A stretch of DNA of 64,000 nt from Crambe crambe (lineage: Eukaryota > Porifera > Demospongiae > Poecilosclerida > Crambeidae), in assembly GCA_963924555.1 (NCBI GenBank), contig OZ004582.1, positions 7,192,001-7,256,000 on the forward strand, given 5' to 3'. Each line of letters starts with the position of its first letter. Positions within the stretch are counted from its first letter, which is position 1. The notes beneath the pieces are model-generated. The model was not told the DNA's origin. It made no database searches and worked only from the letters and a program-made list of their open reading frames with translations. The position numbers and the translations under genes were made by a program. This document shows positions 1-64,000 of the stretch, piece after piece.

Positions 1-306
1 CCTTGCACCAACATCAATGTAAACTGGCCACATCAAGTACCTTCTTTCATTGGCAATAATTACTTCTGTGACACTGTAAACCCTGGACCAGGATATATCA
101 CTACTGCAGTGTATTCAGATGACCCCCTCTGGGATGGACAAGGGTGCGGTCCTACTAACACTTGCTGTGAGTTCAACAACCCTCCATGGTTCTGTACAAC
201 ACTCCCACAAACTACAGATGATGACATTGAATTACGAATCTGTTCTAATAAAGCTCGTGATACAAATGACGACCTAGTGAGTCTCATTGATCTCCACATA
301 ATGTGA
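1..306 (+). CDS. Secreted Cys-rich family protein, copy 1 (3' part only)
   Basis: The window opens inside this gene. Reading frame 1 runs from codon 1 to the TGA at 304-306 and matches the last third of the complete copies at 1397 and 7385. It has the conserved CPCTN, NNYFCDT, DDPLWDGQGCGPTNTCCEF and PPWFCTTLPQ segments and ends with the family's terminal LIDLHIM. The frame is intact over this part. One difference is VNPGPG where other copies have GNPGPG. The 5' two thirds lie outside the window, so whether the gene is intact cannot be judged. The function is unknown; see the entry at 1397-2320 for the family description. Confidence 0.85.
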   Translation, partial: PCTNINVNWPHQVPSFIGNNYFCDTVNPGPGYITTAVYSDDPLWDGQGCGPTNTCCEFNNPPWFCTTLPQTTDDDIELRICSNKARDTNDDLVSLIDLHIM

Positions 307-1100
307 TTAGCTATAACGTGAACCTTAATTGTGATTGATAGCTGAAACAGTATAGCTGTTATTGCGTATAACATGTAACCCTTGACATGATGAACGAAGA
401 CAGATAGCTATCCTCCCTCTGGATTGTAAATTGAGATGTGGAATCAATTACAGAAGTCTACGTGAGCTTCTTCATCATAAGGCTTTAGATATACAATAAT
501 CTAACTCATAGTCTTTCTACATGTTATTCTTTGTGAGAAAAAATGATGAAGCCAGGGAAAAAACACGTTTTCACAACACTATAGCTAACATGATAGGTAG
601 AGTTGATGTAGCTATAATGTATATAATTTTCTCTTCATATTCTACGTATTTAATTTGCGTATTATTTTTAGCTAACTATGCCACTTCACAAATATCACAA
701 AAGAAACCGCAGCTAGCTAGCTACATTATGCCATCCGTGTAGCTATTCAAGATATTCAGGTCAATCTGGTCAATAAATTCAGTGAAGTCTTGAATGATGA
801 CAATGCAAACATACTGGGTATAGGTACACTACAGAAATAAAGTCATGTGCAATGAATACTTTGATTTATAATATTATGCATAGCTGTAGCTTTAAAATGA
901 TTACACCAATGCCTGATTATATATATATATTATTAATGTAATTGTCCTATTGGAACAGATTATGTCACTTACATGTATAGCTATAGGGTCAGTTCCCACA
1001 ACACTAGAAATGAATTTTAATAATAAACCTATTCCTGATGATATATCATGTCACTCGTGCATGGATAATAATTGTTAGTTGCATTGTAGCTATTATAGAA
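307..1100. repeat. Duplicated 3'-flank block, copy 1
   Basis: Non-coding. This stretch follows gene copy 1 and is closely matched by 4063-4920 and more loosely by 2390-3090 and 5440-6200. Shared marks are the segment around CATCATAAGGCTTTAGATAT and the text just after the stop codon (GAACCTTAATTGT). It shows that the tandem duplications carried about 0.8 kb of downstream DNA with each gene. Nothing else is recognised up to the promoter of the next gene. Confidence 0.6.
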
Positions 1101-1297
1101 GATAGACTCTAAAGCAGTGGTTATTTGCTAACTAACTAACAAGAATTCTAAATTGATAGAGCATGGCATGAATCATGATGTCTCATGTTATGATGATGAT
1201 GTAATGACTAAGTGTGATGTGATGCTACATACGTACCTACTCACTTGCCTTGAGGAATGCATGAGAATTGATTGATTGATTATGGCACTCAGCTTGC

Positions 1298-1306
1298 TAT
1301 ATAAAT
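1298..1306 (+). promoter_or_regulatory. TATA box of secreted Cys-rich gene copy 2
   Basis: TATATAAAT lies about 91 bp upstream of the ATG at 1397. Its position matches the TATAAAT motifs upstream of the copies at 7385 and 9685. The role is inferred from position and recurrence. Confidence 0.5.
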
Positions 1307-1396
1307 CAATGCAGAATCATCTCACTTCATTGTCTGCCTGTATCAAAATACCGTCAAAATTCTTACTTTTCACAGTATCAAAATATCTATCCTAAA

Positions 1397-2320
1397 ATGT
1401 TTCCTCTTGCTCTCTTCATTTTAATGAGTGTTCGTCATTGCGCTTGTCAGCAGAATTCAGCACTTCCAGCTACAACCACTCCAGCTGTAGTTCATGGAAC
1501 AGCATCTGGAGTCTGTCCTTCTGCTGAAGTGATAGATGCACAGAGGAATGCTACAAAACAAGAAATCCACGATCTCCTGCGAAATACTGTGAATCCTGCA
1601 CTTAATCAAGAACGTTACGGTCTTCCATGCTCATGTGGTGGTCCTGGAGAATGGTCTAGGATTGCCTTCCTCAACATGACGGACCTCGCTCAACAATGTC
1701 CCACTAATTGGAGACTTATAACATCACCAGTCAGAGCTTGTGGTCGATCATCTGCTAGTGGTTTTACATGTGATTCAACAATCTTCCCATCTAATGGTCG
1801 TTCCTACTCACACGTGTGTGGAAGAATCATCGGATATCAGCAAGGTACTCCAGATGCTTTTTATCCGTCAGTTCGGAGGAATCTTGGCTTGGAGGGTCCA
1901 TACATAGATGGTGTCTCCCTCACACATGGTGCTGCAGGCTCACGACAGCATATTTGGTCATTATTATCTGCCATCTACGAAATAGATCCTAACTATATAA
2001 CAGAAATTAATTGTCCCTGCACCAACAGCAATGTAAACTGGCCATATCAAGTACCTTCTTTCATTGGCAATAATTATTTCTGTGACACTGGGAACCCTGG
2101 ACCAGGATATAACCTAATTGCAGTGTATTCAGATGACCCCCTCTGGGATGGACAAGGGTGTGGTCCTACTAACACTTGCTGTGAGTTCAACAGCCCTCCA
2201 TGGTTCTGTACAACACTTCCACAGCCTACAAGTGATGACATTGAGATACGAATCTGTTCTGATGAAGTTCGTACCAATGAAGACACCCTAATCAGTCTCA
2301 TTGATCTCCACATAATGTGA
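1397..2320 (+). CDS. Secreted Cys-rich protein, copy 2 (complete, 307 aa)
   Basis: A single-exon open frame of 307 codons. Residues 1 to about 18 form a signal peptide (MFPLALFILMSV start, then HCAC and QQ), so the product is predicted to be secreted. A Thr/Ala/Pro-rich linker follows, then a region with about 15 cysteines. Conserved marks in order are GVCPSAEVIDAQRNATKQEI, CSCGGPGEW, FLNMTD, QQCPTNWRL, HVCGRIIGYQ, GVSLTHGAAGSRQHIW, CPCTN, NNYFCDTG, DDPLWDGQGCG, TNTCCEF, PPWFC and the terminal LIDLHIM. Two N-glycosylation sequons (NAT, NMT) are visible. From memory, unannotated proteins with the same RxHIW, CPC and DDPLWDGxGC pattern occur in cnidarians, amphioxus and echinoderms, so the fold is old but has no known function. 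It is probably an extracellular structural or recognition protein; that is inference. Confidence 0.85.
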   Translation: MFPLALFILMSVRHCACQQNSALPATTTPAVVHGTASGVCPSAEVIDAQRNATKQEIHDLLRNTVNPALNQERYGLPCSCGGPGEWSRIAFLNMTDLAQQCPTNWRLITSPVRACGRSSASGFTCDSTIFPSNGRSYSHVCGRIIGYQQGTPDAFYPSVRRNLGLEGPYIDGVSLTHGAAGSRQHIWSLLSAIYEIDPNYITEINCPCTNSNVNWPYQVPSFIGNNYFCDTGNPGPGYNLIAVYSDDPLWDGQGCGPTNTCCEFNSPPWFCTTLPQPTSDDIEIRICSDEVRTNEDTLISLIDLHIM

Positions 2321-2389
2321 ACATAGCATATGAACCCTGTTTGAACTCCTTATACATAGCTATGTAGATTATTGACTCCATAATGTTAT

Positions 2390-3090
2390 ATGCTAATGTA
2401 GAATTATTGAGATAGCAATAATTATGTCATAATTAGAAGTTGACATTCAAAAGTTCACTCTATTCTTGTTTGGTTGTAATTATTTTTTTGCAAGAAAAAA
2501 GAACAATGAAACTGCTTTAATATTACGTTTTCGCAACATAGTTATAACCATGATAGATTTACTTCTATAGAGTTGTATTTTTTTTTTCCATGACAACATC
2601 CGTAATAATTACTATTTTCCTCCCTCTGGATTATTAATTGAGATGGAATCAACTACAGTATTCATGAGCTTCTTCATCATAAGGCTTTAGATATAGTTTT
2701 CTACACATTAATTTAAATGAAGCTGAAAAAACATGTGTTTATAATGCTAGGTGTAGCTATATAGCTAACATAATCAATGATCAGTTTACTTCATCTATAG
2801 AGTTAATGTTAGTTTTCACTTTATATTGAAAGCATGTATAATCATCATAACTAGTTAGCTATGCCACTTCAAAAATCACAAAAGGAACTATTTGAGATAT
2901 TCAGGTCAACATGGCAGGTTGATTAATTCCATGAAGTCATGATCAGCTATGCAAACATGCGTATTATTATGTGCACAACTATGAAAGCATATCAGCTATG
3001 TCTTTAACTTTGAACACTTTGACCCATATTAGCTAGTAATGATTACACCAATGCTAATTAATTAGAATGATACTTTATTGCAGAAATTCT
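2390..3090. repeat. Duplicated 3'-flank block, copy 2 (diverged)
   Basis: Non-coding. It shares the segments around CTTCATCATAAGGCTTTAGA (about 2670) and the ATTCAGGTCAA text (about 2900) with the flanks of copies 1, 3 and 4, with many indels. Nothing else is recognised between 2321 and 3249. Confidence 0.45.
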
Positions 3091-3249
3091 TGTTCATGAT
3101 GTGATAGACTTGGCTTGAGAAATGCACTGATGAGAATTGATTAATTAGCTATTATCAGCTATGGCATTCCATGAAGAATCATTTCACTTCAGTGTCCTTC
3201 TCAACTGCTACATATCAAAATTCATACTTTTCACAGTATCAATCCTAAA

Positions 3250-4062
3250 ATGTTTCTCTTCATTTTAGTGAGTGCTCATCATTGCGCCTGTGAAGAAAAT
3301 TCCACGCTTCCAGCTGTAGTTTCTCCAGTTGCTACAAAATAAGATCTCCTGCGAAATACCGTATCCCTGCACTTAATTGAAATCGCAATGGTCCTCCATG
3401 TTCATGTGATGGTCCTGGAGAATGGACTAGGATTGCCTTTCTCAACATGACAGACCTCACTCAGCAATGTCCCACTAATTGGAGACTTTCGACATCAGAG
3501 CTTGTGGTCAAACATCAGCTGCTTGACATACATGTGATTCAGTCTTCTTCCCATCCAATGGTAGCTAATTCCTACTCACTGGAGAGATCATCAGATATCA
3601 AAAGGGCTTACCAGATGCTTTCAATCCATAGGAATCCTGGCTTGGAGGGTCCATACATAGATGGTATCTCTCTTACATATGGTGCTGCAGGCTTACGACA
3701 GCATATTTGGTCATTTCCAGCTGCCATCTATGAAACTGATCCAAGTTATCAGACAACATGGACTTGTCCTTGTCAGCAATGTAAACTGGCCACATCGAGT
3801 ACCTTCTTTCATAGGCAATAATTATTTCTGTGACACTGGAAACCCTGGACCAGGATATAGTGTATTCAGATGACCCCCTCTGGGATGGACAAGGTGTGGT
3901 CCGACTAACACTTGCTGTGAGCTCAACAATAACCTTCCATGGTTCTATACAACACTCCCACAATGTACAGGTGATGACATTGAATTACGAATCTGTTCTA
4001 ATGAAGCTCGTGATACAAGTGACGACACCCTAGTGAGTCTCATTGATCTCCACATAATGTGA
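3250..4062 (+). pseudogene. Secreted Cys-rich family pseudogene, copy 3
   Basis: It is homologous over its whole length to the 307-aa genes, from an ATG at 3250 to the TGA at 4060-4062. There is a deletion around 3325-3345, where the segment holding the first conserved Cys is lost. Several frameshifts follow, for example near 3500, 3590, 3775 and 3890, so only short pieces stay open. The upstream region also lost the TATA-box segment present before copy 2. It is a dead or non-coding copy. Confidence 0.85.
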
Positions 4063-4920
4063 TTAGCTATAATGTGAACCTTAATTGTAGAATTATTGAT
4101 TGATAGCTGAAACATATTATGTAGAACTACGTATGATGTATTGCTGTTATTATACGTAGTCTTATTTACATAGCTACGTACATGTGACCCTTGACATCGA
4201 TGAACTTTCTGAAATGCAAAAAAATCGTTCAATGAAGAGGGATATCCTCCCTCTGGATTGAATCGAGATGGGAACTGAATCAACTGCAGAAATCTACGTA
4301 CATGCATGGGCTTCTTCATCATAAGGCTTTAGATATACAATAATCTAACTCATAGTTATTCTTTGTGAGAAAAAATGATGAAGCCGGGGGAAAACACGCT
4401 TTAGCTATGTTTTCACAACACTATAATAGCTAACATTATAGGTCTACTTCTACAGAGTTGATACTCTTTATATATATTGAAACCACTATTATTATTTTTA
4501 GCTAACTAATATCAGGAAAGAAAAACCACAGCTAGCTAGCTACATTATGCCATAATTAGCTATTCAAGATATTCAGGTCAATCTGGTTCAAAAATTCAGC
4601 AAAGTCTTGAATGATGACAATGCAAACAACACTACAGAAATAAAGCCATGTGCAATGATTTATAATATTATACATAGCTATAGCAATGATATTAGTAGCT
4701 TTAAAATGATTACACCAATGCCTTATTATATACACTTTATTAATGTAATTGTCCTATTGGAGCAGATATGTCCCTTACATATATATACACAGGGTCAGTT
4801 CCCACAACACTAGATATCCAATTACAAATGAATTTTAATTATAAACCTATTACTGATGTATTACCGGGTATGTCACTCATGCATGGATAATGATTATTAG
4901 CTGCATCGTAACTTTTGCTA
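4063..4920. repeat. Duplicated 3'-flank block, copy 3
   Basis: Non-coding and closely similar to 307-1100, including the segment after the stop codon and the CTTCATCATAAGGCTTTAGA text. It ends where a 5'-truncated gene fragment begins. Confidence 0.6.
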
Positions 4921-5407
4921 TGATGCAGATGCTTTTGATTCATCGATAAGGATTAATCCAGGTTTGGAGCGGGCATACATTGATGGTCTCTCCCTCATAC
5001 ATGGTGCTACAAGCTCACGACAGCACATTTGGTCATTTGCATCTGCCCTTTCTGAAACTAATGACAACTATCGAATTGTCCTTGCACCAACACTAATGTA
5101 AACTGGCCACATCAAGTACCTTCTTTCATTGGCAACAATTACTTCTGTGATACTGGAAATCCTGGAAATCCTGGACCAGGAGCTACGTAGCCAAACTGCA
5201 GTGTTTTCAGATGACACCCTCTGGAATGGACAAGAGTGTGGACCAGGTCCTACTAACACTTGCTGTGAGTTCAACAGCCCTCCATGGTTCTGTACAACAC
5301 TCCCACAACCTACAAGTGATGACATTGAATTACAAATCTGTTACGATCAATCTCGTAATAACAATGAAGACATCCTAGTGAGTCTCGTTGATCTCCATAT
5401 AATGTGA
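4921..5407 (+). pseudogene. 5'-truncated secreted Cys-rich family pseudogene, copy 4
   Basis: It starts abruptly in the middle of the family sequence (DAF... LERAYIDGLSL, HIWSFASALSE) and runs to the conserved end VDLHIM. A frameshift lies just before the CPCTN segment (about 5080-5090). A short in-place duplication gives GNPGNPGPG, a stop follows at about 5190, and the frame then changes into VFSDDTLWNGQECG. The N-terminal 60 percent and the signal peptide are absent. The junction at about 4920 joins flank DNA like that of copy 1 directly to mid-gene sequence, pointing to a deletion or an unequal-crossover product. Confidence 0.8.
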
Positions 5408-5439
5408 TCGTAGTATGAACCCTTTCCTCAATAGGTAGC

Positions 5440-6200
5440 TAGATTATTGACTGAGTTTTCTTTCCGATCCACCCTCTTTCTTTCCCATCCACACTCTTTT
5501 GAACAGCTATAATCATGTATGTGATTGCTTCGGTGACATTGATGGACTCCCCAGAAATGCTATAATTAAAATGTAATGAAAGTGATGTCCTCCTCTAGAT
5601 ATAAATTGAGATGGGAATCAACTACGTACATTAATAATGCATGAAGCTGAGAGAAAAAGAAGCTGAGAAAACATGCCTAAGCTACTTCTTCACAATGTTA
5701 ATAGCTAACATAGACCATGACAGGATGATTGGTTTACGTACTTCTATATTATTTTTTTCCATGATGCCTTTATGTTGACATATGTTATTTTCCTCCAAAT
5801 CAACTACAGAAGTCTACATGAGCTTCTCCATCATCATTATTATGGCTTTGGATAAATTATAACTTACAGTTTTTTACATGTTATCCTTTGTGAGGAAAAG
5901 AAGATGATGAAGCTGGAAAAGAAAACATAAATTTCACAATGTTATCCATAGCTAGCATAATCCATGATAGGTTTACTTCTATAGAGTTGATGCTAATTTT
6001 CTCTTTATATCGAAAGCATGATATTTCTTATCATAGCTAGCTATACAACTTCAAAAATCACAAAAGAACCACAACTAGCTATAGATATATCATTTGAGAT
6101 ATTCAGATCAACCTGGCAGGTCCATGAAGTCTTGAATGATCATCTATGCCAACATACGTATGCATGCACTACTATGTAGCAGCCACATGTGTACAAAATA
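5440..6200. repeat. Duplicated 3'-flank block, copy 4 (diverged)
   Basis: Non-coding. It shares the GGGAATCAACTAC, CTACATGAGCTTCTCCATCATC and ATTTGAGATATTCAG segments with the other 3' flanks. No gene is seen between 5408 and 7384. Confidence 0.4.
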
Positions 6201-6339
6201 ATATATTATGTCAAATACTTGACCCATAGCTATGTACAAAGTATGTGTGATTTATCATTTAACAATAAACTCTTTGTAAATTCAATGACCAATTGATCCA
6301 TGTACAAAATTGTATTGAATTTATCATTGGAACAGCATG

Positions 6340-6560
6340 GCAGGAATGCCTGAGATTATTCTATGCCCGCCAGCTTGACGAAGAACAGTTATTTTAACAG
6401 CCACTCCTCTTTGATGATTGACATTGCAGCCATATTCATTAGTACTGTATGTAGCTAACTGCATGACAATACATTACAGGTGATGTTTTCACTGTTGTTT
6501 TGAGAAATGCATGTCGAATAGAATTTGGTCATTCAGTGCTAATTAAACAAGTAAAGGAAA
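6340..6560 (+). repeat. Orphan copy of the second-type 5' flank
   Basis: This stretch matches the sequence upstream of the genes at 7385 and 9685: GGCAGGAATGCCTGAGATTA, the CCCGCCAGCTTGACGAAGAA segment, CATATTCATTAG and ACAGGTGATGTTTTCAC. No family gene follows it. It therefore looks like the upstream region of a copy that has been deleted. Confidence 0.5.
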
Positions 6561-6643
6561 TTCTAAATAAAATGGGTAAGTAGGGATGGCTAATGTGTAC
6601 AGTTCAAAAACTTTGAAGTTCAGTAACAAGAGAGTTATCCATA

Positions 6644-6725
6644 CTCATCACCAAACTCAAGAACCACACCAATTATCAAACTACAAGTTTGGTAATATTG
6701 ATGGGTTCTTGAGTTTGATGATGCA
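6644..6725. repeat. Short foldback (hairpin)
   Basis: CATCACCAAACTCAAGAACC on the left pairs with GGGTTCTTGAGTTTGATGATG-like sequence on the right. A second inner pair, CAAACTACAAGTTTG, sits at the centre. The whole 80-bp stretch can fold back on itself. It borders the next foldback element. Confidence 0.6.
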
Positions 6726-6739
6726 GGAATGTCATTTTG

Positions 6740-6987
6740 TAATCGCCAGCCTGTCGAAGAACAAGTATTGTAATGACCACCCCCCTCTAACTTTAAAATG
6801 CCTGCCAGCTTGACGATGAATGAATCAGTTAATAGAATTTTATCACATGCCAGCTTGACGATGAATGATAGAATTATCACAATAATTCTATTAACTGATT
6901 CATTCATCCAGGCATTTTAAAGTCATGCATTCAAAGAGGGGGATGCATGGTCAGTACAATAATTATTCTTCGACAAGCTGGCGATTA
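6740..6987. mobile_element. Foldback MITE, GCCAGCTTGACGAAGAA family
   Basis: A nearly perfect palindromic element of about 250 bp. The left arm starts TAATCGCCAGCCTGTCGAAG and the right arm ends CTTCGACAAGCTGGCGATTA. The inner arms carry AATGCCTGCCAGCTTGACGA and the inverse TAACTGATTCATTCATCC. It has no coding capacity, which fits a non-autonomous foldback DNA transposon. Partial relatives lie at about 6375, 7080, 9165, 9240, 9370 and 16330-16545. Confidence 0.7.
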
Positions 6988-7059
6988 TAAAAATATTAAC
7001 TCCTTATAAGTTCAATGACATGTACAAGATTATGCATAATAACGGCATGGCAGGAATGC

Positions 7060-7384
7060 CTGAGATTATTCTATGCCCGCCAGCTTGACAGTAAACAGTT
7101 ATTTTAATGGCCACTCCTCTTGGAATGAATGACATTGAAGCATATTCATTAGGGCTACTGCATGATATATCCATACATTTATTTTACAGGTGATGTTTTC
7201 ACAAACTATACCATTGTTGCTTTGGGAAATGCATTTCAGTGCTGATTTCTCTGATGGATATAAATGCAAGCTAACTGGCTAGTCCATGCAGCAATAAGAG
7301 CTACACAGCTAGCCTCCCAATACTGACTTGCTTATAAGCTAGGTTATTTTAGGACTTCACAGCGTCACTTCAGCAACTTGAACA
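7060..7384 (+). promoter_or_regulatory. 5' flank and TATA box of secreted Cys-rich gene copy 3b
   Basis: A block shared with 9340-9667 upstream of the next gene. It contains the GGCATGGCAGGAATGCC and CCCGCCAGCTTGAC segments, ACAGGTGATGTTTTCACAAA and a TATAAAT at 7259-7265, about 120 bp before the ATG at 7385. The TATA role is inferred from position and from its recurrence at 9578-9584. Confidence 0.5.
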
Positions 7385-8311
7385 ATGTTTCCTCTTGCTT
7401 TCTTCATTTTAATGAGTGTTCATCATTGCACTTGTCAGCAGAATTCAGCACTTCCAGCTACAACCACTCCAGCTGTAGTTCGTGGAACAGCATCTGGAGT
7501 CTGTCCTTCCGCTGAAGTGATAGATGTACAGAGGAATGCTACAAAACAAGAAATCCAAGATCTCCTGCAAAATACTGTGAATCCTGCACTTAATCAAGAT
7601 CGTTATGGTCCTCCATGTTCATGTGGTGGTCCTGGAGAATGGACTAGGATTGCCTTCCTTAACATGACAGACCCCACTCAACAATGTCCCACTAATTGGA
7701 GACTTGTGACATCACCAGTCAGAGCTTGTGGTCGATCATCGACTAGTAGTTTTACATGTGATTCAGCCTTTTTTCCATCCAATGGTCGTTCCTACTCACA
7801 CGTGTGTGGAAGAATCATCGGATATCAGCAAGGTTCTGTAGAAGCTTTTACTGGATCAATTTATTATAGTCGAGGCTTGGAGGGTACATACATTGCTGGT
7901 CTCTCCCTCACACATGGTGCTGCAGGCTCACGACAGCATATTTGGTCATTTGTAGCTGCCCTCTATGAAACTGATCCTGGCTATCGGGCACTATTTAATT
8001 GTCCTTGCACCAACAGTAATGTAAACTGGCCACATCAAGTACCTTCTTTCGTTGGCAATAATTATTTCTGCGACACTGGAAACCCTGGACCAGGATATAG
8101 CCACACTACGGTGTATTCAGATAACCCCCTCTGGGATGGACGAGGGTGTGGTCCTACTAACACTTGCTGTGAGTTCAACAGCCCTCCATGGTTCTGTACA
8201 ACACTCACACAGCCTACAAGTGATGACATTGAGTTGCGCATCTGTTCCACTGAATCTCATACTCAGGAGGAAGACGCCCTAGTGAGTCTCATTGATCTCC
8301 ACATAATGTGA
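7385..8311 (+). CDS. Secreted Cys-rich protein, copy 5 (complete, 308 aa)
   Basis: An intact single-exon gene of the same family as 1397-2320, with signal peptide MFPLAFFILMSVHHCTC. All conserved marks are present (GVCPSAEVID, CSCGGPGEW, QQCPTNWRL, HVCGRIIGYQ, GLSLTHGAAGSRQHIW, NNYFCDTG, GCGPTNTCCEF, LIDLHIM). The most variable stretch, about residues 158-170 after GYQQG, differs strongly among copies (SVEAFTGSIYYSRGLEG here, TPDAFYPSVRRNLGLEG in copy 2). It could be an exposed loop under diversifying change; that is inference. The 5' flank is of the second type (7060-7384), so this copy and the next form a subgroup. Confidence 0.85.
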   Translation: MFPLAFFILMSVHHCTCQQNSALPATTTPAVVRGTASGVCPSAEVIDVQRNATKQEIQDLLQNTVNPALNQDRYGPPCSCGGPGEWTRIAFLNMTDPTQQCPTNWRLVTSPVRACGRSSTSSFTCDSAFFPSNGRSYSHVCGRIIGYQQGSVEAFTGSIYYSRGLEGTYIAGLSLTHGAAGSRQHIWSFVAALYETDPGYRALFNCPCTNSNVNWPHQVPSFVGNNYFCDTGNPGPGYSHTTVYSDNPLWDGRGCGPTNTCCEFNSPPWFCTTLTQPTSDDIELRICSTESHTQEEDALVSLIDLHIM

Positions 8312-8689
8312 TTATAACACGAACCTTGCTGGATTATAGATTTAGATGAATACTATAGTGATTATAGCTATGTATGGTTGCATGCAGTTTTATTATAACA
8401 ATACTGTTAATCATTCATTATTGACATAGCTATGTGTAACCCTTTGATATTGATGAAATGCAAAAAACAAAACAAAAAATAACAACAAAAAACAACAACA
8501 GCCATTTGTAAATGAAAAGGGATGTCCTTCCTCTTATGTAATTATTGGAATCGACTATACAGTGAAACTTAATTCTCTTAGCAGACCCTCCCAGAAGCGG
8601 GCAACCTCTTTAGTGTGATGTCATATACCTTGATCTGGCCAAAGCATTTCCCCATCAGGAACTGCTCTACAAATTGTCAACATTAGCTA
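8312..8689. other. Intergenic, 3' flank of copy 5
   Basis: Non-coding. It resembles the DNA after the copy at 9685 (GAACCTTGCTGGATTATAGA, ATGGTTGCATGC, CATTATTGACATAGCTATGT). There is an A-rich, AAC-containing simple stretch at about 8461-8505. Confidence 0.5.
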
Positions 8690-9010
8690 GGTGTACATGG
8701 AAATCTATGGTCATGGATCAAGTCCTATCTGTCAGGGAGATTACAGTATGTCACTATTGGAACTGCCCGCTCCACTCTGCTCGATGTTTATTCAGGTGTC
8801 CCTCAGGGTAGCTTGCTAGGTCCACTTTTGTTCCTAGCTTATGTCAATGTTTGAGTGCTGTGCCAGCTTCATCTAGCTTGTATTAGCTATGTTTGCTGAT
8901 GACATGCTTACAAAGTCTACATTTTGACATTGACCACATCCATCTTCAAACAGATATAGACAACTTATGTTCCTGGTCCAAAACTTGGAAGTTGCTTTTT
9001 AAGCATTTGA
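8690..9010 (+). mobile_element. LINE reverse-transcriptase remnant
   Basis: Translation of 8708 onward gives WSWIKSYLSGRLQYVTIGTA, then SGVPQGSLLGPLLFLAY, then a stop. After a break comes FADD and, in another frame, LQTDIDNLCSWSKTWKL. The SGVPQGSxLGPLLF and FADD blocks are reverse-transcriptase motifs of non-LTR retrotransposons of the Jockey/CR1/L2 type. The FADD aspartates are present, but frames are broken and both ends are missing, so this is a dead fragment. Strand follows the RT reading direction. Confidence 0.8.
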
Positions 9011-9119
9011 AATGTGTATTACTGAAATTTGCCACAAGATCTGTTAGAGGATATTTCATGGATAGACAAGTAGCTATTGTCTTCCACATCAAGTCATGTA
9101 CAAAGTATGTGTGATTTAT

Positions 9120-9480
9120 CATTGGAACGGCATGGCAGGAATGTCTGAGGTTATTCTATGCTAGCCAGCTTGTCGAAGAACAATTATTGTAATGACCATG
9201 GCATCCCCCTCTTTGAATGCATGACTTTAAAATGCCTGCCAGCTTGACGATGAATGATCATTATTGCAATAAACTCTTTATAAATTCAATGACCAATTGA
9301 TCCATGTACAAAATTGTATTAAATTTATCACTGGAACAGCATGGCAGGAATGCCCGAGATTATTCTATGCCCGCCAGCTTGACGAAGAACAGTTATTTTA
9401 ATACCCACTCCTCTTTGAATTTGCAGCCATATTCACATATTCATTAGGGCTACTGCATCACAAATCCATACATTTATTTT
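9120..9480. repeat. Foldback-MITE pieces and second-type 5' flank
   Basis: Fragments of the GCCAGCTTGACGA family occur at about 9165-9260 and 9370. They are followed by the same upstream block seen at 6340-6560 and 7060-7200 (GGCAGGAATGCCCGAGATTA, ATTCATTAGGGCTACTGCAT). A TATAAAT follows at 9578-9584. Confidence 0.5.
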
Positions 9481-9684
9481 ACAGGTGATGTTTTTCACAA
9501 ACTACCACTGTTGCTTTGGGAAATTCATGAAAAGAATTGGGTCATTCGGCACTAATTTAATTTGACTCTCTGATTGATATAAATGCAAGTGAACTGGCTA
9601 GTCCATGCAATAAGAGCTACACAGCTAGCCTCCCAACATTAACTTACAAGTTATTTCAGGACTTACAATGCTTTATTCATTTTG

Positions 9685-10581
9685 ATGAGTGTTCATCATT
9701 GCACTTGTCAGCAGAATTCAACACTTCCAGCTACAACCACTCCAGCTGTAGTTCGTGGAACAGCATCTGGAGTCTGTCCCTCTGCTGAAGTGATAGATGC
9801 ACAGAGGAATACTACAAAACAAGAAATCCAAGATCTCCTGCGAAATACTGTGAATCCTGCACTTAATGGAAATCACAATGATCCTCCATGTTCATGTGGT
9901 GGTCCTGGAGAATGGACTAGGATTGCCTTCCTCAACATGACAGACCTCACTCAACAATGTCCCACTAATTGGAGACTTATAACATCACCAGTCAGAGCTT
10001 GTGGTCGATCATCCACTGGTTATCGTACATGTGATTCAGCCATCTTCACATCCAATGGTCGTTCCTACTCACATGTGTGTGGAAGAATCATCGGATACCA
10101 GAAAGGTGGTGTAGATGCTTTTTATGGATCAAATATTTTGAATCTTGGCTTGGAGGGTGCATACATTGATGGAATCTCCCTCACACATGGTGCTGCAGGC
10201 TCACGACAGCATATTTGGTCATTTGTATCTGCCCTCTATGAAACTGATTCATTTTATCAGACATCATGGAATTGTCCTTGCACCAATATCAATATAAACT
10301 GGCCACATCAAGTACCTTCTTTCGTGGACAATAATTATTTCTGTGATACTGGAAATCCTGGACCTGGATATATCACTACTGCAGTGTATTCAGATGACCC
10401 CCTCTGGAATGGACAAGGGTGTGGTCCTACTAACACTTGCTGTGAGTTCAACAACCCTCCATGGTTCTGTACAACACTCCCACAACCTACAAGCAATGAC
10501 ATTGAGTTGCGAATCTGTTTCACTGAACCTCATTCAGATGAAGACACCCTAGTGAGTCTTATTGATCTCCACATAATGTGA
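9685..10581 (+). CDS. Secreted Cys-rich family protein, copy 6 (signal peptide disrupted)
   Basis: The body is intact and very close to the copy at 7385, including GVCPSAEVID, CSCGGPGEW, QQCPTNWRL, HVCGRIIGYQ, GISLTHGAAGSRQHIW and the final LIDLHIM. The ATG equivalent to the family start lies at 9668. A net 10-bp deletion behind it shifts the frame, and that reading stops after five codons. The next in-frame ATG (9685) gives MSVHHCTCQQ, which lacks the hydrophobic core of the signal peptide. The protein would therefore be unsecreted, or the copy is an early pseudogene. An undetected upstream exon supplying a leader is possible but not seen. Confidence 0.7.
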   Translation: MSVHHCTCQQNSTLPATTTPAVVRGTASGVCPSAEVIDAQRNTTKQEIQDLLRNTVNPALNGNHNDPPCSCGGPGEWTRIAFLNMTDLTQQCPTNWRLITSPVRACGRSSTGYRTCDSAIFTSNGRSYSHVCGRIIGYQKGGVDAFYGSNILNLGLEGAYIDGISLTHGAAGSRQHIWSFVSALYETDSFYQTSWNCPCTNININWPHQVPSFVDNNYFCDTGNPGPGYITTAVYSDDPLWNGQGCGPTNTCCEFNNPPWFCTTLPQPTSNDIELRICFTEPHSDEDTLVSLIDLHIM

Positions 10582-10954
10582 GAACCTTGCTGGATTATAG
10601 ATTATAGACTTCATAGCTGAATACTATAGCTAGATTAGCTAGCTACGTAGAAAACTGAGCTTAGCTATGTATGGTTGCATACTGTTTTATTACTATGTAT
10701 TATAACAATAATATTATGATTCATTATTGACATAGCTATGTGTAATCCTTTGGTATTGATGAAATTAACATACCAATTACATACTAGCTAAGTAGAAAAA
10801 AAAATACGTAATGTAATCTAAATAATCAAAGCGCGATCCTTCCCTGAGTACCTCAGCGCTTCGCTGCCATCACGGATCTCTAAAGCAACTTCGTCCTTCT
10901 CCATGCTATTAACTTAGAGCGCCTAACTCTACTTCGTTTTGGACTGCGCATCAG
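10582..10954. other. Intergenic, 3' flank of copy 6
   Basis: Non-coding. The first part repeats the 3' flank of copy 5 (GAACCTTGCTGGATTATAGA). From about 10825 the base composition rises in GC and changes character up to the tandem duplication that follows. No gene is recognised. Confidence 0.45.
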
Positions 10955-11310
10955 GTCGGAAATTGTACTACCGTCTCCATGTCGACGATCTTTACCACAC
11001 AATCTAAGAACACTGCAATGCAAGCAGAGTTCTTTAGCTTTATCCTGTAGTAGCGGCAAGCCTTTGATTGAAGACAGAGCTAAGCAGCGTGTACAGGCAT
11101 TATGCAGTTATCTGGTCAGCTTTACTATCATCGGTAATTGTACTACTGTCTCCATGTTGACGATCTTTATCATGCAATCTAAGAACACATGCAAGCAGAG
11201 TTCTTTAGCTTTCTCCTGTAGCGGCAAGCCTTGATTGCAGACAGAGATGAGACTCGTGTACAGGCATTATGTGATTCAGGTGAGTATCTAGTCAGCTTTA
11301 ACTATCATCT
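10955..11310. repeat. Two-copy direct repeat, offset about 175 bp
   Basis: AATTGTACTACCGTCTCCAT at 10961 recurs as AATTGTACTACTGTCTCCAT at 11136. Both copies continue through GACGATCTTTA, AATCTAAGAACAC, GCAAGCAGAGTTCTTTAGCT, GGCAAGCC, GTGTACAGGCATTATG and GTCAGCTTTA. It is a diverged local tandem duplication and is non-coding in both frames examined. Confidence 0.8.
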
Positions 11311-11468
11311 GTATTAATAGCTGACAAAAAACAGTTAGGACATAATCAACTGTTTGTATTATGGAAATGTTTCCTATCTTTTATCAGGTTATGGCCTTCC
11401 AGCTTCAATCTGTGACTTGGGACAGTAGTGAGAGAGTAGAGCTGTGCTTCCTGACCTTTCACCTGTTA

Positions 11469-11866
11469 GAGCAAAACCTCAATAATTGACCACCACCAAT
11501 CGCCGGACACTGCTGTGCAGAGACAAAACAACAGCGGAGGCTAACCTTGCCTTCTTTGGGTAGGCCTGTGCTATGCAAAGTGGCACACCGAGAGTTGGGC
11601 AGCTGGAGTCTACTGGCTGTCTGCAGCAGCAAAAACAACGACCGTCCGAAGATACTACCAAATCAGATGATCCACTCTAACTTCGACTCTTGCCTCCAAA
11701 AGCAGCACACTCTGCCGCTGCAATCTACTAACTAGCTAGGCGATATCTACCACTACTAGTCTACTTCCGAATAAAATTCCAGCAGCAGCAAGTAAAGCTG
11801 GCTGCAGAAACGTTGAGGTTAATTATGCTGACTCAGGGTTTCAATATTCGACATGTGCATGCGCAG
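11469..11866 (+). repeat. Left terminal inverted repeat of the pogo-like element
   Basis: It pairs with 13897-14290 with very few differences, and the short open frames inside both arms are mirror images of each other. The inner limit lies around the GACATGTGCATGCGCA text on the left and TGAGCATGCGCATGTC on the right. The high arm identity suggests recent or conversion-maintained arms. Confidence 0.85.
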
Positions 11867-11940
11867 TAGTGTTTTGCAGATCTGGAGTACAACCTATCTC
11901 TAAAGCCATAGAGATGAATTTCAGCTGTAAATATCATCAG

Positions 11941-11943
<3 letters not shown>

Positions 11944-11982
<39 letters not shown>
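11944..11982. repeat. T18-G21 homopolymer junction
   Basis: Eighteen T are followed directly by twenty-one G. It lies inside the transposon between the left arm and the PHD-finger remnant. The G run could form a quadruplex, but homopolymer length in an assembly is unreliable. A similar T-to-G junction occurs at 15106-15134. Confidence 0.9.
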
Positions 11983-12035
11983 TACCAACAAACAATCAGA
12001 GTCACATACTCTTTACACAAAAACCACAGTATCAA

Positions 12036-13326
12036 TTATGAAAAACAAGTTACATACTCTTCACAAAAGCAACATACAAAATGCTCAGTAATCTCAGTCT
12101 TATTCACACAGTACATGTGGAACCACCGACCACACTTGCATCCAATCCATTTAGGAGTCAAATCCTCAGACTCAGAAATCACACATTTTCGGGCATCACA
12201 ATCTCTGTCTTCCTCCATAGAACTGCTACCTACAACACACAATTGCATCTTTATTGGACATTGGGACCTCCAAATAGCAGACACAGTTGGAAGTTACACC
12301 TATTGTCCTGTGTTGAGAGGTTGGGAATTTACAGTCTACCCTATTATATATGGTCAAAGTACAACTTAACTTTCACTCTATTTCACTTACATTCTACTGG
12401 GCACTCATCCATGGAGTCTGCACACCCAGACCAATGCCCTCGTGCTGGACGACCACAGGAAACTGCTCGCTTGGAGACACGCCTTCCTCCATCCCTGTCA
12501 GATCTATCATCCATGGAGTTTGCACGCCCTCGTACTGGACGACCAAGGGAAGCAGCTCGCTTGGAGACATGCCTTCCTCCATCCTTGTCAGATCTATCAT
12601 CCATGGAGTTTGCACGCCCTCATACTGGACGACCACAAGAAGCAGCTCGCTTGGAGACACGCCTTCCTCCATCCTTGTCAGATCCATCATCCATGGAGTT
12701 TGCATGCCCTCATACTGGATGACCACGGGAAGAAGCTCGCTTGGAGACACGCCTTCCTCCATCATTGTTAGATCCATCATCCACAGAGTTTGCACACTCT
12801 CGTACTGGATGACCATGGGAAGATATGCAGATGTAGAGTACTTTCTAAAAAATCATAATATTTATCAAGAACTTCCTTATTCGTAGCCAGATACCTTGCT
12901 CGGGATAATGAAGAAGGTGTTCGTAATACAACTTGAGGATGACGATGAAGAATGAAGTCCACCAGCCATTGCTAACCCTTTTGTCTCTGCCTCGATAGAG
13001 CAGGTATCGCTCCACTAAACTGATGACATCCTTACGACATATCCTATAGAAGTACAATGGAAGATGAATCCCTCCAGTTCTGATTCTTCATCGTCAGTGA
13101 GGAGCTTGGGAGGCCCACTGACACTTCTAGGCAATACCCGGCCACTGATGCGATCTTCAAGAGTAGTTCTGGGGATATTAAATTTTTCTGCAGCTAATCT
13201 AATGCTGAGACCACCTTCAATTACAGCTTTCATAGCCTGGCTCATGCTCTGAGATTCGTAGTTCTTGTATGTTGCAGCATGATGAAGTGGAAGAGGGTGT
13301 TCGATAGAAGAATTAAACACAAACAC
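12036..13326 (-). pseudogene. Internally deleted pogo-like transposase
   Basis: Read on the minus strand from 13326, the first part gives SMSQAMKAVIEGGLSIRLAA and KFNIPRTTLEDRISGRV, a psq helix-turn-helix, then SGPPKLLTDDEESELEGFI. After a frameshift near 13045 comes RDKRVSNGWWTSF. After another near 12960 comes RHPQVVLRTPSSLSRARYLA with NKEVLDKYYDFLESTL, the CENP-B-type domain. The DDE domain that should follow is absent. Sequence jumps to a 90-bp minisatellite coding for RPVRGRANSMDDRSD-like repeats and then to a PHD-like finger (12284-12036) with WIGCKCGRWFHMYCV and FVCCFC. PHD-like C-terminal fingers are known from DDE_1 transposases. It cannot encode an active transposase. Confidence 0.8.
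12406..12820. repeat. 90-bp minisatellite in transposase linker
   Basis: A 90-bp unit recurs about 4.5 times (CCATGGAGTTTGCA at 12511, 12601 and 12691, diverged at 12409 and 12781). Because 90 is a multiple of three, the minus-strand reading keeps a 30-residue repeat with SMDDRSDKDGGR and VSKRAASLGRPVRGRAN. All three plus-strand frames are also open here, but this is a by-product of the repeat. Confidence 0.9.
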
Positions 13327-13896
13327 TCGTTACTTGAGGGGGGGCTCCCTGATAGAAATAGCTAGCCATCTGCAAACAGACACATTATGTTTAAGAGTTG
13401 ATTACATCCCCTTTCCCTACTCCAGACTAAAAACCTTGTTAATTTTAGAGCTTGTTAGTACCTTCATTTATACTAGCAAATACCTTGCTACTTGAAAGAG
13501 ACAACCCCCCAAGTCTGAGCACACCCTAGCTACCCAAGCCTACACAATAGGATATCAGAGCCTGGCATCTAGCAGGTGGGCAAAAATTAGAAATACAGTA
13601 ATTTTGGGCTCTTTTAACACAACTCTGGAATTTTATTACCCCTGCTACATAATAACTGGCTTTAGATAGGTAGCTAGCTACTCATGCTGCTATAACTACA
13701 TGCAGTTGGTTATTCATGATTTAAACCACCACAAAACAAAAAGCATACCCCAATAACTACTCTTTAAAGCAACATTTACCTCACGTACAGAAGCTGCAAC
13801 CCAGCAAACCGAAGCAGAAGGTTCTAGCCCAACACCACAGGCTCCAGGTTGTCGTTAATTGCTGAGATAAACGTGGTTGGTACACTTTTACACTGA

Positions 13897-14290
13897 GCAT
13901 GCGCATGTCGAATATTGAAACCCTGAGTCAGCATAATTAACCTCAACGTTTCTGCAGCCAGCTTTACTTGCTGCTGCTGGAATTTTATTTGGAAGTAGAC
14001 TAGTAGTGATAGATGTCGCCTAGCTAGTTAGTAGATTGCAGCAGCAGAGTGTGCTGCTTTTGGAGGCAAGAATCGAAGTTAGAGTGGATCATCTGATTTG
14101 GTAGTATCTTCGGACGGTCGTTGTTTTTGCTGCTGCAGACAGCCAGTAGACTCCAGCTTCCCAACTCTCGGTGTGCCACTTTGCATAGCACAGGCCTACC
14201 CAAAGAAGGCAAGGTTAGCCTCCGCTGTTGTTTTGTCTCTGCACAGCAGTGTCCGGCGATTGGTGGTGGTCAATTATTGAGGTTTTGCTC
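13897..14290 (-). repeat. Right terminal inverted repeat of the pogo-like element
   Basis: Inverse complement of 11469-11866. It ends GAGGTTTTGCTC immediately before the TA at 14291-14292. Confidence 0.85.
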
Positions 14291-15105
14291 TAACTTGCTA
14301 CAAAATAATATTTTTAATGATTATTAGCTTCTCTCAGTGACACATCTGTAATGTAAAAAAATCATACATTGTAAATATGAATAAGACTTATTACCTGTTT
14401 TTTTTTCTACTTAGTATGCAGTCGAATCTTTAAAAAAAAAGAGTTAGCAATAATGTACCAAGAATTTTTGAGGGACGAAATTTTCATGAATTTCACTAAA
14501 GAGGAGCAATTTGTAAAAAATACACCATGAAATTTTAAAGCCATGCAGGTAACTAGATAAAAGGTACGTACGTAGCTAGGTAAAGGCAGATAGATATTAG
14601 ACACGGAACAGGATTGGAAACTGCTTACGTCATGTGATATCACTCCCATTAAGCTAATAGTCATATTTTCTTGAAGCCATAATGCCAATAGCACTAGAAT
14701 GCATGTTTTTCATGCTGGCTCCGTCTCCAAGGCTATCAGTTAATTGATCCTGTCAGATATAGATTGCATGTGCATTAAAATTAATAATTGAGGAATCCTT
14801 ACCTAATTAGGAGCTGAACAACCTTGTCCCCAGGCCATCGGAAGGGGGAAAAGACCTAGACTAGTGTTACAGGCTTAGTACAGCAGGGCATTGTACTCTG
14901 TGAGCTCTAGTTTTTAGCGTGGTTTACTGCAGAATTTGGGGGATGCAGTGATAGAGAGAGAGACCAGGAACAAGTGACGTATATATAAGGATGAAAGATG
15001 ATTGCTAAAATCTTCATTCTGTGAAGCAGCAATTAGTATTCATCCAATTAGTATTCATCCATTGTTGTTTTTTGTTTATTTTGTTTTTGTTTTTTGTTGT
15101 TGTTG

Positions 15106-15114
<9 letters not shown>

Positions 15115-15134
<20 letters not shown>
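15115..15134. repeat. Poly-G run (20 G) after a T-rich stretch
   Basis: A run of 20 G directly follows a T9 run. It resembles the T-G junction at 11944-11982. Confidence 0.9.
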
Positions 15135-15138
<4 letters not shown>

Positions 15139-15321
15139 ACATAAGAGGCTGAAAAATAACTCTTGCTCATTCTGCTGGAAGTTTGAGGCATGTGCATTTC
15201 ATTCTATTCACTTGGCCTGGTACTGACATCATTGGCACTATTTTTAGAATGCCATCATTGGCATCAAGTGGCTCTAAGGAGTGGTGCTGTAATTAGATGA
15301 CTACGATACTACACTGGAGGT

Positions 15322-15366
15322 TAGTCTTGCGTAACCAGACCCTTTCTGGCTATGCGAGACTACGTA
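15322..15366. mobile_element. 45-bp miniature foldback with 9-bp target duplication
   Basis: TAGTCTTGCGTAACCAGACC folds with GGCTATGCGAGACTA. The direct repeat ACTGGAGGT flanks it at 15313-15321 and 15367-15375. The TAG(C/T)CT start and the 9-bp duplication match the larger elements at 19159, 28478, 29291 and 37273, so this is probably a deletion remnant of that family. Confidence 0.6.
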
Positions 15367-16309
15367 ACTGGAGGTTATCCTCTTTTGGAAGTTTGAGTAT
15401 ACCGAGGTACTTTAGGTTGTCCTTTGTTGAGAGGTTTGTCATCTTTCGTAGTGTCCTTAGAGTATGTAAAGATGGATCATTAATTTTGATTCATGTATAC
15501 TCTCAGAGCCTCCAAGTAGTAACCAAAGAAATGAATATCAAGATACGTACGTACCCAGATCTGCATATTTTTAGTGTACCTTGCATATTAAAGCTTAGCT
15601 AGCTAGAATTTTTATTCAGAAGAATCAGAACTGTGGACATGGGTGTGATATATAATTATCAGTTGATCATTCATCATAGTGGAATTTTTTGCCCTATATT
15701 GCAGAAGATTTGCATACTGGCATATTGATCATGATTTTTGCATATAAATATGCATAAAATATACACTTGGAGGCATTGCACTCTATAAAGGAGCCTTGTA
15801 CATTTTACATCACCTTGAAAGGTATGTAACTATAGAATGACAATTCTTAGGCTATTCATGTCCTTAATAATTCTTCATGCAAGGTCAGCAGGAGCCAATA
15901 AAGTGGTTTTAGTCAAGCAAGCAGAAAATTGTAAACAACTCTATCCCCACAAACTCTCATTACTGTCACTAATCACCCAGAAAATTATATCCTTAAAGTT
16001 TGAAGTGTTTTGATCAAACTTGCCTCAGGCAACTCCAGCTAACTGTTCTTGCTGTCACTAATCAATCCATAAACAGTTTGGAATGCAGAACAGCCAGTGG
16101 TAATCACCGTATTCATTAAAATCAATGACACAATCATGCAACTCGGACAATCAAATAACCACCTTATTCTTTCTCGATATTTATTGGAGTTTCAGGTTGA
16201 CATGATGGATTCAAATAACATGTAGAGCATCACTCTGCAATAATCATGGGCTACTGATCTCATAACTCATGTTTAACTCAAAAAATATGTACCTAGCTAC
16301 ATGATTGGC

Positions 16310-16560
16310 ATGGCAGGAATGTCTGCTATATAACTTGACGAAGAATGGTTAGTGCTATGACCACTTGTCCAGACTCCTTCAATGCATGACATCAAACGAG
16401 TGGATCAATAAATTGGTCATGAAACATAATCACACGTAGACCAGAACCCTTACCCACTTTTCCACTTAAAAGGGTTCTGGCTACATGAGGTTATGTAGCT
16501 GGTCTAAGCTAATGCTTCTTCATCAAGCTGGCGGGCATGATTACGGACATTCTTGTGAAG
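16310..16560. mobile_element. Foldback MITE, GCCAGCTTGACGAAGAA family (diverged)
   Basis: The left end AACTTGACGAAGAA pairs with the right end TTCTTCATCAAGCTGGCGGG. A second palindrome lies inside: AGACCAGAACCC pairs with GGGTTCTGGCT, and TACATGAGG/TATGTAGCTGGTCT follows. It lies upstream of the pseudogene at 16738, in the same relative position as the MITE pieces upstream of the other second-type copies. Confidence 0.55.
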
Positions 16561-16737
16561 GATATAGCTAGCTGCAACCATAGGTATAAACAATCACCTA
16601 CATATATTAGGTGATGTTATGGATGAATGAAAAGAATAGCTAATAGGGTGTAGACTACTCTCAGATTATATGTAAGACTTTTAGCTAACCATGCAGCCTC
16701 CATAAAGTTACCGAATACGTCTCAGTGATTCGAACGA

Positions 16738-17435
16738 TGTTTCTTCTTGCTTTCTTCATTTTAGCAAGTGTTTATCATTGCACTTGTCAACAGAATTCTG
16801 CACTTCCAGCTACCTGAAAGTAATTTTCCAGACTCTGTGGGGCACCATAATGAATAGCATTGTTCACATCCTTGAGATCAATGCCCATGTCTAAAGCAAA
16901 TACAACACACACGATTCTGTCAGGATCCAGGAGGCTCTTGAGGATAACATCTTGAGTTGTGCCTGCATGGAACATTCCAAAAAGCCGGTACGACCACTCC
17001 AGCTGTAGTTCATGGAACAACATCTGGAGTCTGTCCTTCTGCTGAAGTGATAGATGCACAGAGGAATGCTACAAAACAAGAAATCAAAGATCTCCTGCGA
17101 AATACTGTTAATCCTGCACTTAATGATCATTATGGTTCTCCATGCTCATGTGGTGGTCCTGGGGAATGGACTAGGATTGCCTTCCTCAACATGACAGACC
17201 TCACTCAACAATGTCCCACTAATTGGAGACTTATAACATCACCAGTCAGTGCTTCCAGTCGCTCATCCACTAGTGGTTTTACATACATGTGACTCAACCA
17301 TCTTCCCATCCAATGGTCGTTCCTATACTCACACATGCATGGAAGAATCATCGGATATCAGCAAGGTTCTACAGATGTTTTTTATGGATCAATTCTTGCA
17401 AGTCAAGGTACATACATTGATGGTCTCTCTAACAT
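16738..17435 (+). pseudogene. Secreted Cys-rich family pseudogene, copy 7, with insertion
   Basis: The ATG at 16738 begins a recognisable signal peptide (MFLLAFFILAS, then HCTCQQ). The reading is interrupted at 16814 by 178 bp of foreign sequence. After it the family sequence resumes (TTPAVVHGTTSGVCPSAEVI onward). An ACAT duplication shifts the frame at about 17285, another insertion lies at about 17325, and a large deletion joins the GLSL codons directly to the 3' flank (AACATGAACCTCGTTGG) near 17430. The last third of the gene is gone. Two of the conserved cysteines are also replaced (SASSRSS for RACGRSS). Confidence 0.85.
16814..16991 (-). pseudogene. RecQ-like helicase exon fragment inserted in copy 7
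   Basis: The minus strand reads RLFGMFHAGTTQDVILKSLL, then VCVVFALDMGIDLKDVNNAI and HYGAPQSLENYFQ, which corresponds to motifs V and VI of RecQ-family DNA helicases (pattern FHAxT..., GMGIDxxDV..IHYGxPxSxExYxQ). It is an isolated piece of about 59 residues with no start, no Walker motifs and no neighbouring exons. Its 3' end falls on CAG directly before host GTAGCT, so it may be one exon copied precisely. TAC stands at both junctions, possibly a 3-bp duplication. Source locus and mechanism are unknown. Confidence 0.75.
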
Positions 17436-17858
17436 GAACCTCGTTGGATGATAGATTTACTTCTATGATTAGGCCAAACTAATTAAATTTCCTGTTCTCA
17501 TAAAATAAGTGCTGCGTGCGAAAATAAACAAAAACACAAAGATTTTTCACTTTATTGGCCTTAAATATAGCTATGTATAGTTGCATGCTGTTTTATTACC
17601 AATGTAGCTGGGCTGGCTCCTCTAGACTATTACTGGTGACACACTTGTGATTCAGGTTCTGAATACTGTAGTGGACACATGCACATATTAATCTTATTCC
17701 TGGATCAATAATTACAACCACCAGAAAACTTTGCTTATGTAAAATATTAATGAACCTTCCATTGCGCTTTTATTCATTCATGCTTCAGCAGAGTTAGGAA
17801 GATTTTACCTTTAGGATAGGGCAAGTGGTGATACATATGATATCTTGCCCCTCCCCCC

Positions 17859-17859
<1 letters not shown>
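17436..17859. other. Intergenic
   Basis: 3' flank of pseudogene copy 7, including the TATAGTTGCATGCTGTTTTA segment shared with the flanks of copies 5 and 6. Nothing else is recognised. Confidence 0.5.

Positions 17860-17922
<63 letters not shown>
17860..17922. repeat. (AC)n microsatellite
   Basis: An uninterrupted AC dinucleotide run of about 63 bp. The open frames across it are artefacts of the repeat. Confidence 0.95.
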
Positions 17923-17926
<4 letters not shown>

Positions 17927-18060
17927 TAGAATCTTTAGCAAAAGATAATATCCAACCAAACAATAATTATAATTCCACCAATATAGGTAATGAGTATGTA
18001 GCCAGCTACAATTATAGTAATATTTATGTTGTTACAAGATACATACACACATTCATCCAT

Positions 18061-18564
18061 TCATGCTGAAGTTCTTAGTATGCTTTGCAAAATTTTGTCT
18101 CTTACAGATGAACTCTCATAGGCAATGTAAGGCAGTAAGTGGCTGTACGCATTCTCTGGGTCTACAATGTTAGGAGCAAGAAGATTGGCCACGGCTTGTC
18201 TCTCTGATGAGTAGTGGACATTCATTAAAATCATACCTATATGCAAAACAGTCCTGTTTGAACGCATAAAGTGACATAGGCTCCTTCCCTGAAATCTATG
18301 CAAACTACAATGATGCTGCTGGCACCTATATACTAATTTTGAACCTAATGACCAATATATATACTGATTCAAGCCTCACCTAGTTGGTGACAAGTAAAAG
18401 AGTAATGCAATCCAGCAGATGTCAATAAATCTGCAATGATTTATTAATTCACGCAAATATAACAAGCAATTACTAGCATAGGTCAGTGTCTACTTACCTT
18501 CTCTTTCAGCAGGGCTACCAGCTTGCTGGATGTGAGAAATAAGCTTGCCAAATTGGACACTCAT
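18061..18564 (-). CDS. Small DUF4476-like protein, 3 exons, 97 aa
   Basis: Exons read on the minus strand are 18564-18498, 18430-18380 and 18236-18061, each bounded by AG and GT; the lengths (67, 51, 176) sum to 98 codons including TGA. The product starts MSVQFGKLISHIQQAGSPAE, continues LLTSAGLHYSFTCHQLGMIL and AVANLLAPNIVDPENAYSHL, and ends KILQSILRTSA. The spacing of FT..Q, ER, L.P.IVDPEN and the final S..D.IL resembles the DUF4476 domain, a short helical module of unknown function. No signal peptide or membrane segment is seen. It is transcribed away from KIF9 from a shared 148-bp interval, so the two may be co-expressed. Family assignment is from memory and moderate. Confidence 0.6.
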
Positions 18565-18712
18565 TGTGGTTGTTTTGGTTACTCCCGATTCTAATTAATG
18601 CCCGTTCATAATAATGACGTCATCATAATTATTGGTGCGCGTTATTTCGAATTGGATTGTAGCCATAGAAACGGTAACAAGATCGACCGTGGAGATCTGA
18701 AAATCAGAGAAG
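18565..18712. promoter_or_regulatory. Bidirectional promoter with candidate X-box and CRE
   Basis: 148 bp separate the two divergent start codons. GTAGCCATAGAAAC at 18659-18672 fits the RFX X-box (GTNRCC-AT-RGNAAC), about 41 bp before the KIF9 ATG. TGACGTCA at 18615-18622 is a perfect CRE/ATF palindrome. X-box control of motile-cilium genes by RFX factors is established in animals. Activity at this site is inferred. Confidence 0.6.
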
Positions 18713-21700
18713 ATGGCTAGTTATAATGGCGAAAATCGAATAAAAGTGCGTGTATTAGTTCGTACTAGACCAACAGCCAAGTTTGCTCATGATGTAATTA
18801 AAATAGAAAAGGATAACAAGGTTTGTGAGAAATTCGTTAATTGTTCATGAGTTGGGGCCAGTCAATTTTCCCATTATCGGGAGGTTCATTCCTATAGTTA
18901 AGCTATATTATTGGGAGGGTTCTCAATAGGTTGCTAGCCTATAATTGCATTCATTACATGTTTACTCTGCAGACAATGAGCATTCATCTTCCAAAAAACA
19001 CTCAGTCAGACCAGCTACGAGACTTCATCAATAACCAGCAACTGGACTGGTCCTTTAAAGTGGATAAGGTATTTATAACAGCAGAGTCAATCAAAATGCT
19101 TTAGAACCTAGCTATGCAAAGAAAGCGAGTCTCTCCTCCCCATTTCATGCTCTGAGCCTAGTCTCGTGAACCAGACCCTATACGCGAAAAAGCGGAAGGG
19201 TCTGGCTATACCAGTTTTGTTGCAGAGGAATTTGATTACACGCCCACAAACTTATGAATATCATTACTAATAACATGCGTGCGTAAAGCGCTCTCTTCTT
19301 GGTTTCTCTTCAGGCGGTAAGTCGAGTGAAGCTGCTATCGCTAACCTGATATCACGAGACTTCTCCATCAATGTAGTTCAACTGCTAGATCCTGTGACTG
19401 TGATAAATAATTTGCAAAGCCAGTCGCATTTTTTAATAATCTTTATGTGAGCACGTGATTCTCCATAAGCAATACATGTAAAGTATTATCGTTCAAATTC
19501 CTGGGGAATGCAACAAAACTGGTATAGCACACTCACCAGACCCTTCCGCATTTTGCGCGTAGGGTCTGGTTCACGAGACTACTCTGAGCCTATTATGTGT
19601 CCTGAGAGCTGTTATCGTTATCCATTTTAGGTGTTGCAAGATGCTAGTCAAGAAGAAGTTTACTTGTACTCCACTAAGGACTTAGTTTCTCGTGTATTGG
19701 ATGGCTACAATGCCACAGTAATGGCCTTTGGACAGACAGGAGCTGGAAAGACATACACGATGACTGGCATGAATACCAGCTTTGGACTGAGAGGGATAAT
19801 TCCCAGAGCAGTGTCCCAGTTGTTTATGAATGCTGCAGAGCGACAGGAATATGATATTACTGTCCGGTAAACTATAGTCCATTATGCTTTGACTTTATAA
19901 TCTGCCAGTGGTCAATACACCACTAGCATCCTGATTAGATAGCAGCTGTCTTCACTAATAGAGGTGAATGTATGGTTTTTAGCTTGTCCACATTGAACAC
20001 TAAATATACTATACTAGATTCTTGACCACTCTTGAATCTCATACATAGTTTGTCTTACCTGGAGATCTATAATGACACCATCCACGATCTTCTCTCTACC
20101 TTGCCAGACAGTGGTGAGAAATGCATCAATCCCATGAATATAGAAACTCATGGTCCCATCATAACAGAAGTGAGTGTATCATAGCCACATACATACTATA
20201 GGGAGATATGCAAAGCATTATACATTTTTTTTGATGGGTGAAATAAGCATGAGTTTATAATAGCTACCCACTTGGTAGTGTAGAAATCATCAGCTTAATT
20301 TGATGCTCCAGAGGTACTGTTACTTCAGAATAAGCTTGTACAAAATGGGAATACCTTAATGTTTAGCTAAGTGCGTACATTCCATAGAGTAATTATTAGC
20401 ATCCAAAAGTGAGTGATACTGATATTCTAGGATAAGTCTGGATGCATTCATGTGAAGGGAGTAAGTGTCAAGTTGGCAAAAAATGAAGAAGATGCTCTAA
20501 ACATGTTCTTTGAGGTAAGAATTATGGCTGTGTATATTGTATGGTTTACAAGTTATCATTTGATTGCACAGGGAGAGATGAATCGTTCCATAGCTGAACA
20601 CTCCCTTAACTTGGTCTCATCTCGCTCTCACTGCATTTTCACTCTCCATGTGGAAAGTAGATCACACACTCACTCCACTGCCACCTACACTGTCTCTAAA
20701 CTGAACCTCATTGACCTGGCTGGATCAGAACGCCTCGGCAAAACAAATGTAAAATTATAGATGATATTCTGTAATTATTGTACTCTGCACTGCTAATACT
20801 GAGATTGTAGCTAGCTAGTGATTCTCTACTTCTCTGCTGCAGTCAGAGGGAAAAATCATGCGTGAGGCCATGTACATCAACAAATCCCTGACCTTCCTGG
20901 AGCAGGTGACAAGAGCTCTCACTGAGCGGAACCGGGACCACATTCCTTACCGTCAGTGCAAGCTGACTCACCTTCTGAAGGACGCCATTGGAGGAAACTG
21001 TTCTACTGTAATGATTGCCAATGTGTGGCCCGAAATGGAACATATTGAAGAAACAGTGAGTGTGTTGATCAGTTCAAAAACTAGTAACTATAGTGTGTAC
21101 ATGCTAACTATTATACCAATTGAAAATAAATAGTTGAACCATCTCAAATATGACATGCAAGGTCCAGCCATTCTAGCTATTGGCTTCAACTTATACATAT
21201 CATTCCTCTTAGCAAGTGAACTAAATCACTATCTGGGACTAGCTAAACTAGAGGAGGACTATGATTATCATAAGCTTAATATTATAATCAGAATCTGAAA
21301 CTTGTTTTGCTCATTTTTTTAATGTTGCATTAGACCCTGCAGTATCATTATCCCATAATCACATTCACATGTACGTATTATAAAATATGCAGCTTTCTAC
21401 TCTGAGGTTTTCTACTAGGATGATGCGTGTCTCCAATAATCCTAATAGAAATATCATGCAAGATGCAGAGGTTCGAAATTGATTAAGCTTGCTATAACTG
21501 TAGTCCTGTATAGCAATGTCATAATAGCTACAAGATTTACGTATGCAACAATGTGCAATGTGCATGATCAAAAAACTGAATTTTTATGCATAGTTATTAA
21601 TGAAAGAACATGAAGAAGAGATAAAGACACTTAGGATGGAGCTAGCTCTGCACGACACCATGGTGAGTCCAGGAGGTGGATCTCTTTAGGGAGGTCAAGA

Positions 21701-24185
21701 ATTGGTGCTGTTGGGGTGCCCTTATTTGGAAATATGATAGGCTGGATTACCATCACATCTGCATAACTAATAATACTGACCAACCTTTATTTTTCAGGTT
21801 GGCAAATCATCAGCTAGCTACATGCCTCTGTCAGAAGTTGAGTTGCAGGATATTGATCAACAGATCAGACTGTATGTTAATGGTATCGTCCCAGAACTTG
21901 AGGTAGGTAGATGTAACTAGTAGAAATGGTCCATTATTACTATGAACGTTCCTCAGATAAAAAGTGTTCGTCAAGTGAAAGAGATCTTTTCAAGATTCAA
22001 GCTCTTTCTTCTGTAAGTGCTTAGTGTAACCTCACCATCATGAAAGGTATTACCAATTCTACCTGTAGCTGCAGTTGCATGTACCTACATAGCTAGTTTA
22101 ATACAAGAGTTTAGTGCTAAGTTTCTAGAACAGGTATGGTGGCTTTATAAATTATTATACTATGTACACTTCTCTTGTTGTCTTAGCTCGCCAGATTTGC
22201 GTATAGTTCAGGATGTCAGTTCCATTGACGAGGGTACACGCACTCTCACAGAACCAGTCACTTCAAAGTCCAGGGCATCAACAGTCACTAAGACAAAGAA
22301 AGGTCAACATAAGGTACAGACTGACATATCTAGCTATCATCATTTTTCTGCATTCAATTATATGTTGTACTGGCTTCAATTTAGCTAATAGCTACCATTT
22401 ATTGCATGCAGAATGTATCTTCTGCTGGATCTGAAGTGGAAGTAGATGGTCCTCAGCAGTCCGAGAAAGTAGGAGAAAATGAAGGAGTAGGATTTGCAAT
22501 TGGAACCGTAAGAAAAACATTAGCCTCATTTCTACCCAGAAAAAAATTAATTAGAGATTTGTAATAGCTACCTGTGGCAGAACATCACCAATTGTTACAA
22601 GCTTAGTTTTGTTGCTGGTATTTACTTTTGTTCATAAAAATCGTACAGGCTCCACCTGAAGTTAAGCATAGTTCCTCACCAGTTTGCGCTGTCAAGAAAC
22701 TCAACAAATTCCCTGCATCTGTTGCCTTCAGCATCAAGAACAAGGAAACGACTGAAGACGACCACTCTTCCCTGCACTCTGGCTCTGAGGAACGTTCACA
22801 GACCCCACCTCCCAAGGAGGAAGAATTTGAGAAATTCAAGAAAGGGAGGGGACTGAAGATAAATGAAATTTTCCTCAGCAATAAAGGTGAGAAGCATAGC
22901 TACATTTCAAGCAATTTCAGAGGTAATCTACTCTTGTCCAGCTACAGACTCAATACTTTGAACTAAGTGGACCCTATACAACCCTTTAAGAATAAAATAT
23001 CTGGTCCCTTCATTAAGAGGTTCACTTGCTGTAATCTTATTGTAAATTTCAATAGAGCAATTACAGAAGAAGAAGAAAGAGTGTACTGAGCTGGCATCTG
23101 AAATCAATAGACTAAAAAGAAATATTGACAAGGTAGCTAATGTTTGTGCTGGGGTATAAGGATATTTATTATGGATGTATGTAGGAGCGTGAATATTTGA
23201 ATAAACGCAAGAGTGAACGAGAGGCAGAGAACATTTTACCTCTCACCACAGATACAGGAGAGTTGATTCTTGATGAAGGAGAGTTCGCTGCATTGACTCA
23301 TCTCAAACAGGTTTTTGGCTACTGTATAGCTAGGTTCTCAACACCAGAAGTTTATGTGCATAGCTAGCTGCTATAGGGCATCATGTGTATGGTGCAGTGT
23401 AAGAGAGCATGTTAGCTACATTGAGAGCATGTCCCAAAACTGGCAGTAAGGATATGGTGCCAAGATTAAAATGACGATGTTTATGTTTTACATGCATTGA
23501 TTATTTTCTGTACTTATAGCTTAAATGTGAGTACCGTGAAAAGTACCAGAGTCTCCAAGTGGCTCAGGCATGCCTCAAAACTCTCAACCAATACGTAGAG
23601 AAATCTCGCTCCAAGCTCCTCACTGAGTTCAATGAATGGTACAGAATCTGTTACATTGGAGCAGAGACCATGGATGACACAGAAGAGGATGTTGAAACTT
23701 CTAGAAAGGTAGCTGTATAGCTAGCTGGCTATCTACATTATTTTCTCATGTACTTGCATTATTTTCTAATGTAATCATTTCTGCCTGTATAATTTTGCAG
23801 AATGTTGAAAGTGAATTTGAGAAATTTGATAGACTTCAGAATACCTTGCTGAATAAGGATCCTTCTACAGCTGCATTCTACAATGCTCAGCTAAGAACAG
23901 AGAGAAGAGTAAGTAGCCAATAGTAGATTTGTGCAGTATCCAGGTTATGCCTGTATAAGGGAAAATGATCTCGCTGAAACATAGCTATCTAACTATAAAC
24001 AAGGCATCCTCTAGCCAGTTTTAAAATCATTAGCTAGTGTTGTAGTAGCTCTGTAGCTAGGACGTAAAGTATGTTTTATGTGTTTTTTATGACTATAGTT
24101 TTACTCTCTAAAGCAACAACGAAGACATGGAGAGTCGGTGGCTACAGTGAAGAATAAACCCCCAGGAATCATGACATTTACTTAG
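18713..24185 (+). CDS. KIF9: Kinesin-9 family motor, KIF9 orthologue (19 exons, 796 aa)
   Basis: Nineteen exons with consistent GT-AG borders (first 18713-18820, last 24099-24185) sum to 797 codons including the stop, close to human KIF9 (about 790 aa). The motor domain shows VRVLVRTRP at the N-terminus, the P-loop GQTGAGKT (residues 102-109), SYLEIYND, switch I NLVSSRSH, switch [10 protein letters not shown], then [11 protein letters not shown] and [19 protein letters not shown]. After the motor come a short coiled coil and the kinesin-9 signature region [15 protein letters not shown], then further coiled coil rich in K/E. Kinesin-9 motors act in motile cilia on the axonemal central apparatus. 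A polyadenylation-like AATAAA follows the stop at about 24205. A 423-bp MITE sits in intron 2. Confidence 0.92.
19159..19581. mobile_element. Foldback MITE with 9-bp target duplication in KIF9 intron 2
   Basis: It starts TAGTCTCGTGAACCAGACCC and ends with GGGTCTGGTTCACGAGACTA. The arms are at least 70 bp, including CAACAAAACTGGTATA pairing with TATACCAGTTTTGTTG. The perfect 9-bp direct repeat CTCTGAGCC flanks it (19150-19158, 19582-19590). There is no coding capacity. A 9-bp duplication and long arms suggest a Mutator-like (MULE) derivative. Confidence 0.8.
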
Positions 24186-24283
24186 TATAGGGTCGTTAAA
24201 AAAATAAACGATACTAAGTCATATAGTATCACTGTACTTATTATGGTATTTGAAATAGCGATCATTACCTATTTTATAGAACA

Positions 24284-26898
24284 ATGGCTTCACAATCACA
24301 GTTTAAAGAGTTGAGCTACGGCTCTGTTGAGATCTACATCGATGATATTCTTGGCATTGGCGCGTATGGAAAGGTCTGCAGGGCCAAGTGTGGTCAGTTA
24401 CCTTGTGCTGCCAAGCTTCTCCACGAAACTCTCTTCCAGGACAATGACCCAGGGACCCACAACCTGACCATGAAGTTCCTGCAAGAGTGCCGGTTCCTTA
24501 TCTCCATAAAACATCCAAATATTGTGCAGTGTCTAGGCACTATCAGAGACCCTGAATCGAAAAGGCCAGTTCTACTGATGGAGCTGATGGACGAGAGTCT
24601 GACCAAATTCTTAGAGAAATCCACCACTTTTGTCCCTTACCATATCCAAATCAACATTTGTTACGATGTGGCACTCGCCCTAGCTTACCTCCACTCCAAT
24701 GGCATCATCCACCGAGACCTCTCCAGCAACAATGTTCTGCTGATCAGTGCTGGTGGCAGAGCAAAGGTTACTGACTTTGGGATGTCCAAGTTTGTGGACA
24801 TGAACCCTCGCATGACCCCACTGACCCAGTGTCCAGGAACCTCAGCCTACATGCCTCCAGAGGCACTGACAGCACCACCTCGCTACTCCAGTAAAACGGA
24901 CTGCTTCTCTCTCGGAGTGCTCGCTGTACAGGTGGAAACAAGGAATTTCCCTGACCCTGGAGATGCCACAACTGTGATAAAAGATGCAAGATTCCCAACA
25001 GGACGTGCTTTATTATTTATTCCAGAAGCTGATCGCCGAAAGAAGGATATCGACTTGATAGCACCTGATCACCCCCTTCTGCCCGTCATCTTTCAATGTA
25101 TCAAGGACGAGGAGGGGGAAAGACCATTGGCCGATGAGCTGTGTGAGCGACTAGCCTCACTGAACAGGGAGTCAAGGTACACACACAGTGTGGAACAGAC
25201 TAGGGACCAGACCTCACGAGCACAGACACTGCAACTGCAGTTGGAGAGAAAAGATGAAGAGCATCAACAAGAATTAGCCTCAAAAGAAAGAGGGTTGGAG
25301 AAGAAAAATGAAGAACATCAACAAGAGTTAGCCTCGAAAGAAAGAGAGTTAGAAAGGAAAGAAAATGAAAATCAGAGGAGGTTAGATGAAAAGCGTCGAG
25401 AGTTGGCCAGAAAAGAACAAGAATGTCGTGATATACGAGAGCAGTCCAGAGTAAGAGAGAGTGAACTGACTGCAAAATTTGATCGTGAGCTGAAACTTTT
25501 AGAAGAACGACACAACAAGGAATTGGATGAAGCCAAGAAGGAAGCAGTTCACACTCATAAAGATAACACACAGCAACAAGTTCCTAGCAAATTGAAAAAT
25601 CAGCCACTGGAGGGAAAACCCAAGAATGTTCCTGTGAGTAACTACTATTGGGGACACCAATAATAGTTAGACTGGCCCAATGCCCAACCAAGACTCCCTA
25701 TGATTTACTATGCACTGTGGAACCTCTATACAATTAAAGGACAAAAAACTGGGTTGTCCTAAGTGTGTCCATGTTCCACTGTAATGGTCTTAGTGCGGTT
25801 CTAAGACATACCCTCCCACCACTAGGGATACTGATGATGTGGGGGTGGGGCACATCCTCCTATTCTGATGTGGTGTAAGGAATGCATTGATATGGTCACA
25901 TTTTTGACACCTCCAGTCTTCACCCCTTTACTTGAACATTAACAACTTCAGTATTCTCTCTTGTTTTACAGACACCTGACAAACAAAAGGGACGCAAACA
26001 AGTGTCAGCTAATCCAGCGAAACTATCATGGAGGAAAGGAAAACACCCACCAGAAACTCTATCATCAGTACAAGGAGCAGCTGTGGTCCATGGAAACACT
26101 GCATTCTTCTCTTATAACTTTAATGTATATTCATGCAATATACTTGAAGATGAGTGGACAGAGCTACAACAATGTGAATATCAAGAGACCAGTCTGGCAA
26201 TTGTTCACAACACCCTTACAACTGTTGGGGGATGCACTAGTGATCTCACACCAACCAATACCCTCCTCAGTCTCTCACAGAGTGGTTTAGGATGGATATG
26301 GAGAAAATGGAAATGGGGAAAGGGATTGCCACAAATGACAACAAAACGAATCCTTCCAGCTACTGTCACCATCACCACCCACCTGGTTGTAGCAGCAGGA
26401 AGAAAGGAATATTATAGTTGCCTATCTACAGTGGAAGTATTGGATACAGAGACTCTCCAATGGTCCATGGCAAGTAGTTTACCTCAAGACGTTGTGTATC
26501 CTAAAGTGACATTATGCAGTGGATATGTTTATCTCTCTGGTAATAGCACTGTATTCTCTTGCTCTGTGGAAGGACTCCTCCAGTCCTGCCAAATGCATCC
26601 CCACAAGCCTACCTCCATCAACAGCAGTAAGAGTGGCTCTATATGGACTAGACAAGCAGACATTCCTGTAGATTTTGGATCCAGTCTAGCAACACTAGGA
26701 GAACATGTACTAGCTATAGGAGGACAGAATTCCTTTGAACCAACAGCAAACATTCACTGTTATGACAGAGCCACTGATTCATGGAGTGTCATAGGAGAGA
26801 TGCCCACCCCACAATCACATCCTCTAGTTGCAGTCTTCCCCAGCAATGAACTGGTGGTAGTGGAAGACACTACTGAGATAGGGAAATCGGTGGCATGA
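24284..26898 (+). CDS. Protein kinase - coiled coil - Kelch protein, copy A (758 aa)
   Basis: Two exons, 24284-25633 and 25972-26898, joined in phase 0 by a GT-AG intron. Residues 15 to about 290 are a protein kinase. It has glycine loop GIGAYGKV (24-31), Lys44 in CAAKLL, Glu68, HRDLSSNN (Asp145), DFG (164-166) and the PGTSAYMPPEAL segment, so all catalytic residues are present. HRDLSSNNVLL and the overall pattern suggest a TKL-like kinase. Residues about 310-430 are a charged coiled coil built from an 18-residue repeat with EEHQQELASKERELE. The second exon encodes Kelch-like repeats (TLTTVGG, HLVVAAG, VYLSG, HVLAIGG, ELVVVED). No signal peptide is seen, so it is probably cytosolic. It starts 98 bp after the KIF9 stop. 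Substrate and pathway are unknown. Three related copies lie in the window. Confidence 0.88.
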
Positions 26899-28148
26899 CA
26901 TGCCATTATCATGTGCACCACTACCAACATCATCCTCTAACTTAAAATTGAATTTCTTTCCCCTTTTGATAAAGAGACCTTTATTGTACTGTATCATTCC
27001 ATAATGTGTTTTGTGTGTGTATTGTGCATTGTGCATTGTTATTATGAAAAGTTATGCCATCATGACTGCCCCAGCTCTGGTGGCCTTGAGTTCTACACCA
27101 GCTCCAGCAAAACCAGTGCCTCCCTGCATGCATAGGAAATAATAGAACCATTGCATCATTCACAATGACAAAGAGGGCAAAATTCTGAGAGTACAAGTGG
27201 AACCTTTACTAAAGGACTGACCTCCCAATAGAAGAAACCATAAAAATCATTTCATAGTGCTGAGACTTTTAAAAGATTCTAGTATCCCTACGACAACCAT
27301 GAAGGTGTGGTCCTTTATCAGAAATATGTCCCACTACTAAAATATCTCCTCTAATAAGGGATGTTTATTAATGAGGAGAGGATGCGTTACATAGCCAAAT
27401 GCCCCAATAATGTGAGGTGAGCTCACACTGACGATAGTGATGATGTCAATGTCTTTGAGTTTCTGTCCAGAGACGGGGCACACCATGCCATTCGTACGAA
27501 TCACCTTCTCCACACACTCCATGGTCACCATGTCACCCCTGCAGGCAGGCACACAGGGGGGAAAATAATAATGACAAAGACCAGGCTTATGATACTGTTA
27601 TATACACATACGTGGGTTTCAACACAGCACAAGGGATGGAGTTCCCAGAGTGTCCCTAGTGATGGGGCACATATAGCGAGCATTCTTCACAATGGTGGAC
27701 ATCTTCTAATGGGAGTGAACTTGACAAAAATGAGGTCCTAGTGGGAAAAGGAAATACACTGTTCTTTAAATGAGGAGGGATATTCCCTTTATAACTAGAG
27801 TCCGTTAGATAGTGAATGGTCCTTTGACCTATATATTTTATGACAGCTAGTGTGGCATACCTTAATTTTGAGTTGCTTTCCACTCATGGGACAGTATGTC
27901 TTGTTATCCTGGGAGGAGGAGGGGGTGGGGATGTAGTGAATGATACAGTAACATCGTATGTACTTGTATCATTCACTGGTGGGACTAAAAGTTATTATAC
28001 TCACTGGTTTCTTGACTTCTGTTGGTTTTGCATCAGGAGTGAGAGAGGGTATCCAAATTAGTTTTGGTACTTCAACACTTGAACTCTGACCTTTACCAGA
28101 AGGAGTGGAATGTTCTCCTATGTGGACGTACATTTACATTACAACTAT

Positions 28149-28180
<32 letters not shown>

Positions 28181-28181
28181 C
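28149..28181. repeat. (CAA)n microsatellite
   Basis: Eleven CAA units in a NOSIP pseudogene intron. The equivalent intron of the intact copy has only four such units near 36350. Confidence 0.9.
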
Positions 28182-28477
28182 TACATGCTTATCATAAAAG
28201 TTATTCTTGACACTCATGTGACTTCCTTACTTGTGCCTATGTGGATGGATATTCACTCACCAGAGACACTGCCAGTCCACCCAGCTGTAAATGGGTACCT
28301 CGGCAGCAGCCATATGATTTGCATATATATGTATGTATGCACATGTATATCCATCCTTCAGTGATGAAGGAGGGGCTGTTAGATGAGAGAGAATGCTCTT
28401 CTCTGTGTTTGAGGTCAGAGGGGGAAAATCATACAAGAACAATGTCTGTACAGGTAGAGAGAGATGGGTATTGATCA

Positions 28478-28630
28478 TAGCCTCCAGGCCTTCCTCTCAT
28501 TTGTAATCTCTCACTGAAGAAAAAGGTAACGTTTTTCTTCTTCTTCTACTACTCTTTCTCCCATAAGGTACTTTACCTTTTCCTCAGTGTGAGACTACAA
28601 ATGAGAGAGGAAGGCTTGGGAACGAGGCTA
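28478..28630. mobile_element. Foldback MITE with perfect 9-bp target duplication
   Basis: The arms TAGCCTCCAGGCCTTCCTCT and AGAGGAAGGCTTGGGAACGA-GGCTA fold back on each other. Perfect flanking repeats TATTGATCA lie at 28469-28477 and 28631-28639. It is 153 bp with no coding capacity. A close relative is at 29291-29450. Confidence 0.85.
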
Positions 28631-29290
28631 TATTGATCACTGGTAAATTTCAACAATTTAACTAGATGCCTGACCACTGAACAGGATCTCTAATGATACT
28701 GATCTTTTTCCTAAAATTATGATAATTATTTAAACATTAACACTATTCTGGGAGAATAGTAGACACAATATTATTATAATATCAAACCTCATGCCTTTTC
28801 TTCTGTTTTTCATACTCCTTCATCCTGCGGGCATCTGCAATAAGCATTAAATTGCATTTGACAGGGTTTGACTGTATAAAGTTAACTCACTGTCTTGGTG
28901 CACCCAGGCCGAACCTTTTTAAGGAGGATGTTTGATCTGCTCTCTTCTGATGGAGGATGCATTCTAGGATTGCCTCTTTGTCATGGATGATAAGAAACAC
29001 ACATCAGAGGATGAGTTCATAAGCAAGTTTTGGTCAGACATTCCATACCCTATACGATACTGGAATTTCGTTTTGGACTAACAGCTAATAAGATCTGATG
29101 TAAAAAAAAGTGTGTTTATTAAATGAAGCACCTATCAACCCACAGAGTGGTATTATCAATACCTTGATTGAGTCTAACAGTTCTGGTACCATACTCACCA
29201 GTAGCTAAAAAGGAGATGAAAAAAAGCACACTAAAATAACTAGTTGGCTATTATAAGTGTGGCGTTAAATGGTGTTCAAAAATTCTAACT

Positions 29291-29450
29291 TAGCCTCGTC
29301 CCCAGGCCTTCCTCTCTCACAGCTAGTCTCTCACGAAGAAAAGGTAAAGTATTGCACGGGAGGAAAAGAAGAAGAAGAAGAAGAAGAATTTTTACCTTTT
29401 CTTCGTGAGAGACTATACCAGTGAGAGAGGAAGGCCTGGGGACGAGGCTA
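29291..29450. mobile_element. Foldback MITE with 9-bp target duplication
   Basis: Nearly perfect arms start TAGCCTCGTCCCCAGGCCTT and end in the inverse, with an (AAG)n loop in the centre. Flanks ATTCTAACT (29282-29290) and ATTCTAACC (29451-29459) differ by one base. Same family as 28478-28630. Confidence 0.85.
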
Positions 29451-29640
29451 ATTCTAACCTGTGTCCTTCTTCTTTACATGGTAGGAATATATGGCACAGG
29501 CAGTCAAGTTCTTTCCATGTCTAGTCATGGCATAAGTGGCTAAACAAAAACACAACAGAGATGATTTAGAATTTGACATGAGTCGTCAAATCACTGGACA
29601 ATTAGATGATCTTTACTCTAAAAGGGAGTGTCTTGTATTC

Positions 29641-31137
29641 AAGTGACAAAAAGTGTTCTTTAAATGATGAGGGATATCCCCTTAAGTAGAGTCCAAGTAG
29701 TAGTGTTTTTGTTTCTGTTTTTTGGTCTCATACAGCTAGTGAATCCTGCAGAAATACCCTTATAGCAAAGGCTTTTTGATAGAATAAATGCAGCAAGTAT
29801 TCTTCCAATGAGGAGGGAAATCCAGAATTAGTGAAAATGATTCACGCTGCAATTAAAGGGAGTACGGAGTGTCCTTTGACCTATATCTATGGCAGCATAC
29901 CTCAATTCTGAACAGTAAGTCTTGTTCTGCTTATTATTCTCAGCTAACATGATAAAAATTCAATAGAATTAGTTCTCATAAAATTAGCTTATGAAACAAA
30001 CCACCATAAGCTAATTTTATGAGAATTAATTCTATTGAGTAAGTCTTGTTATTCTGGGTAGCATGAAAATGAATGCTACAGTAGGAAATGACTATTGCTC
30101 ACTGGTCATGATCTGACATACCATTTTGAGTATATGGGTCAACCAAATTTAAACATTATTGGATGACCAGTTGTTTATGACCAATAAAATCATAGATCTG
30201 ATTATCTGAACACAGCTAATATAATCATAGACGCCTGACTTATTACACCACTGTCTAGGATCGCAATGGAAGGTCCTCTGCGTCCACAATACTGAGGACA
30301 TCTCGAGACTCTCCAGGGATGTCCAATATATACCAAGTGTCCCAAGATATACTTAGGACATCCAGCGGACATCCAGCAAGTGATAGGGCATCCCAGGATC
30401 ATCTATTCAACACTCACTTTAATCTTTAATAGTAGTCACCTGTCAGTAAGCAGGTCACTTACATTAAATTGGTGACAGGTCAAGATGAAAAAAAAACCAA
30501 AAACAAAAACAAAAAAAAAAACAACCAAGAGAGATATTGGAGGTTACTATGGACTTTTCCAACACTGATGACTGGGAGCAGATAGAAACATGCTATAAAG
30601 TGCAGATGAAAGTTCTCTAACTAGCAGTGAAGTTTCTTAGATTAAATTATTGTGGATAATTTATTATAGAGCCAAGAATAAAGGCACTCAAAAATTGGTG
30701 GGTTGGGGTAATTCTGAATAATTGTTGTGGCCACACAAAGCATAAAGCTGCTTAGCCTGCTTTTCCAAATTTTCATCCCTAGTGCCACCTTCAGAGGGCT
30801 AGATCAATCGCTCATCATTATCTGATTCTGCTGACTATCTCCAGTAAGTTTTAGGAAGTTCAAAATCAAGGGGCATTATTCAGAGTTAGCTAGCTTTAGT
30901 GAACAAGAAGCTTGATCTTCAAGAGTTGTTGCAGAGATAGAGCAATAGGAGTAGTTTATGTGTATCAAGTTTGAGCTTGAAACTCCTCTTCCTTTTGAAG
31001 TAACCTCAGGTATGTATTCAGAATTACCCTGACTTACCTTAGTATCTTTACTTGACGATCTTTTCCATGTTTCCAAAACATTATCACGTGATCATCTTTT
31101 GCGAGCGAGCCCCACCCCATTTTTTTACATACAGCTA
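29641..31137. other. Intergenic between units A and B, no gene recognised
   Basis: It contains a foldback at about 29945-30045 whose arms carry AATTCAATAGAATTAGTTCT, a second member of which lies at 38866-38946. A stretch at 30225-30410 has repeated GGACATCC/GGATGTCC-like words. An A-rich CAAAAAC stretch is at 30490-30530. No exon is supported. Confidence 0.5.
29945..30045. mobile_element. Short foldback element, AATTCAATAGAATTAG family
   Basis: TTCAATAGAATTAGTTCTCA and TAAAATTAGCTTATG pair with CATAAGCTAATTTTA and TGAGAATTAATTCTATTGA. The sequence CTCAGCTAACATGATAAAAA to its left is also present beside the second copy at 38866. Confidence 0.65.
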
Positions 31138-34048
31138 ATGGCTTCACAGTTGAAAGAGTTGACCTATGGCTCTGTTGAGATCTACATCGATGATATTCTT
31201 GGCATTGGCGCGTACGGGAAGGTCTGCAGGGCCAAGTGTGGTCAGTTACCTTGTGCTGCCAAGCTTCTCCATGACACTCTCTTCCAGGACAATGACCCAG
31301 GGACTCACAACCTGACCATGAAGTTCCTGCAAGAGTGCCGGTTCCTCATCTCCATTAAACATCCTAACATTGTGCAGTGTCTAGGCACTATCAGAGATCC
31401 CGAATCGAGAAGGCCTGTTCTCCTGATGGAGATGATGGACGAGAGTCTGACCAAATTCTTAGAGAGATCCACCACTTTCATCCCTTACCATATCCAAGTC
31501 AACATCTGCTACGACGTAGGACTTGCCCTAGCCTACCTCCACTCCAATGGCATCATCCACCGAGATCTCTCCAGCAACAATGTCCTGCTGATCGGCTCAG
31601 GCAGTAGAGCAAAGGTTACCGACTTTGGGATGTCCAAGTTCGTGGATATGAACCCTCGCATGACCCCACTGACCCAGTGTCCAGGAACCTCAGCCTACAT
31701 GCCTCCAGAGGCACTGACAGCACCACCTCGCTACTCCAGTAAAATGGACTGCTTCTCTCTCGGAGTGCTTGCTATTCAGGTGGAAACAAGGAATTTCCCC
31801 AACCCTGGAGATGTCACGACTATCATGGAGGATGCAAGATTCCCAACAGGACGTGCTTTATTATTCATCCCAGAAGCCGATCGCCGAAAGAAGGACCTTG
31901 ATCTGATTACATCTGACCACTCCCTCCTGCCCATCATCCTTCAATGTATCAAGGACGAGGAGGGGGAAAGACCATCGGCCGATGAGCTGTGTGAGCGACT
32001 AACCTCACTGAAGAGGGAGTCAAGGTACACACACAGTGTGGAGCAGACTAGGGACCAGACCTCACAAGCACAGACACTACAACTGCAGTTGGAGAGGAAA
32101 GATGAAGAACATCAACAAGAGTTAGCCTCAAAGGAAAGAGAGTTGGAGAAGAAAAATGACGAACATCAGCAAGAGTTAGCCTCGAAAGAAAGAGAGCTAG
32201 AAAATGAAAATCAGAGGAGGTCAGATGAAAAGCAACGAGAGTTGGCCAGAAAAGAACAAGAATGTTGTGATATACAAGAGCAGTCCAGAGTAAGAGAGAG
32301 TGAACTGACTGCAAAATTCGATCGTGAGCTGAAACTTTTAGAAGAACGACACAAGAAGGAATTGGATGAAGCCAAGAAAGCAGTTCACACTCATAAAGAT
32401 AACACACAGCAACAAGTTCCTAGCAAGTTGAAAAATCAGCCACTGGAGGGAAAACCTAAGAATGTTCCTGTGAGTCACTATTGCAATAACGGCTAGTGGG
32501 GGGGGGGGGGGGGGGGGGAGGTGGGTTGACTAAACCCTGCCCTTGGCCTGATGCCCAACCAAGACTCCCTATGATTTATTATGTACAGTGGCACCTCTAC
32601 TCTGAAAGAGGACAACCTCTACAAAAGACTGGGTTGTCCCTAGTGTGTCCATGTTCCATTGTAGTGGTCTTAGGGCATAGTTTGTGTTATACATGCAAAA
32701 ATCAATGCTTAAAATTCAGTTTCAATATGTGCAAAGTATTATGGTCAAAATTCTAAATAAAGCAAAATCTTTAAGGTCTTAAGGTCTATGGTACAAGACA
32801 AATCTCTATTGACTTTAACCTTTGACCTATATGTAAAAATATTTTATGTGCTTTATTGACCGTATAGCCCTTTTACCTATATTATTAGTTATGTAAAGTT
32901 TAAGCATAATAGTAAGGTTTGCATTATGCCCATAATTTCATTTGAGAGAGTTGTAGCTAGCTCTATGTAGGGATGACGTGGACGACGACAAATACAAAAT
33001 TGGATTTATAGTTCCCCCACTTAGACTTAACAAAGCTACTGTGAATGATTATCCAGCCTACTAACAAAGTCCAGACCAAGTTTCAGGACCAGGGAGCTTA
33101 CCGTTTCAGAAATACAGCAAGCAAGTATATCGCTGGATTTTCTTCTCATTCTTCTTCTTCTTAGACAACCATTATGATCTCTCGAACCACTCAAGCTGCA
33201 GCTATGATTTATCCGCTCCAAATTCTACCATCTACAATCTTTTGTACTTGTCAATCCTTGAAAAAGTCGATGTAAAAGGAGACACTACAGAGCAAAGTAC
33301 TCAAGTAATTATTGGAAGCCATTTTTTTCAATAATGCGTAAAATTGATATCAAACTATAATATTGCTCAGCTCAGCTTGCTAATGACATGTGCATGCTAG
33401 ATCATAGACTACTCAATCAACTCGGGGATTTTAGATCTAATCCATCTATATACCGGTAGACTCTTCTGCATCCTCAGACTTCAAGCCTTGCACACATGAC
33501 TTGCTGATAAATAATCATTGGGTATTAGAGAACTAGTCTTCTTTCATCTATCCCTGCATACACATAGGAGAATGAACTCTATACATAAAACCATAAAACT
33601 TTAAAAGAGAGGGGAAAAAAAGACCGGGAGCAAATAAGGGGAAATATTTCTGTGAAATGAAAAAAATAGCTATATTGCTCAAAAAATAAGGAAACAAGGG
33701 TAAGGATGAAAATTGGAAATGGGATCAATCTTTGTTCTGTACATCCAGCCAACAATCCCTACATATACATCGGGTAGCTTCAGATTATAGTGCAGTAATA
33801 TACGTATATGTAGGGATTGTTGGCTGGATATGCAGAACAAACCCATTTCCATCCTTCATCCCTACCCTCTTTTTTGAGCAATGGTCATCCTTATATTTCA
33901 TGGAAATGTTTTTTTTTGTCTTGAATAGTGCAATAATTCCTTTAATTAGAGAGCTATTTCAGTATACTCTCTTGTTTAGCTACAGACACCTGACAAACAA
34001 AAGGGATGCAAACAAGTAGAAAACACCCACCAGAAACTATGTCGTTAG
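31138..34048 (+). CDS. Protein kinase - coiled coil protein, copy B (Kelch part out of frame)
   Basis: Exon 1 (31138-32469, 444 codons) encodes a full kinase with GIGAYGKV, HRDLSSNN and DFG, and an 18-residue-repeat coiled coil, close to copy A. I use the ATG at 31138 because all copies share MASQLKEL; the open frame continues upstream without another ATG. The exon-2 acceptor is conserved at 33985 (TACAG, then ACACCTGACAAACAAAAG). A 34-bp deletion near 34017 shifts the frame, and translation would stop at TAG 34046-34048, about 20 codons into the exon. The predicted product is about 464 aa without Kelch repeats. The intron (1.5 kb) is enlarged by a G21 run, a CAGTGGAACC element and a foldback. 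Confidence 0.7.
32498..32518. repeat. Poly-G run (21 G) in copy B intron
   Basis: It lies about 28 bp after the splice donor of kinase copy B and is absent from copy A. On the transcript it would form a G-rich tract near the 5' splice site. Confidence 0.9.
32585..32665. mobile_element. CAGTGGAACCTC element (TA-type MITE remnant)
   Basis: TACAGTGGCACCTCTACTCT to GTGTCCATGTTCCATTGTAG. Other members lie at about 25715-25790, 42399-42565, 46978-47130, 53475-53690 and 57780-57975. The CAGTGGAACCTC ends, often beside TA, fit a Tc1/mariner/pogo-type MITE. Confidence 0.6.
33674..33885. mobile_element. Foldback element in copy B intron
   Basis: ATCCAGCCAACAATCCCTAC pairs with GTAGGGATTGTTGGCTGGAT around a short loop. 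The outer arms continue through TGTTCTG, GGAAATGGG and ATTGCTCAAAAAA with their inverses, to about 33885. It is absent from the copy A intron. Confidence 0.75.
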
Positions 34049-34863
34049 TATGGGGAGCAGCTGTGGTCCGTGGAAACATTGCGCTCTTCTCTTGTAACTT
34101 TAATGTATATTCATACAATATATTTGAAGATGAGTGGACAAAGTTACAACAATGTGAATATCAATGGACCAGTCTGGCAATTGTTCACGACACCCTTACA
34201 ACTGTTGGGGGGTGCACTAGTGATCGCACACCAACCAATACCCTCCTCAGTCTCTCACAGAGTGGATCAGGATGGAAATGGGGAAGAAGTCTGCCACAAA
34301 TGACAACAAAACGAATCCTTCCAGCTACTGTCACCATCACCACCCACCTGGTCGTAGCAGCAGGAAGGATGAAATCAGTTGGTGGTGGCCTATCTTCAGT
34401 GGAAGTATTGGATACAGAAACTCTCCAATGGTCCATGGCAAGTAGTTTACCTCAAGACATTACATTCCCTCGAATGATATTATGCAGTGGATATGTTTAT
34501 CTCTCTTCTGGTAGCACTGTATTCTCTTGTTCTGTGGAAGGACTCGTCCAGTCCTGCCAACTGCCTACCCACAAGCGTACCTCCATCAACGGTGGCTCTA
34601 TATGGATTAGACAAGCAGACATTCCTGTATGGCGTGGATCCAGTCTAGCAACACTAGGAGAACATGTACTATCTATAGGAGGACAGAATTCCTTTATTGG
34701 CAATCCAACAGCAAGTATTCACTGTTATGATAAACCCACCAGTTCATGGAGTATGATAGGAGAAATGTCCATCCCAAAACCTGATCCTATAGTTGCAGTC
34801 ACCACCAGCAATGAACTGATGGTAGTGGGAGACACTATTGAGATAGGGAAATTGGTGGAATGA
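33986..34863 (+). pseudogene. Kelch exon of copy B, frame-shifted
   Basis: The Kelch region is fully open from 34006 (ATG) to the stop at 34861-34863, 285 codons. It shows TLTTVGG, HLVVAAGR, VEVLDTETLQW, VYLSS, HVLSIGG and ELMVVGD. Only the link to the kinase exon is lost through the 34-bp deletion. It may be a recent lesion or the exon may be translated separately from its own ATG; transcripts would decide. Confidence 0.65.
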
Positions 34864-35326
34864 CAATGCCATCATCATGTGCACCACTACCAGTAGCTAT
34901 CATCCTCTAACTTGATTGATTTCTTTCCCTTTTTGATACAGTGCTACAAAATTTAATACTAAAGACTGGATTTTTGTTTGTTCCAAAATCTTGCTAAAGA
35001 GTTTCATATTTGTTCATGATTCAGTATCTTGTGAGGCATGGTCACTACAGTGTTTTACTCTAAGATATTAAAAGTGAACCATTTTTCTACCCAAATAACA
35101 AGTTTGAGTTCTTTAACTCACATATTTGTGGAAATACAAGCTTAAAAACTTTTGGGCCTTTAAAAAAAGTCCATTTTGGAACTATTTTTGATGCTACAAA
35201 AGATATCTGGAAAAAAATATTCAGGATTGGAACTCTTACCTCAGCATTTAAAACAACTAGTAAAGAGACTTTTATTGTACTGTATCATTCCATAATGTGT
35301 TTGTGTGTGTATTGTTATATAAAATG

Positions 35327-37683
35327 TTATGCCATCATGACTGCCCCAGCTCTGGTGGCCTTCAGTTCTACACCAGCTCCAGCAAAACCAGTGCCTCCCT
35401 GCATAGGAAATAATAGAACCATTACATCATTCACAAGAGGAAAAAATATGAAATTCTGAGAATATGAGTGGAACCTTTACTAAAGGACTGAGAAAAATAA
35501 ATATTTCATAATGCTGAGACTTTTAAAGATTCTAGTATCCCTACAACAACCATGAATCCTTATTTCAGGGGGTCCTTTGTCAGAAATATGTCCCACTAAA
35601 ATATCTCCATCTTCTGAAGTTTATTAATGAGGAGAGAATCCTGAGGTGACTCACCCTGACGATAGTGATGATGTCACTGTCTTTGAGTTTCTGTCCAGAG
35701 ATGGGACACACCATGCCATTTCTACGAATCACCTTCTCCACACACTCCATGGTCACTATGTCACCCCTGCAGGCAGGCACACAGGGGGAAAAATGACAAA
35801 GATCAGGCTTATGATACTGTTACACATACGTGGGTCTCAACACAGCACAAGGGATGGAGTTCCCCAGAGTGTCCCTAGTGATGGGGCACATGTAGCGAGC
35901 ATCCTTCACAATGGTGGATGTCTTCTCATCTCGGTCAGCAATGGGAGTGAACTTGACAGGAATGAGGTCCTAGGAAAATATAGCAAGTATTCTCTCAACG
36001 AGGAGGGATATACCCAATAACTACAAGTATTATAGTATGGGGTGTCCTTTGACCTACATACCTTAATTCTGAGTTGTTTTCCACTCATGGGACAGTATGT
36101 TTTGTTATCCTGGGAAAGGGAGGGTAGAAAGAACACACTAGCATTGTAAGTACTTGTATCACTGTACTCACTGGTTTCTTGACTTCTGCTGGTTTGGCAT
36201 CAGGAGTGAGAGAGGGTATCCAGAAACTAGGCAAATTAGGTTTGGTCTTCACTTTATCTCCACTCTCCTCGGCACTTGAACTCTGACCTTCACCAGAAGG
36301 AGTAGAATGTTCTCCTGTGTGGACGTACATTTACATTACAACTATAACAACAACAACGACATGCTTATCATAAAGAAAATCTTAGCTCATGTGACTTCCT
36401 TACTTGTGTCTGATCCTTCAGTGATGAAGGGGCTGTTAGAATGGGAGAGAATGCTCTTTTCTGTGGAGAGGAATTTAGCAACTTTAGATCTGGTTTCTGC
36501 CCGACTCAATTCTTCAAGCTCTTCCTGTTTGAGGGGAAAAGGTTTCAAAGCATGTAAATAGTAGACACAATCATATATCAAACCTCATGCTTTTTCTTCT
36601 GTTTTTCATACTCCTTCATCCTACGGGCATCTGCAATAAGTTATGTATTTGACTGGGTCTGTAGGTCAAAGCTATCAAAAGGTATACTGTATACGAGTTG
36701 AATTTGGCGGTGTATTAAAATTGACAGTCTATCTTGGAACTGCCAATAATAATGTCTGCCAAAGCCTTCCATGGTACCTCGTATACGGTATGTGTAACAA
36801 TAGATACATTCATTTAATAATGGAAATTTCTGAATAGTGCACACCACCCCTTGAAACAGCTGTAGCCGTCTTTTACTTTTAATTAATATCCCAGTTTAAA
36901 ACTCTATTTTCGAACTGTATAAAGTTCACTTACTGTCTCTCTTCTGATGGAGGATGCATTCTAGGATTGCCTCTTTGTCATAGAGATACCCATCAGTACT
37001 GGATGACAAGAAACACACATCAGAGGCATAGTAATTTCGTTTTGGATTAATGAGATTAGCTAGCTAATATTGCTTTATGCTGTAATAGCTGAAGTCTCTC
37101 TGTCTCTGTCTCTCTCTCTCTCTCTCTCTCCAAGTATCACACTTCCAGTTTTTAGACGACGTACGTAATGACAGGATTTCTGCATGGCTGGAGTGACAGA
37201 GAACAGCAATCGAATCCCTACACAAAAGGTCAAAATACAAAGACTGATGGAAAACGAAATCACAGTACAAAATAGCCTCAGGCACTTCCACAACTCCAGC
37301 ACGAGGGAACAAGTCGAAGTATTGTGTGTTACCAGACCCTTACACTGGAGTTGCGGAGGTGCCTGGGGCTGGCTACGCCAGACTAAGTACAAAGTACATT
37401 ACATTCTGAAGTATTGTCTCTACTAAGTGTGATTTTAATCTATCAACCCACAGACTATCAATAGTTTATACCTTGATTGAATCTTTTCCCAGTCTAACAG
37501 TTCTGGTACCATACTCACCAGTAGCTGAAAAGGAAATAAAGGAGAGCACACTAAAATGACTAGTTAGCTATTGTTACAGTAAGTGGCGCGTTAAATGGTG
37601 TTCAAATTCTAACCTGTGTCCTTCTTCTTTTCGTGGTAGGAATATACGGCACTGGCAGTTGAGTTCTTTCCGTGTCTAGTCAT
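35327..37683 (-). CDS. NOSIP: Nitric oxide synthase-interacting protein, NOSIP (10 exons, 311 aa)
   Basis: Minus-strand exons are 37683-37614, 37524-37472, 37063-36934, 36630-36584, 36524-36404, 36314-36172, 36109-36062, 35969-35830, 35766-35655 and 35398-35327. They sum to 312 codons including the stop; human NOSIP is about 301 aa. Recognisable parts are MTRHGKNSTASAVYSYHEKK, TDGYLYDKEAILECILHQK (first U-box half), RRMKEYEKQKKKHE, LPSFWIPSLTPDAK, CPMSGKQLRIK, ARYMCPITRDTLGNSIPC, TMECVEKVI, and the C-terminal GGTGFAGAGVELKA. NOSIP is a U-box type E3 ubiquitin ligase. The N-terminal half of the U-box is diverged: human NOSIP has a CCxLxLQPC stretch, here only DVCFLSSS is readable. The gene shares a 160-bp divergent promoter with the metalloprotease. 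Confidence 0.9.
37273..37385. mobile_element. Foldback MITE with 9-bp target duplication in NOSIP intron 2
   Basis: TAGCCTCAGGCACTTCCACA with ACTCCAG pairs with CTGGAGTTGCGGAGGTGCCT, and the right end is TAGTCTGGCGTAGCCAG inverted. Flanks AGTACAAAA (37264-37272) and AGTACAAAG (37386-37394) differ by one base. It is related to the elements at 19159 and 28478. Confidence 0.7.
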
Positions 37684-37843
37684 GGCATAAGTGGATAAAC
37701 AAAAACACAACAGAGAAAAATTGAGGTTGGAAATGGTCGTCAAATCACTAGACGATTAGACGATCTTTACCATAATTAAAATTAAAGGGGCGTGTCTTGT
37801 ATACAATAAATTAGGGGCTTGTAGTCAGTTTTAACAAGTTAGG
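37684..37843. promoter_or_regulatory. Divergent promoter region, NOSIP / metalloprotease
   Basis: 160 bp lie between the NOSIP ATG (37683, minus) and the metalloprotease ATG (37844, plus). The NOSIP-proximal part is duplicated upstream of the NOSIP pseudogene at 29529-29640, where no metalloprotease follows. No clear TATA box was identified. Confidence 0.5.
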
Positions 37844-40800
37844 ATGGCAGATATTATTCCTCCAAGCTCTGCTCCCCTCCCTAGCAACCCTCCTTCTGGA
37901 GATCCTCCTGCCTCTCAGAGTGCCAACGGAAGCGGAGACTCGCCTGCCATTCTTCCGATCACAGAAAAAGGACAGATATGCTATGAACGGGTGTTGCCTT
38001 CTCAGGATCACTTCTACAAAGTCCCGGATCCTCCCAAGTGCACTGGTAAAGTGAATCTATAAATAACTTAGCAGGCACCATTTGAGGAAGTCTTCAAATT
38101 TAATATTGCTAATTCACCCCTTAATAATAATAGGGACATCAGGGCTCTTTCATAGGCATAGAGAGGTTCCGCTGTATTATAGCGGATATATTATCACATA
38201 GCAGCATTGGCTACATGTGGGAAGTTGTACAGGAAACTAAAAGTACATAGAAACTGCTGCATGTGTGTGTATTCATGCAGCCATAAATGTCAACAAAGCA
38301 AGTTTCGATTCTACATGAGCATTCATTATTCTCCCTTATGTAACTAACCCTGCCCATTTAATCTTAGAACAGTTTCATTTTTTTTGGTAATCAGTTGTAA
38401 AAGTTTTATGTGAGAGATGCAGTGATCTTGCAATACAAATCCAGAACAGCAAAACCAAAATTTACATAGCCTCCTTTCAAGTAGCCCAACTCCAAAGCCA
38501 TTTGAAAGGAGGCTATATAAATTTTGGTTTTGGTGTTCTTAATTTTGAAGATCCAGTTCTTTGTAAGACAATAATCGGTCACCAGCCCCACCCTCGACTG
38601 TTTAACCACTGAGCTTGTCAGTTACATGTAGACACCATTCCATTCTAGTTCATCATAATTTGGAAATCTTCCATGTGTATGCATTTAATCCACCCCCTGA
38701 AATAAGAACACCTTTCAAACTGGATTCAAGGACATGGCATAGTTACTCACCAGTGAGGATTAATATCAATTTGCTATGATGGATATTAATTAATTAGTAG
38801 TTTTGCATATGACCTTTGACCCTAAAATTTAATACCCATAATCTGCTTATCATTCTCAGCTAACATGATAAAAATTCAATAGAATTAGTTCTCATAAAAT
38901 TATTAATTATAAGATTTTAAAATTTATGAGAACTAATTCTATTGAATACCCATAATATTGCAATACAAAGGCAAGTGTTCCTACATTGATGTACTGCTTA
39001 TAAAATCACATGATTATCATGTGATCATGTGTGACTGTCATGGGATAAAATCACATGATTGTCATATGATCACCTATCTCGTAATTATATTTTAATTTTA
39101 TTAGGTGACACGATATGTCCCCTCCCCCTGGATGCCGTGGGATACGTGAGAAAGCTGTGGAAGAAGAAGGACCTGTTTGTCTACTTTCTGACTCCACACG
39201 AGCAAGAGGACGCCATTCTTGCCTGGGCCAACGAGTGGAGTAAATACTGCGCCATCATCTTCCATCATACCAAGAAGCTCGACACCAGTGACATCAGAGT
39301 TGCTTTCAATGACTGTATGTTTCGGCTAAAGTTCTGATTTTTATGACTGATTTACTTGAGTATAGAACTCCCTAATTAGCTAGAGGGGTGGCCTCATTTC
39401 AGGGGTGGATTTATATACTCTTCAGGGATGGCCTTCATATTATGAAGTATACATTGGGTTTTTTAAAAAGTGGTCCTGAATACAGGGGTGGTCTCATTTC
39501 AGGGGTCCTGGAGTTCACTGCCAGGTTCAATTAGAAGCCTATCTCATTTATAAGCCTGGGTCATAGAAATAAAGGCCTGGCCTTGCCTTGATTAGAAGAC
39601 CGGTTTCATTTATAAGCTGAGTGCAGGAATTGGATAGAAGCCTGGGCTTGAGAATATACGGTACATGTTGATTAAAAGGAAGAAAACTTACTCTACAATG
39701 TAGAAAGTTGTAAACATTATGACTCAATATTAACTTTACAGTAACAAGACCTACCCTAATACTACATGCATCTAGTTAGTTAGGGTTATGGATCTGTCCC
39801 TGCTGCAATTATTGGATCACTATAGCTTCAATGAACCCCCTCAAATGCTGTACAGTATACTGCCTCTTTAAGTTCTGCCTAAAGAAAAACAACCAGAAAT
39901 GTAACCACCAATAATATCTATAGCAACAACAACAAGAGCAGAAAAACAACCTGAAATGTAACCACAATTACAATAACGATAGCAACAATAACAACAACAA
40001 CAACAACAACAAAACAAGACCTTAAATCAGGACACTCCTCTGGTTCCCAAAAATGTTCATGTTGAGAGCTTCCACCATTGACATAGTGATAAATAATGAA
40101 CTGCCATAGCTATAAAAACATTCTTTTTTCTTCTTTTTTTCAAGCTGGTTCATGGTCCTATATTGGGACTGATGCCTTGCACATCCCGAAGGAGTCTTTT
40201 ACGATGAATCTTGGCTTCATCGATCGTCCAACAGTCATGCACGAGTTTGGACACGCCCTGGGGCTGATCCACGAGCACCAGAGTCCCTTTAAGGGAATGT
40301 TTGAGTGGAACAAGGATGAGGTATGTGACGTGGTGGTAGGAGCTGATTCACAAAGAGGTGGGAAGATTTCAATGGATGATTCCTTTAAGCACTGGAATTG
40401 GACGTACTTTAATTTGAAGAGTCCTAGGCAGATTCAAATGTTACCCCATTTTGTTGCCCTACAATGTTCGCATTTTCCTAGTAGATACAGTGAACTCCCT
40501 CTAATCAGGACCCCTAAAATGAGGCCACCCCCGGCCCTGTATGTATTCAGGACACTTTAAATTGTCCCAATGTATGCATCATAATATAAATCCACCCCTG
40601 AAATGAGGCCACCCCTCTAATCAGGACACTTCTGCTGGCCCCAAAGGTGGCTGGATTAGAGGGAGTCCAATCCCATGAACCACAGTTTACATAAACTCTT
40701 TCCAAGTTCTTCCCATTGAGGGCAAGAGACTATCAATTCATAGTGTCTGGTAGGAAGTTAAAAGAGGAAGCTAGGGATGATGATTCATGATGGGATAGAC

Positions 40801-43437
40801 ACACATGGCCTTACATATGAATATTTGCTTCTGTTTTGTGGTGGCTAACTATGTATAAGGTACAGGGTTTTGCAGGATCTTTGCAACAAGAATGCTATAC
40901 TGCTGTGGTCCATATAGTTCTAACTACCACTACTCTGCTACTACTTCCAAATAAGGACCGGTCTTGGGACGGAGTTTCCAATTTTATGGCTAACCCAGAG
41001 CTAGTTGGCCTAGAACTAGGGCTTGTGGTGCATTTAAAATAGCTGCTGCAGTATTTCATGAGGAGCTAACATAATTTTATTTGCCTAATAATTATTTGTG
41101 AGGAATAGCAGAATCTTTGCAACAGAGGTTGAAGACTGAAGACCCTCAGCCTTAAGTTACACCATGACAGTGTAGAGTCACTTAGTCTTAATCTATTTGC
41201 ATACTAGTCCCTAGGTTAGCCATAATTATTGGAAACTCCGCCCCTCAGCTTAATTGCGTGTAGAGTGACTTAGTCTTTCTATTTGCATTCTGAACCCCAG
41301 CCCGTATTTAGTGGGGGAGGCTTTCCAGGACCAGGAAAGAAAAGGTGTCCTGATTACAATGTCCTGATTATAGAGGCGTCCCTATTAACGAGGGATGGAT
41401 TAATGGGAAACAGAGATCTTCTTTTTACTTGTCCAAACATTTTCCTGTTGGTATGACACCAGACACTGGAGTGTCAGGTTAACTTCAATCTGTTATACAT
41501 AATTGTGAGAGACGAGTCGAGGGGAGAAATCACGTTTTAGTCAGAGTTTACTATTGTCATGACTGATGCTTTACAACAAAATTTCTGCCATTACAGACTT
41601 TTTTTTTGCAAAAGTAGCAAGCTTGAATTACGTTTGATTTCTACACTCGACTGTCATAAGTAGTTGGCCCTTCATGCTATTTTATCTATAAATAGGTTAT
41701 CAAGTCACTCAGTGGACCACCCAACTACTGGGACTTGGATCGCATAGAGAACAACATGTTCAAGCGGTACAAGAGAAAGGATCTGGATGGTACCCTGTAT
41801 GATGCCAAGAGCATCATGCACTACAGGTGAATACACTTACATAGAATATAAGAGTCCGATATCAGGGTATCATCTAGGACTTGGGGTGAAAATTTTCCGG
41901 GGGGGGTTGAGCATTTAGAAGCCACTGTATTGTTCATTGTATGTAGAGACCAGAAACCTGAAAATTCCATGTATTCTCATATTATGTATTCTTGGAGGGA
42001 GGGGGAAGCTTCCTCTGCATCCCCCTCCTTAAATGAAACCATGCAGGCTTCATAAAATCACTGGTAAAAAATCGATCAAATTATGATCAATAATACTGGG
42101 ACACAAAAGAGTTTAGGGATTTTCCATTCTGTATTTCACATAGTTTCCCTCGTGAGTGGATCAAAGGTGATGGGTATCCTGATGGGATTGATCGCAACAC
42201 CGAGCTCTCAGAGCGTGACAAGGAACATGTGAAGCGTCTCTATGGACCATCCAGATTATCTGGCAATATCACAGGCAAGAATTGTGCTGTTATAGCTGCC
42301 AAAAATATATTATAAGGTTTTCACTTCTAACCAGGTAAAGTGGCTGCATTATACTGTGTAGCATGAAATTTTCAAGGGGTAAAACTTTTTGGATACAGTG
42401 GAACCTCCAATAAAGGATGCTCCGAAAGAGGACAAACCTCTAAACAAGAATTATTGCATAGCTATGCACTCTATACAAAATAATCTCCAAAAGAGGACAA
42501 CCTCTCTACAAAGGACTAAAAGGCTGGGTCCCAAGTGTGTCCATTATCAAGAGGTTCCACTGCATTGATGGCATTATGCAAGTGACCACTAGGATCACTC
42601 GATTTGGTCCTTTGGAGTGAGACATTTGATTGTATTTCTATGCAGGTTCTCCTGGCACTGGTAGAGTCTTCCCCTCGGTTACTGTTGAACCCGAAGTTCC
42701 CAGACGTACTAAACCCGTCACTTCTCTCCCCACACCCTCAGGTGGTTCAGTTCACGACATACAAGTTTTCCAACCTCACAGAGGTATGCCGGTAGGAATA
42801 TAGTGCTGAGGAATAATAGTAAATTATAAATAAAGTAACTATGCTTGATCATAGGCTTTTCAGATTGGCTATCATACTGTGCAATAATAATAATAATACC
42901 CACCTGAAACTACAATAATCAAACAGCTTATCCAAAGGCTAACACAATGTGACTGTGTTATTCAGCTAATATAATACTCTGCTTACCAATTTCTGTGTGC
43001 ATATAATACTGCTGCACATGCTCATTTGACTTGATCTGTTGATAGGTGAATTATCTGGAATGGGAGCAGAATTATTGCTCCGATTCCATACCAGTGAGAA
43101 GGTTCGTCCTCGCTACACCATCGAGACTCATGGGGATTGTGACATGATCTTGGCTCTCCTGGGACCCGACGACTTCACCAAACAGATCATGTGAGTTTAG
43201 ATATCATTGGGTGACTTAAATAGTCACCTGCTTATCCTGCTAGTACCTAAAAGAGTTAGTTGGAGTGCTTACCCTTTACCTAATAACATCACTAATTATA
43301 GTGTTGATGATGACAGTGGAGATGATAAAAATGCCAAGATTTCAGCCCAGCTACTCCCTGATAGAGATTACTATGTGCAGATGCAAACATTTGACCCCAA
43401 AGGCGGGAAATTTGAATTCTCAATAACCTCTTGGTAG
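37844..43437 (+). CDS. Zinc metalloprotease with PPC-like C-terminal domain (8 exons, 422 aa)
   Basis: Exons 37844-38045, 39105-39314, 40145-40320, 41696-41826, 42144-42274, 42646-42783, 43046-43190 and 43302-43437 sum to 423 codons including TAG. A Pro/Ser-rich N-terminus (MADIIPPSSAPLPSN) has no signal peptide. The catalytic domain shows WANEWSKYC, DIRVAF, GSWSYIGTDAL and the zinc motif HEFGHALGLIHEH (His170, Glu171, His174, His180), then SIMHY, the Met-turn. This is the metzincin pattern seen in many bacterial and fungal zinc-dependent proteases. A Thr/Pro linker leads to a beta-rich C-terminal domain (TIETHGDCDMILALLGP, DDDSGDDKNAKISAQLLPD, YYVQMQTF) resembling the bacterial pre-peptidase C-terminal (PPC) domain. 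Intron 5 uses a GC donor (CACAG-GCAAGA). Bacterial ancestry is possible but inferred. Confidence 0.85.
38435..38560. mobile_element. Foldback element in metalloprotease intron 1
   Basis: AACCAAAATTTACATAGCCTCCTTTCAA pairs with TTGAAAGGAGGCTATATAAATTTTGGTT around a loop of about 20 bp. Each arm as quoted is at the junction of two shorter perfect blocks. The intron is otherwise non-coding. Confidence 0.65.
38866..38946. mobile_element. Short foldback element, AATTCAATAGAATTAG family, copy 2
   Basis: TTCAATAGAATTAGTTCTCA pairs with TGAGAACTAATTCTATTGAA around an AT-rich centre. Same family as 29945-30045, including the CTCAGCTAACATGATAAAAA text on the left. Confidence 0.7.
40489..40670. mobile_element. 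CTCTAATCAGGACCCCT element in metalloprotease intron 3
   Basis: It begins CAGTGAACTCCCTCTAATCA and ends in TGGATTAGAGGGAGTCC. The middle carries AAATGAGGCCACCC twice. An inverted partner lies at about 39385-39525 and another at 59733-59845. It is a common MITE-like repeat that reads through the open frame following exon 3. Confidence 0.65.
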
Positions 43438-43936
43438 ATCTCAAAATAGCTACCCTATGACCTTTTGTTTTATTTTATGTTCCAACTGTGTATTTTAATG
43501 ATGTAGAATTACAAAACAAACAAACAAAAAAACATTGCTTATCATGATGATGTAATAATATGTGAGATTCTGCAGAGAGACAAGTATGTCCAATCTCAAT
43601 AATGTTCAAGTACTGCACACTAGGCCTGAGCTAATTATTCGGGAATAATTTTTTGAATAATAGGTAGCTTCTTTCAGAAATTGAATAATAGGCTCTAACT
43701 GAGACATCTTTGATGCTTCAGTACAATAATCGATGAGTTAATGAACTATGTAATAATTATGACTGTCAATCCTTTCAATGTACATAGTTAATAATTACTT
43801 GTCCCTAGCCACATTGGTCAGTCAGTCAGTCAGTGTTGTTTTGAATAATAGGGGCTGTCTGTTGAATAATAGGGAGCAAAATGTTGAATAAAATACTTGA
43901 ATAATGGCCATCTATAAATGAATAATTAGCTCAGGG
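43438..43936. other. Intergenic between metalloprotease and kinase copy C
   Basis: AT-rich and non-coding. It has repeated GAATAATAGG words between 43640 and 43925 and a short CAGT repeat at about 43826. No gene is seen. Confidence 0.5.
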
Positions 43937-45743
43937 CTACTGCACACCTATTGATATCCCTCCCACCACAATCAGTTCACTATCAGGGGAGACTACAGTT
44001 AGGACCGTATGTCGTGGGGTGGGCATCTCTCCTATGACACTCCATGAATCAGTGGCTCTGTCATAACAGTGAATGTTTGCTGTTAAATCATGGTATCCTC
44101 CTATAGCTAGTACACGTTCTCCTAGTGTTGCTAGACTGGATCCCCATACAGGAATGTCTGCTTGTCTAGTCCATATAGAGCCACTCTTACTGCTGTTGAT
44201 GGAGGTAGGCTTGTGCGGAGGCAGTTGGCAGGACTGGAGGAGTCCTTCCACAGAACAAGAGAATACAATGCTATGACTATCAGAGAGATAAACATTTCCA
44301 CTGCAAAATGTCATTTGAGGGAATGCAATGTCTTGAGGTAAACTACTTGCCATGGACCATTGGAGAGTCTCTGTGTCCAACACTTCCACTGAAGATAGGT
44401 TATTTTGTTTTTCCTGCTGCTACGACCAGGTGGGTGGTGATGGTGACAGTAGCTGGAAGGATTCGTTTCGTCATCATTGATGGCAACCCTTTCCCCCATT
44501 TCCATCCTGATCCACTCTGTGAGAGACTGAGGAGGGTATTGGTTGGTGTGCGATCACTAGTGCATCCCCCAACAGTTGTAAGGGTGTCGTGAACAATTGC
44601 TAGACTGGTCTCTTGATATTCACATTGTAGCTTTGTCCACTCGTCTTCAAGTATAATGTATGAATATACATTAAAGTCATGAGAGAAGAATGCAGTGTTT
44701 CCATGAACCACAGCTGCTCCTTTTACTGATATTAGAGTTGTTGGTGTCTGTTTTCCTTTTCTCCATGATAGTTTCATTTGCCCACCTGGTATTTGATCAG
44801 ATTTTCCCTTTTCCTTTTGTAGCTTATTTCCAATTTTTGCTACACCATGTGTGTACCTTGACTCCCTCTTCAGTGAGGCTAGTCGCTCACACAGCTCATC
44901 AGCCGATGGTCTTTCTCCCTCTTTGTCCCTGATACATTGAAAGATGATGGGTAGGAGGGGGTGGTCGGGTGCAAACATGTCGATATCCTTCTTTCGGCGA
45001 TCAGCTTCTGGAATGAACACAAATGCATGTCCTGTTGGGAATCTTGCATCCTCTATGATAGTTGTGGCATCTCCAGGGTCAGGGAAATTCCTTGTTTCCA
45101 TCTGAATAGCAAGCACTCCGAGAGAGAAGCAGTCCATTTTATTGGAATATTGAGGTGGTATTGTCAGTGCCTCTGGAGGCATGTAGGCTGAGGTTCCTGG
45201 ACACTGGGTCAGTGGGGTCATGCGAGGGTTCATGTCTACAAACTTGGACATCCCAAAGTCGGTAACCTTTGCTCTACTGCCTGAGCCGATCAGCAGGACA
45301 TTGTTGCTGGAGAGGTCTCGGTGGATGATGCCATTGGAGTGGAGGTAGGCTACAGCAAGTGCCACATCATAGCAGATGTTGACTTGGATGTGGTAAGGGA
45401 CAAAAGTGGTGGATCTCTCTAAGAATTTGGTCAGGCTCTCGTCCATCAGCTCCATCAGGAGAACTGGCCTTCTTGATTCAGGATCTCTGATAGTGCCTAG
45501 ACACTGCACGATGTTCGGATGTTTTATGGAGATGAGGAACCGGCACTCTTGCAGGAACTTCATGGTCAGGTTGTGAGTCCCTGGGTCATTGTCTTGGAAG
45601 AGAGTGTCATGGAGAAGCTTGGCAGCACAAGGTAACTGACCACACTTGGCCCTGCAGACCTTTCCGTAAGAGCCAATACCAAGAATATCATCAATGTAGA
45701 TCTCAACAGAGCCGTAGGTAGGCTCTTTCAACTGAGAAGCCAT
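43937..45743 (-). pseudogene. Kinase-Kelch copy C: intron and coiled coil lost, Kelch frame-shifted
   Basis: The minus strand starts at the conserved MASQLKE (45743). The kinase is intact (GIGSYGKV, HRDLSSNN, DFG). Directly after the SRYTHGV segment the coiled coil is missing, and the frame passes via AKIGNKLQKEKGKSDQIPGG into MKLSWRKGK and the Kelch part without an intron. Compared with copy D, the coiled-coil repeats and the exon 1/intron/exon 2 junction are both deleted in frame. The Kelch frame breaks at 44400 (AAGKTK, stop) and resumes in another frame as VEVLDTETLQW to GGISIGVQ, stop at 43937. The N-terminal ORF could still make a kinase with half a Kelch domain (about 447 aa). I rate it a probable pseudogene. 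Confidence 0.7.
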
Positions 45744-45929
45744 TAGGGGGTGGCTCATCTTGGGATACCACGTGACACTTTTATATAGTTAATAATTTGT
45801 GCGCTTATAAAAAAATTATTTCACAGGCAGGCTGTGCTATGTAATATTCTAGTCGACGGTATTGAACACCACAAAAAAAATTTTTTTCACCATGCATTCT
45901 CAGTTGTGTATTATCCATAACACTTGACT

Positions 45930-46560
45930 ACCTACCAGTTCATTGCTGGGGAAATATACTGCTAAGACGTTATATTGTGGGGTGGGCATCTCTCCTATCA
46001 CACTCCATGAATTGGTGGTTCTATCCACCAGAACCTAAGTCTAGAGGAACCCTTGCTTGGCTAGTCCATATAGAGCCACTAGCTCTCACTGCTGTTTGGA
46101 GGTAGTCTTGTGGGGATGCAGGAGTTCTTCCACAGAACAAGAGAATACAGTGCATTCAACATCAGAGAGATAAACATATCCACTGCATAATACCATTTGA
46201 GGAGACCCAGCATCTCTAGGTAAACTACTTGTCATGGACCATTGGCGAGTCTCTGTATCCAATACTTCCACTGCAGACAGGCCATGGATGGATGTCTTTT
46301 TTCCTGCTGCTACGACCAGGTGGGTGGTGATGGTGACAGTGGCTGGAAGGATTCGTTCTGTCAGCATTGGAGGTAGGTATCTTTCCCATTTCCATCCTGA
46401 TCCACTCTGTGAGAGACTGCATGAGGAGAATATTGGTTGGTGTTCCATAAGTAGTGTGTTCCCCAACAGTTGTAAGGGTGTCATGAAGAATTGCCAGGCT
46501 GATTGCTTGATATTCACTTTGTTTGTGTTTATTTCAACCTGAGTCACGTAGGCCACCTCC
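45930..46560 (-). pseudogene. Truncated stand-alone Kelch gene fragment (duplicate of 51432-52403)
   Basis: Minus-strand homology to the Kelch gene at 51432-52403: QSGSGWKWERYLPPMLTERI, TVTITTHLVVAAGKKTS, VEVLDTETRQWSMTSSLPRD, YVYLSDVECTVFSCSVEE. The first repeats are missing, the frame is shifted near 46440 and 46110, and most of the LGEHVLAIGG part is deleted between about 46090 and 46030. It is non-functional. Confidence 0.8.
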
Positions 46561-46666
46561 TTATAACAGCTGGCCCAAAGGTGAGCATTATAACCAGGTT
46601 CCACTGTATAATTATATTGTATGTACATGCAGCTATGCAATGTACACTCATATGCACAGTACTCAC

Positions 46667-46889
46667 TGGAAGTCAAACTGCTGTTGATGAAAGAAGCAGA
46701 CTCCCTGTCATCCTCCATCAGACTCTGCATGTGCAAGGGGGTGGGGTTGGATGAGACCAGGATGGGTGAATGAGGACGGACTTGCAGGAACTCTGAATGA
46801 TGATCTATAGAGACATGCATCCGTGACTTGTCCCCTACCACTTTCAGCCTCTTACTAAGTCTGCGCACAATCTTTCCATGGAACTGAGA
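46667..46889 (-). pseudogene. Duplicate of liprin-alpha exon (223 bp, frame open)
   Basis: Same length (223 bp) and frame as the liprin exon at 53132-53354, with the flanking AG (TTTAG before TCTCAG) and the GTGAGT donor both kept. It encodes [20 protein letters not shown] and [13 protein letters not shown] with about ten substitutions. It lies downstream of the liprin gene on the same strand, so an alternative or readthrough splice to it is conceivable. It is classed as a pseudo-exon until transcripts show use. Confidence 0.7.
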
Positions 46890-47336
46890 CTAAAGGAGAG
46901 AAGCAAAAGCAAGTGAATTTTACTGTATGTGTGGGTGGCAGTGTGGCTGCATAGGGCAGAGCTTTAGATCTGTCATGTACAGTGGAACCTCCCACTCTCC
47001 AAAAGATGACAAACTTCTCAATAATGGAGAATCTATGAGTACAGTTATACACAAAATGACCTCTAAAAGAGGACAGTACAAATGAAAGGTTGGGTCCCTA
47101 AGCGTATTCCTTATTCAGAGGTTCCACTCTTCATAATTAGGCTTTCCAGGATGTGTCCTGATTACAATGTCCTGATTATAGAGGTGCCCTTAATGAAGGA
47201 TGGATTAATGGGAAACAGTAGATTTTTTTAAAATTTGTCCAACCATTTTCCTGTTGGTATGACACCAGATACTGAAACTGACACTGGAGTGTCAGGTCAA
47301 CTTCAATCTGTTATTGGCCCTTCATGCTATTTTACC

Positions 47337-48697
47337 TATAAATAGGTTATCGAGTCACTCAATGGACCACTCAACTACTGGGACTTGGATCGCATAGAGA
47401 ACATGTTCAAACGGTACAAGAGAAAGGATCTGGATGGTACCCTGTATGATGCCAAGAGCATCATGCACTACAGGTGGATACACTTACATAGAATATAAGA
47501 GTCCGATATCAGGGTATCATCTAGGACTTGGGGTAGAAATTTTCCAGGGAGGTTGAGCACTGTATCATTCATTGTATGTAGAGACCAGAAACCCATACAT
47601 ACGTATTCTTGGGGGGGGGGGGGGGGGGGGGGGGGGGAGGGGGGGAGGGGAGGGGGAGAGGGGGAAGCTTCCTCTGCATCCCCTCCTTAGATGAAACCAT
47701 ACAGGATTCACTGGTAAAGAAATTGGTAAGATATCCATCAGTGGGCACAGAAGAGTTTAGGGATTTTGTATTTTATACAGTTTCCCTTGTGAGTGGATCA
47801 AAGGTTACGGGTATCCTGATGGGATTGATCGTAACACCGAGCTCTCGGAGCGCTGGTGGCTGCAATAACGAAGTGGCTGCATTATGCAAGTGATCACTAG
47901 GATCACTTGATCTGGTCCCAAAGAGTGAGATATATGATTGTATTTCTATTCATTACATGCAGGTTCTCCTGGCACTGGTAGCTAGAGTCTTCCCCCTCGG
48001 TCGCTGTTGAACCTGAAGTTCCCAGACATACCGAACCCGTCACTTCTCTCCCTCAGGTGGTTCAGTTCACGACATACAAGTTTTCCAACCTCACAGAGGT
48101 ACACCGATAGGAGTAGTATACTGAGGAATAATATATAAATAAAGTAACAATGCATTGATCATAGGCTTTTGGCTATCATACTGTGCAATAGCTAATAATA
48201 ATAATACTCACCTGGAACTGAACAGTTTATCCATGCAAAGGCTAACACAATGTATGTGAATTCAGTTTTTTCTAATATAATACTGCTGCACACGCTCATT
48301 CGACTTGATCTGTGATCTGGAATGGGAGTGGAATTGTTGCTCCGATTCCATACCAGTGAGAAGGTTGCTACACCGTACACCATCGAGACTCACGGGGATT
48401 GTGACATGATCTTGGCTCTCCTGGGAACCGACAACTTCACCAAACAGATCATGTGAGTTTAGATATCATTGGGTGACTTAAATAGTCACCTGCTTATCCT
48501 GCTAGTACCTAAGAGTTAGTTGGAGTGCTTACCCTTTACCTAATAACATCACTAATTATAGTGTTGATGATGACAGTGGAGATGATAAAAATGCCAAGAT
48601 TTCAGCCCAGCTACTCCCTGATAGAGACTACTATGTGCAGATGCAAACATTTGACCCCAAAGGCGGGAAATTCGAATTCTCAATAACCTCTTGGTAG
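47337..48697 (+). pseudogene. Metalloprotease 3' exons, duplicated fragment
   Basis: Copies of exons 4-8 of the gene at 37844-43437. Exon 4 (47346-47473) has lost one codon. Exon 5 is cut after the TELSER segment. Exon 6 has an inserted CTAG and lost bases. Exon 7 lacks its start and part of the KVRPR region. Exon 8 (48562-48697) is intact to the TAG. Exons 1-3, with the HExxH zinc motif, are absent, so it cannot encode a protease. Confidence 0.85.
47611..47670. repeat. Poly-G tract (27 G, then G-rich)
   Basis: Twenty-seven G followed by GGAGGGG-like words, in the intron of the metalloprotease fragment. The equivalent intron at about 41890-41910 has only a short G run. The overlapping poly-Gly open frame is an artefact. 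Confidence 0.9.
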
Positions 48698-48914
48698 ATC
48701 TCAAAATAGCTACCCTATGACCATTTGTTTTGTTTAATAATTTTTGTTCCAACTTAATAATATATGTAGCTATTCTAATAATGTAAAATTACAAAAAAAA
48801 CAACAACATTGATGATGTAATAATTTGCTAGATTCTGCAGAGCAAGACTGCAACAAACAAACAAACAAACAAACAAATAAACAAATCAAACATAGCAGTA
48901 GCTGCAGGACATAA

Positions 48915-51384
48915 TCATTTTACTACACGTCCAATCTCAGTAATGTTACAGTCTTGTATACCTATCGATATCCCTCCCACCACAATCAGTTCACTATCAG
49001 GGGAGACTACCGTTAGGGCCCTATGTCGTGGGGTGGGCATCTCTCCCATGACACTCCATGAATCAGTGGCTTTGTCATAACAGTGAATGTTTGCTGTTGG
49101 ATTGTTAATGGAATGCTCTCCTCCTATAGCTAGTACATGTTCTCCTAGTGTTTCTAGACTGGATCCAAACAATACAGGAATGTCTGCTTGTATAGTCCAT
49201 ATAGAGCCACTCTTACTGGAGGTAGGCTTGTGGGGAGGCAGTTGACAGGACTGGAAGAGTCCTTCCACAGAACAAGAGAATATAGTGTTATCATTAGAGA
49301 GATAAACATATCCACTGCATAGTATCATTTGAGGGAATGTAATGTCTTGAGGTAAACTACTTGCCATGGACCATAGGAGAGTCTCTGTATCCAATACTTC
49401 CACTGTAGATAGGCCGTTAAATATGTCCTTTCTTCCTGCTGCTACAACCAGGTGGGTGGTGATGGTGACAGTAGCTGGAAGGATTCGTTTTGTTGTCATT
49501 TGTGGCAGACTTCTTCCCCATTTCCATCTTGATCCACTCTGTGAGAGACTGAGGAGGGTATTGGTTTGTGTGCAATTACTAGTACACCCCCCAACAGTTG
49601 TAAGGGTGTCGTGAACAATTGCCAGACTGGTCTCTTGATATTCACATTGTTGTAGCTTTGTCCACTCATCTTCAAGTATCTTGTATGAATATACATTAAA
49701 GTTATAAGAGAAGAATGCAGTGTTTCCATGGACAACAGCTGCTCCCGATACTAATGACATAGTTTCTGGTGGCTGTTTTCCTTTCCTCCATGATAGTTTC
49801 ATTCGTCCAGCTGGTATTAGATCAGATCGTTCCTTTTCCTTTTGAGTGTCAGTTACCTAAAGAAAATTGAAAAAAATTCATAACGAGGGTCAATTCCCAA
49901 TTGACTTAAAATATAATGTTAGTGTATATTCATACTTAGATCAAATTAGCTGTAAGTACAGCTTGAATTAAGTATTAACATGAAAATGAACCTATGATGA
50001 GACAGGAATTTAGTGCATGCAATTACATGTCATATTTCATTGGGTAAAATAATTTATAATAAATTAATCTTTACCCCATGAAATTAACCCACTGTACCAA
50101 GGAATTTTATATACTACACCAACTTACAGGAACACTGTTGACTGCAGACAATGATTTACTAGTTAGACGCTGAGAATCAGCATCTTCAGTGATCTGTAGT
50201 TTATTTTCAATTTTTGCAGCAAGTTCCTCTTTTCTGGCCAACTCTTTTTGTAATTCTTCTCCTTTTCTTTGTAATTCTTGTCGAAGCTCTTTGCTCTCTT
50301 GATTTTTTCTCTCTAACTCTCTTACTTTCGAGGCTAACTCTTGTTGATATTCTTCATTTATCCTCTTCAATTCTTGCTTTTCTCTTTCTTTTGAGGCTAA
50401 CTCTTGTTGATGTTCTTCATCTTTCCTCTCCAACAGCAGTTGCAGTGTCTGCGCTCGTGAGGTCTGGTCCCTAGTCTGCTCCACACTGTGTGTGTACCTT
50501 GACTCCCTCTTCAGTGAGCCTAGTCGCCCACACAGCTCATCGGCTGATGGTCTTTCCCCCTCCTTGTCCTTGATACATTGAAGGATGATGGGTAGGAGGG
50601 GGTGATCGGATGTAATCAGATCAAGGTCCTTCTTTCGGCGATCAGCTTCTGGGATGAATAATAAAGCACGTCCTGTTGGGAATCTTGCATCTTCCATGAT
50701 AGTTGTGGCATCTCCAGGGTTGGGGAAATTCTTCGTTTCCATCTGAATAGTCAGCACTCCGAGAGAGAAGCAGTCCATTTTATTGGAATATTGAGGCGGT
50801 GCTGTCAGTGCCTCTGGAGGCATGTAGGTTGAGGTTCCTGGACACTGGGTCAGTGGGGTCATGCGAGGGTTCATGTCCACGAACTTGGACATCCCAAAGT
50901 CAGTAACCTTTGCTCTGCTGCCGGAGCCGATCAGCAGGACATTGTTGCTGGAGAGGTCTCGGTGGATGATGCCATTGGAGTGGAGGTAGGCTAGGGCGAG
51001 TGCTACATCGTAGCAGATGTTGACTTGAATGTGGTAAGGGACAAAAGTGGTGGATCTCTCTAGGAGTTTGGTCAGACTCTCGTCCATCAGCTCCATCAGA
51101 AGAACTGGCCTTCTCGATTCAGGATCTCTGATAGTGCCTAGACACTGCACAATGTTCGGATGTTTTATGGAGACGAGGAACCGGCACTCTTGCAGGAACT
51201 TCATGGTCAGGTTGTGAGTCCCTGGGTCATTGTCTTGGAAGAGAGTGTCATGGAGAAGCTTGGCAGCACAAGGTAACTGACCACACTTGGCCCTGCAGAC
51301 CTTTCCATAAGAGCCGATGCCAAGAATATCATCAATGTAGATCTCAACCGAACCGTAGCTCAACTCTTTCAACTGAGAAGCCAT
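48915..51384 (-). CDS. Protein kinase - coiled coil - Kelch protein, copy D (732 aa)
   Basis: Minus-strand exons 51384-50128 (419 codons) and 49856-48915 (314 codons with stop) join in phase 0 across a 271-bp GT-AG intron. Kinase: GIGSYGKV, CAAKLL, HRDLSSNN, DFG, CPGTSTYMPPEAL, all catalytic residues present. The coiled coil differs from copies A and B: the EEHQQELASKERE repeat is followed by QESKELRQELQRKGEELQKE and AAKIENKLQ. The Kelch exon begins VTDTQKEKERSDLIPAGRMK and carries TLTTVGG, HLVVAAGR, VYLSND, HVLAIGG and ELIVVGG. This is the only fully intact minus-strand copy. The start is 47 bp from the stop of the upstream Kelch gene, so its promoter must overlap that gene's 3' end. Confidence 0.88.
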
Positions 51385-51431
51385 TACAGCAAAATTAGGG
51401 CGTGGGTTATATCACGCGCGCGACACTGACA

Positions 51432-52403
51432 TTAGTTAACTCGTGCGCATGCGCAATCGAGCATGTAATGATGTTCATCCATGTTTCCTATTGCATTCTC
51501 AGTGGTGTCATTATCCATAATGCCTGACCCTCCCACCACTACAAGTTCATTGCTGGGGAAATATACCCCTAAGACGTTATATCGTGGGGTGGGCATCTCT
51601 CCTATCACACTCCATGAATTGGTGGCTCTATCATAACAGTGTATTTTAGCTGTTGGATAGAGATCCTCTCCTCCTATGGCTAGTACATGTTCTCCCAGTG
51701 TTACTAAACCGCATCCACCAGAGCCTAAGTCTAGAGGAATCCTTGCTTGGCTAGTCCAAATAGAGCCACTCTCACTACTGTTGATGGAGGTAGGCTTGTG
51801 GGGAGGCAGTTGGCAGGACTGGAGGAGTCCTTCCACAGAACAAGAGAATATAGTGCATTCAACATCAGAGAGATAAACATATCCACTGCATAATACCATT
51901 TGAGGAGACCCAATATCTCTAGGTAAACTACTTGCCATGGACCATTGGCGAGTCTCTGTATCCAATACTTCCACTGTAGATAGGCCATGGATTGATGTCT
52001 TTTGTCCTGCTGCTACAACCAGGTGGGTGGTGATGGTGACAGTAGCTGGAAGGATTCGTTCTGTCAGCATTGGAGGTAGGTATCTTTCCCATTTCCATCC
52101 TGATCCACTCTGTGAGAGACTGAGGAGAATATTGGTTGGTGTTCCATAAGTAGTGCGTCCCCCAACAGTTGTAAGGGTGTCATGAAGAATTGCCAGGCTG
52201 ATTGCTTGATATTCACATTGTTGTAATTCTGTCCACTTGTCTTCATGTACTTTATATGAATATACATCACACCCATGTGAGAAGAAAGCAGTGTTTCCAT
52301 GGAGCACAGCTGCTCCCCATACTGAGTTCAAAGATACAGGTGCTGGTTTTCCTTTTCTCCAAGACAGTTTCATTGGCACAGCTGACATAGTGTCACAGGC
52401 CAT
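51432..52403 (-). CDS. Stand-alone Kelch-repeat protein (323 aa)
   Basis: A single open frame on the minus strand. I start at the ATG at 52403 (MACDTMSAVPMKLSWRKGKP), because the text from KLSWRKGK onward matches the start of the Kelch exon in the kinase genes; the frame is open 18 codons further up. Repeats include TLTTVGGRTTYG, HLVVAAGQKTS, VEVLDTETRQW, VYLSDVECTIFSCS, HVLAIGGEDLYP and ELVVVGGS. It ends with an unrelated tail MLDCACARVN. No kinase exon is found upstream: the next sequence belongs to liprin-alpha. It may be a derived single-domain paralogue able to compete for the same partners as the kinase-linked Kelch domains (inference). Confidence 0.75.
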   Translation of the reverse strand: MACDTMSAVPMKLSWRKGKPAPVSLNSVWGAAVLHGNTAFFSHGCDVYSYKVHEDKWTELQQCEYQAISLAILHDTLTTVGGRTTYGTPTNILLSLSQSGSGWKWERYLPPMLTERILPATVTITTHLVVAAGQKTSIHGLSTVEVLDTETRQWSMASSLPRDIGSPQMVLCSGYVYLSDVECTIFSCSVEGLLQSCQLPPHKPTSINSSESGSIWTSQARIPLDLGSGGCGLVTLGEHVLAIGGEDLYPTAKIHCYDRATNSWSVIGEMPTPRYNVLGVYFPSNELVVVGGSGIMDNDTTENAIGNMDEHHYMLDCACARVN

Positions 52404-52639
52404 CAGTAAGAATACTTCAAACAGGCATTCACTATAATAGATAAAGCACCACTTCACATCTACTTACAGAAAGATGTGGCTCCAGGATATAGCTATAATT
52501 ATGCAGTCGTGATTGGCATGCATGGCATGCAATCGCAATATGCCATGCATGCCATATGATCTTATATGTCACATGCCTAGTAGCTAGCATGTGCTACTGA
52601 AATTAATTAAATTCATTACATGCAAGAGCTGATGAAAAT

Positions 52640-52821
52640 CTAATAGTTCTGAGAATGATGAAAGTAATAGCTGATAATTCCATTTGCACAGAGAGGCAAA
52701 CAAAAAAGGTGAGACTGTAAGGAAAACACACAAACAAGCAAATAAACAAACAGAATCATTGACTTTATACTGCCATCTCTGTAGGTGTGTGCGTACGAGA
52801 ATCGTGATCTGCAAGAAACAA
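52640..52821 (-). other. Candidate last exon of liprin-alpha
   Basis: A good acceptor (TTTCTTGCAG) on the minus strand is followed in the required phase by NHDSRTHTYRDGSIKSMILF and a hydrophobic stretch to a stop at 52640. A second acceptor-like CTTACAG lies inside. It lacks the C-terminal PDZ-ligand ending (YSC) of vertebrate liprin-alpha. The true 3' end is unresolved. Confidence 0.35.
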
Positions 52822-52913
52822 TCAAACAAATGGTCACAATATAGCAAGCACCGTAAGAGTGAGACTTGGAAAAAGAAATACTTTTAAGGGACAGCTCCAT
52901 TCAAATGATTGTA

Positions 52914-53083
52914 CAGTGGAACATGGTTATAATGAGGTCACCTCTATAACCAAGTCCCAAGGGGGAGGGGGGCTTTTGTATACATTTCCACCTGAGTTAG
53001 CAGGCCACCTCTTTATAATATATAACAGCCATTTCTTGCTGGCCCAAGGGTGACCACTATAACCAGGTTCCACTGTATAATTA
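52914..53083. mobile_element. CAGTGGAAC-type MITE with GGTTATAAT arms
   Basis: It begins TACAGTGGAACATGGTTATA and ends TATAACCAGGTTCCACTGTA. A relative is at 55877-56056 and a truncated one at 46540-46613. The TA dinucleotides at both ends fit a TA-inserting MITE. Confidence 0.7.
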
Positions 53084-53131
53084 TGCATGTGCATGCATGT
53101 AAGTATACACTCATACATGCACAGTACTCAC

Positions 53132-56100
53132 TGGAAGTCGAACTGCTATTGATGGAAGAAGCAGACTCTCTGTCATCCTCCATCAGACTCTGCATGTGCA
53201 AGGGGGTGGGATTGGACGAGACCAGGACGGGTGAATGAGGACGGACTGGCAGGAACTCCGAGTGGTGATCCATAGGGACGTGCATCCGTGACTTGTTCCC
53301 TACCACTTTCAGCCTCTTACTAAGTCTGCGCACAATCTTTCCATGGGACTGAGACTAAGGGAGAGAAGCAGCAAAAGCAAGTGAATTTTACTGTATGTGT
53401 GGCTTCATAGGGCAGAGCTTTAGATCTGTCATGTGCAAATTTTGGTCAGATCTTTCCCAAAAATGGACCAGCATACAGTGGAACCTCCGACACTCCAAAA
53501 GATGACCAACCTCTTAGAGTACAATTATATGGTCGGTGCAAAGGTGAGTCATGTGACCAGGAAAAGTCATGTGAGCAAGACAGTAGGAAAGTCACGTGAT
53601 GTGACCAAGGATATACACTCTATACGAAATGACCTTTAAAAGAGGACAACTAACTCTCTACAATGGGTCCCAACTTCCAAATGCATTCGGTATTCTGTTC
53701 ATATAATTATCAGCTTCCCATTGGACTGAAACAGAAGGGTGATTTATGTCTTGTACTTACTTCTGAAGAGATTCTCTTGGTACCTACACTGAGAAGATTC
53801 ATAAATTCATTCTTCAGCTGTTTTCTAACCTGTGAGGTATAGAGTTTTAAATTTGCAACACTATCTCTGCTATTAATTGAAATATCAGATGGGTACAAAA
53901 CTAAACATTCTATCATGTTCAGTTTGATAGGACAATTTGTCCAATATTGCTGGTCGTTTATCTTCTTTGAGTAATTTACATGATGTGACTTATTTTTTCT
54001 GATAGAATGTCCGACTAAAGTTGGAAAAAACCAGTGGTCAGCAGCAATATTGTACACTACTCTCAACATATGATTTAAGTACGTACCTCAATATCCACCA
54101 GAGGAATTTGAAGTGCCATTGCTAACTTCTCGTGGTCAAAGTCACTATCGAGAGCAATGACTCCTCCGTGAACTCCCCTCTCCTTCAGGTTGGGGGCGTA
54201 CACTTCCAAACCTATTGACTCCACCCACTCGATCACATGATCACTGGTCCATACCATAACATCTGGACATGATTGTGTAAAAAAAATAAAATAATCCAGG
54301 GTTACTGCCTGTTCAAATAATTGGATTAGCGAGATAGTGTATAACAATATTCTAATTGATGCACAGCAATGATGTTCAGGTTGGATTGATGAGGTTATGT
54401 ACTGTTACATATTGCAATATCTGGACTCACAGTAACAATCAATTATTGTCCAGTAATAGCATTTAATGTAGCTATACCTATGGTCAGATAAAGGCAGAAA
54501 ACGACCAGACAAATGACTGGAAAATGTTCTGTGACTGACTGTTATTGTGAGCCCTGCCAGTGAATATAGCTCTTCACCTTTTTTACTCTGTATCAATACC
54601 TCTCTTCTTCTAGATTCTAATATCTGGAATGATTTAACAATGCTTAAAAAAGGGATAAAAATCAGAACTGGTTGACTACTCTCACATTTCTATCATAGTC
54701 AAGTTTCTTGAGGACTGAGATGCCAAACTGGAGACTGTTTCGGTGGGAAGCATCTAACATTTTGAGTGCTGTGCGAAGGTTTCTCTTAGTCAGGTACTCC
54801 AGCATTCTAGCATCCACCAGACAAGCTTTGAACACCTCCTGTAGTACATGAGATAGGCTCATTCAAAATTAACAATTGTTGTTTTGGTCACTGTGCACCA
54901 CTTTTGACCACCACCCACCACTTAATAATCATTCTGTAGACAATAAAATTTTCATGGGATAAAATAGTGTCAATAGTATAGATTCCCTTATTGATGAAAT
55001 CCACTAAAATTTAACTCCACTAAAATTTCCCACAGTACAGAAGGTAATGCCGCTGAACTAAAAAAATTGTACCTTGTATTGTGAGAGACCTAGACTTGGT
55101 AGCCAGTAATCTCCAATCCAATTGTGTGCCATTTCACCATACGGAGAAGTCTGGGGGTTACAAAAAAAAATGAAAGCGCTAAACTTTTGTGCTTTATAAG
55201 TAGGATATTTTTGAGGGAAAACTTTTGTGGATGTTCTCTTACAGTTCTGTGTGATTTGGTGTTGGAGGTGACAGCTAAGATCTCCTGGACAGCTAGTCTG
55301 AGTTTGAGGCGGTGGAGGGCGTTGGTTATCCCCAGCTCCTGCTCCAACTCTGACTCATGGATTTGCTGTAAATCAAATAATGGTACATGTTGGTAAAGGG
55401 ACAACATTTAATAAACACATGAAAAGGAGGTGCAGTTAAAGTATACACTATTATGAGATCCCCTATTAAGAGGCAAGAGGAGCCGATAAATAAAGTGCAA
55501 AAACTGAACTTTATTAAGAAGAAGAGGAAAAAAAACAAACCATAAAATTATTTCTAGCAGTATCTAACAGGTGCTATTCATAGGAACAGGAACTTACTCT
55601 CAGGGTGTCCCCACTGCTGAGACAGTTCCTGATGGCTGCAATGTACCAGAAGGGCACGCCCACCCACACTTCCAACCATGCCACCAACGTCTTACTGTCC
55701 CACTTCCGGAAAGGGATACCTTGATCCAAAACAGAGAACAGAAGCTGCGCTCTAGGTACAAGAAAAAAATGAAAGTTGGAATTAATTCATATATGTACGT
55801 TGATAATTCCCAGAGACAGTTCCTCTGATTATTTATGTAAGTTTTGCATATTTTGATTGGTCTTGAAAGCTAGTACAGTGGAACCTGGTTATAGTGGTCA
55901 CCCTTGGGCCAGAAAAAAAAAAGGTTGTTATAAAGAGGTGGCCTGCTAACTCAGGTTGAAATCCACACTAAAAGCCCCCTTGGGACTTGGACCCCTGGCT
56001 GTTATAGAGAAGTGACCTGCTTATACAGTGACCATTATAACCAGGTTCCACTGTATACAGAGTATGGAGAAGCTATACAGTGGTCCACAAAGTTTGAGAA

Positions 56101-56979
56101 ATGACCAATTTTAATCCAGCTGTATGATTGACTACATTTTGTCTCAACGTACTTTTTCTTCTTGTCTTCTTCTCTTTCTTCGGAAGTGTCCAGGAGGTCA
56201 ATATAGTCCACAGAGTCTCTCTGCGATGGACTATCATTACCTTCCATCACTGAAAAATAATCAAAACAAATGGCTTTGGTTTGTTGGGAATATATTAGCC
56301 TAGCTACAATGTAAAGTTTCTTCAAGAATTAAGGTGTGGCCCTGGCCACCCCTGTTCCTACGCTAGTGCAAATGGCTGGTCATATTACGGCCAGAATGCA
56401 TGTTTCTACTTAAAATTCATATGATATCGTGTTAAATTTTGAAATCATTTCATGCCCCAAACCATCTTCCTATACGTTTTGTCTCATGTCCTACTGTTAT
56501 CTATTTTCCCTAGGGAGGTCATAAAGGTCAGATATCTAGTACTCCAAAGTTTGCTTAGCCATATGCTTCAAACTCCTCCTTCCCCTCCCCCAGTAGCTTG
56601 TGAAGCACTTACTGCTCTGGAAAGTGGGGGCACTGGATCTACGAGACTTTCTGCTTCCATTTCCTTTGCTCCTGCGGAAGAGCTTGCTGAAACTAGCCTT
56701 GTGTCGAAGAGAGGATTTCTTAGTACTACATCATAAAAAGTTATCAATCAAATTATGGAATAGTATGTGGTATAATATTATAGTGGAACCTATAATTATT
56801 CAGGACACAATATATAAAAAAATCTCCATATTAGGTAGTGGACACTTTGGGACCAGCTTAATAGAGTTCAGAGTATTAGCAGTATGGTTTGGAAAAATGT
56901 CCTAGACTGTACACTATTTCAATGGGTTGTTTTTTTTTTTGTTTTTTTTTTTTTTGTTTTTTGCAATTTGGGGTGCCCA

Positions 56980-57022
<43 letters not shown>

Positions 57023-60000
57023 CAGTCCCCACAGCCGACACAATACTGGACTAACTTGTTAGACTGGAAAGACTCGTTGCTGGTGATGCTAGTTGGCGAG
57101 TTCTCAGGACTGAGGGAAGAGGGAAAACTCACTCTGTGGAGATGTTTGGGAATGACATCGGTGCCATACTTCTTCTTGGAGTGTCTTAAAGGTGGTGGAT
57201 TCGAATGCTGAAAAAAAAAATCACACATTATAAAGTGCTCCAACACAATATCATCCAACTCTCAGTTAGCAGTAAACGTTTGTGGTGAAATGTGGAGTAA
57301 GTGTGGAGCATATTGTGTATAACCAAGTCTTTAAACCCATGAAATTTCTCACAATATGGAGTGTACAATCTAGCACGTGACTCACAGGGAAAGTTTCCAT
57401 GCTAGAACTGGTGCTTGGTCTATAACTTCCCTCAGACACACTTTGCATTACACGGTCAAACTCGTCTGCCTCTGCCATGTTCTCTCCCATGGACCTGCAA
57501 TGGGAAAGCAGTCACATGACTCACACATGAACCTTGAGTACAGTGAACCTGATGACTTACTCCAACTGTTTGTCCAACTTGGAGACCTGTGTTTCCAGCA
57601 TGGAGACGAGTTGGGACACGTCCCACTCCCCCTCGGCATCCTCCCCCTCTTTACCACTTCCACTCGTCTGAGAAGTACCCCCTACACTCGTCTGAGAAGA
57701 CAGACTCTTACTCTGTAAATATGAGATAGTCAGCATACCGATACTACTACGTGGAAAGGACATTCCGAAACCTCACAGCAAAGGATGTGCAAAAAAGAGG
57801 ACAACCTCTTTACAAAGGACAAAAGGATGGGTCCCAAGTGTGTCTATTATTCTAAAGGGAAATCTAAAAGTATATACACTCTATACAAAATAACATCCAA
57901 AAAGAGGACAACCTCTCTACATAGGACAAAAGGATGGGTCCCAAGTGTGTCCATTATTTGGAGGTTCCACTGTAGAAGTATTTCAGCTTTCATGAGTAAA
58001 GTTTAAAACAATGGCATCAACCATGTTAGAGAAATGAATAATTCAATCAGGTGAGGAGTAACATTTGATTTTCTAAGTACATATATGCTGATTTAGCAGA
58101 ACTCACCTCATCTTTGACTGTCTTTTCCATGGCATCGTCAATGTCGGTGACCTGCCAGGAGAATCTCATTTGTTTCTTCTCCATGTGTGCATGCTTATTG
58201 CGAAGCACCACACCACTGACTGTGGAGCCAGCCTCTGATGAACCTTTAGCAATCTAATTAAGAGAGAATAGTAAAGTATTTCAAAAATATACCAAGTCAT
58301 GACTTACATTGAGTTGGTTTTTCAGTTGTTCCACTTCTTCCTCTAGTTCCTTGTTCATCATCTGAGAGGACTTCAAGTTTCTCTCATGCATTTCAATCTT
58401 AGAAATGTACGATGCCTACATTTAAACGAAATATTGACACCTTATCAGCTTAGATACATTTTCTATCTCAAGATACGTAGAATGTCTAGATTACAGATTT
58501 ACTACCGAGGTCAGCTTCAGTAAGCAATCTGTCTGCATACTGTGCTAATCACTCACCTTGTCATCCATCAGTTGCTTTCTTTCGGCAGAGTGAGAGCGAA
58601 GTCTTTCTTTTGCCTCGTTCAACATCCTGTCCACCGTGGACTGCAACTGCCCAACGTTCTTCTCATTGATACGTTCTCTTTCTTGGGCCTGAAAAAGAAC
58701 ATTGGAAGTTACAACAGGACATCAAAAAGTGCTATGTACTCATCAACTCTGTGATGGTGTTAATTCATATCTGTCAGCCATAGTATTCATACTGATAAAC
58801 TTAGTAAGTTGCTGGTATGTAATCCTGAGCTAAACTTACATCCTTAACTTCTACACCATAGTACTCAACAACAACAATAACAACAACAACAACTCCTTAC
58901 AGCTGCAATTTCCAGCTGCAGTCTCTCGATGGTCTCCTTCTGGGATAGAATCACATGTTCAGCCGACCCTCTCTTCTTCTCAGCCAGCGTCAACTGTTCT
59001 GTGTTCCTCTGGAGAATGTCCTCATTTCGAGATACGGCATGTGTCAACGCTTGGTTCTTCTGAGACAGCTCCTGCCGAAGGCTGGAGGACTCTTCACGCA
59101 GCTGAATCAATAAAATGTTCATAACTCCAACTCTTCACACAGTTGAATAAAGTCAACTCCTAAATCCAGTCCTGATTCGAATGACCACAACCATTTTGAT
59201 GCAGATATACATGCATACACAACGTGTATACAAACACTGTAGAGTACATAGATCATGGCATGTCTGACTCAGTCACCATAGTGTTTGACTCAGTCACCAT
59301 GGTGTTTGACTCGGTCACCATGGTATCTGACTCAGTCACCATGGTCTTTGACTCAGTCACCATGGTGCTTGACTGATGATGTTACTAAGCAACCCTAGAA
59401 TTGGTATCTAAAATGACATCTGACCAATGATAATTAATATTGTACCACATGAAGAAATTGCATATGTTTCTCTGATCTACAGGCAGGCTTACTGTCTCCA
59501 ATTCTGTCCTCAAGGACTCGATCTGATTGGTGAGTTGCTCGTTGGTCTCCGATGAACTTGAAAATTGTTGCTGGCTCTCTACTAACTCAAACTCCAACTC
59601 ATTCACCTTTGACTGCAATTGACTCTGCTCACTCAGTGCCTGGCAATGGGGTGATGTCACATGATCAGCACATGACATCACATGATTAAAGTGGATATAA
59701 TTATACTGAATATGGTTCAGGGCTAATTACAGTGAACTCTCTCTAATCAGGACCCCTGAAATGAGGCTCCCATGTCTAGTCCCAATATACATATACTTCA
59801 ATATAATAAATCCACCCCTGAAATGAGGCCACCCCTCTATGACCCGACATGGCATAATTATACATGTACCATGCAGTTAAAGTATTCACCTCGTTCATCT
59901 GCTTATTAGCTCCCTTGGACTTCTTCAACTCCAGACACACCATCGAGAGCTCCTCCTCCAACTCCTGCACTCTTTCCATCAGTTCCTCACGCATGTGCAT

Positions 60001-63000
60001 CGCCTGAGGGCAAAAGAATACATGCATGGCACATACATGTGGCATACATGTGACAGTCCCAGATTCACTTCTAGCTACGCAATTCTATTCTCTTGCAATG
60101 ATATTATACGCACCTCCTCAAGTTGTGCAGTTTTTTCATCCAGAGAGAATTGGAGGTCGCCTATGGTCTGGTCCCTCTCCTCCAACATGGCCAGCTGCTC
60201 CTTGGTGAAGCTGAAGTTGTCGTAGCCAATGCTCATGCTCATTCGCACCGAGTTCCTCTGCTGGATCAGACGCTTCATGCGACGGTTGCTGTCACGAACC
60301 GTTTTCATCTGTAAAAAAATTCAGAATGTATCACAAATACATAACTATTTGTGGCCTTCATCATTCACTACAAACTGCTATAACTTTCTCAATTCTTACT
60401 AGAATTTCAAACACCAGCAGAGAGAGTGGATAATCAGCTCTCTGTTGATGGCTAATAATTCTTAATTCTCTTGCAATTTCTTGTGCTATTCCAAACCACG
60501 AGAAATTTCTATTCACCTGGCACTTAACCAAATCTCAAATTTTAATCAGCTCTCAGTTGATGCACTAAACTAGAAATTTGGTTAAGAATTGAGAAGTTAT
60601 AGTAGTTGTAGCGAATGATCAAGGTGCCAGGTGGATACAGATTTCTCATGGTCTGGAAATAGCACAAGAAATACAAGAGGATTAATCTTATAACACATAC
60701 CTCCTGATTAGCTAACATTAACTCGTCTTCCAGAAGCAAAATCCTTTCCTGAGCAGTTCGTAGTCTCTCCCTCACCTATTACACATAAAATTCTATTCTG
60801 ACACTTAACACTTATCATGAGCTGAAAAATATGTACGATAGTGGACAACACGTTAATCAAAGCAGGGCTCATCATAACAGTCAGTCACAGGACATTTTCC
60901 GGTCGATTTCTTCATTTGTCCGGTCATTTTCTGCCTTTGTCCGACCAATTTTTTTTTCCTATTCTTACATTTAAAATTGCTATTAGATAATCATATCCGG
61001 ACAATAATAGAGTGTTACTGTGAGCCCTGTCAAAGTGATCTGAAGTTTCTCTATTATGTTACTCAATAATATATCTAAACATGGTTCAATTTCTCATAGA
61101 ATTATTGAAATAATCTATATAGTTCCTCCATTGCATTACGCCCTTTTTAACATTACGCTCTTTTTTAAAAACATCAACTGCTTATTCACCTTTTCATCGA
61201 GAGCCTTGTGGTGGTCAAAAAGAGATTTCAGGGCCTTGAGGACTTCCACTTCAGAGCTGACTCCAGCGTTACTTGTCTGCCGCTTGATGACTGTCATACG
61301 AAGAGAACGCTCATGACGGGCCACCAAACACTCCAAGTGCTCCAAAAGAAGCTTTTTGGGGGGAAAAAGTATATATACCAGGCTGTCAACATTGTCATAA
61401 GCACCCAAAGATCTATTTGGATGATCGTAGCATTAGTAAGGATGCACTCATATTATTGGTAAGGGGTCATCATTTAAAAATACGAAATTTGATAGCAGGC
61501 CATGTCTAGAATCTTGATAGATCATATTCACTCACCCTCGTGTTGCTTCTCTCCGATTTGAGTTCCCCAACTTCTTCCTCCTTCTCAGCGACCTTTTCCT
61601 GTGCCACGGCCAGCTCTCGTGCCAGCTGAGCAAAGGACCTTGCCACTGGCCACTTGTTGAAGTCATCAGAGAGACCATTGGTCATCAGTCCTCCATTGGC
61701 TCGTAGTTCATCCAGCACTGTAAGGAGACGTTCTTCATCCTGAGAAACAAAATAGAGCAATCTAGGTCTTTCATCGAAATGGTCAGACCAACATTCCAAT
61801 CAAATCTAGGTCATTTCATTGATAATTTTTTCCCGTCAAAGTGGTCTAGTATTAGCTATAGTGGGAAAGAAATATTTTGCAGACCATTAACTGTGACAAA
61901 TGTCTCCAAAGGAATCTACATCTTAACCCAACGTGCCTAAATGAGTCACATTTCAATATCAAAACTATCGATGACATGATGGTCTCTGATTTGAGGCTTT
62001 GGTTGTAACAGCTTCACACAGAAAGAAGCTTCGAAAAGTTCTATTGTAGAGACAGAAGGGAAATGATAGTTTTATGAATACCATTAACTGTGCATGAATA
62101 TGTGCCTTAACCCAACATGCCTAAATGAGTCATGTTTCATCATTATAAATACAAAGATACTAGTGGGCTGTAGGGCCCATAGATCAGCCCTAGAAGCTCT
62201 CCTCTAGAAGAGAGAGAGGCTCTGTATTTGTAAATATTCAGGGACAAGTCCCAAAATTGGGAAGGCTCCTAGAGGTAAATGTTCAGAGCCAAGTCCAAAA
62301 TTAGGAAGGCTCCTAGAGGTAAAGGGAGGATCCTTTGGTAAGGTTTCCACCTTTTATTATTTTATTCTTTTCGATCTTCTCTCTCTTCCTGAAACTATGG
62401 AGATGCAGCAGGGCAATTAACATATGTACATGCATCAGTATGCACTGTACTTATACCTGCACAATATTTATATCAGGCATGAGGGCCTGGAGTTGTCTTT
62501 GTCAGTATACACTGTACTGTGCTTACATCAGGCACGAAAGGTCCTACACAGCTAGTACTTACATCAGGCATGAGGGCCTGGAGTTGTCTCATGAGGATGT
62601 TATTGTCAGCTTCCACTTGACTGAGTTTCTTGGTGGCCTCAGTGTAAGCTTCCTGGCTCTCTCGCAGTTTCTCCATCAGCTTATCCCTCTCCTCAAGCAT
62701 ACTACGTACAACAGATACTGGCTTAATTACTGGAGGAGTATACTGGATTAGTTTACTGAGGGTATACTAAATAAGTTTACTGAAGGGTATATTGGACAGA
62801 GTACAGATTTACTGGATGGAAAGTATTGATGAGGGGTTACTGAAGGGTACATTGGATAGAGTATACTGAGAAATATACTGGATAGTATACTAGCATCAAT
62901 GGTGGACAAAGGAAGACATTAAAAGAATTATTTTCAGCCTCACCTTATCATAAGCTGTTCCAACCTTGAGTTCTCTCCATTGGGACTCGGGGAACTGGAT

Positions 63001-63035
63001 TCATCAATACGGGGGAGCACCTCACACGCAGACAT
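53132..63035 (-). CDS. PPFIA: Liprin-alpha (PPFIA family), about 25 exons
   Basis: Minus strand. The start exon 63035-62944 encodes [20 protein letters not shown]. The next (62701-62563) encodes [20 protein letters not shown], and the fourth has the highly conserved [20 protein letters not shown] and [20 protein letters not shown]. Coiled-coil exons continue to about 58100. Basic and Ser-rich linker exons follow ([20 protein letters not shown] at about 56700). Three SAM domains come next: SAM1 ([20 protein letters not shown] at about 55690 and [18 protein letters not shown] at about 55310), SAM2 ([11 protein letters not shown] at about 55085; [20 protein letters not shown] at about 54800), SAM3 ([20 protein letters not shown] at about 54240). 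Tail exons are at 53830-53763 and 53354-53132. Liprin-alpha scaffolds organise cell adhesion and presynaptic-type complexes via LAR phosphatases. The C-terminus is not settled. Confidence 0.92.
53475..53690. mobile_element. CAGTGGAACCTC element at duplication edge
   Basis: It starts TACAGTGGAACCTCCGACAC and contains AAAAGAGGACAACTAACTC and CAATGGGTCCCAA as in the other members. It marks the right edge of duplication unit 2. The matching element in unit 1 is 46978-47130. Confidence 0.6.
55877..56056. mobile_element. CAGTGGAACCTGGTTATA-type MITE in liprin intron
   Basis: TACAGTGGAACCTGGTTATA on the left and TATAACCAGGTTCCACTGTA on the right form near-perfect terminal inverted repeats ending in TA. 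No coding capacity. Confidence 0.8.
56983..57019. repeat. (TC)n microsatellite
   Basis: An uninterrupted TC run of about 37 bp in a liprin intron, about 30 bp past the SN codons of the neighbouring exon on the minus strand. Read as transcript it is a GA run. Confidence 0.95.
57780..57975. repeat. CAGTGGAACC-related element, internally duplicated
   Basis: GAGGACAACCTCTTTACAAA, then GGATGGGTCCCAAGTGTGTC, occur twice (about 57795 and 57905). It ends GGAGGTTCCACTGTA. It lies in a liprin intron. Confidence 0.65.
59262..59372. repeat. 21-bp minisatellite with repeated AP-1 sites
   Basis: Five copies of a unit like TGACTCAGTCACCATGGTGTT lie in a liprin intron. Each copy holds TGACTCA, the AP-1 consensus (one copy has TGACTCG). 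It is non-coding; a regulatory role is speculative. Confidence 0.85.
59733..59845. repeat. CTCTAATCAGGACCCCT element fragment
   Basis: TCTCTAATCAGGACCCCTGA, then AAATGAGGCCACCCCTCTA, as in 40489-40670. It lies in a liprin intron. Confidence 0.6.
62215..62325. repeat. Short tandem duplication in liprin intron 2
   Basis: TTCAGGGACAAGTCCCAAAA and TTCAGAGCCAAGTCCAAAAT begin two adjacent copies of about 45 bp, both ending GGAAGGCTCCTAGAGGTAAA. Non-coding. Confidence 0.7.
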
Positions 63036-64000
63036 CGCTAGTAGGTGTGGTCAGGGGGTCCAGTCCACCTACGGTTAGGAAAGGGATTAATACTTATGAG
63101 TTCTAATTCAATATGGTGTTCTAATTTGATATGGAGTCATAATGGAAACAGATTCAATATGGAGTTCATGGGGCTACAGGGTAAACAAAAGGTATTGTGG
63201 TATTCATAAGAAGTGAATGATTTCATTAAAGAGAAATTTACAGGAACATTCCACCACTATAGGTACTACATTGGAACCAAATATGGACATCCAGCATCCA
63301 GACACACACACACAAACAATCTACTTCTCGATATTGCTTTGAATAGATGAAGCTGCAAATTATATTACAGTACAGGGCATTGCGTACTTACTGAATGGTA
63401 AGATATCATTTACTCAATACTGAAAGTGGATGCTTGCACCACCTGATGCTTATGCAAGTCCACAACACTAACATTGCATAAGTGTCTATTGCTCATGCCA
63501 CCATGAAACACATCTACTCTAAAGCTGAAAGCCAAGCCATTAACTTCCCCAGTCTGGTGAAAGTACAGCATTGGTGGTTGTTTTTCTCTCAGTTCTTGTA
63601 GGAAGGGATGATGATTGAAACACACACACACGTGCCTACAGATTTAGAACAATACCTCTGATTGTCAGCTTATTGGAGAAGGCCAGCTGGGCATTGTTTG
63701 AAGGAATGCTATCAAAAAATCATGTGTTACTGGTCTTGCTTACACACATGTGGAGGCTAGCAAGGCCTGCCCACCCCACTGATATACTTTCCCTCTCTCT
63801 ATTGATCCCCACAACAAAAGCATCAAGCTCCTAAATCAGGTGTACATAAACAAGGCTATAGCTTTTCAGATCCACTACCACAAATATGTATATGCACATA
63901 TGTATGCAAGCAGTACATGTACATGCATTTAGAAGACATGTACATAATTATGTAGGACCAGCCAGACGGATGACATACATACACATCACATGCATCACAT
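63036..64000. other. Upstream of liprin-alpha, no gene recognised
   Basis: A 73-codon open frame on the minus strand (63631-63410) has no recognisable family or codon-level support. Short AATATGGAGTT-like repeats lie at 63105-63165 and ATGTACAT-rich text lies at the window end. Liprin 5' untranslated exons and the promoter may be here but cannot be placed. Confidence 0.4.

Follow-up and report, generated by a model that had tools for sequence, protein, structure and literature searches.

Do the kinase exons and the Kelch sequences behind them in this part of the Crambe crambe genome encode joined proteins, and what would such proteins be for? In the window (the whole 64-kb stretch of DNA analysed), kinase exons lie at 24284(+), 31138(+), 45743(-) and 51384(-), and tblastn within the window placed Kelch sequence after each of them. 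Each of these exons matched Pfam Pkinase with an E value of 2e-40 or lower. The features of the locus are as follows:

24284..25633, plus strand: copy 1 exon 1, TKL-like kinase at about aa 1-300 and charged linker to aa 450; Pkinase E 2e-40
25634..25971, plus strand: copy 1 predicted intron, 338 nt, GT-AG, phase 0; donor GTGAGT at 25634
25972..26898, plus strand: copy 1 exon 2, Kelch propeller continuing the frame of exon 1; Pfam Kelch_1 E 5e-17
31138..32469, plus strand: copy 2 exon 1, kinase and linker, open; donor GTGAGT at 32470
33986..34863, plus strand: copy 2 Kelch exon; Kelch frame 33994-34863 off-frame from the canonical junction
44403..45743, minus strand: copy 3 ORF in which the kinase runs straight into the first half of Kelch, without linker and without intron
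43940..44404, minus strand: copy 3 remaining Kelch in a different frame (frameshift)
45933..46530, minus strand: Kelch pseudogene, a duplicated stand-alone Kelch plus a piece of the neighbouring exon
50128..51384, minus strand: copy 4 exon 1, kinase and charged linker, 419 aa
49857..50127, minus strand: copy 4 predicted intron, 271 nt, GT-AG, phase 0
48915..49856, minus strand: copy 4 exon 2, six-bladed Kelch propeller with hypervariable residues in its DA/BC loops; AF2 pLDDT 91
51432..52403, minus strand: stand-alone Kelch ORF; framework dN/dS 0.31

A sequence-only reading of the window had described four copies of one kinase-Kelch gene. Each of the four kinase exons does have its Kelch sequence, but just two copies, at 24284(+) and 51384(-), appear intact, with a kinase-linker-Kelch frame that stays open through a predicted phase-0 junction of the type GTRAGT...AG. 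In copy 2, the donor and acceptor are like those of copy 1, and 34 nt are missing near the start of the Kelch exon, so the Kelch frame is lost by this deletion. The in-frame alternatives found by the junction script for copy 2 use non-GTRAGT donors only, and the framework dN/dS of 0.87 indicates weak constraint; this Kelch exon is probably decaying. In copy 3, the shared ORF ends mid-propeller, and the frameshift may be an assembly error. The stand-alone Kelch paralogue that had been noticed earlier is present as the ORF 52403-51432(-); a kinase belonging to it is absent from the window, where the kinase query matched just the exons of the four copies. Because the constraint on its framework has been kept, it is probably not debris.

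The order kinase, charged linker, Kelch along the protein is real and expanded in this genome. Inside and outside the window, 17 of 18 neighbouring kinase/Kelch pairs could be fitted by the junction script with an in-frame, phase-0 GT-AG intron; these 18 are the pairs with both parts among 60 loci, copy 3 being left out, and a GTRAGT donor was preferred among several phase-compatible options. In addition to the 17 intact two-exon gene models, four genes in the genome hold both domains in one unbroken ORF. The proposal that kinase and Kelch are separate neighbouring genes is rejected for the family on the strength of these single ORFs together with the conserved junction, in agreement with the earlier view that they are not separate proteins; it is retained for copy 2 alone. 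Among the places entered in a genome census, 103 same-strand kinase-then-Kelch pairs were at most 5 kb apart (93 of them on six contigs), whereas only two Kelch places had a kinase neighbour on the opposite strand. The kinase-then-Kelch adjacency is beyond chance, and the genome would hold about 100 candidate kinase-Kelch loci. The kinase input of the census was 90 of 97 rows of one listing and the best 67 of 151 of another, and the Kelch input was 117 of 129 rows and 44 further places; fragments and weaker kinase rows were omitted, so some pairs were missed. Genes of C16 and C8 whose Kelch is divergent do not enter the total, some counted pairs are fragments, and the copy-4 kinase was matched to the pseudogene Kelch and not to its own, which leaves the total unaffected. 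In the Kelch array at C6:8.39-8.67 Mb, one 2.7 kb stretch held no recognisable partner.

The same phase-0 kinase-linker exon type can be followed by a Kelch, an AIG1-GTPase or a Cul7-type exon, and for this reason the architecture is modular, as had been suggested. The phases match in both predicted kinase-AIG1 joins seen and in both predicted kinase-Cul7 joins seen. No such exon was found within 1.5 kb of the kinases L028, L032 and L033 of the Cul7-type group. A PCMT-like exon considered at L022 was rejected, as its acceptor phases mismatch.

The kinase part had been called catalytically complete, and this holds genome-wide: all 17 intact gene models carry the VAIK Lys, HRD and DFG, and one of them (C3:6224313) has an unusual glycine loop. 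In the second branch of the family, DMG or DLG replaces DFG in the three kinases sampled. Among the best 60 of 2572 solved-structure matches, the closest kinases are TNNI3K (81 bits) and TAK1 (72 bits), with IRAK4, CTR1 and BIK1 also present and with CDK2 chains about 10 bits under TNNI3K and level with TAK1. Since CDK2 scores so close, the placement by best match is soft, and the kinase may be called TKL-like only in the sense of its nearest solved relatives. The kinase of the close clade is conserved, with a dN/dS of about 0.15, and kinase and Kelch are inherited together.

For the linker, the coiled coil proposed earlier is weakly supported. Across the 17 genes, D/E/K/R residues make up 34-47% of the linker, and the heptad signal is weak and mixed: the best 28-aa heptad contrast was equalled in 7 to 124 of 200 shuffles (124 for copy 1, 17 for copy 4). 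Periodicity over the whole linker was equalled by at most 8 of 500 shuffles in four of the 17 genes; in this analysis, the stretch taken for C3:6500169 included part of the kinase. The AF2 model of the related single-ORF protein L067 has one long linker helix, and at a full-length pTM of 0.52, with the kinase part at low confidence, the packing of kinase and Kelch is not readable from it. The linker is charged and probably helical. As the heptad signal is weak, clustering through the linker would be speculative.

The Kelch exon is modelled by AF2 as a six-bladed propeller (pLDDT 91.2), and the fold is backed by structural matches. Diversifying selection was examined with our own codon-model script in sets of 5 to 14 paralogues. 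For the Kelch of the close clade, the likelihood-ratio test gave 251 with 14 copies, a set that takes in copy 2 and the stand-alone Kelch, and 235 with the 12 intact copies that remain when these are dropped. The face includes codons with an omega of 6.7, and 20 of 23 hypervariable columns fall in the DA/BC loops of the modelled propeller, the side by which known Kelch domains bind their substrates. In an independent second branch (8 sequences, of which L074 and L075 are nearly identical), variability lies on the same Kelch face. What appears to be new here, from comparison of the paralogues, is a conserved kinase joined to a Kelch face under strong diversifying selection.

The layout of a kinase with a protein-binding domain is known from TNNI3K and RIPK. 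Compared with TKL kinases of the TNNI3K, TAK1, IRAK4 and RIPK type, the C-terminal domain here is Kelch instead, and the Pfam scan of the window copies gave no match to death, CARD or ankyrin domains. NLRs, plant receptor kinases, and the nematode F-box and MATH-BTB adaptors are germline-diversified recognition families. Like them, the present family is large and combines a conserved signalling part with a fast-evolving recognition surface, but the domains differ; no NACHT, NB-ARC, LRR, F-box or MATH match was found in the proteins scanned (window exons and single-ORF proteins). With the BTB-Kelch proteins (KLHL; KEAP1, KLHL12, KLHL20, NS1-BP) it shares the six-bladed propeller. The KLHL Cullin-3 adaptors have an N-terminal BTB, whereas here the kinase occupies that place, and neither BTB nor BACK was matched by Pfam in the window kinase/Kelch exons or in the two full single-ORF proteins L066 and L067. 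A few Entamoeba histolytica tyrosine kinases are reported with Kelch (PMC2939887), as is one kinase of Leishmania major (PMC1266030), and a figure of Eph-like proteins from relatives of animals includes Kelch among their domains (PMC6993872). By these reports, the pairing of kinase and Kelch as such is not unique to this genome. The passages of PMC12716839 on choanoflagellate GPCR-TKL fusions contain no Kelch, and the expression changes given for sponges include Kelch genes (PMC6208332, PMC11000336). No named kinase-Kelch family of this kind was found in searches of an open-licence library, in line with the sequence-only reading, and NCBIfam matches were far under the cut-off.

We hypothesize, at slightly better than even chances, that the family is a lineage-expanded germline repertoire of cytosolic recognition kinases. 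The Kelch face of each paralogue would bind a different partner, and this binding, perhaps with clustering by the linker, would activate or recruit the conserved kinase, which would signal through one common output. Genes with an AIG1-GTPase or a Cul7-type exon in place of the Kelch exon, and likewise the stand-alone Kelch, may represent other outputs or decoys. The likeliest driver would be the need to recognise either microbial or viral proteins that change fast or non-self; nothing in the 64-kb window names an immune pathway.

A less likely reading, though the one that survives best beside ours, is that these are targeted kinases whose Kelch face serves as an adaptor choosing host substrates, so that the diversification would reflect sub-functionalised housekeeping, reproductive or self/non-self recognition and not defence against microbes. 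The co-inheritance of kinase and Kelch fits it, and known Kelch faces choose specific host peptides, as in the KEAP1-NRF2 and KLHL20-DAPK1 pairs. It fits less well that the loops are reported to be conserved within each KLHL family (PMC10146909), whereas here they differ among close paralogues, with omega above one at the face codons. In the present family, both a big copy number and pseudogenes are found, which are commoner in arms-race families. A young tandem family whose weakly selected Kelch is drifting or under relaxed constraint is an improbable explanation. It would agree with two of the four window copies being broken, with the Kelch pseudogene, with the framework value of copy 2, and with the C13 set, in which the neutral class takes up 0.75 of the codons and weak overall constraint contributes to the picture. 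However, dN/dS remains at about 0.5 in the strands and AB/CD loops, against the omega at the face, simulated nulls reached an LRT of at most 2.07 against the 251 observed, the signal persists in the intact copies alone, and the independent branch varies on the same face. About as improbable is an artefact in which gene conversion, which tandem arrays favour and which may inflate the test, or misalignment of the gapped loops imitates selection on models that merely join neighbouring genes, given the unbroken ORFs, the conserved phase-0 junction, the agreement between the halves, each analysed with its own tree, and with the independent branch, and a signal that lies on a single face of the fold, a pattern not expected from conversion.

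It is an open question how early animals distinguish microbes or non-self within their cells, and a conserved kinase with a diversifying ligand face on its propeller makes it testable: there is a list of the selected residues, KEAP1 and its relatives show the fold and how it binds, and the Kelch sits on one exon, which could be expressed alone as bait. At somewhat under even odds, the roughly 100 genes of this early-branching animal would form an undescribed class of germline-diversified cytosolic receptors, each with a distinct Kelch face on the same conserved kinase, and would serve in innate recognition or allorecognition without NLRs or Toll-like receptors. If this is true, the Kelch propeller would join LRRs, Ig domains and lectins, the usual scaffolds of diversified recognition.

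Six-frame ORFs and Pfam scans placed four kinase exons with adjoining Kelch sequence in the window, at loci starting at 24284 (+), 31138 (+), 45743 (-) and 51384 (-), referred to as copies 1-4. The sequence-only reading had proposed four kinase-Kelch copies; the kinase exons and their Kelch neighbours are all present, but only copies 1 and 4 are intact. Their predicted proteins of 758 and 732 aa are stop-free, with a GTGAGT or GTAAGT donor at the kinase exon end and an AG acceptor before the Kelch exon, both in phase 0. Copy 2 has the same splice sites, and its Kelch frame is lost because 34 nt present in copy 1 are missing from the start of the Kelch exon. Copy 3 has neither the intron nor the linker, the charged stretch encoded at the end of the kinase exon, and its kinase continues into Kelch in a single ORF that is disrupted mid-propeller. 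A coiled coil and a single helix are both possible for the linker. No obvious signal peptide was seen by eye at the start of the copy-1 protein, and therefore a cytosolic kinase-Kelch protein was assumed.

When the window's own genome, 143 Mb in 119 contigs, was queried with the kinase exon of copy 1 and the Kelch exon of copy 4, there were at least 97 kinase-exon and at least 129 Kelch-exon matches. Seventeen of the 18 kinase/Kelch neighbour pairs tested fit in frame, with a phase-0 junction and a GTRAGT donor, the sole failure being copy 2. At the loci L066 (764 aa) and L067 (712 aa), kinase, linker and Kelch lie within one uninterrupted ORF, so at these two loci the joining of kinase and Kelch does not depend on splicing. 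L069 and L070 are also single ORFs of this order, with more divergent Kelch parts. Apparently free-standing Kelch loci on contigs C13, C9 and C12 had a kinase exon upstream in all three sampled, and charged helical-looking exons were also found upstream, as neighbouring order only. Four genome searches combined yielded 157 places matching the kinase and 161 matching Kelch. In this census of search matches, which has known gaps, a kinase is followed on the same strand by a Kelch no more than 5 kb away in 103 pairs, and six contigs carry 93 of these; by comparison, two Kelch places had a kinase neighbour on the opposite strand. Judged from sequence, the kinase-linker-Kelch architecture is a genome-wide family. 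An array of 15 Kelch matches occupies C6:8392956-8675667; for the one Kelch sampled there, 2.7 kb of upstream sequence contained no recognisable partner. In a second branch, the kinase exons L071-L073 keep HRD, and DMG or DLG replaces DFG.

Other exons accompany the kinase-linker exon or the Kelch exon at the following loci.

Exon combinations elsewhere in the genome
C3:7.05-7.06 Mb (L024, L025): kinase-linker and AIG1/GIMAP-like GTPase exons, joined in phase
C10 and C6 (L026, L027): kinase-linker and Cul7-domain exon, a third C-terminal partner
C5:1491500-1493600 (L080): SH2-domain exon pair (PF00017, E 4e-14 and 6e-10)

The AIG1-type exon (E 3e-13, above cut-off) follows the kinase-linker exon in matching phase 0 at both C3 loci, and the Cul7 exon (PF11515, E about 5e-18) follows it in matching phase at two loci. 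The exon structures indicate that the kinase-linker exon is modular and its C-terminal exon exchangeable. Kinase and Kelch are nevertheless inherited together despite this exchangeability; their distance matrices are correlated (r 0.95 for 17 genes, 0.59 for the 12 close ones alone). A separate cluster of AIG1-like matches lies on C3 at 8.59-8.61 Mb. The two SH2 exons of L080 are upstream of a Kelch exon and adjoin the Kelch exons of the C5 array (1.41-1.65 Mb), so an SH2-SH2-Kelch family is possible in the same genome. At L022 (C3:7438411), the kinase-linker exon is flanked by two methyltransferase-like exons (PCMT-like by eye); the phases of these exons do not match for a join, and the locus is possibly a kinase-linker-only derivative.

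The kinase is conserved while the Kelch binding face (the DA/BC loops of the propeller) has diversified. Among 12 close paralogues, pairwise dN/dS was lowest in the kinase (0.15), intermediate in the linker (0.35) and highest in Kelch (0.74-0.78), where 13 of 66 pairs exceeded 1. With a purpose-written codon model (GY94, F3x4, IQ-TREE topology), positive selection on the kinase was without significant support (LRT 4.3, P 0.12), and that on Kelch was very strongly supported (LRT 251; 14 sequences, 306 codons), with omega 6.7 at 10.7% of codons. The 12 intact copies alone gave LRT 235 and omega 17 at 4% of codons, and the Kelch halves, each with its own tree, gave 116 and 120; when positive selection was left out of the simulation, the LRT was at most 2.07 in 15 data sets. 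For the C13 array, a set of five distinct Kelch exons gave LRT 89, with few sequences and a neutral class of 75% of codons.

Other features of the window
52403-51432 (-): stand-alone Kelch ORF
46530-45933 (-): decayed copy of the stand-alone Kelch
54257-54087, 53354-53133 and 46889-46660 (all -): SAM-domain exon (PF07647) of a neighbouring gene, and a downstream exon piece
1280-10581 (+): three related ORFs (309-346 aa), hydrophobic at the start and rich in conserved cysteines; a shorter relative at 3381
12042-12886: ORFs overlapping on both strands, arising from a short tandem DNA repeat, probably not a gene
40093-40560 (+): weak match to astacin-type metalloproteases (PF01400; 24.8 bits vs cut-off 22.5)

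As judged by eye, copies of one short exon piece precede both the stand-alone Kelch and its decayed copy, and thus the Kelch block was tandemly duplicated. The stand-alone Kelch has a constrained framework (dN/dS 0.31) versus a variable face (1.03), a pattern that would fit a retained decoy or competitor. An exon piece downstream of the SAM-domain exon was copied to 46.9 kb along with the Kelch block. The 1280-10581 ORFs, two of which were scanned with no Pfam family above cut-off, are possibly a secreted tandem family.

In the available text of earlier papers, Kelch is paired with a kinase in a few Entamoeba kinases (PMC2939887) and once in Leishmania major (PMC1266030), and is among the domains of Eph-like proteins in animal relatives (PMC6993872). 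In the open-licence literature available, no account of a kinase-Kelch family that is both expanded and diversifying was found. We hypothesize that the Kelch face of each paralogue would bind its own partner, that this engagement would activate or localise the kinase, and that the kinases of all paralogues would act on a common downstream target. We take the kinase-Kelch family to be a probable case of the germline-diversified recognition families, and there is a real chance that it is a new class.
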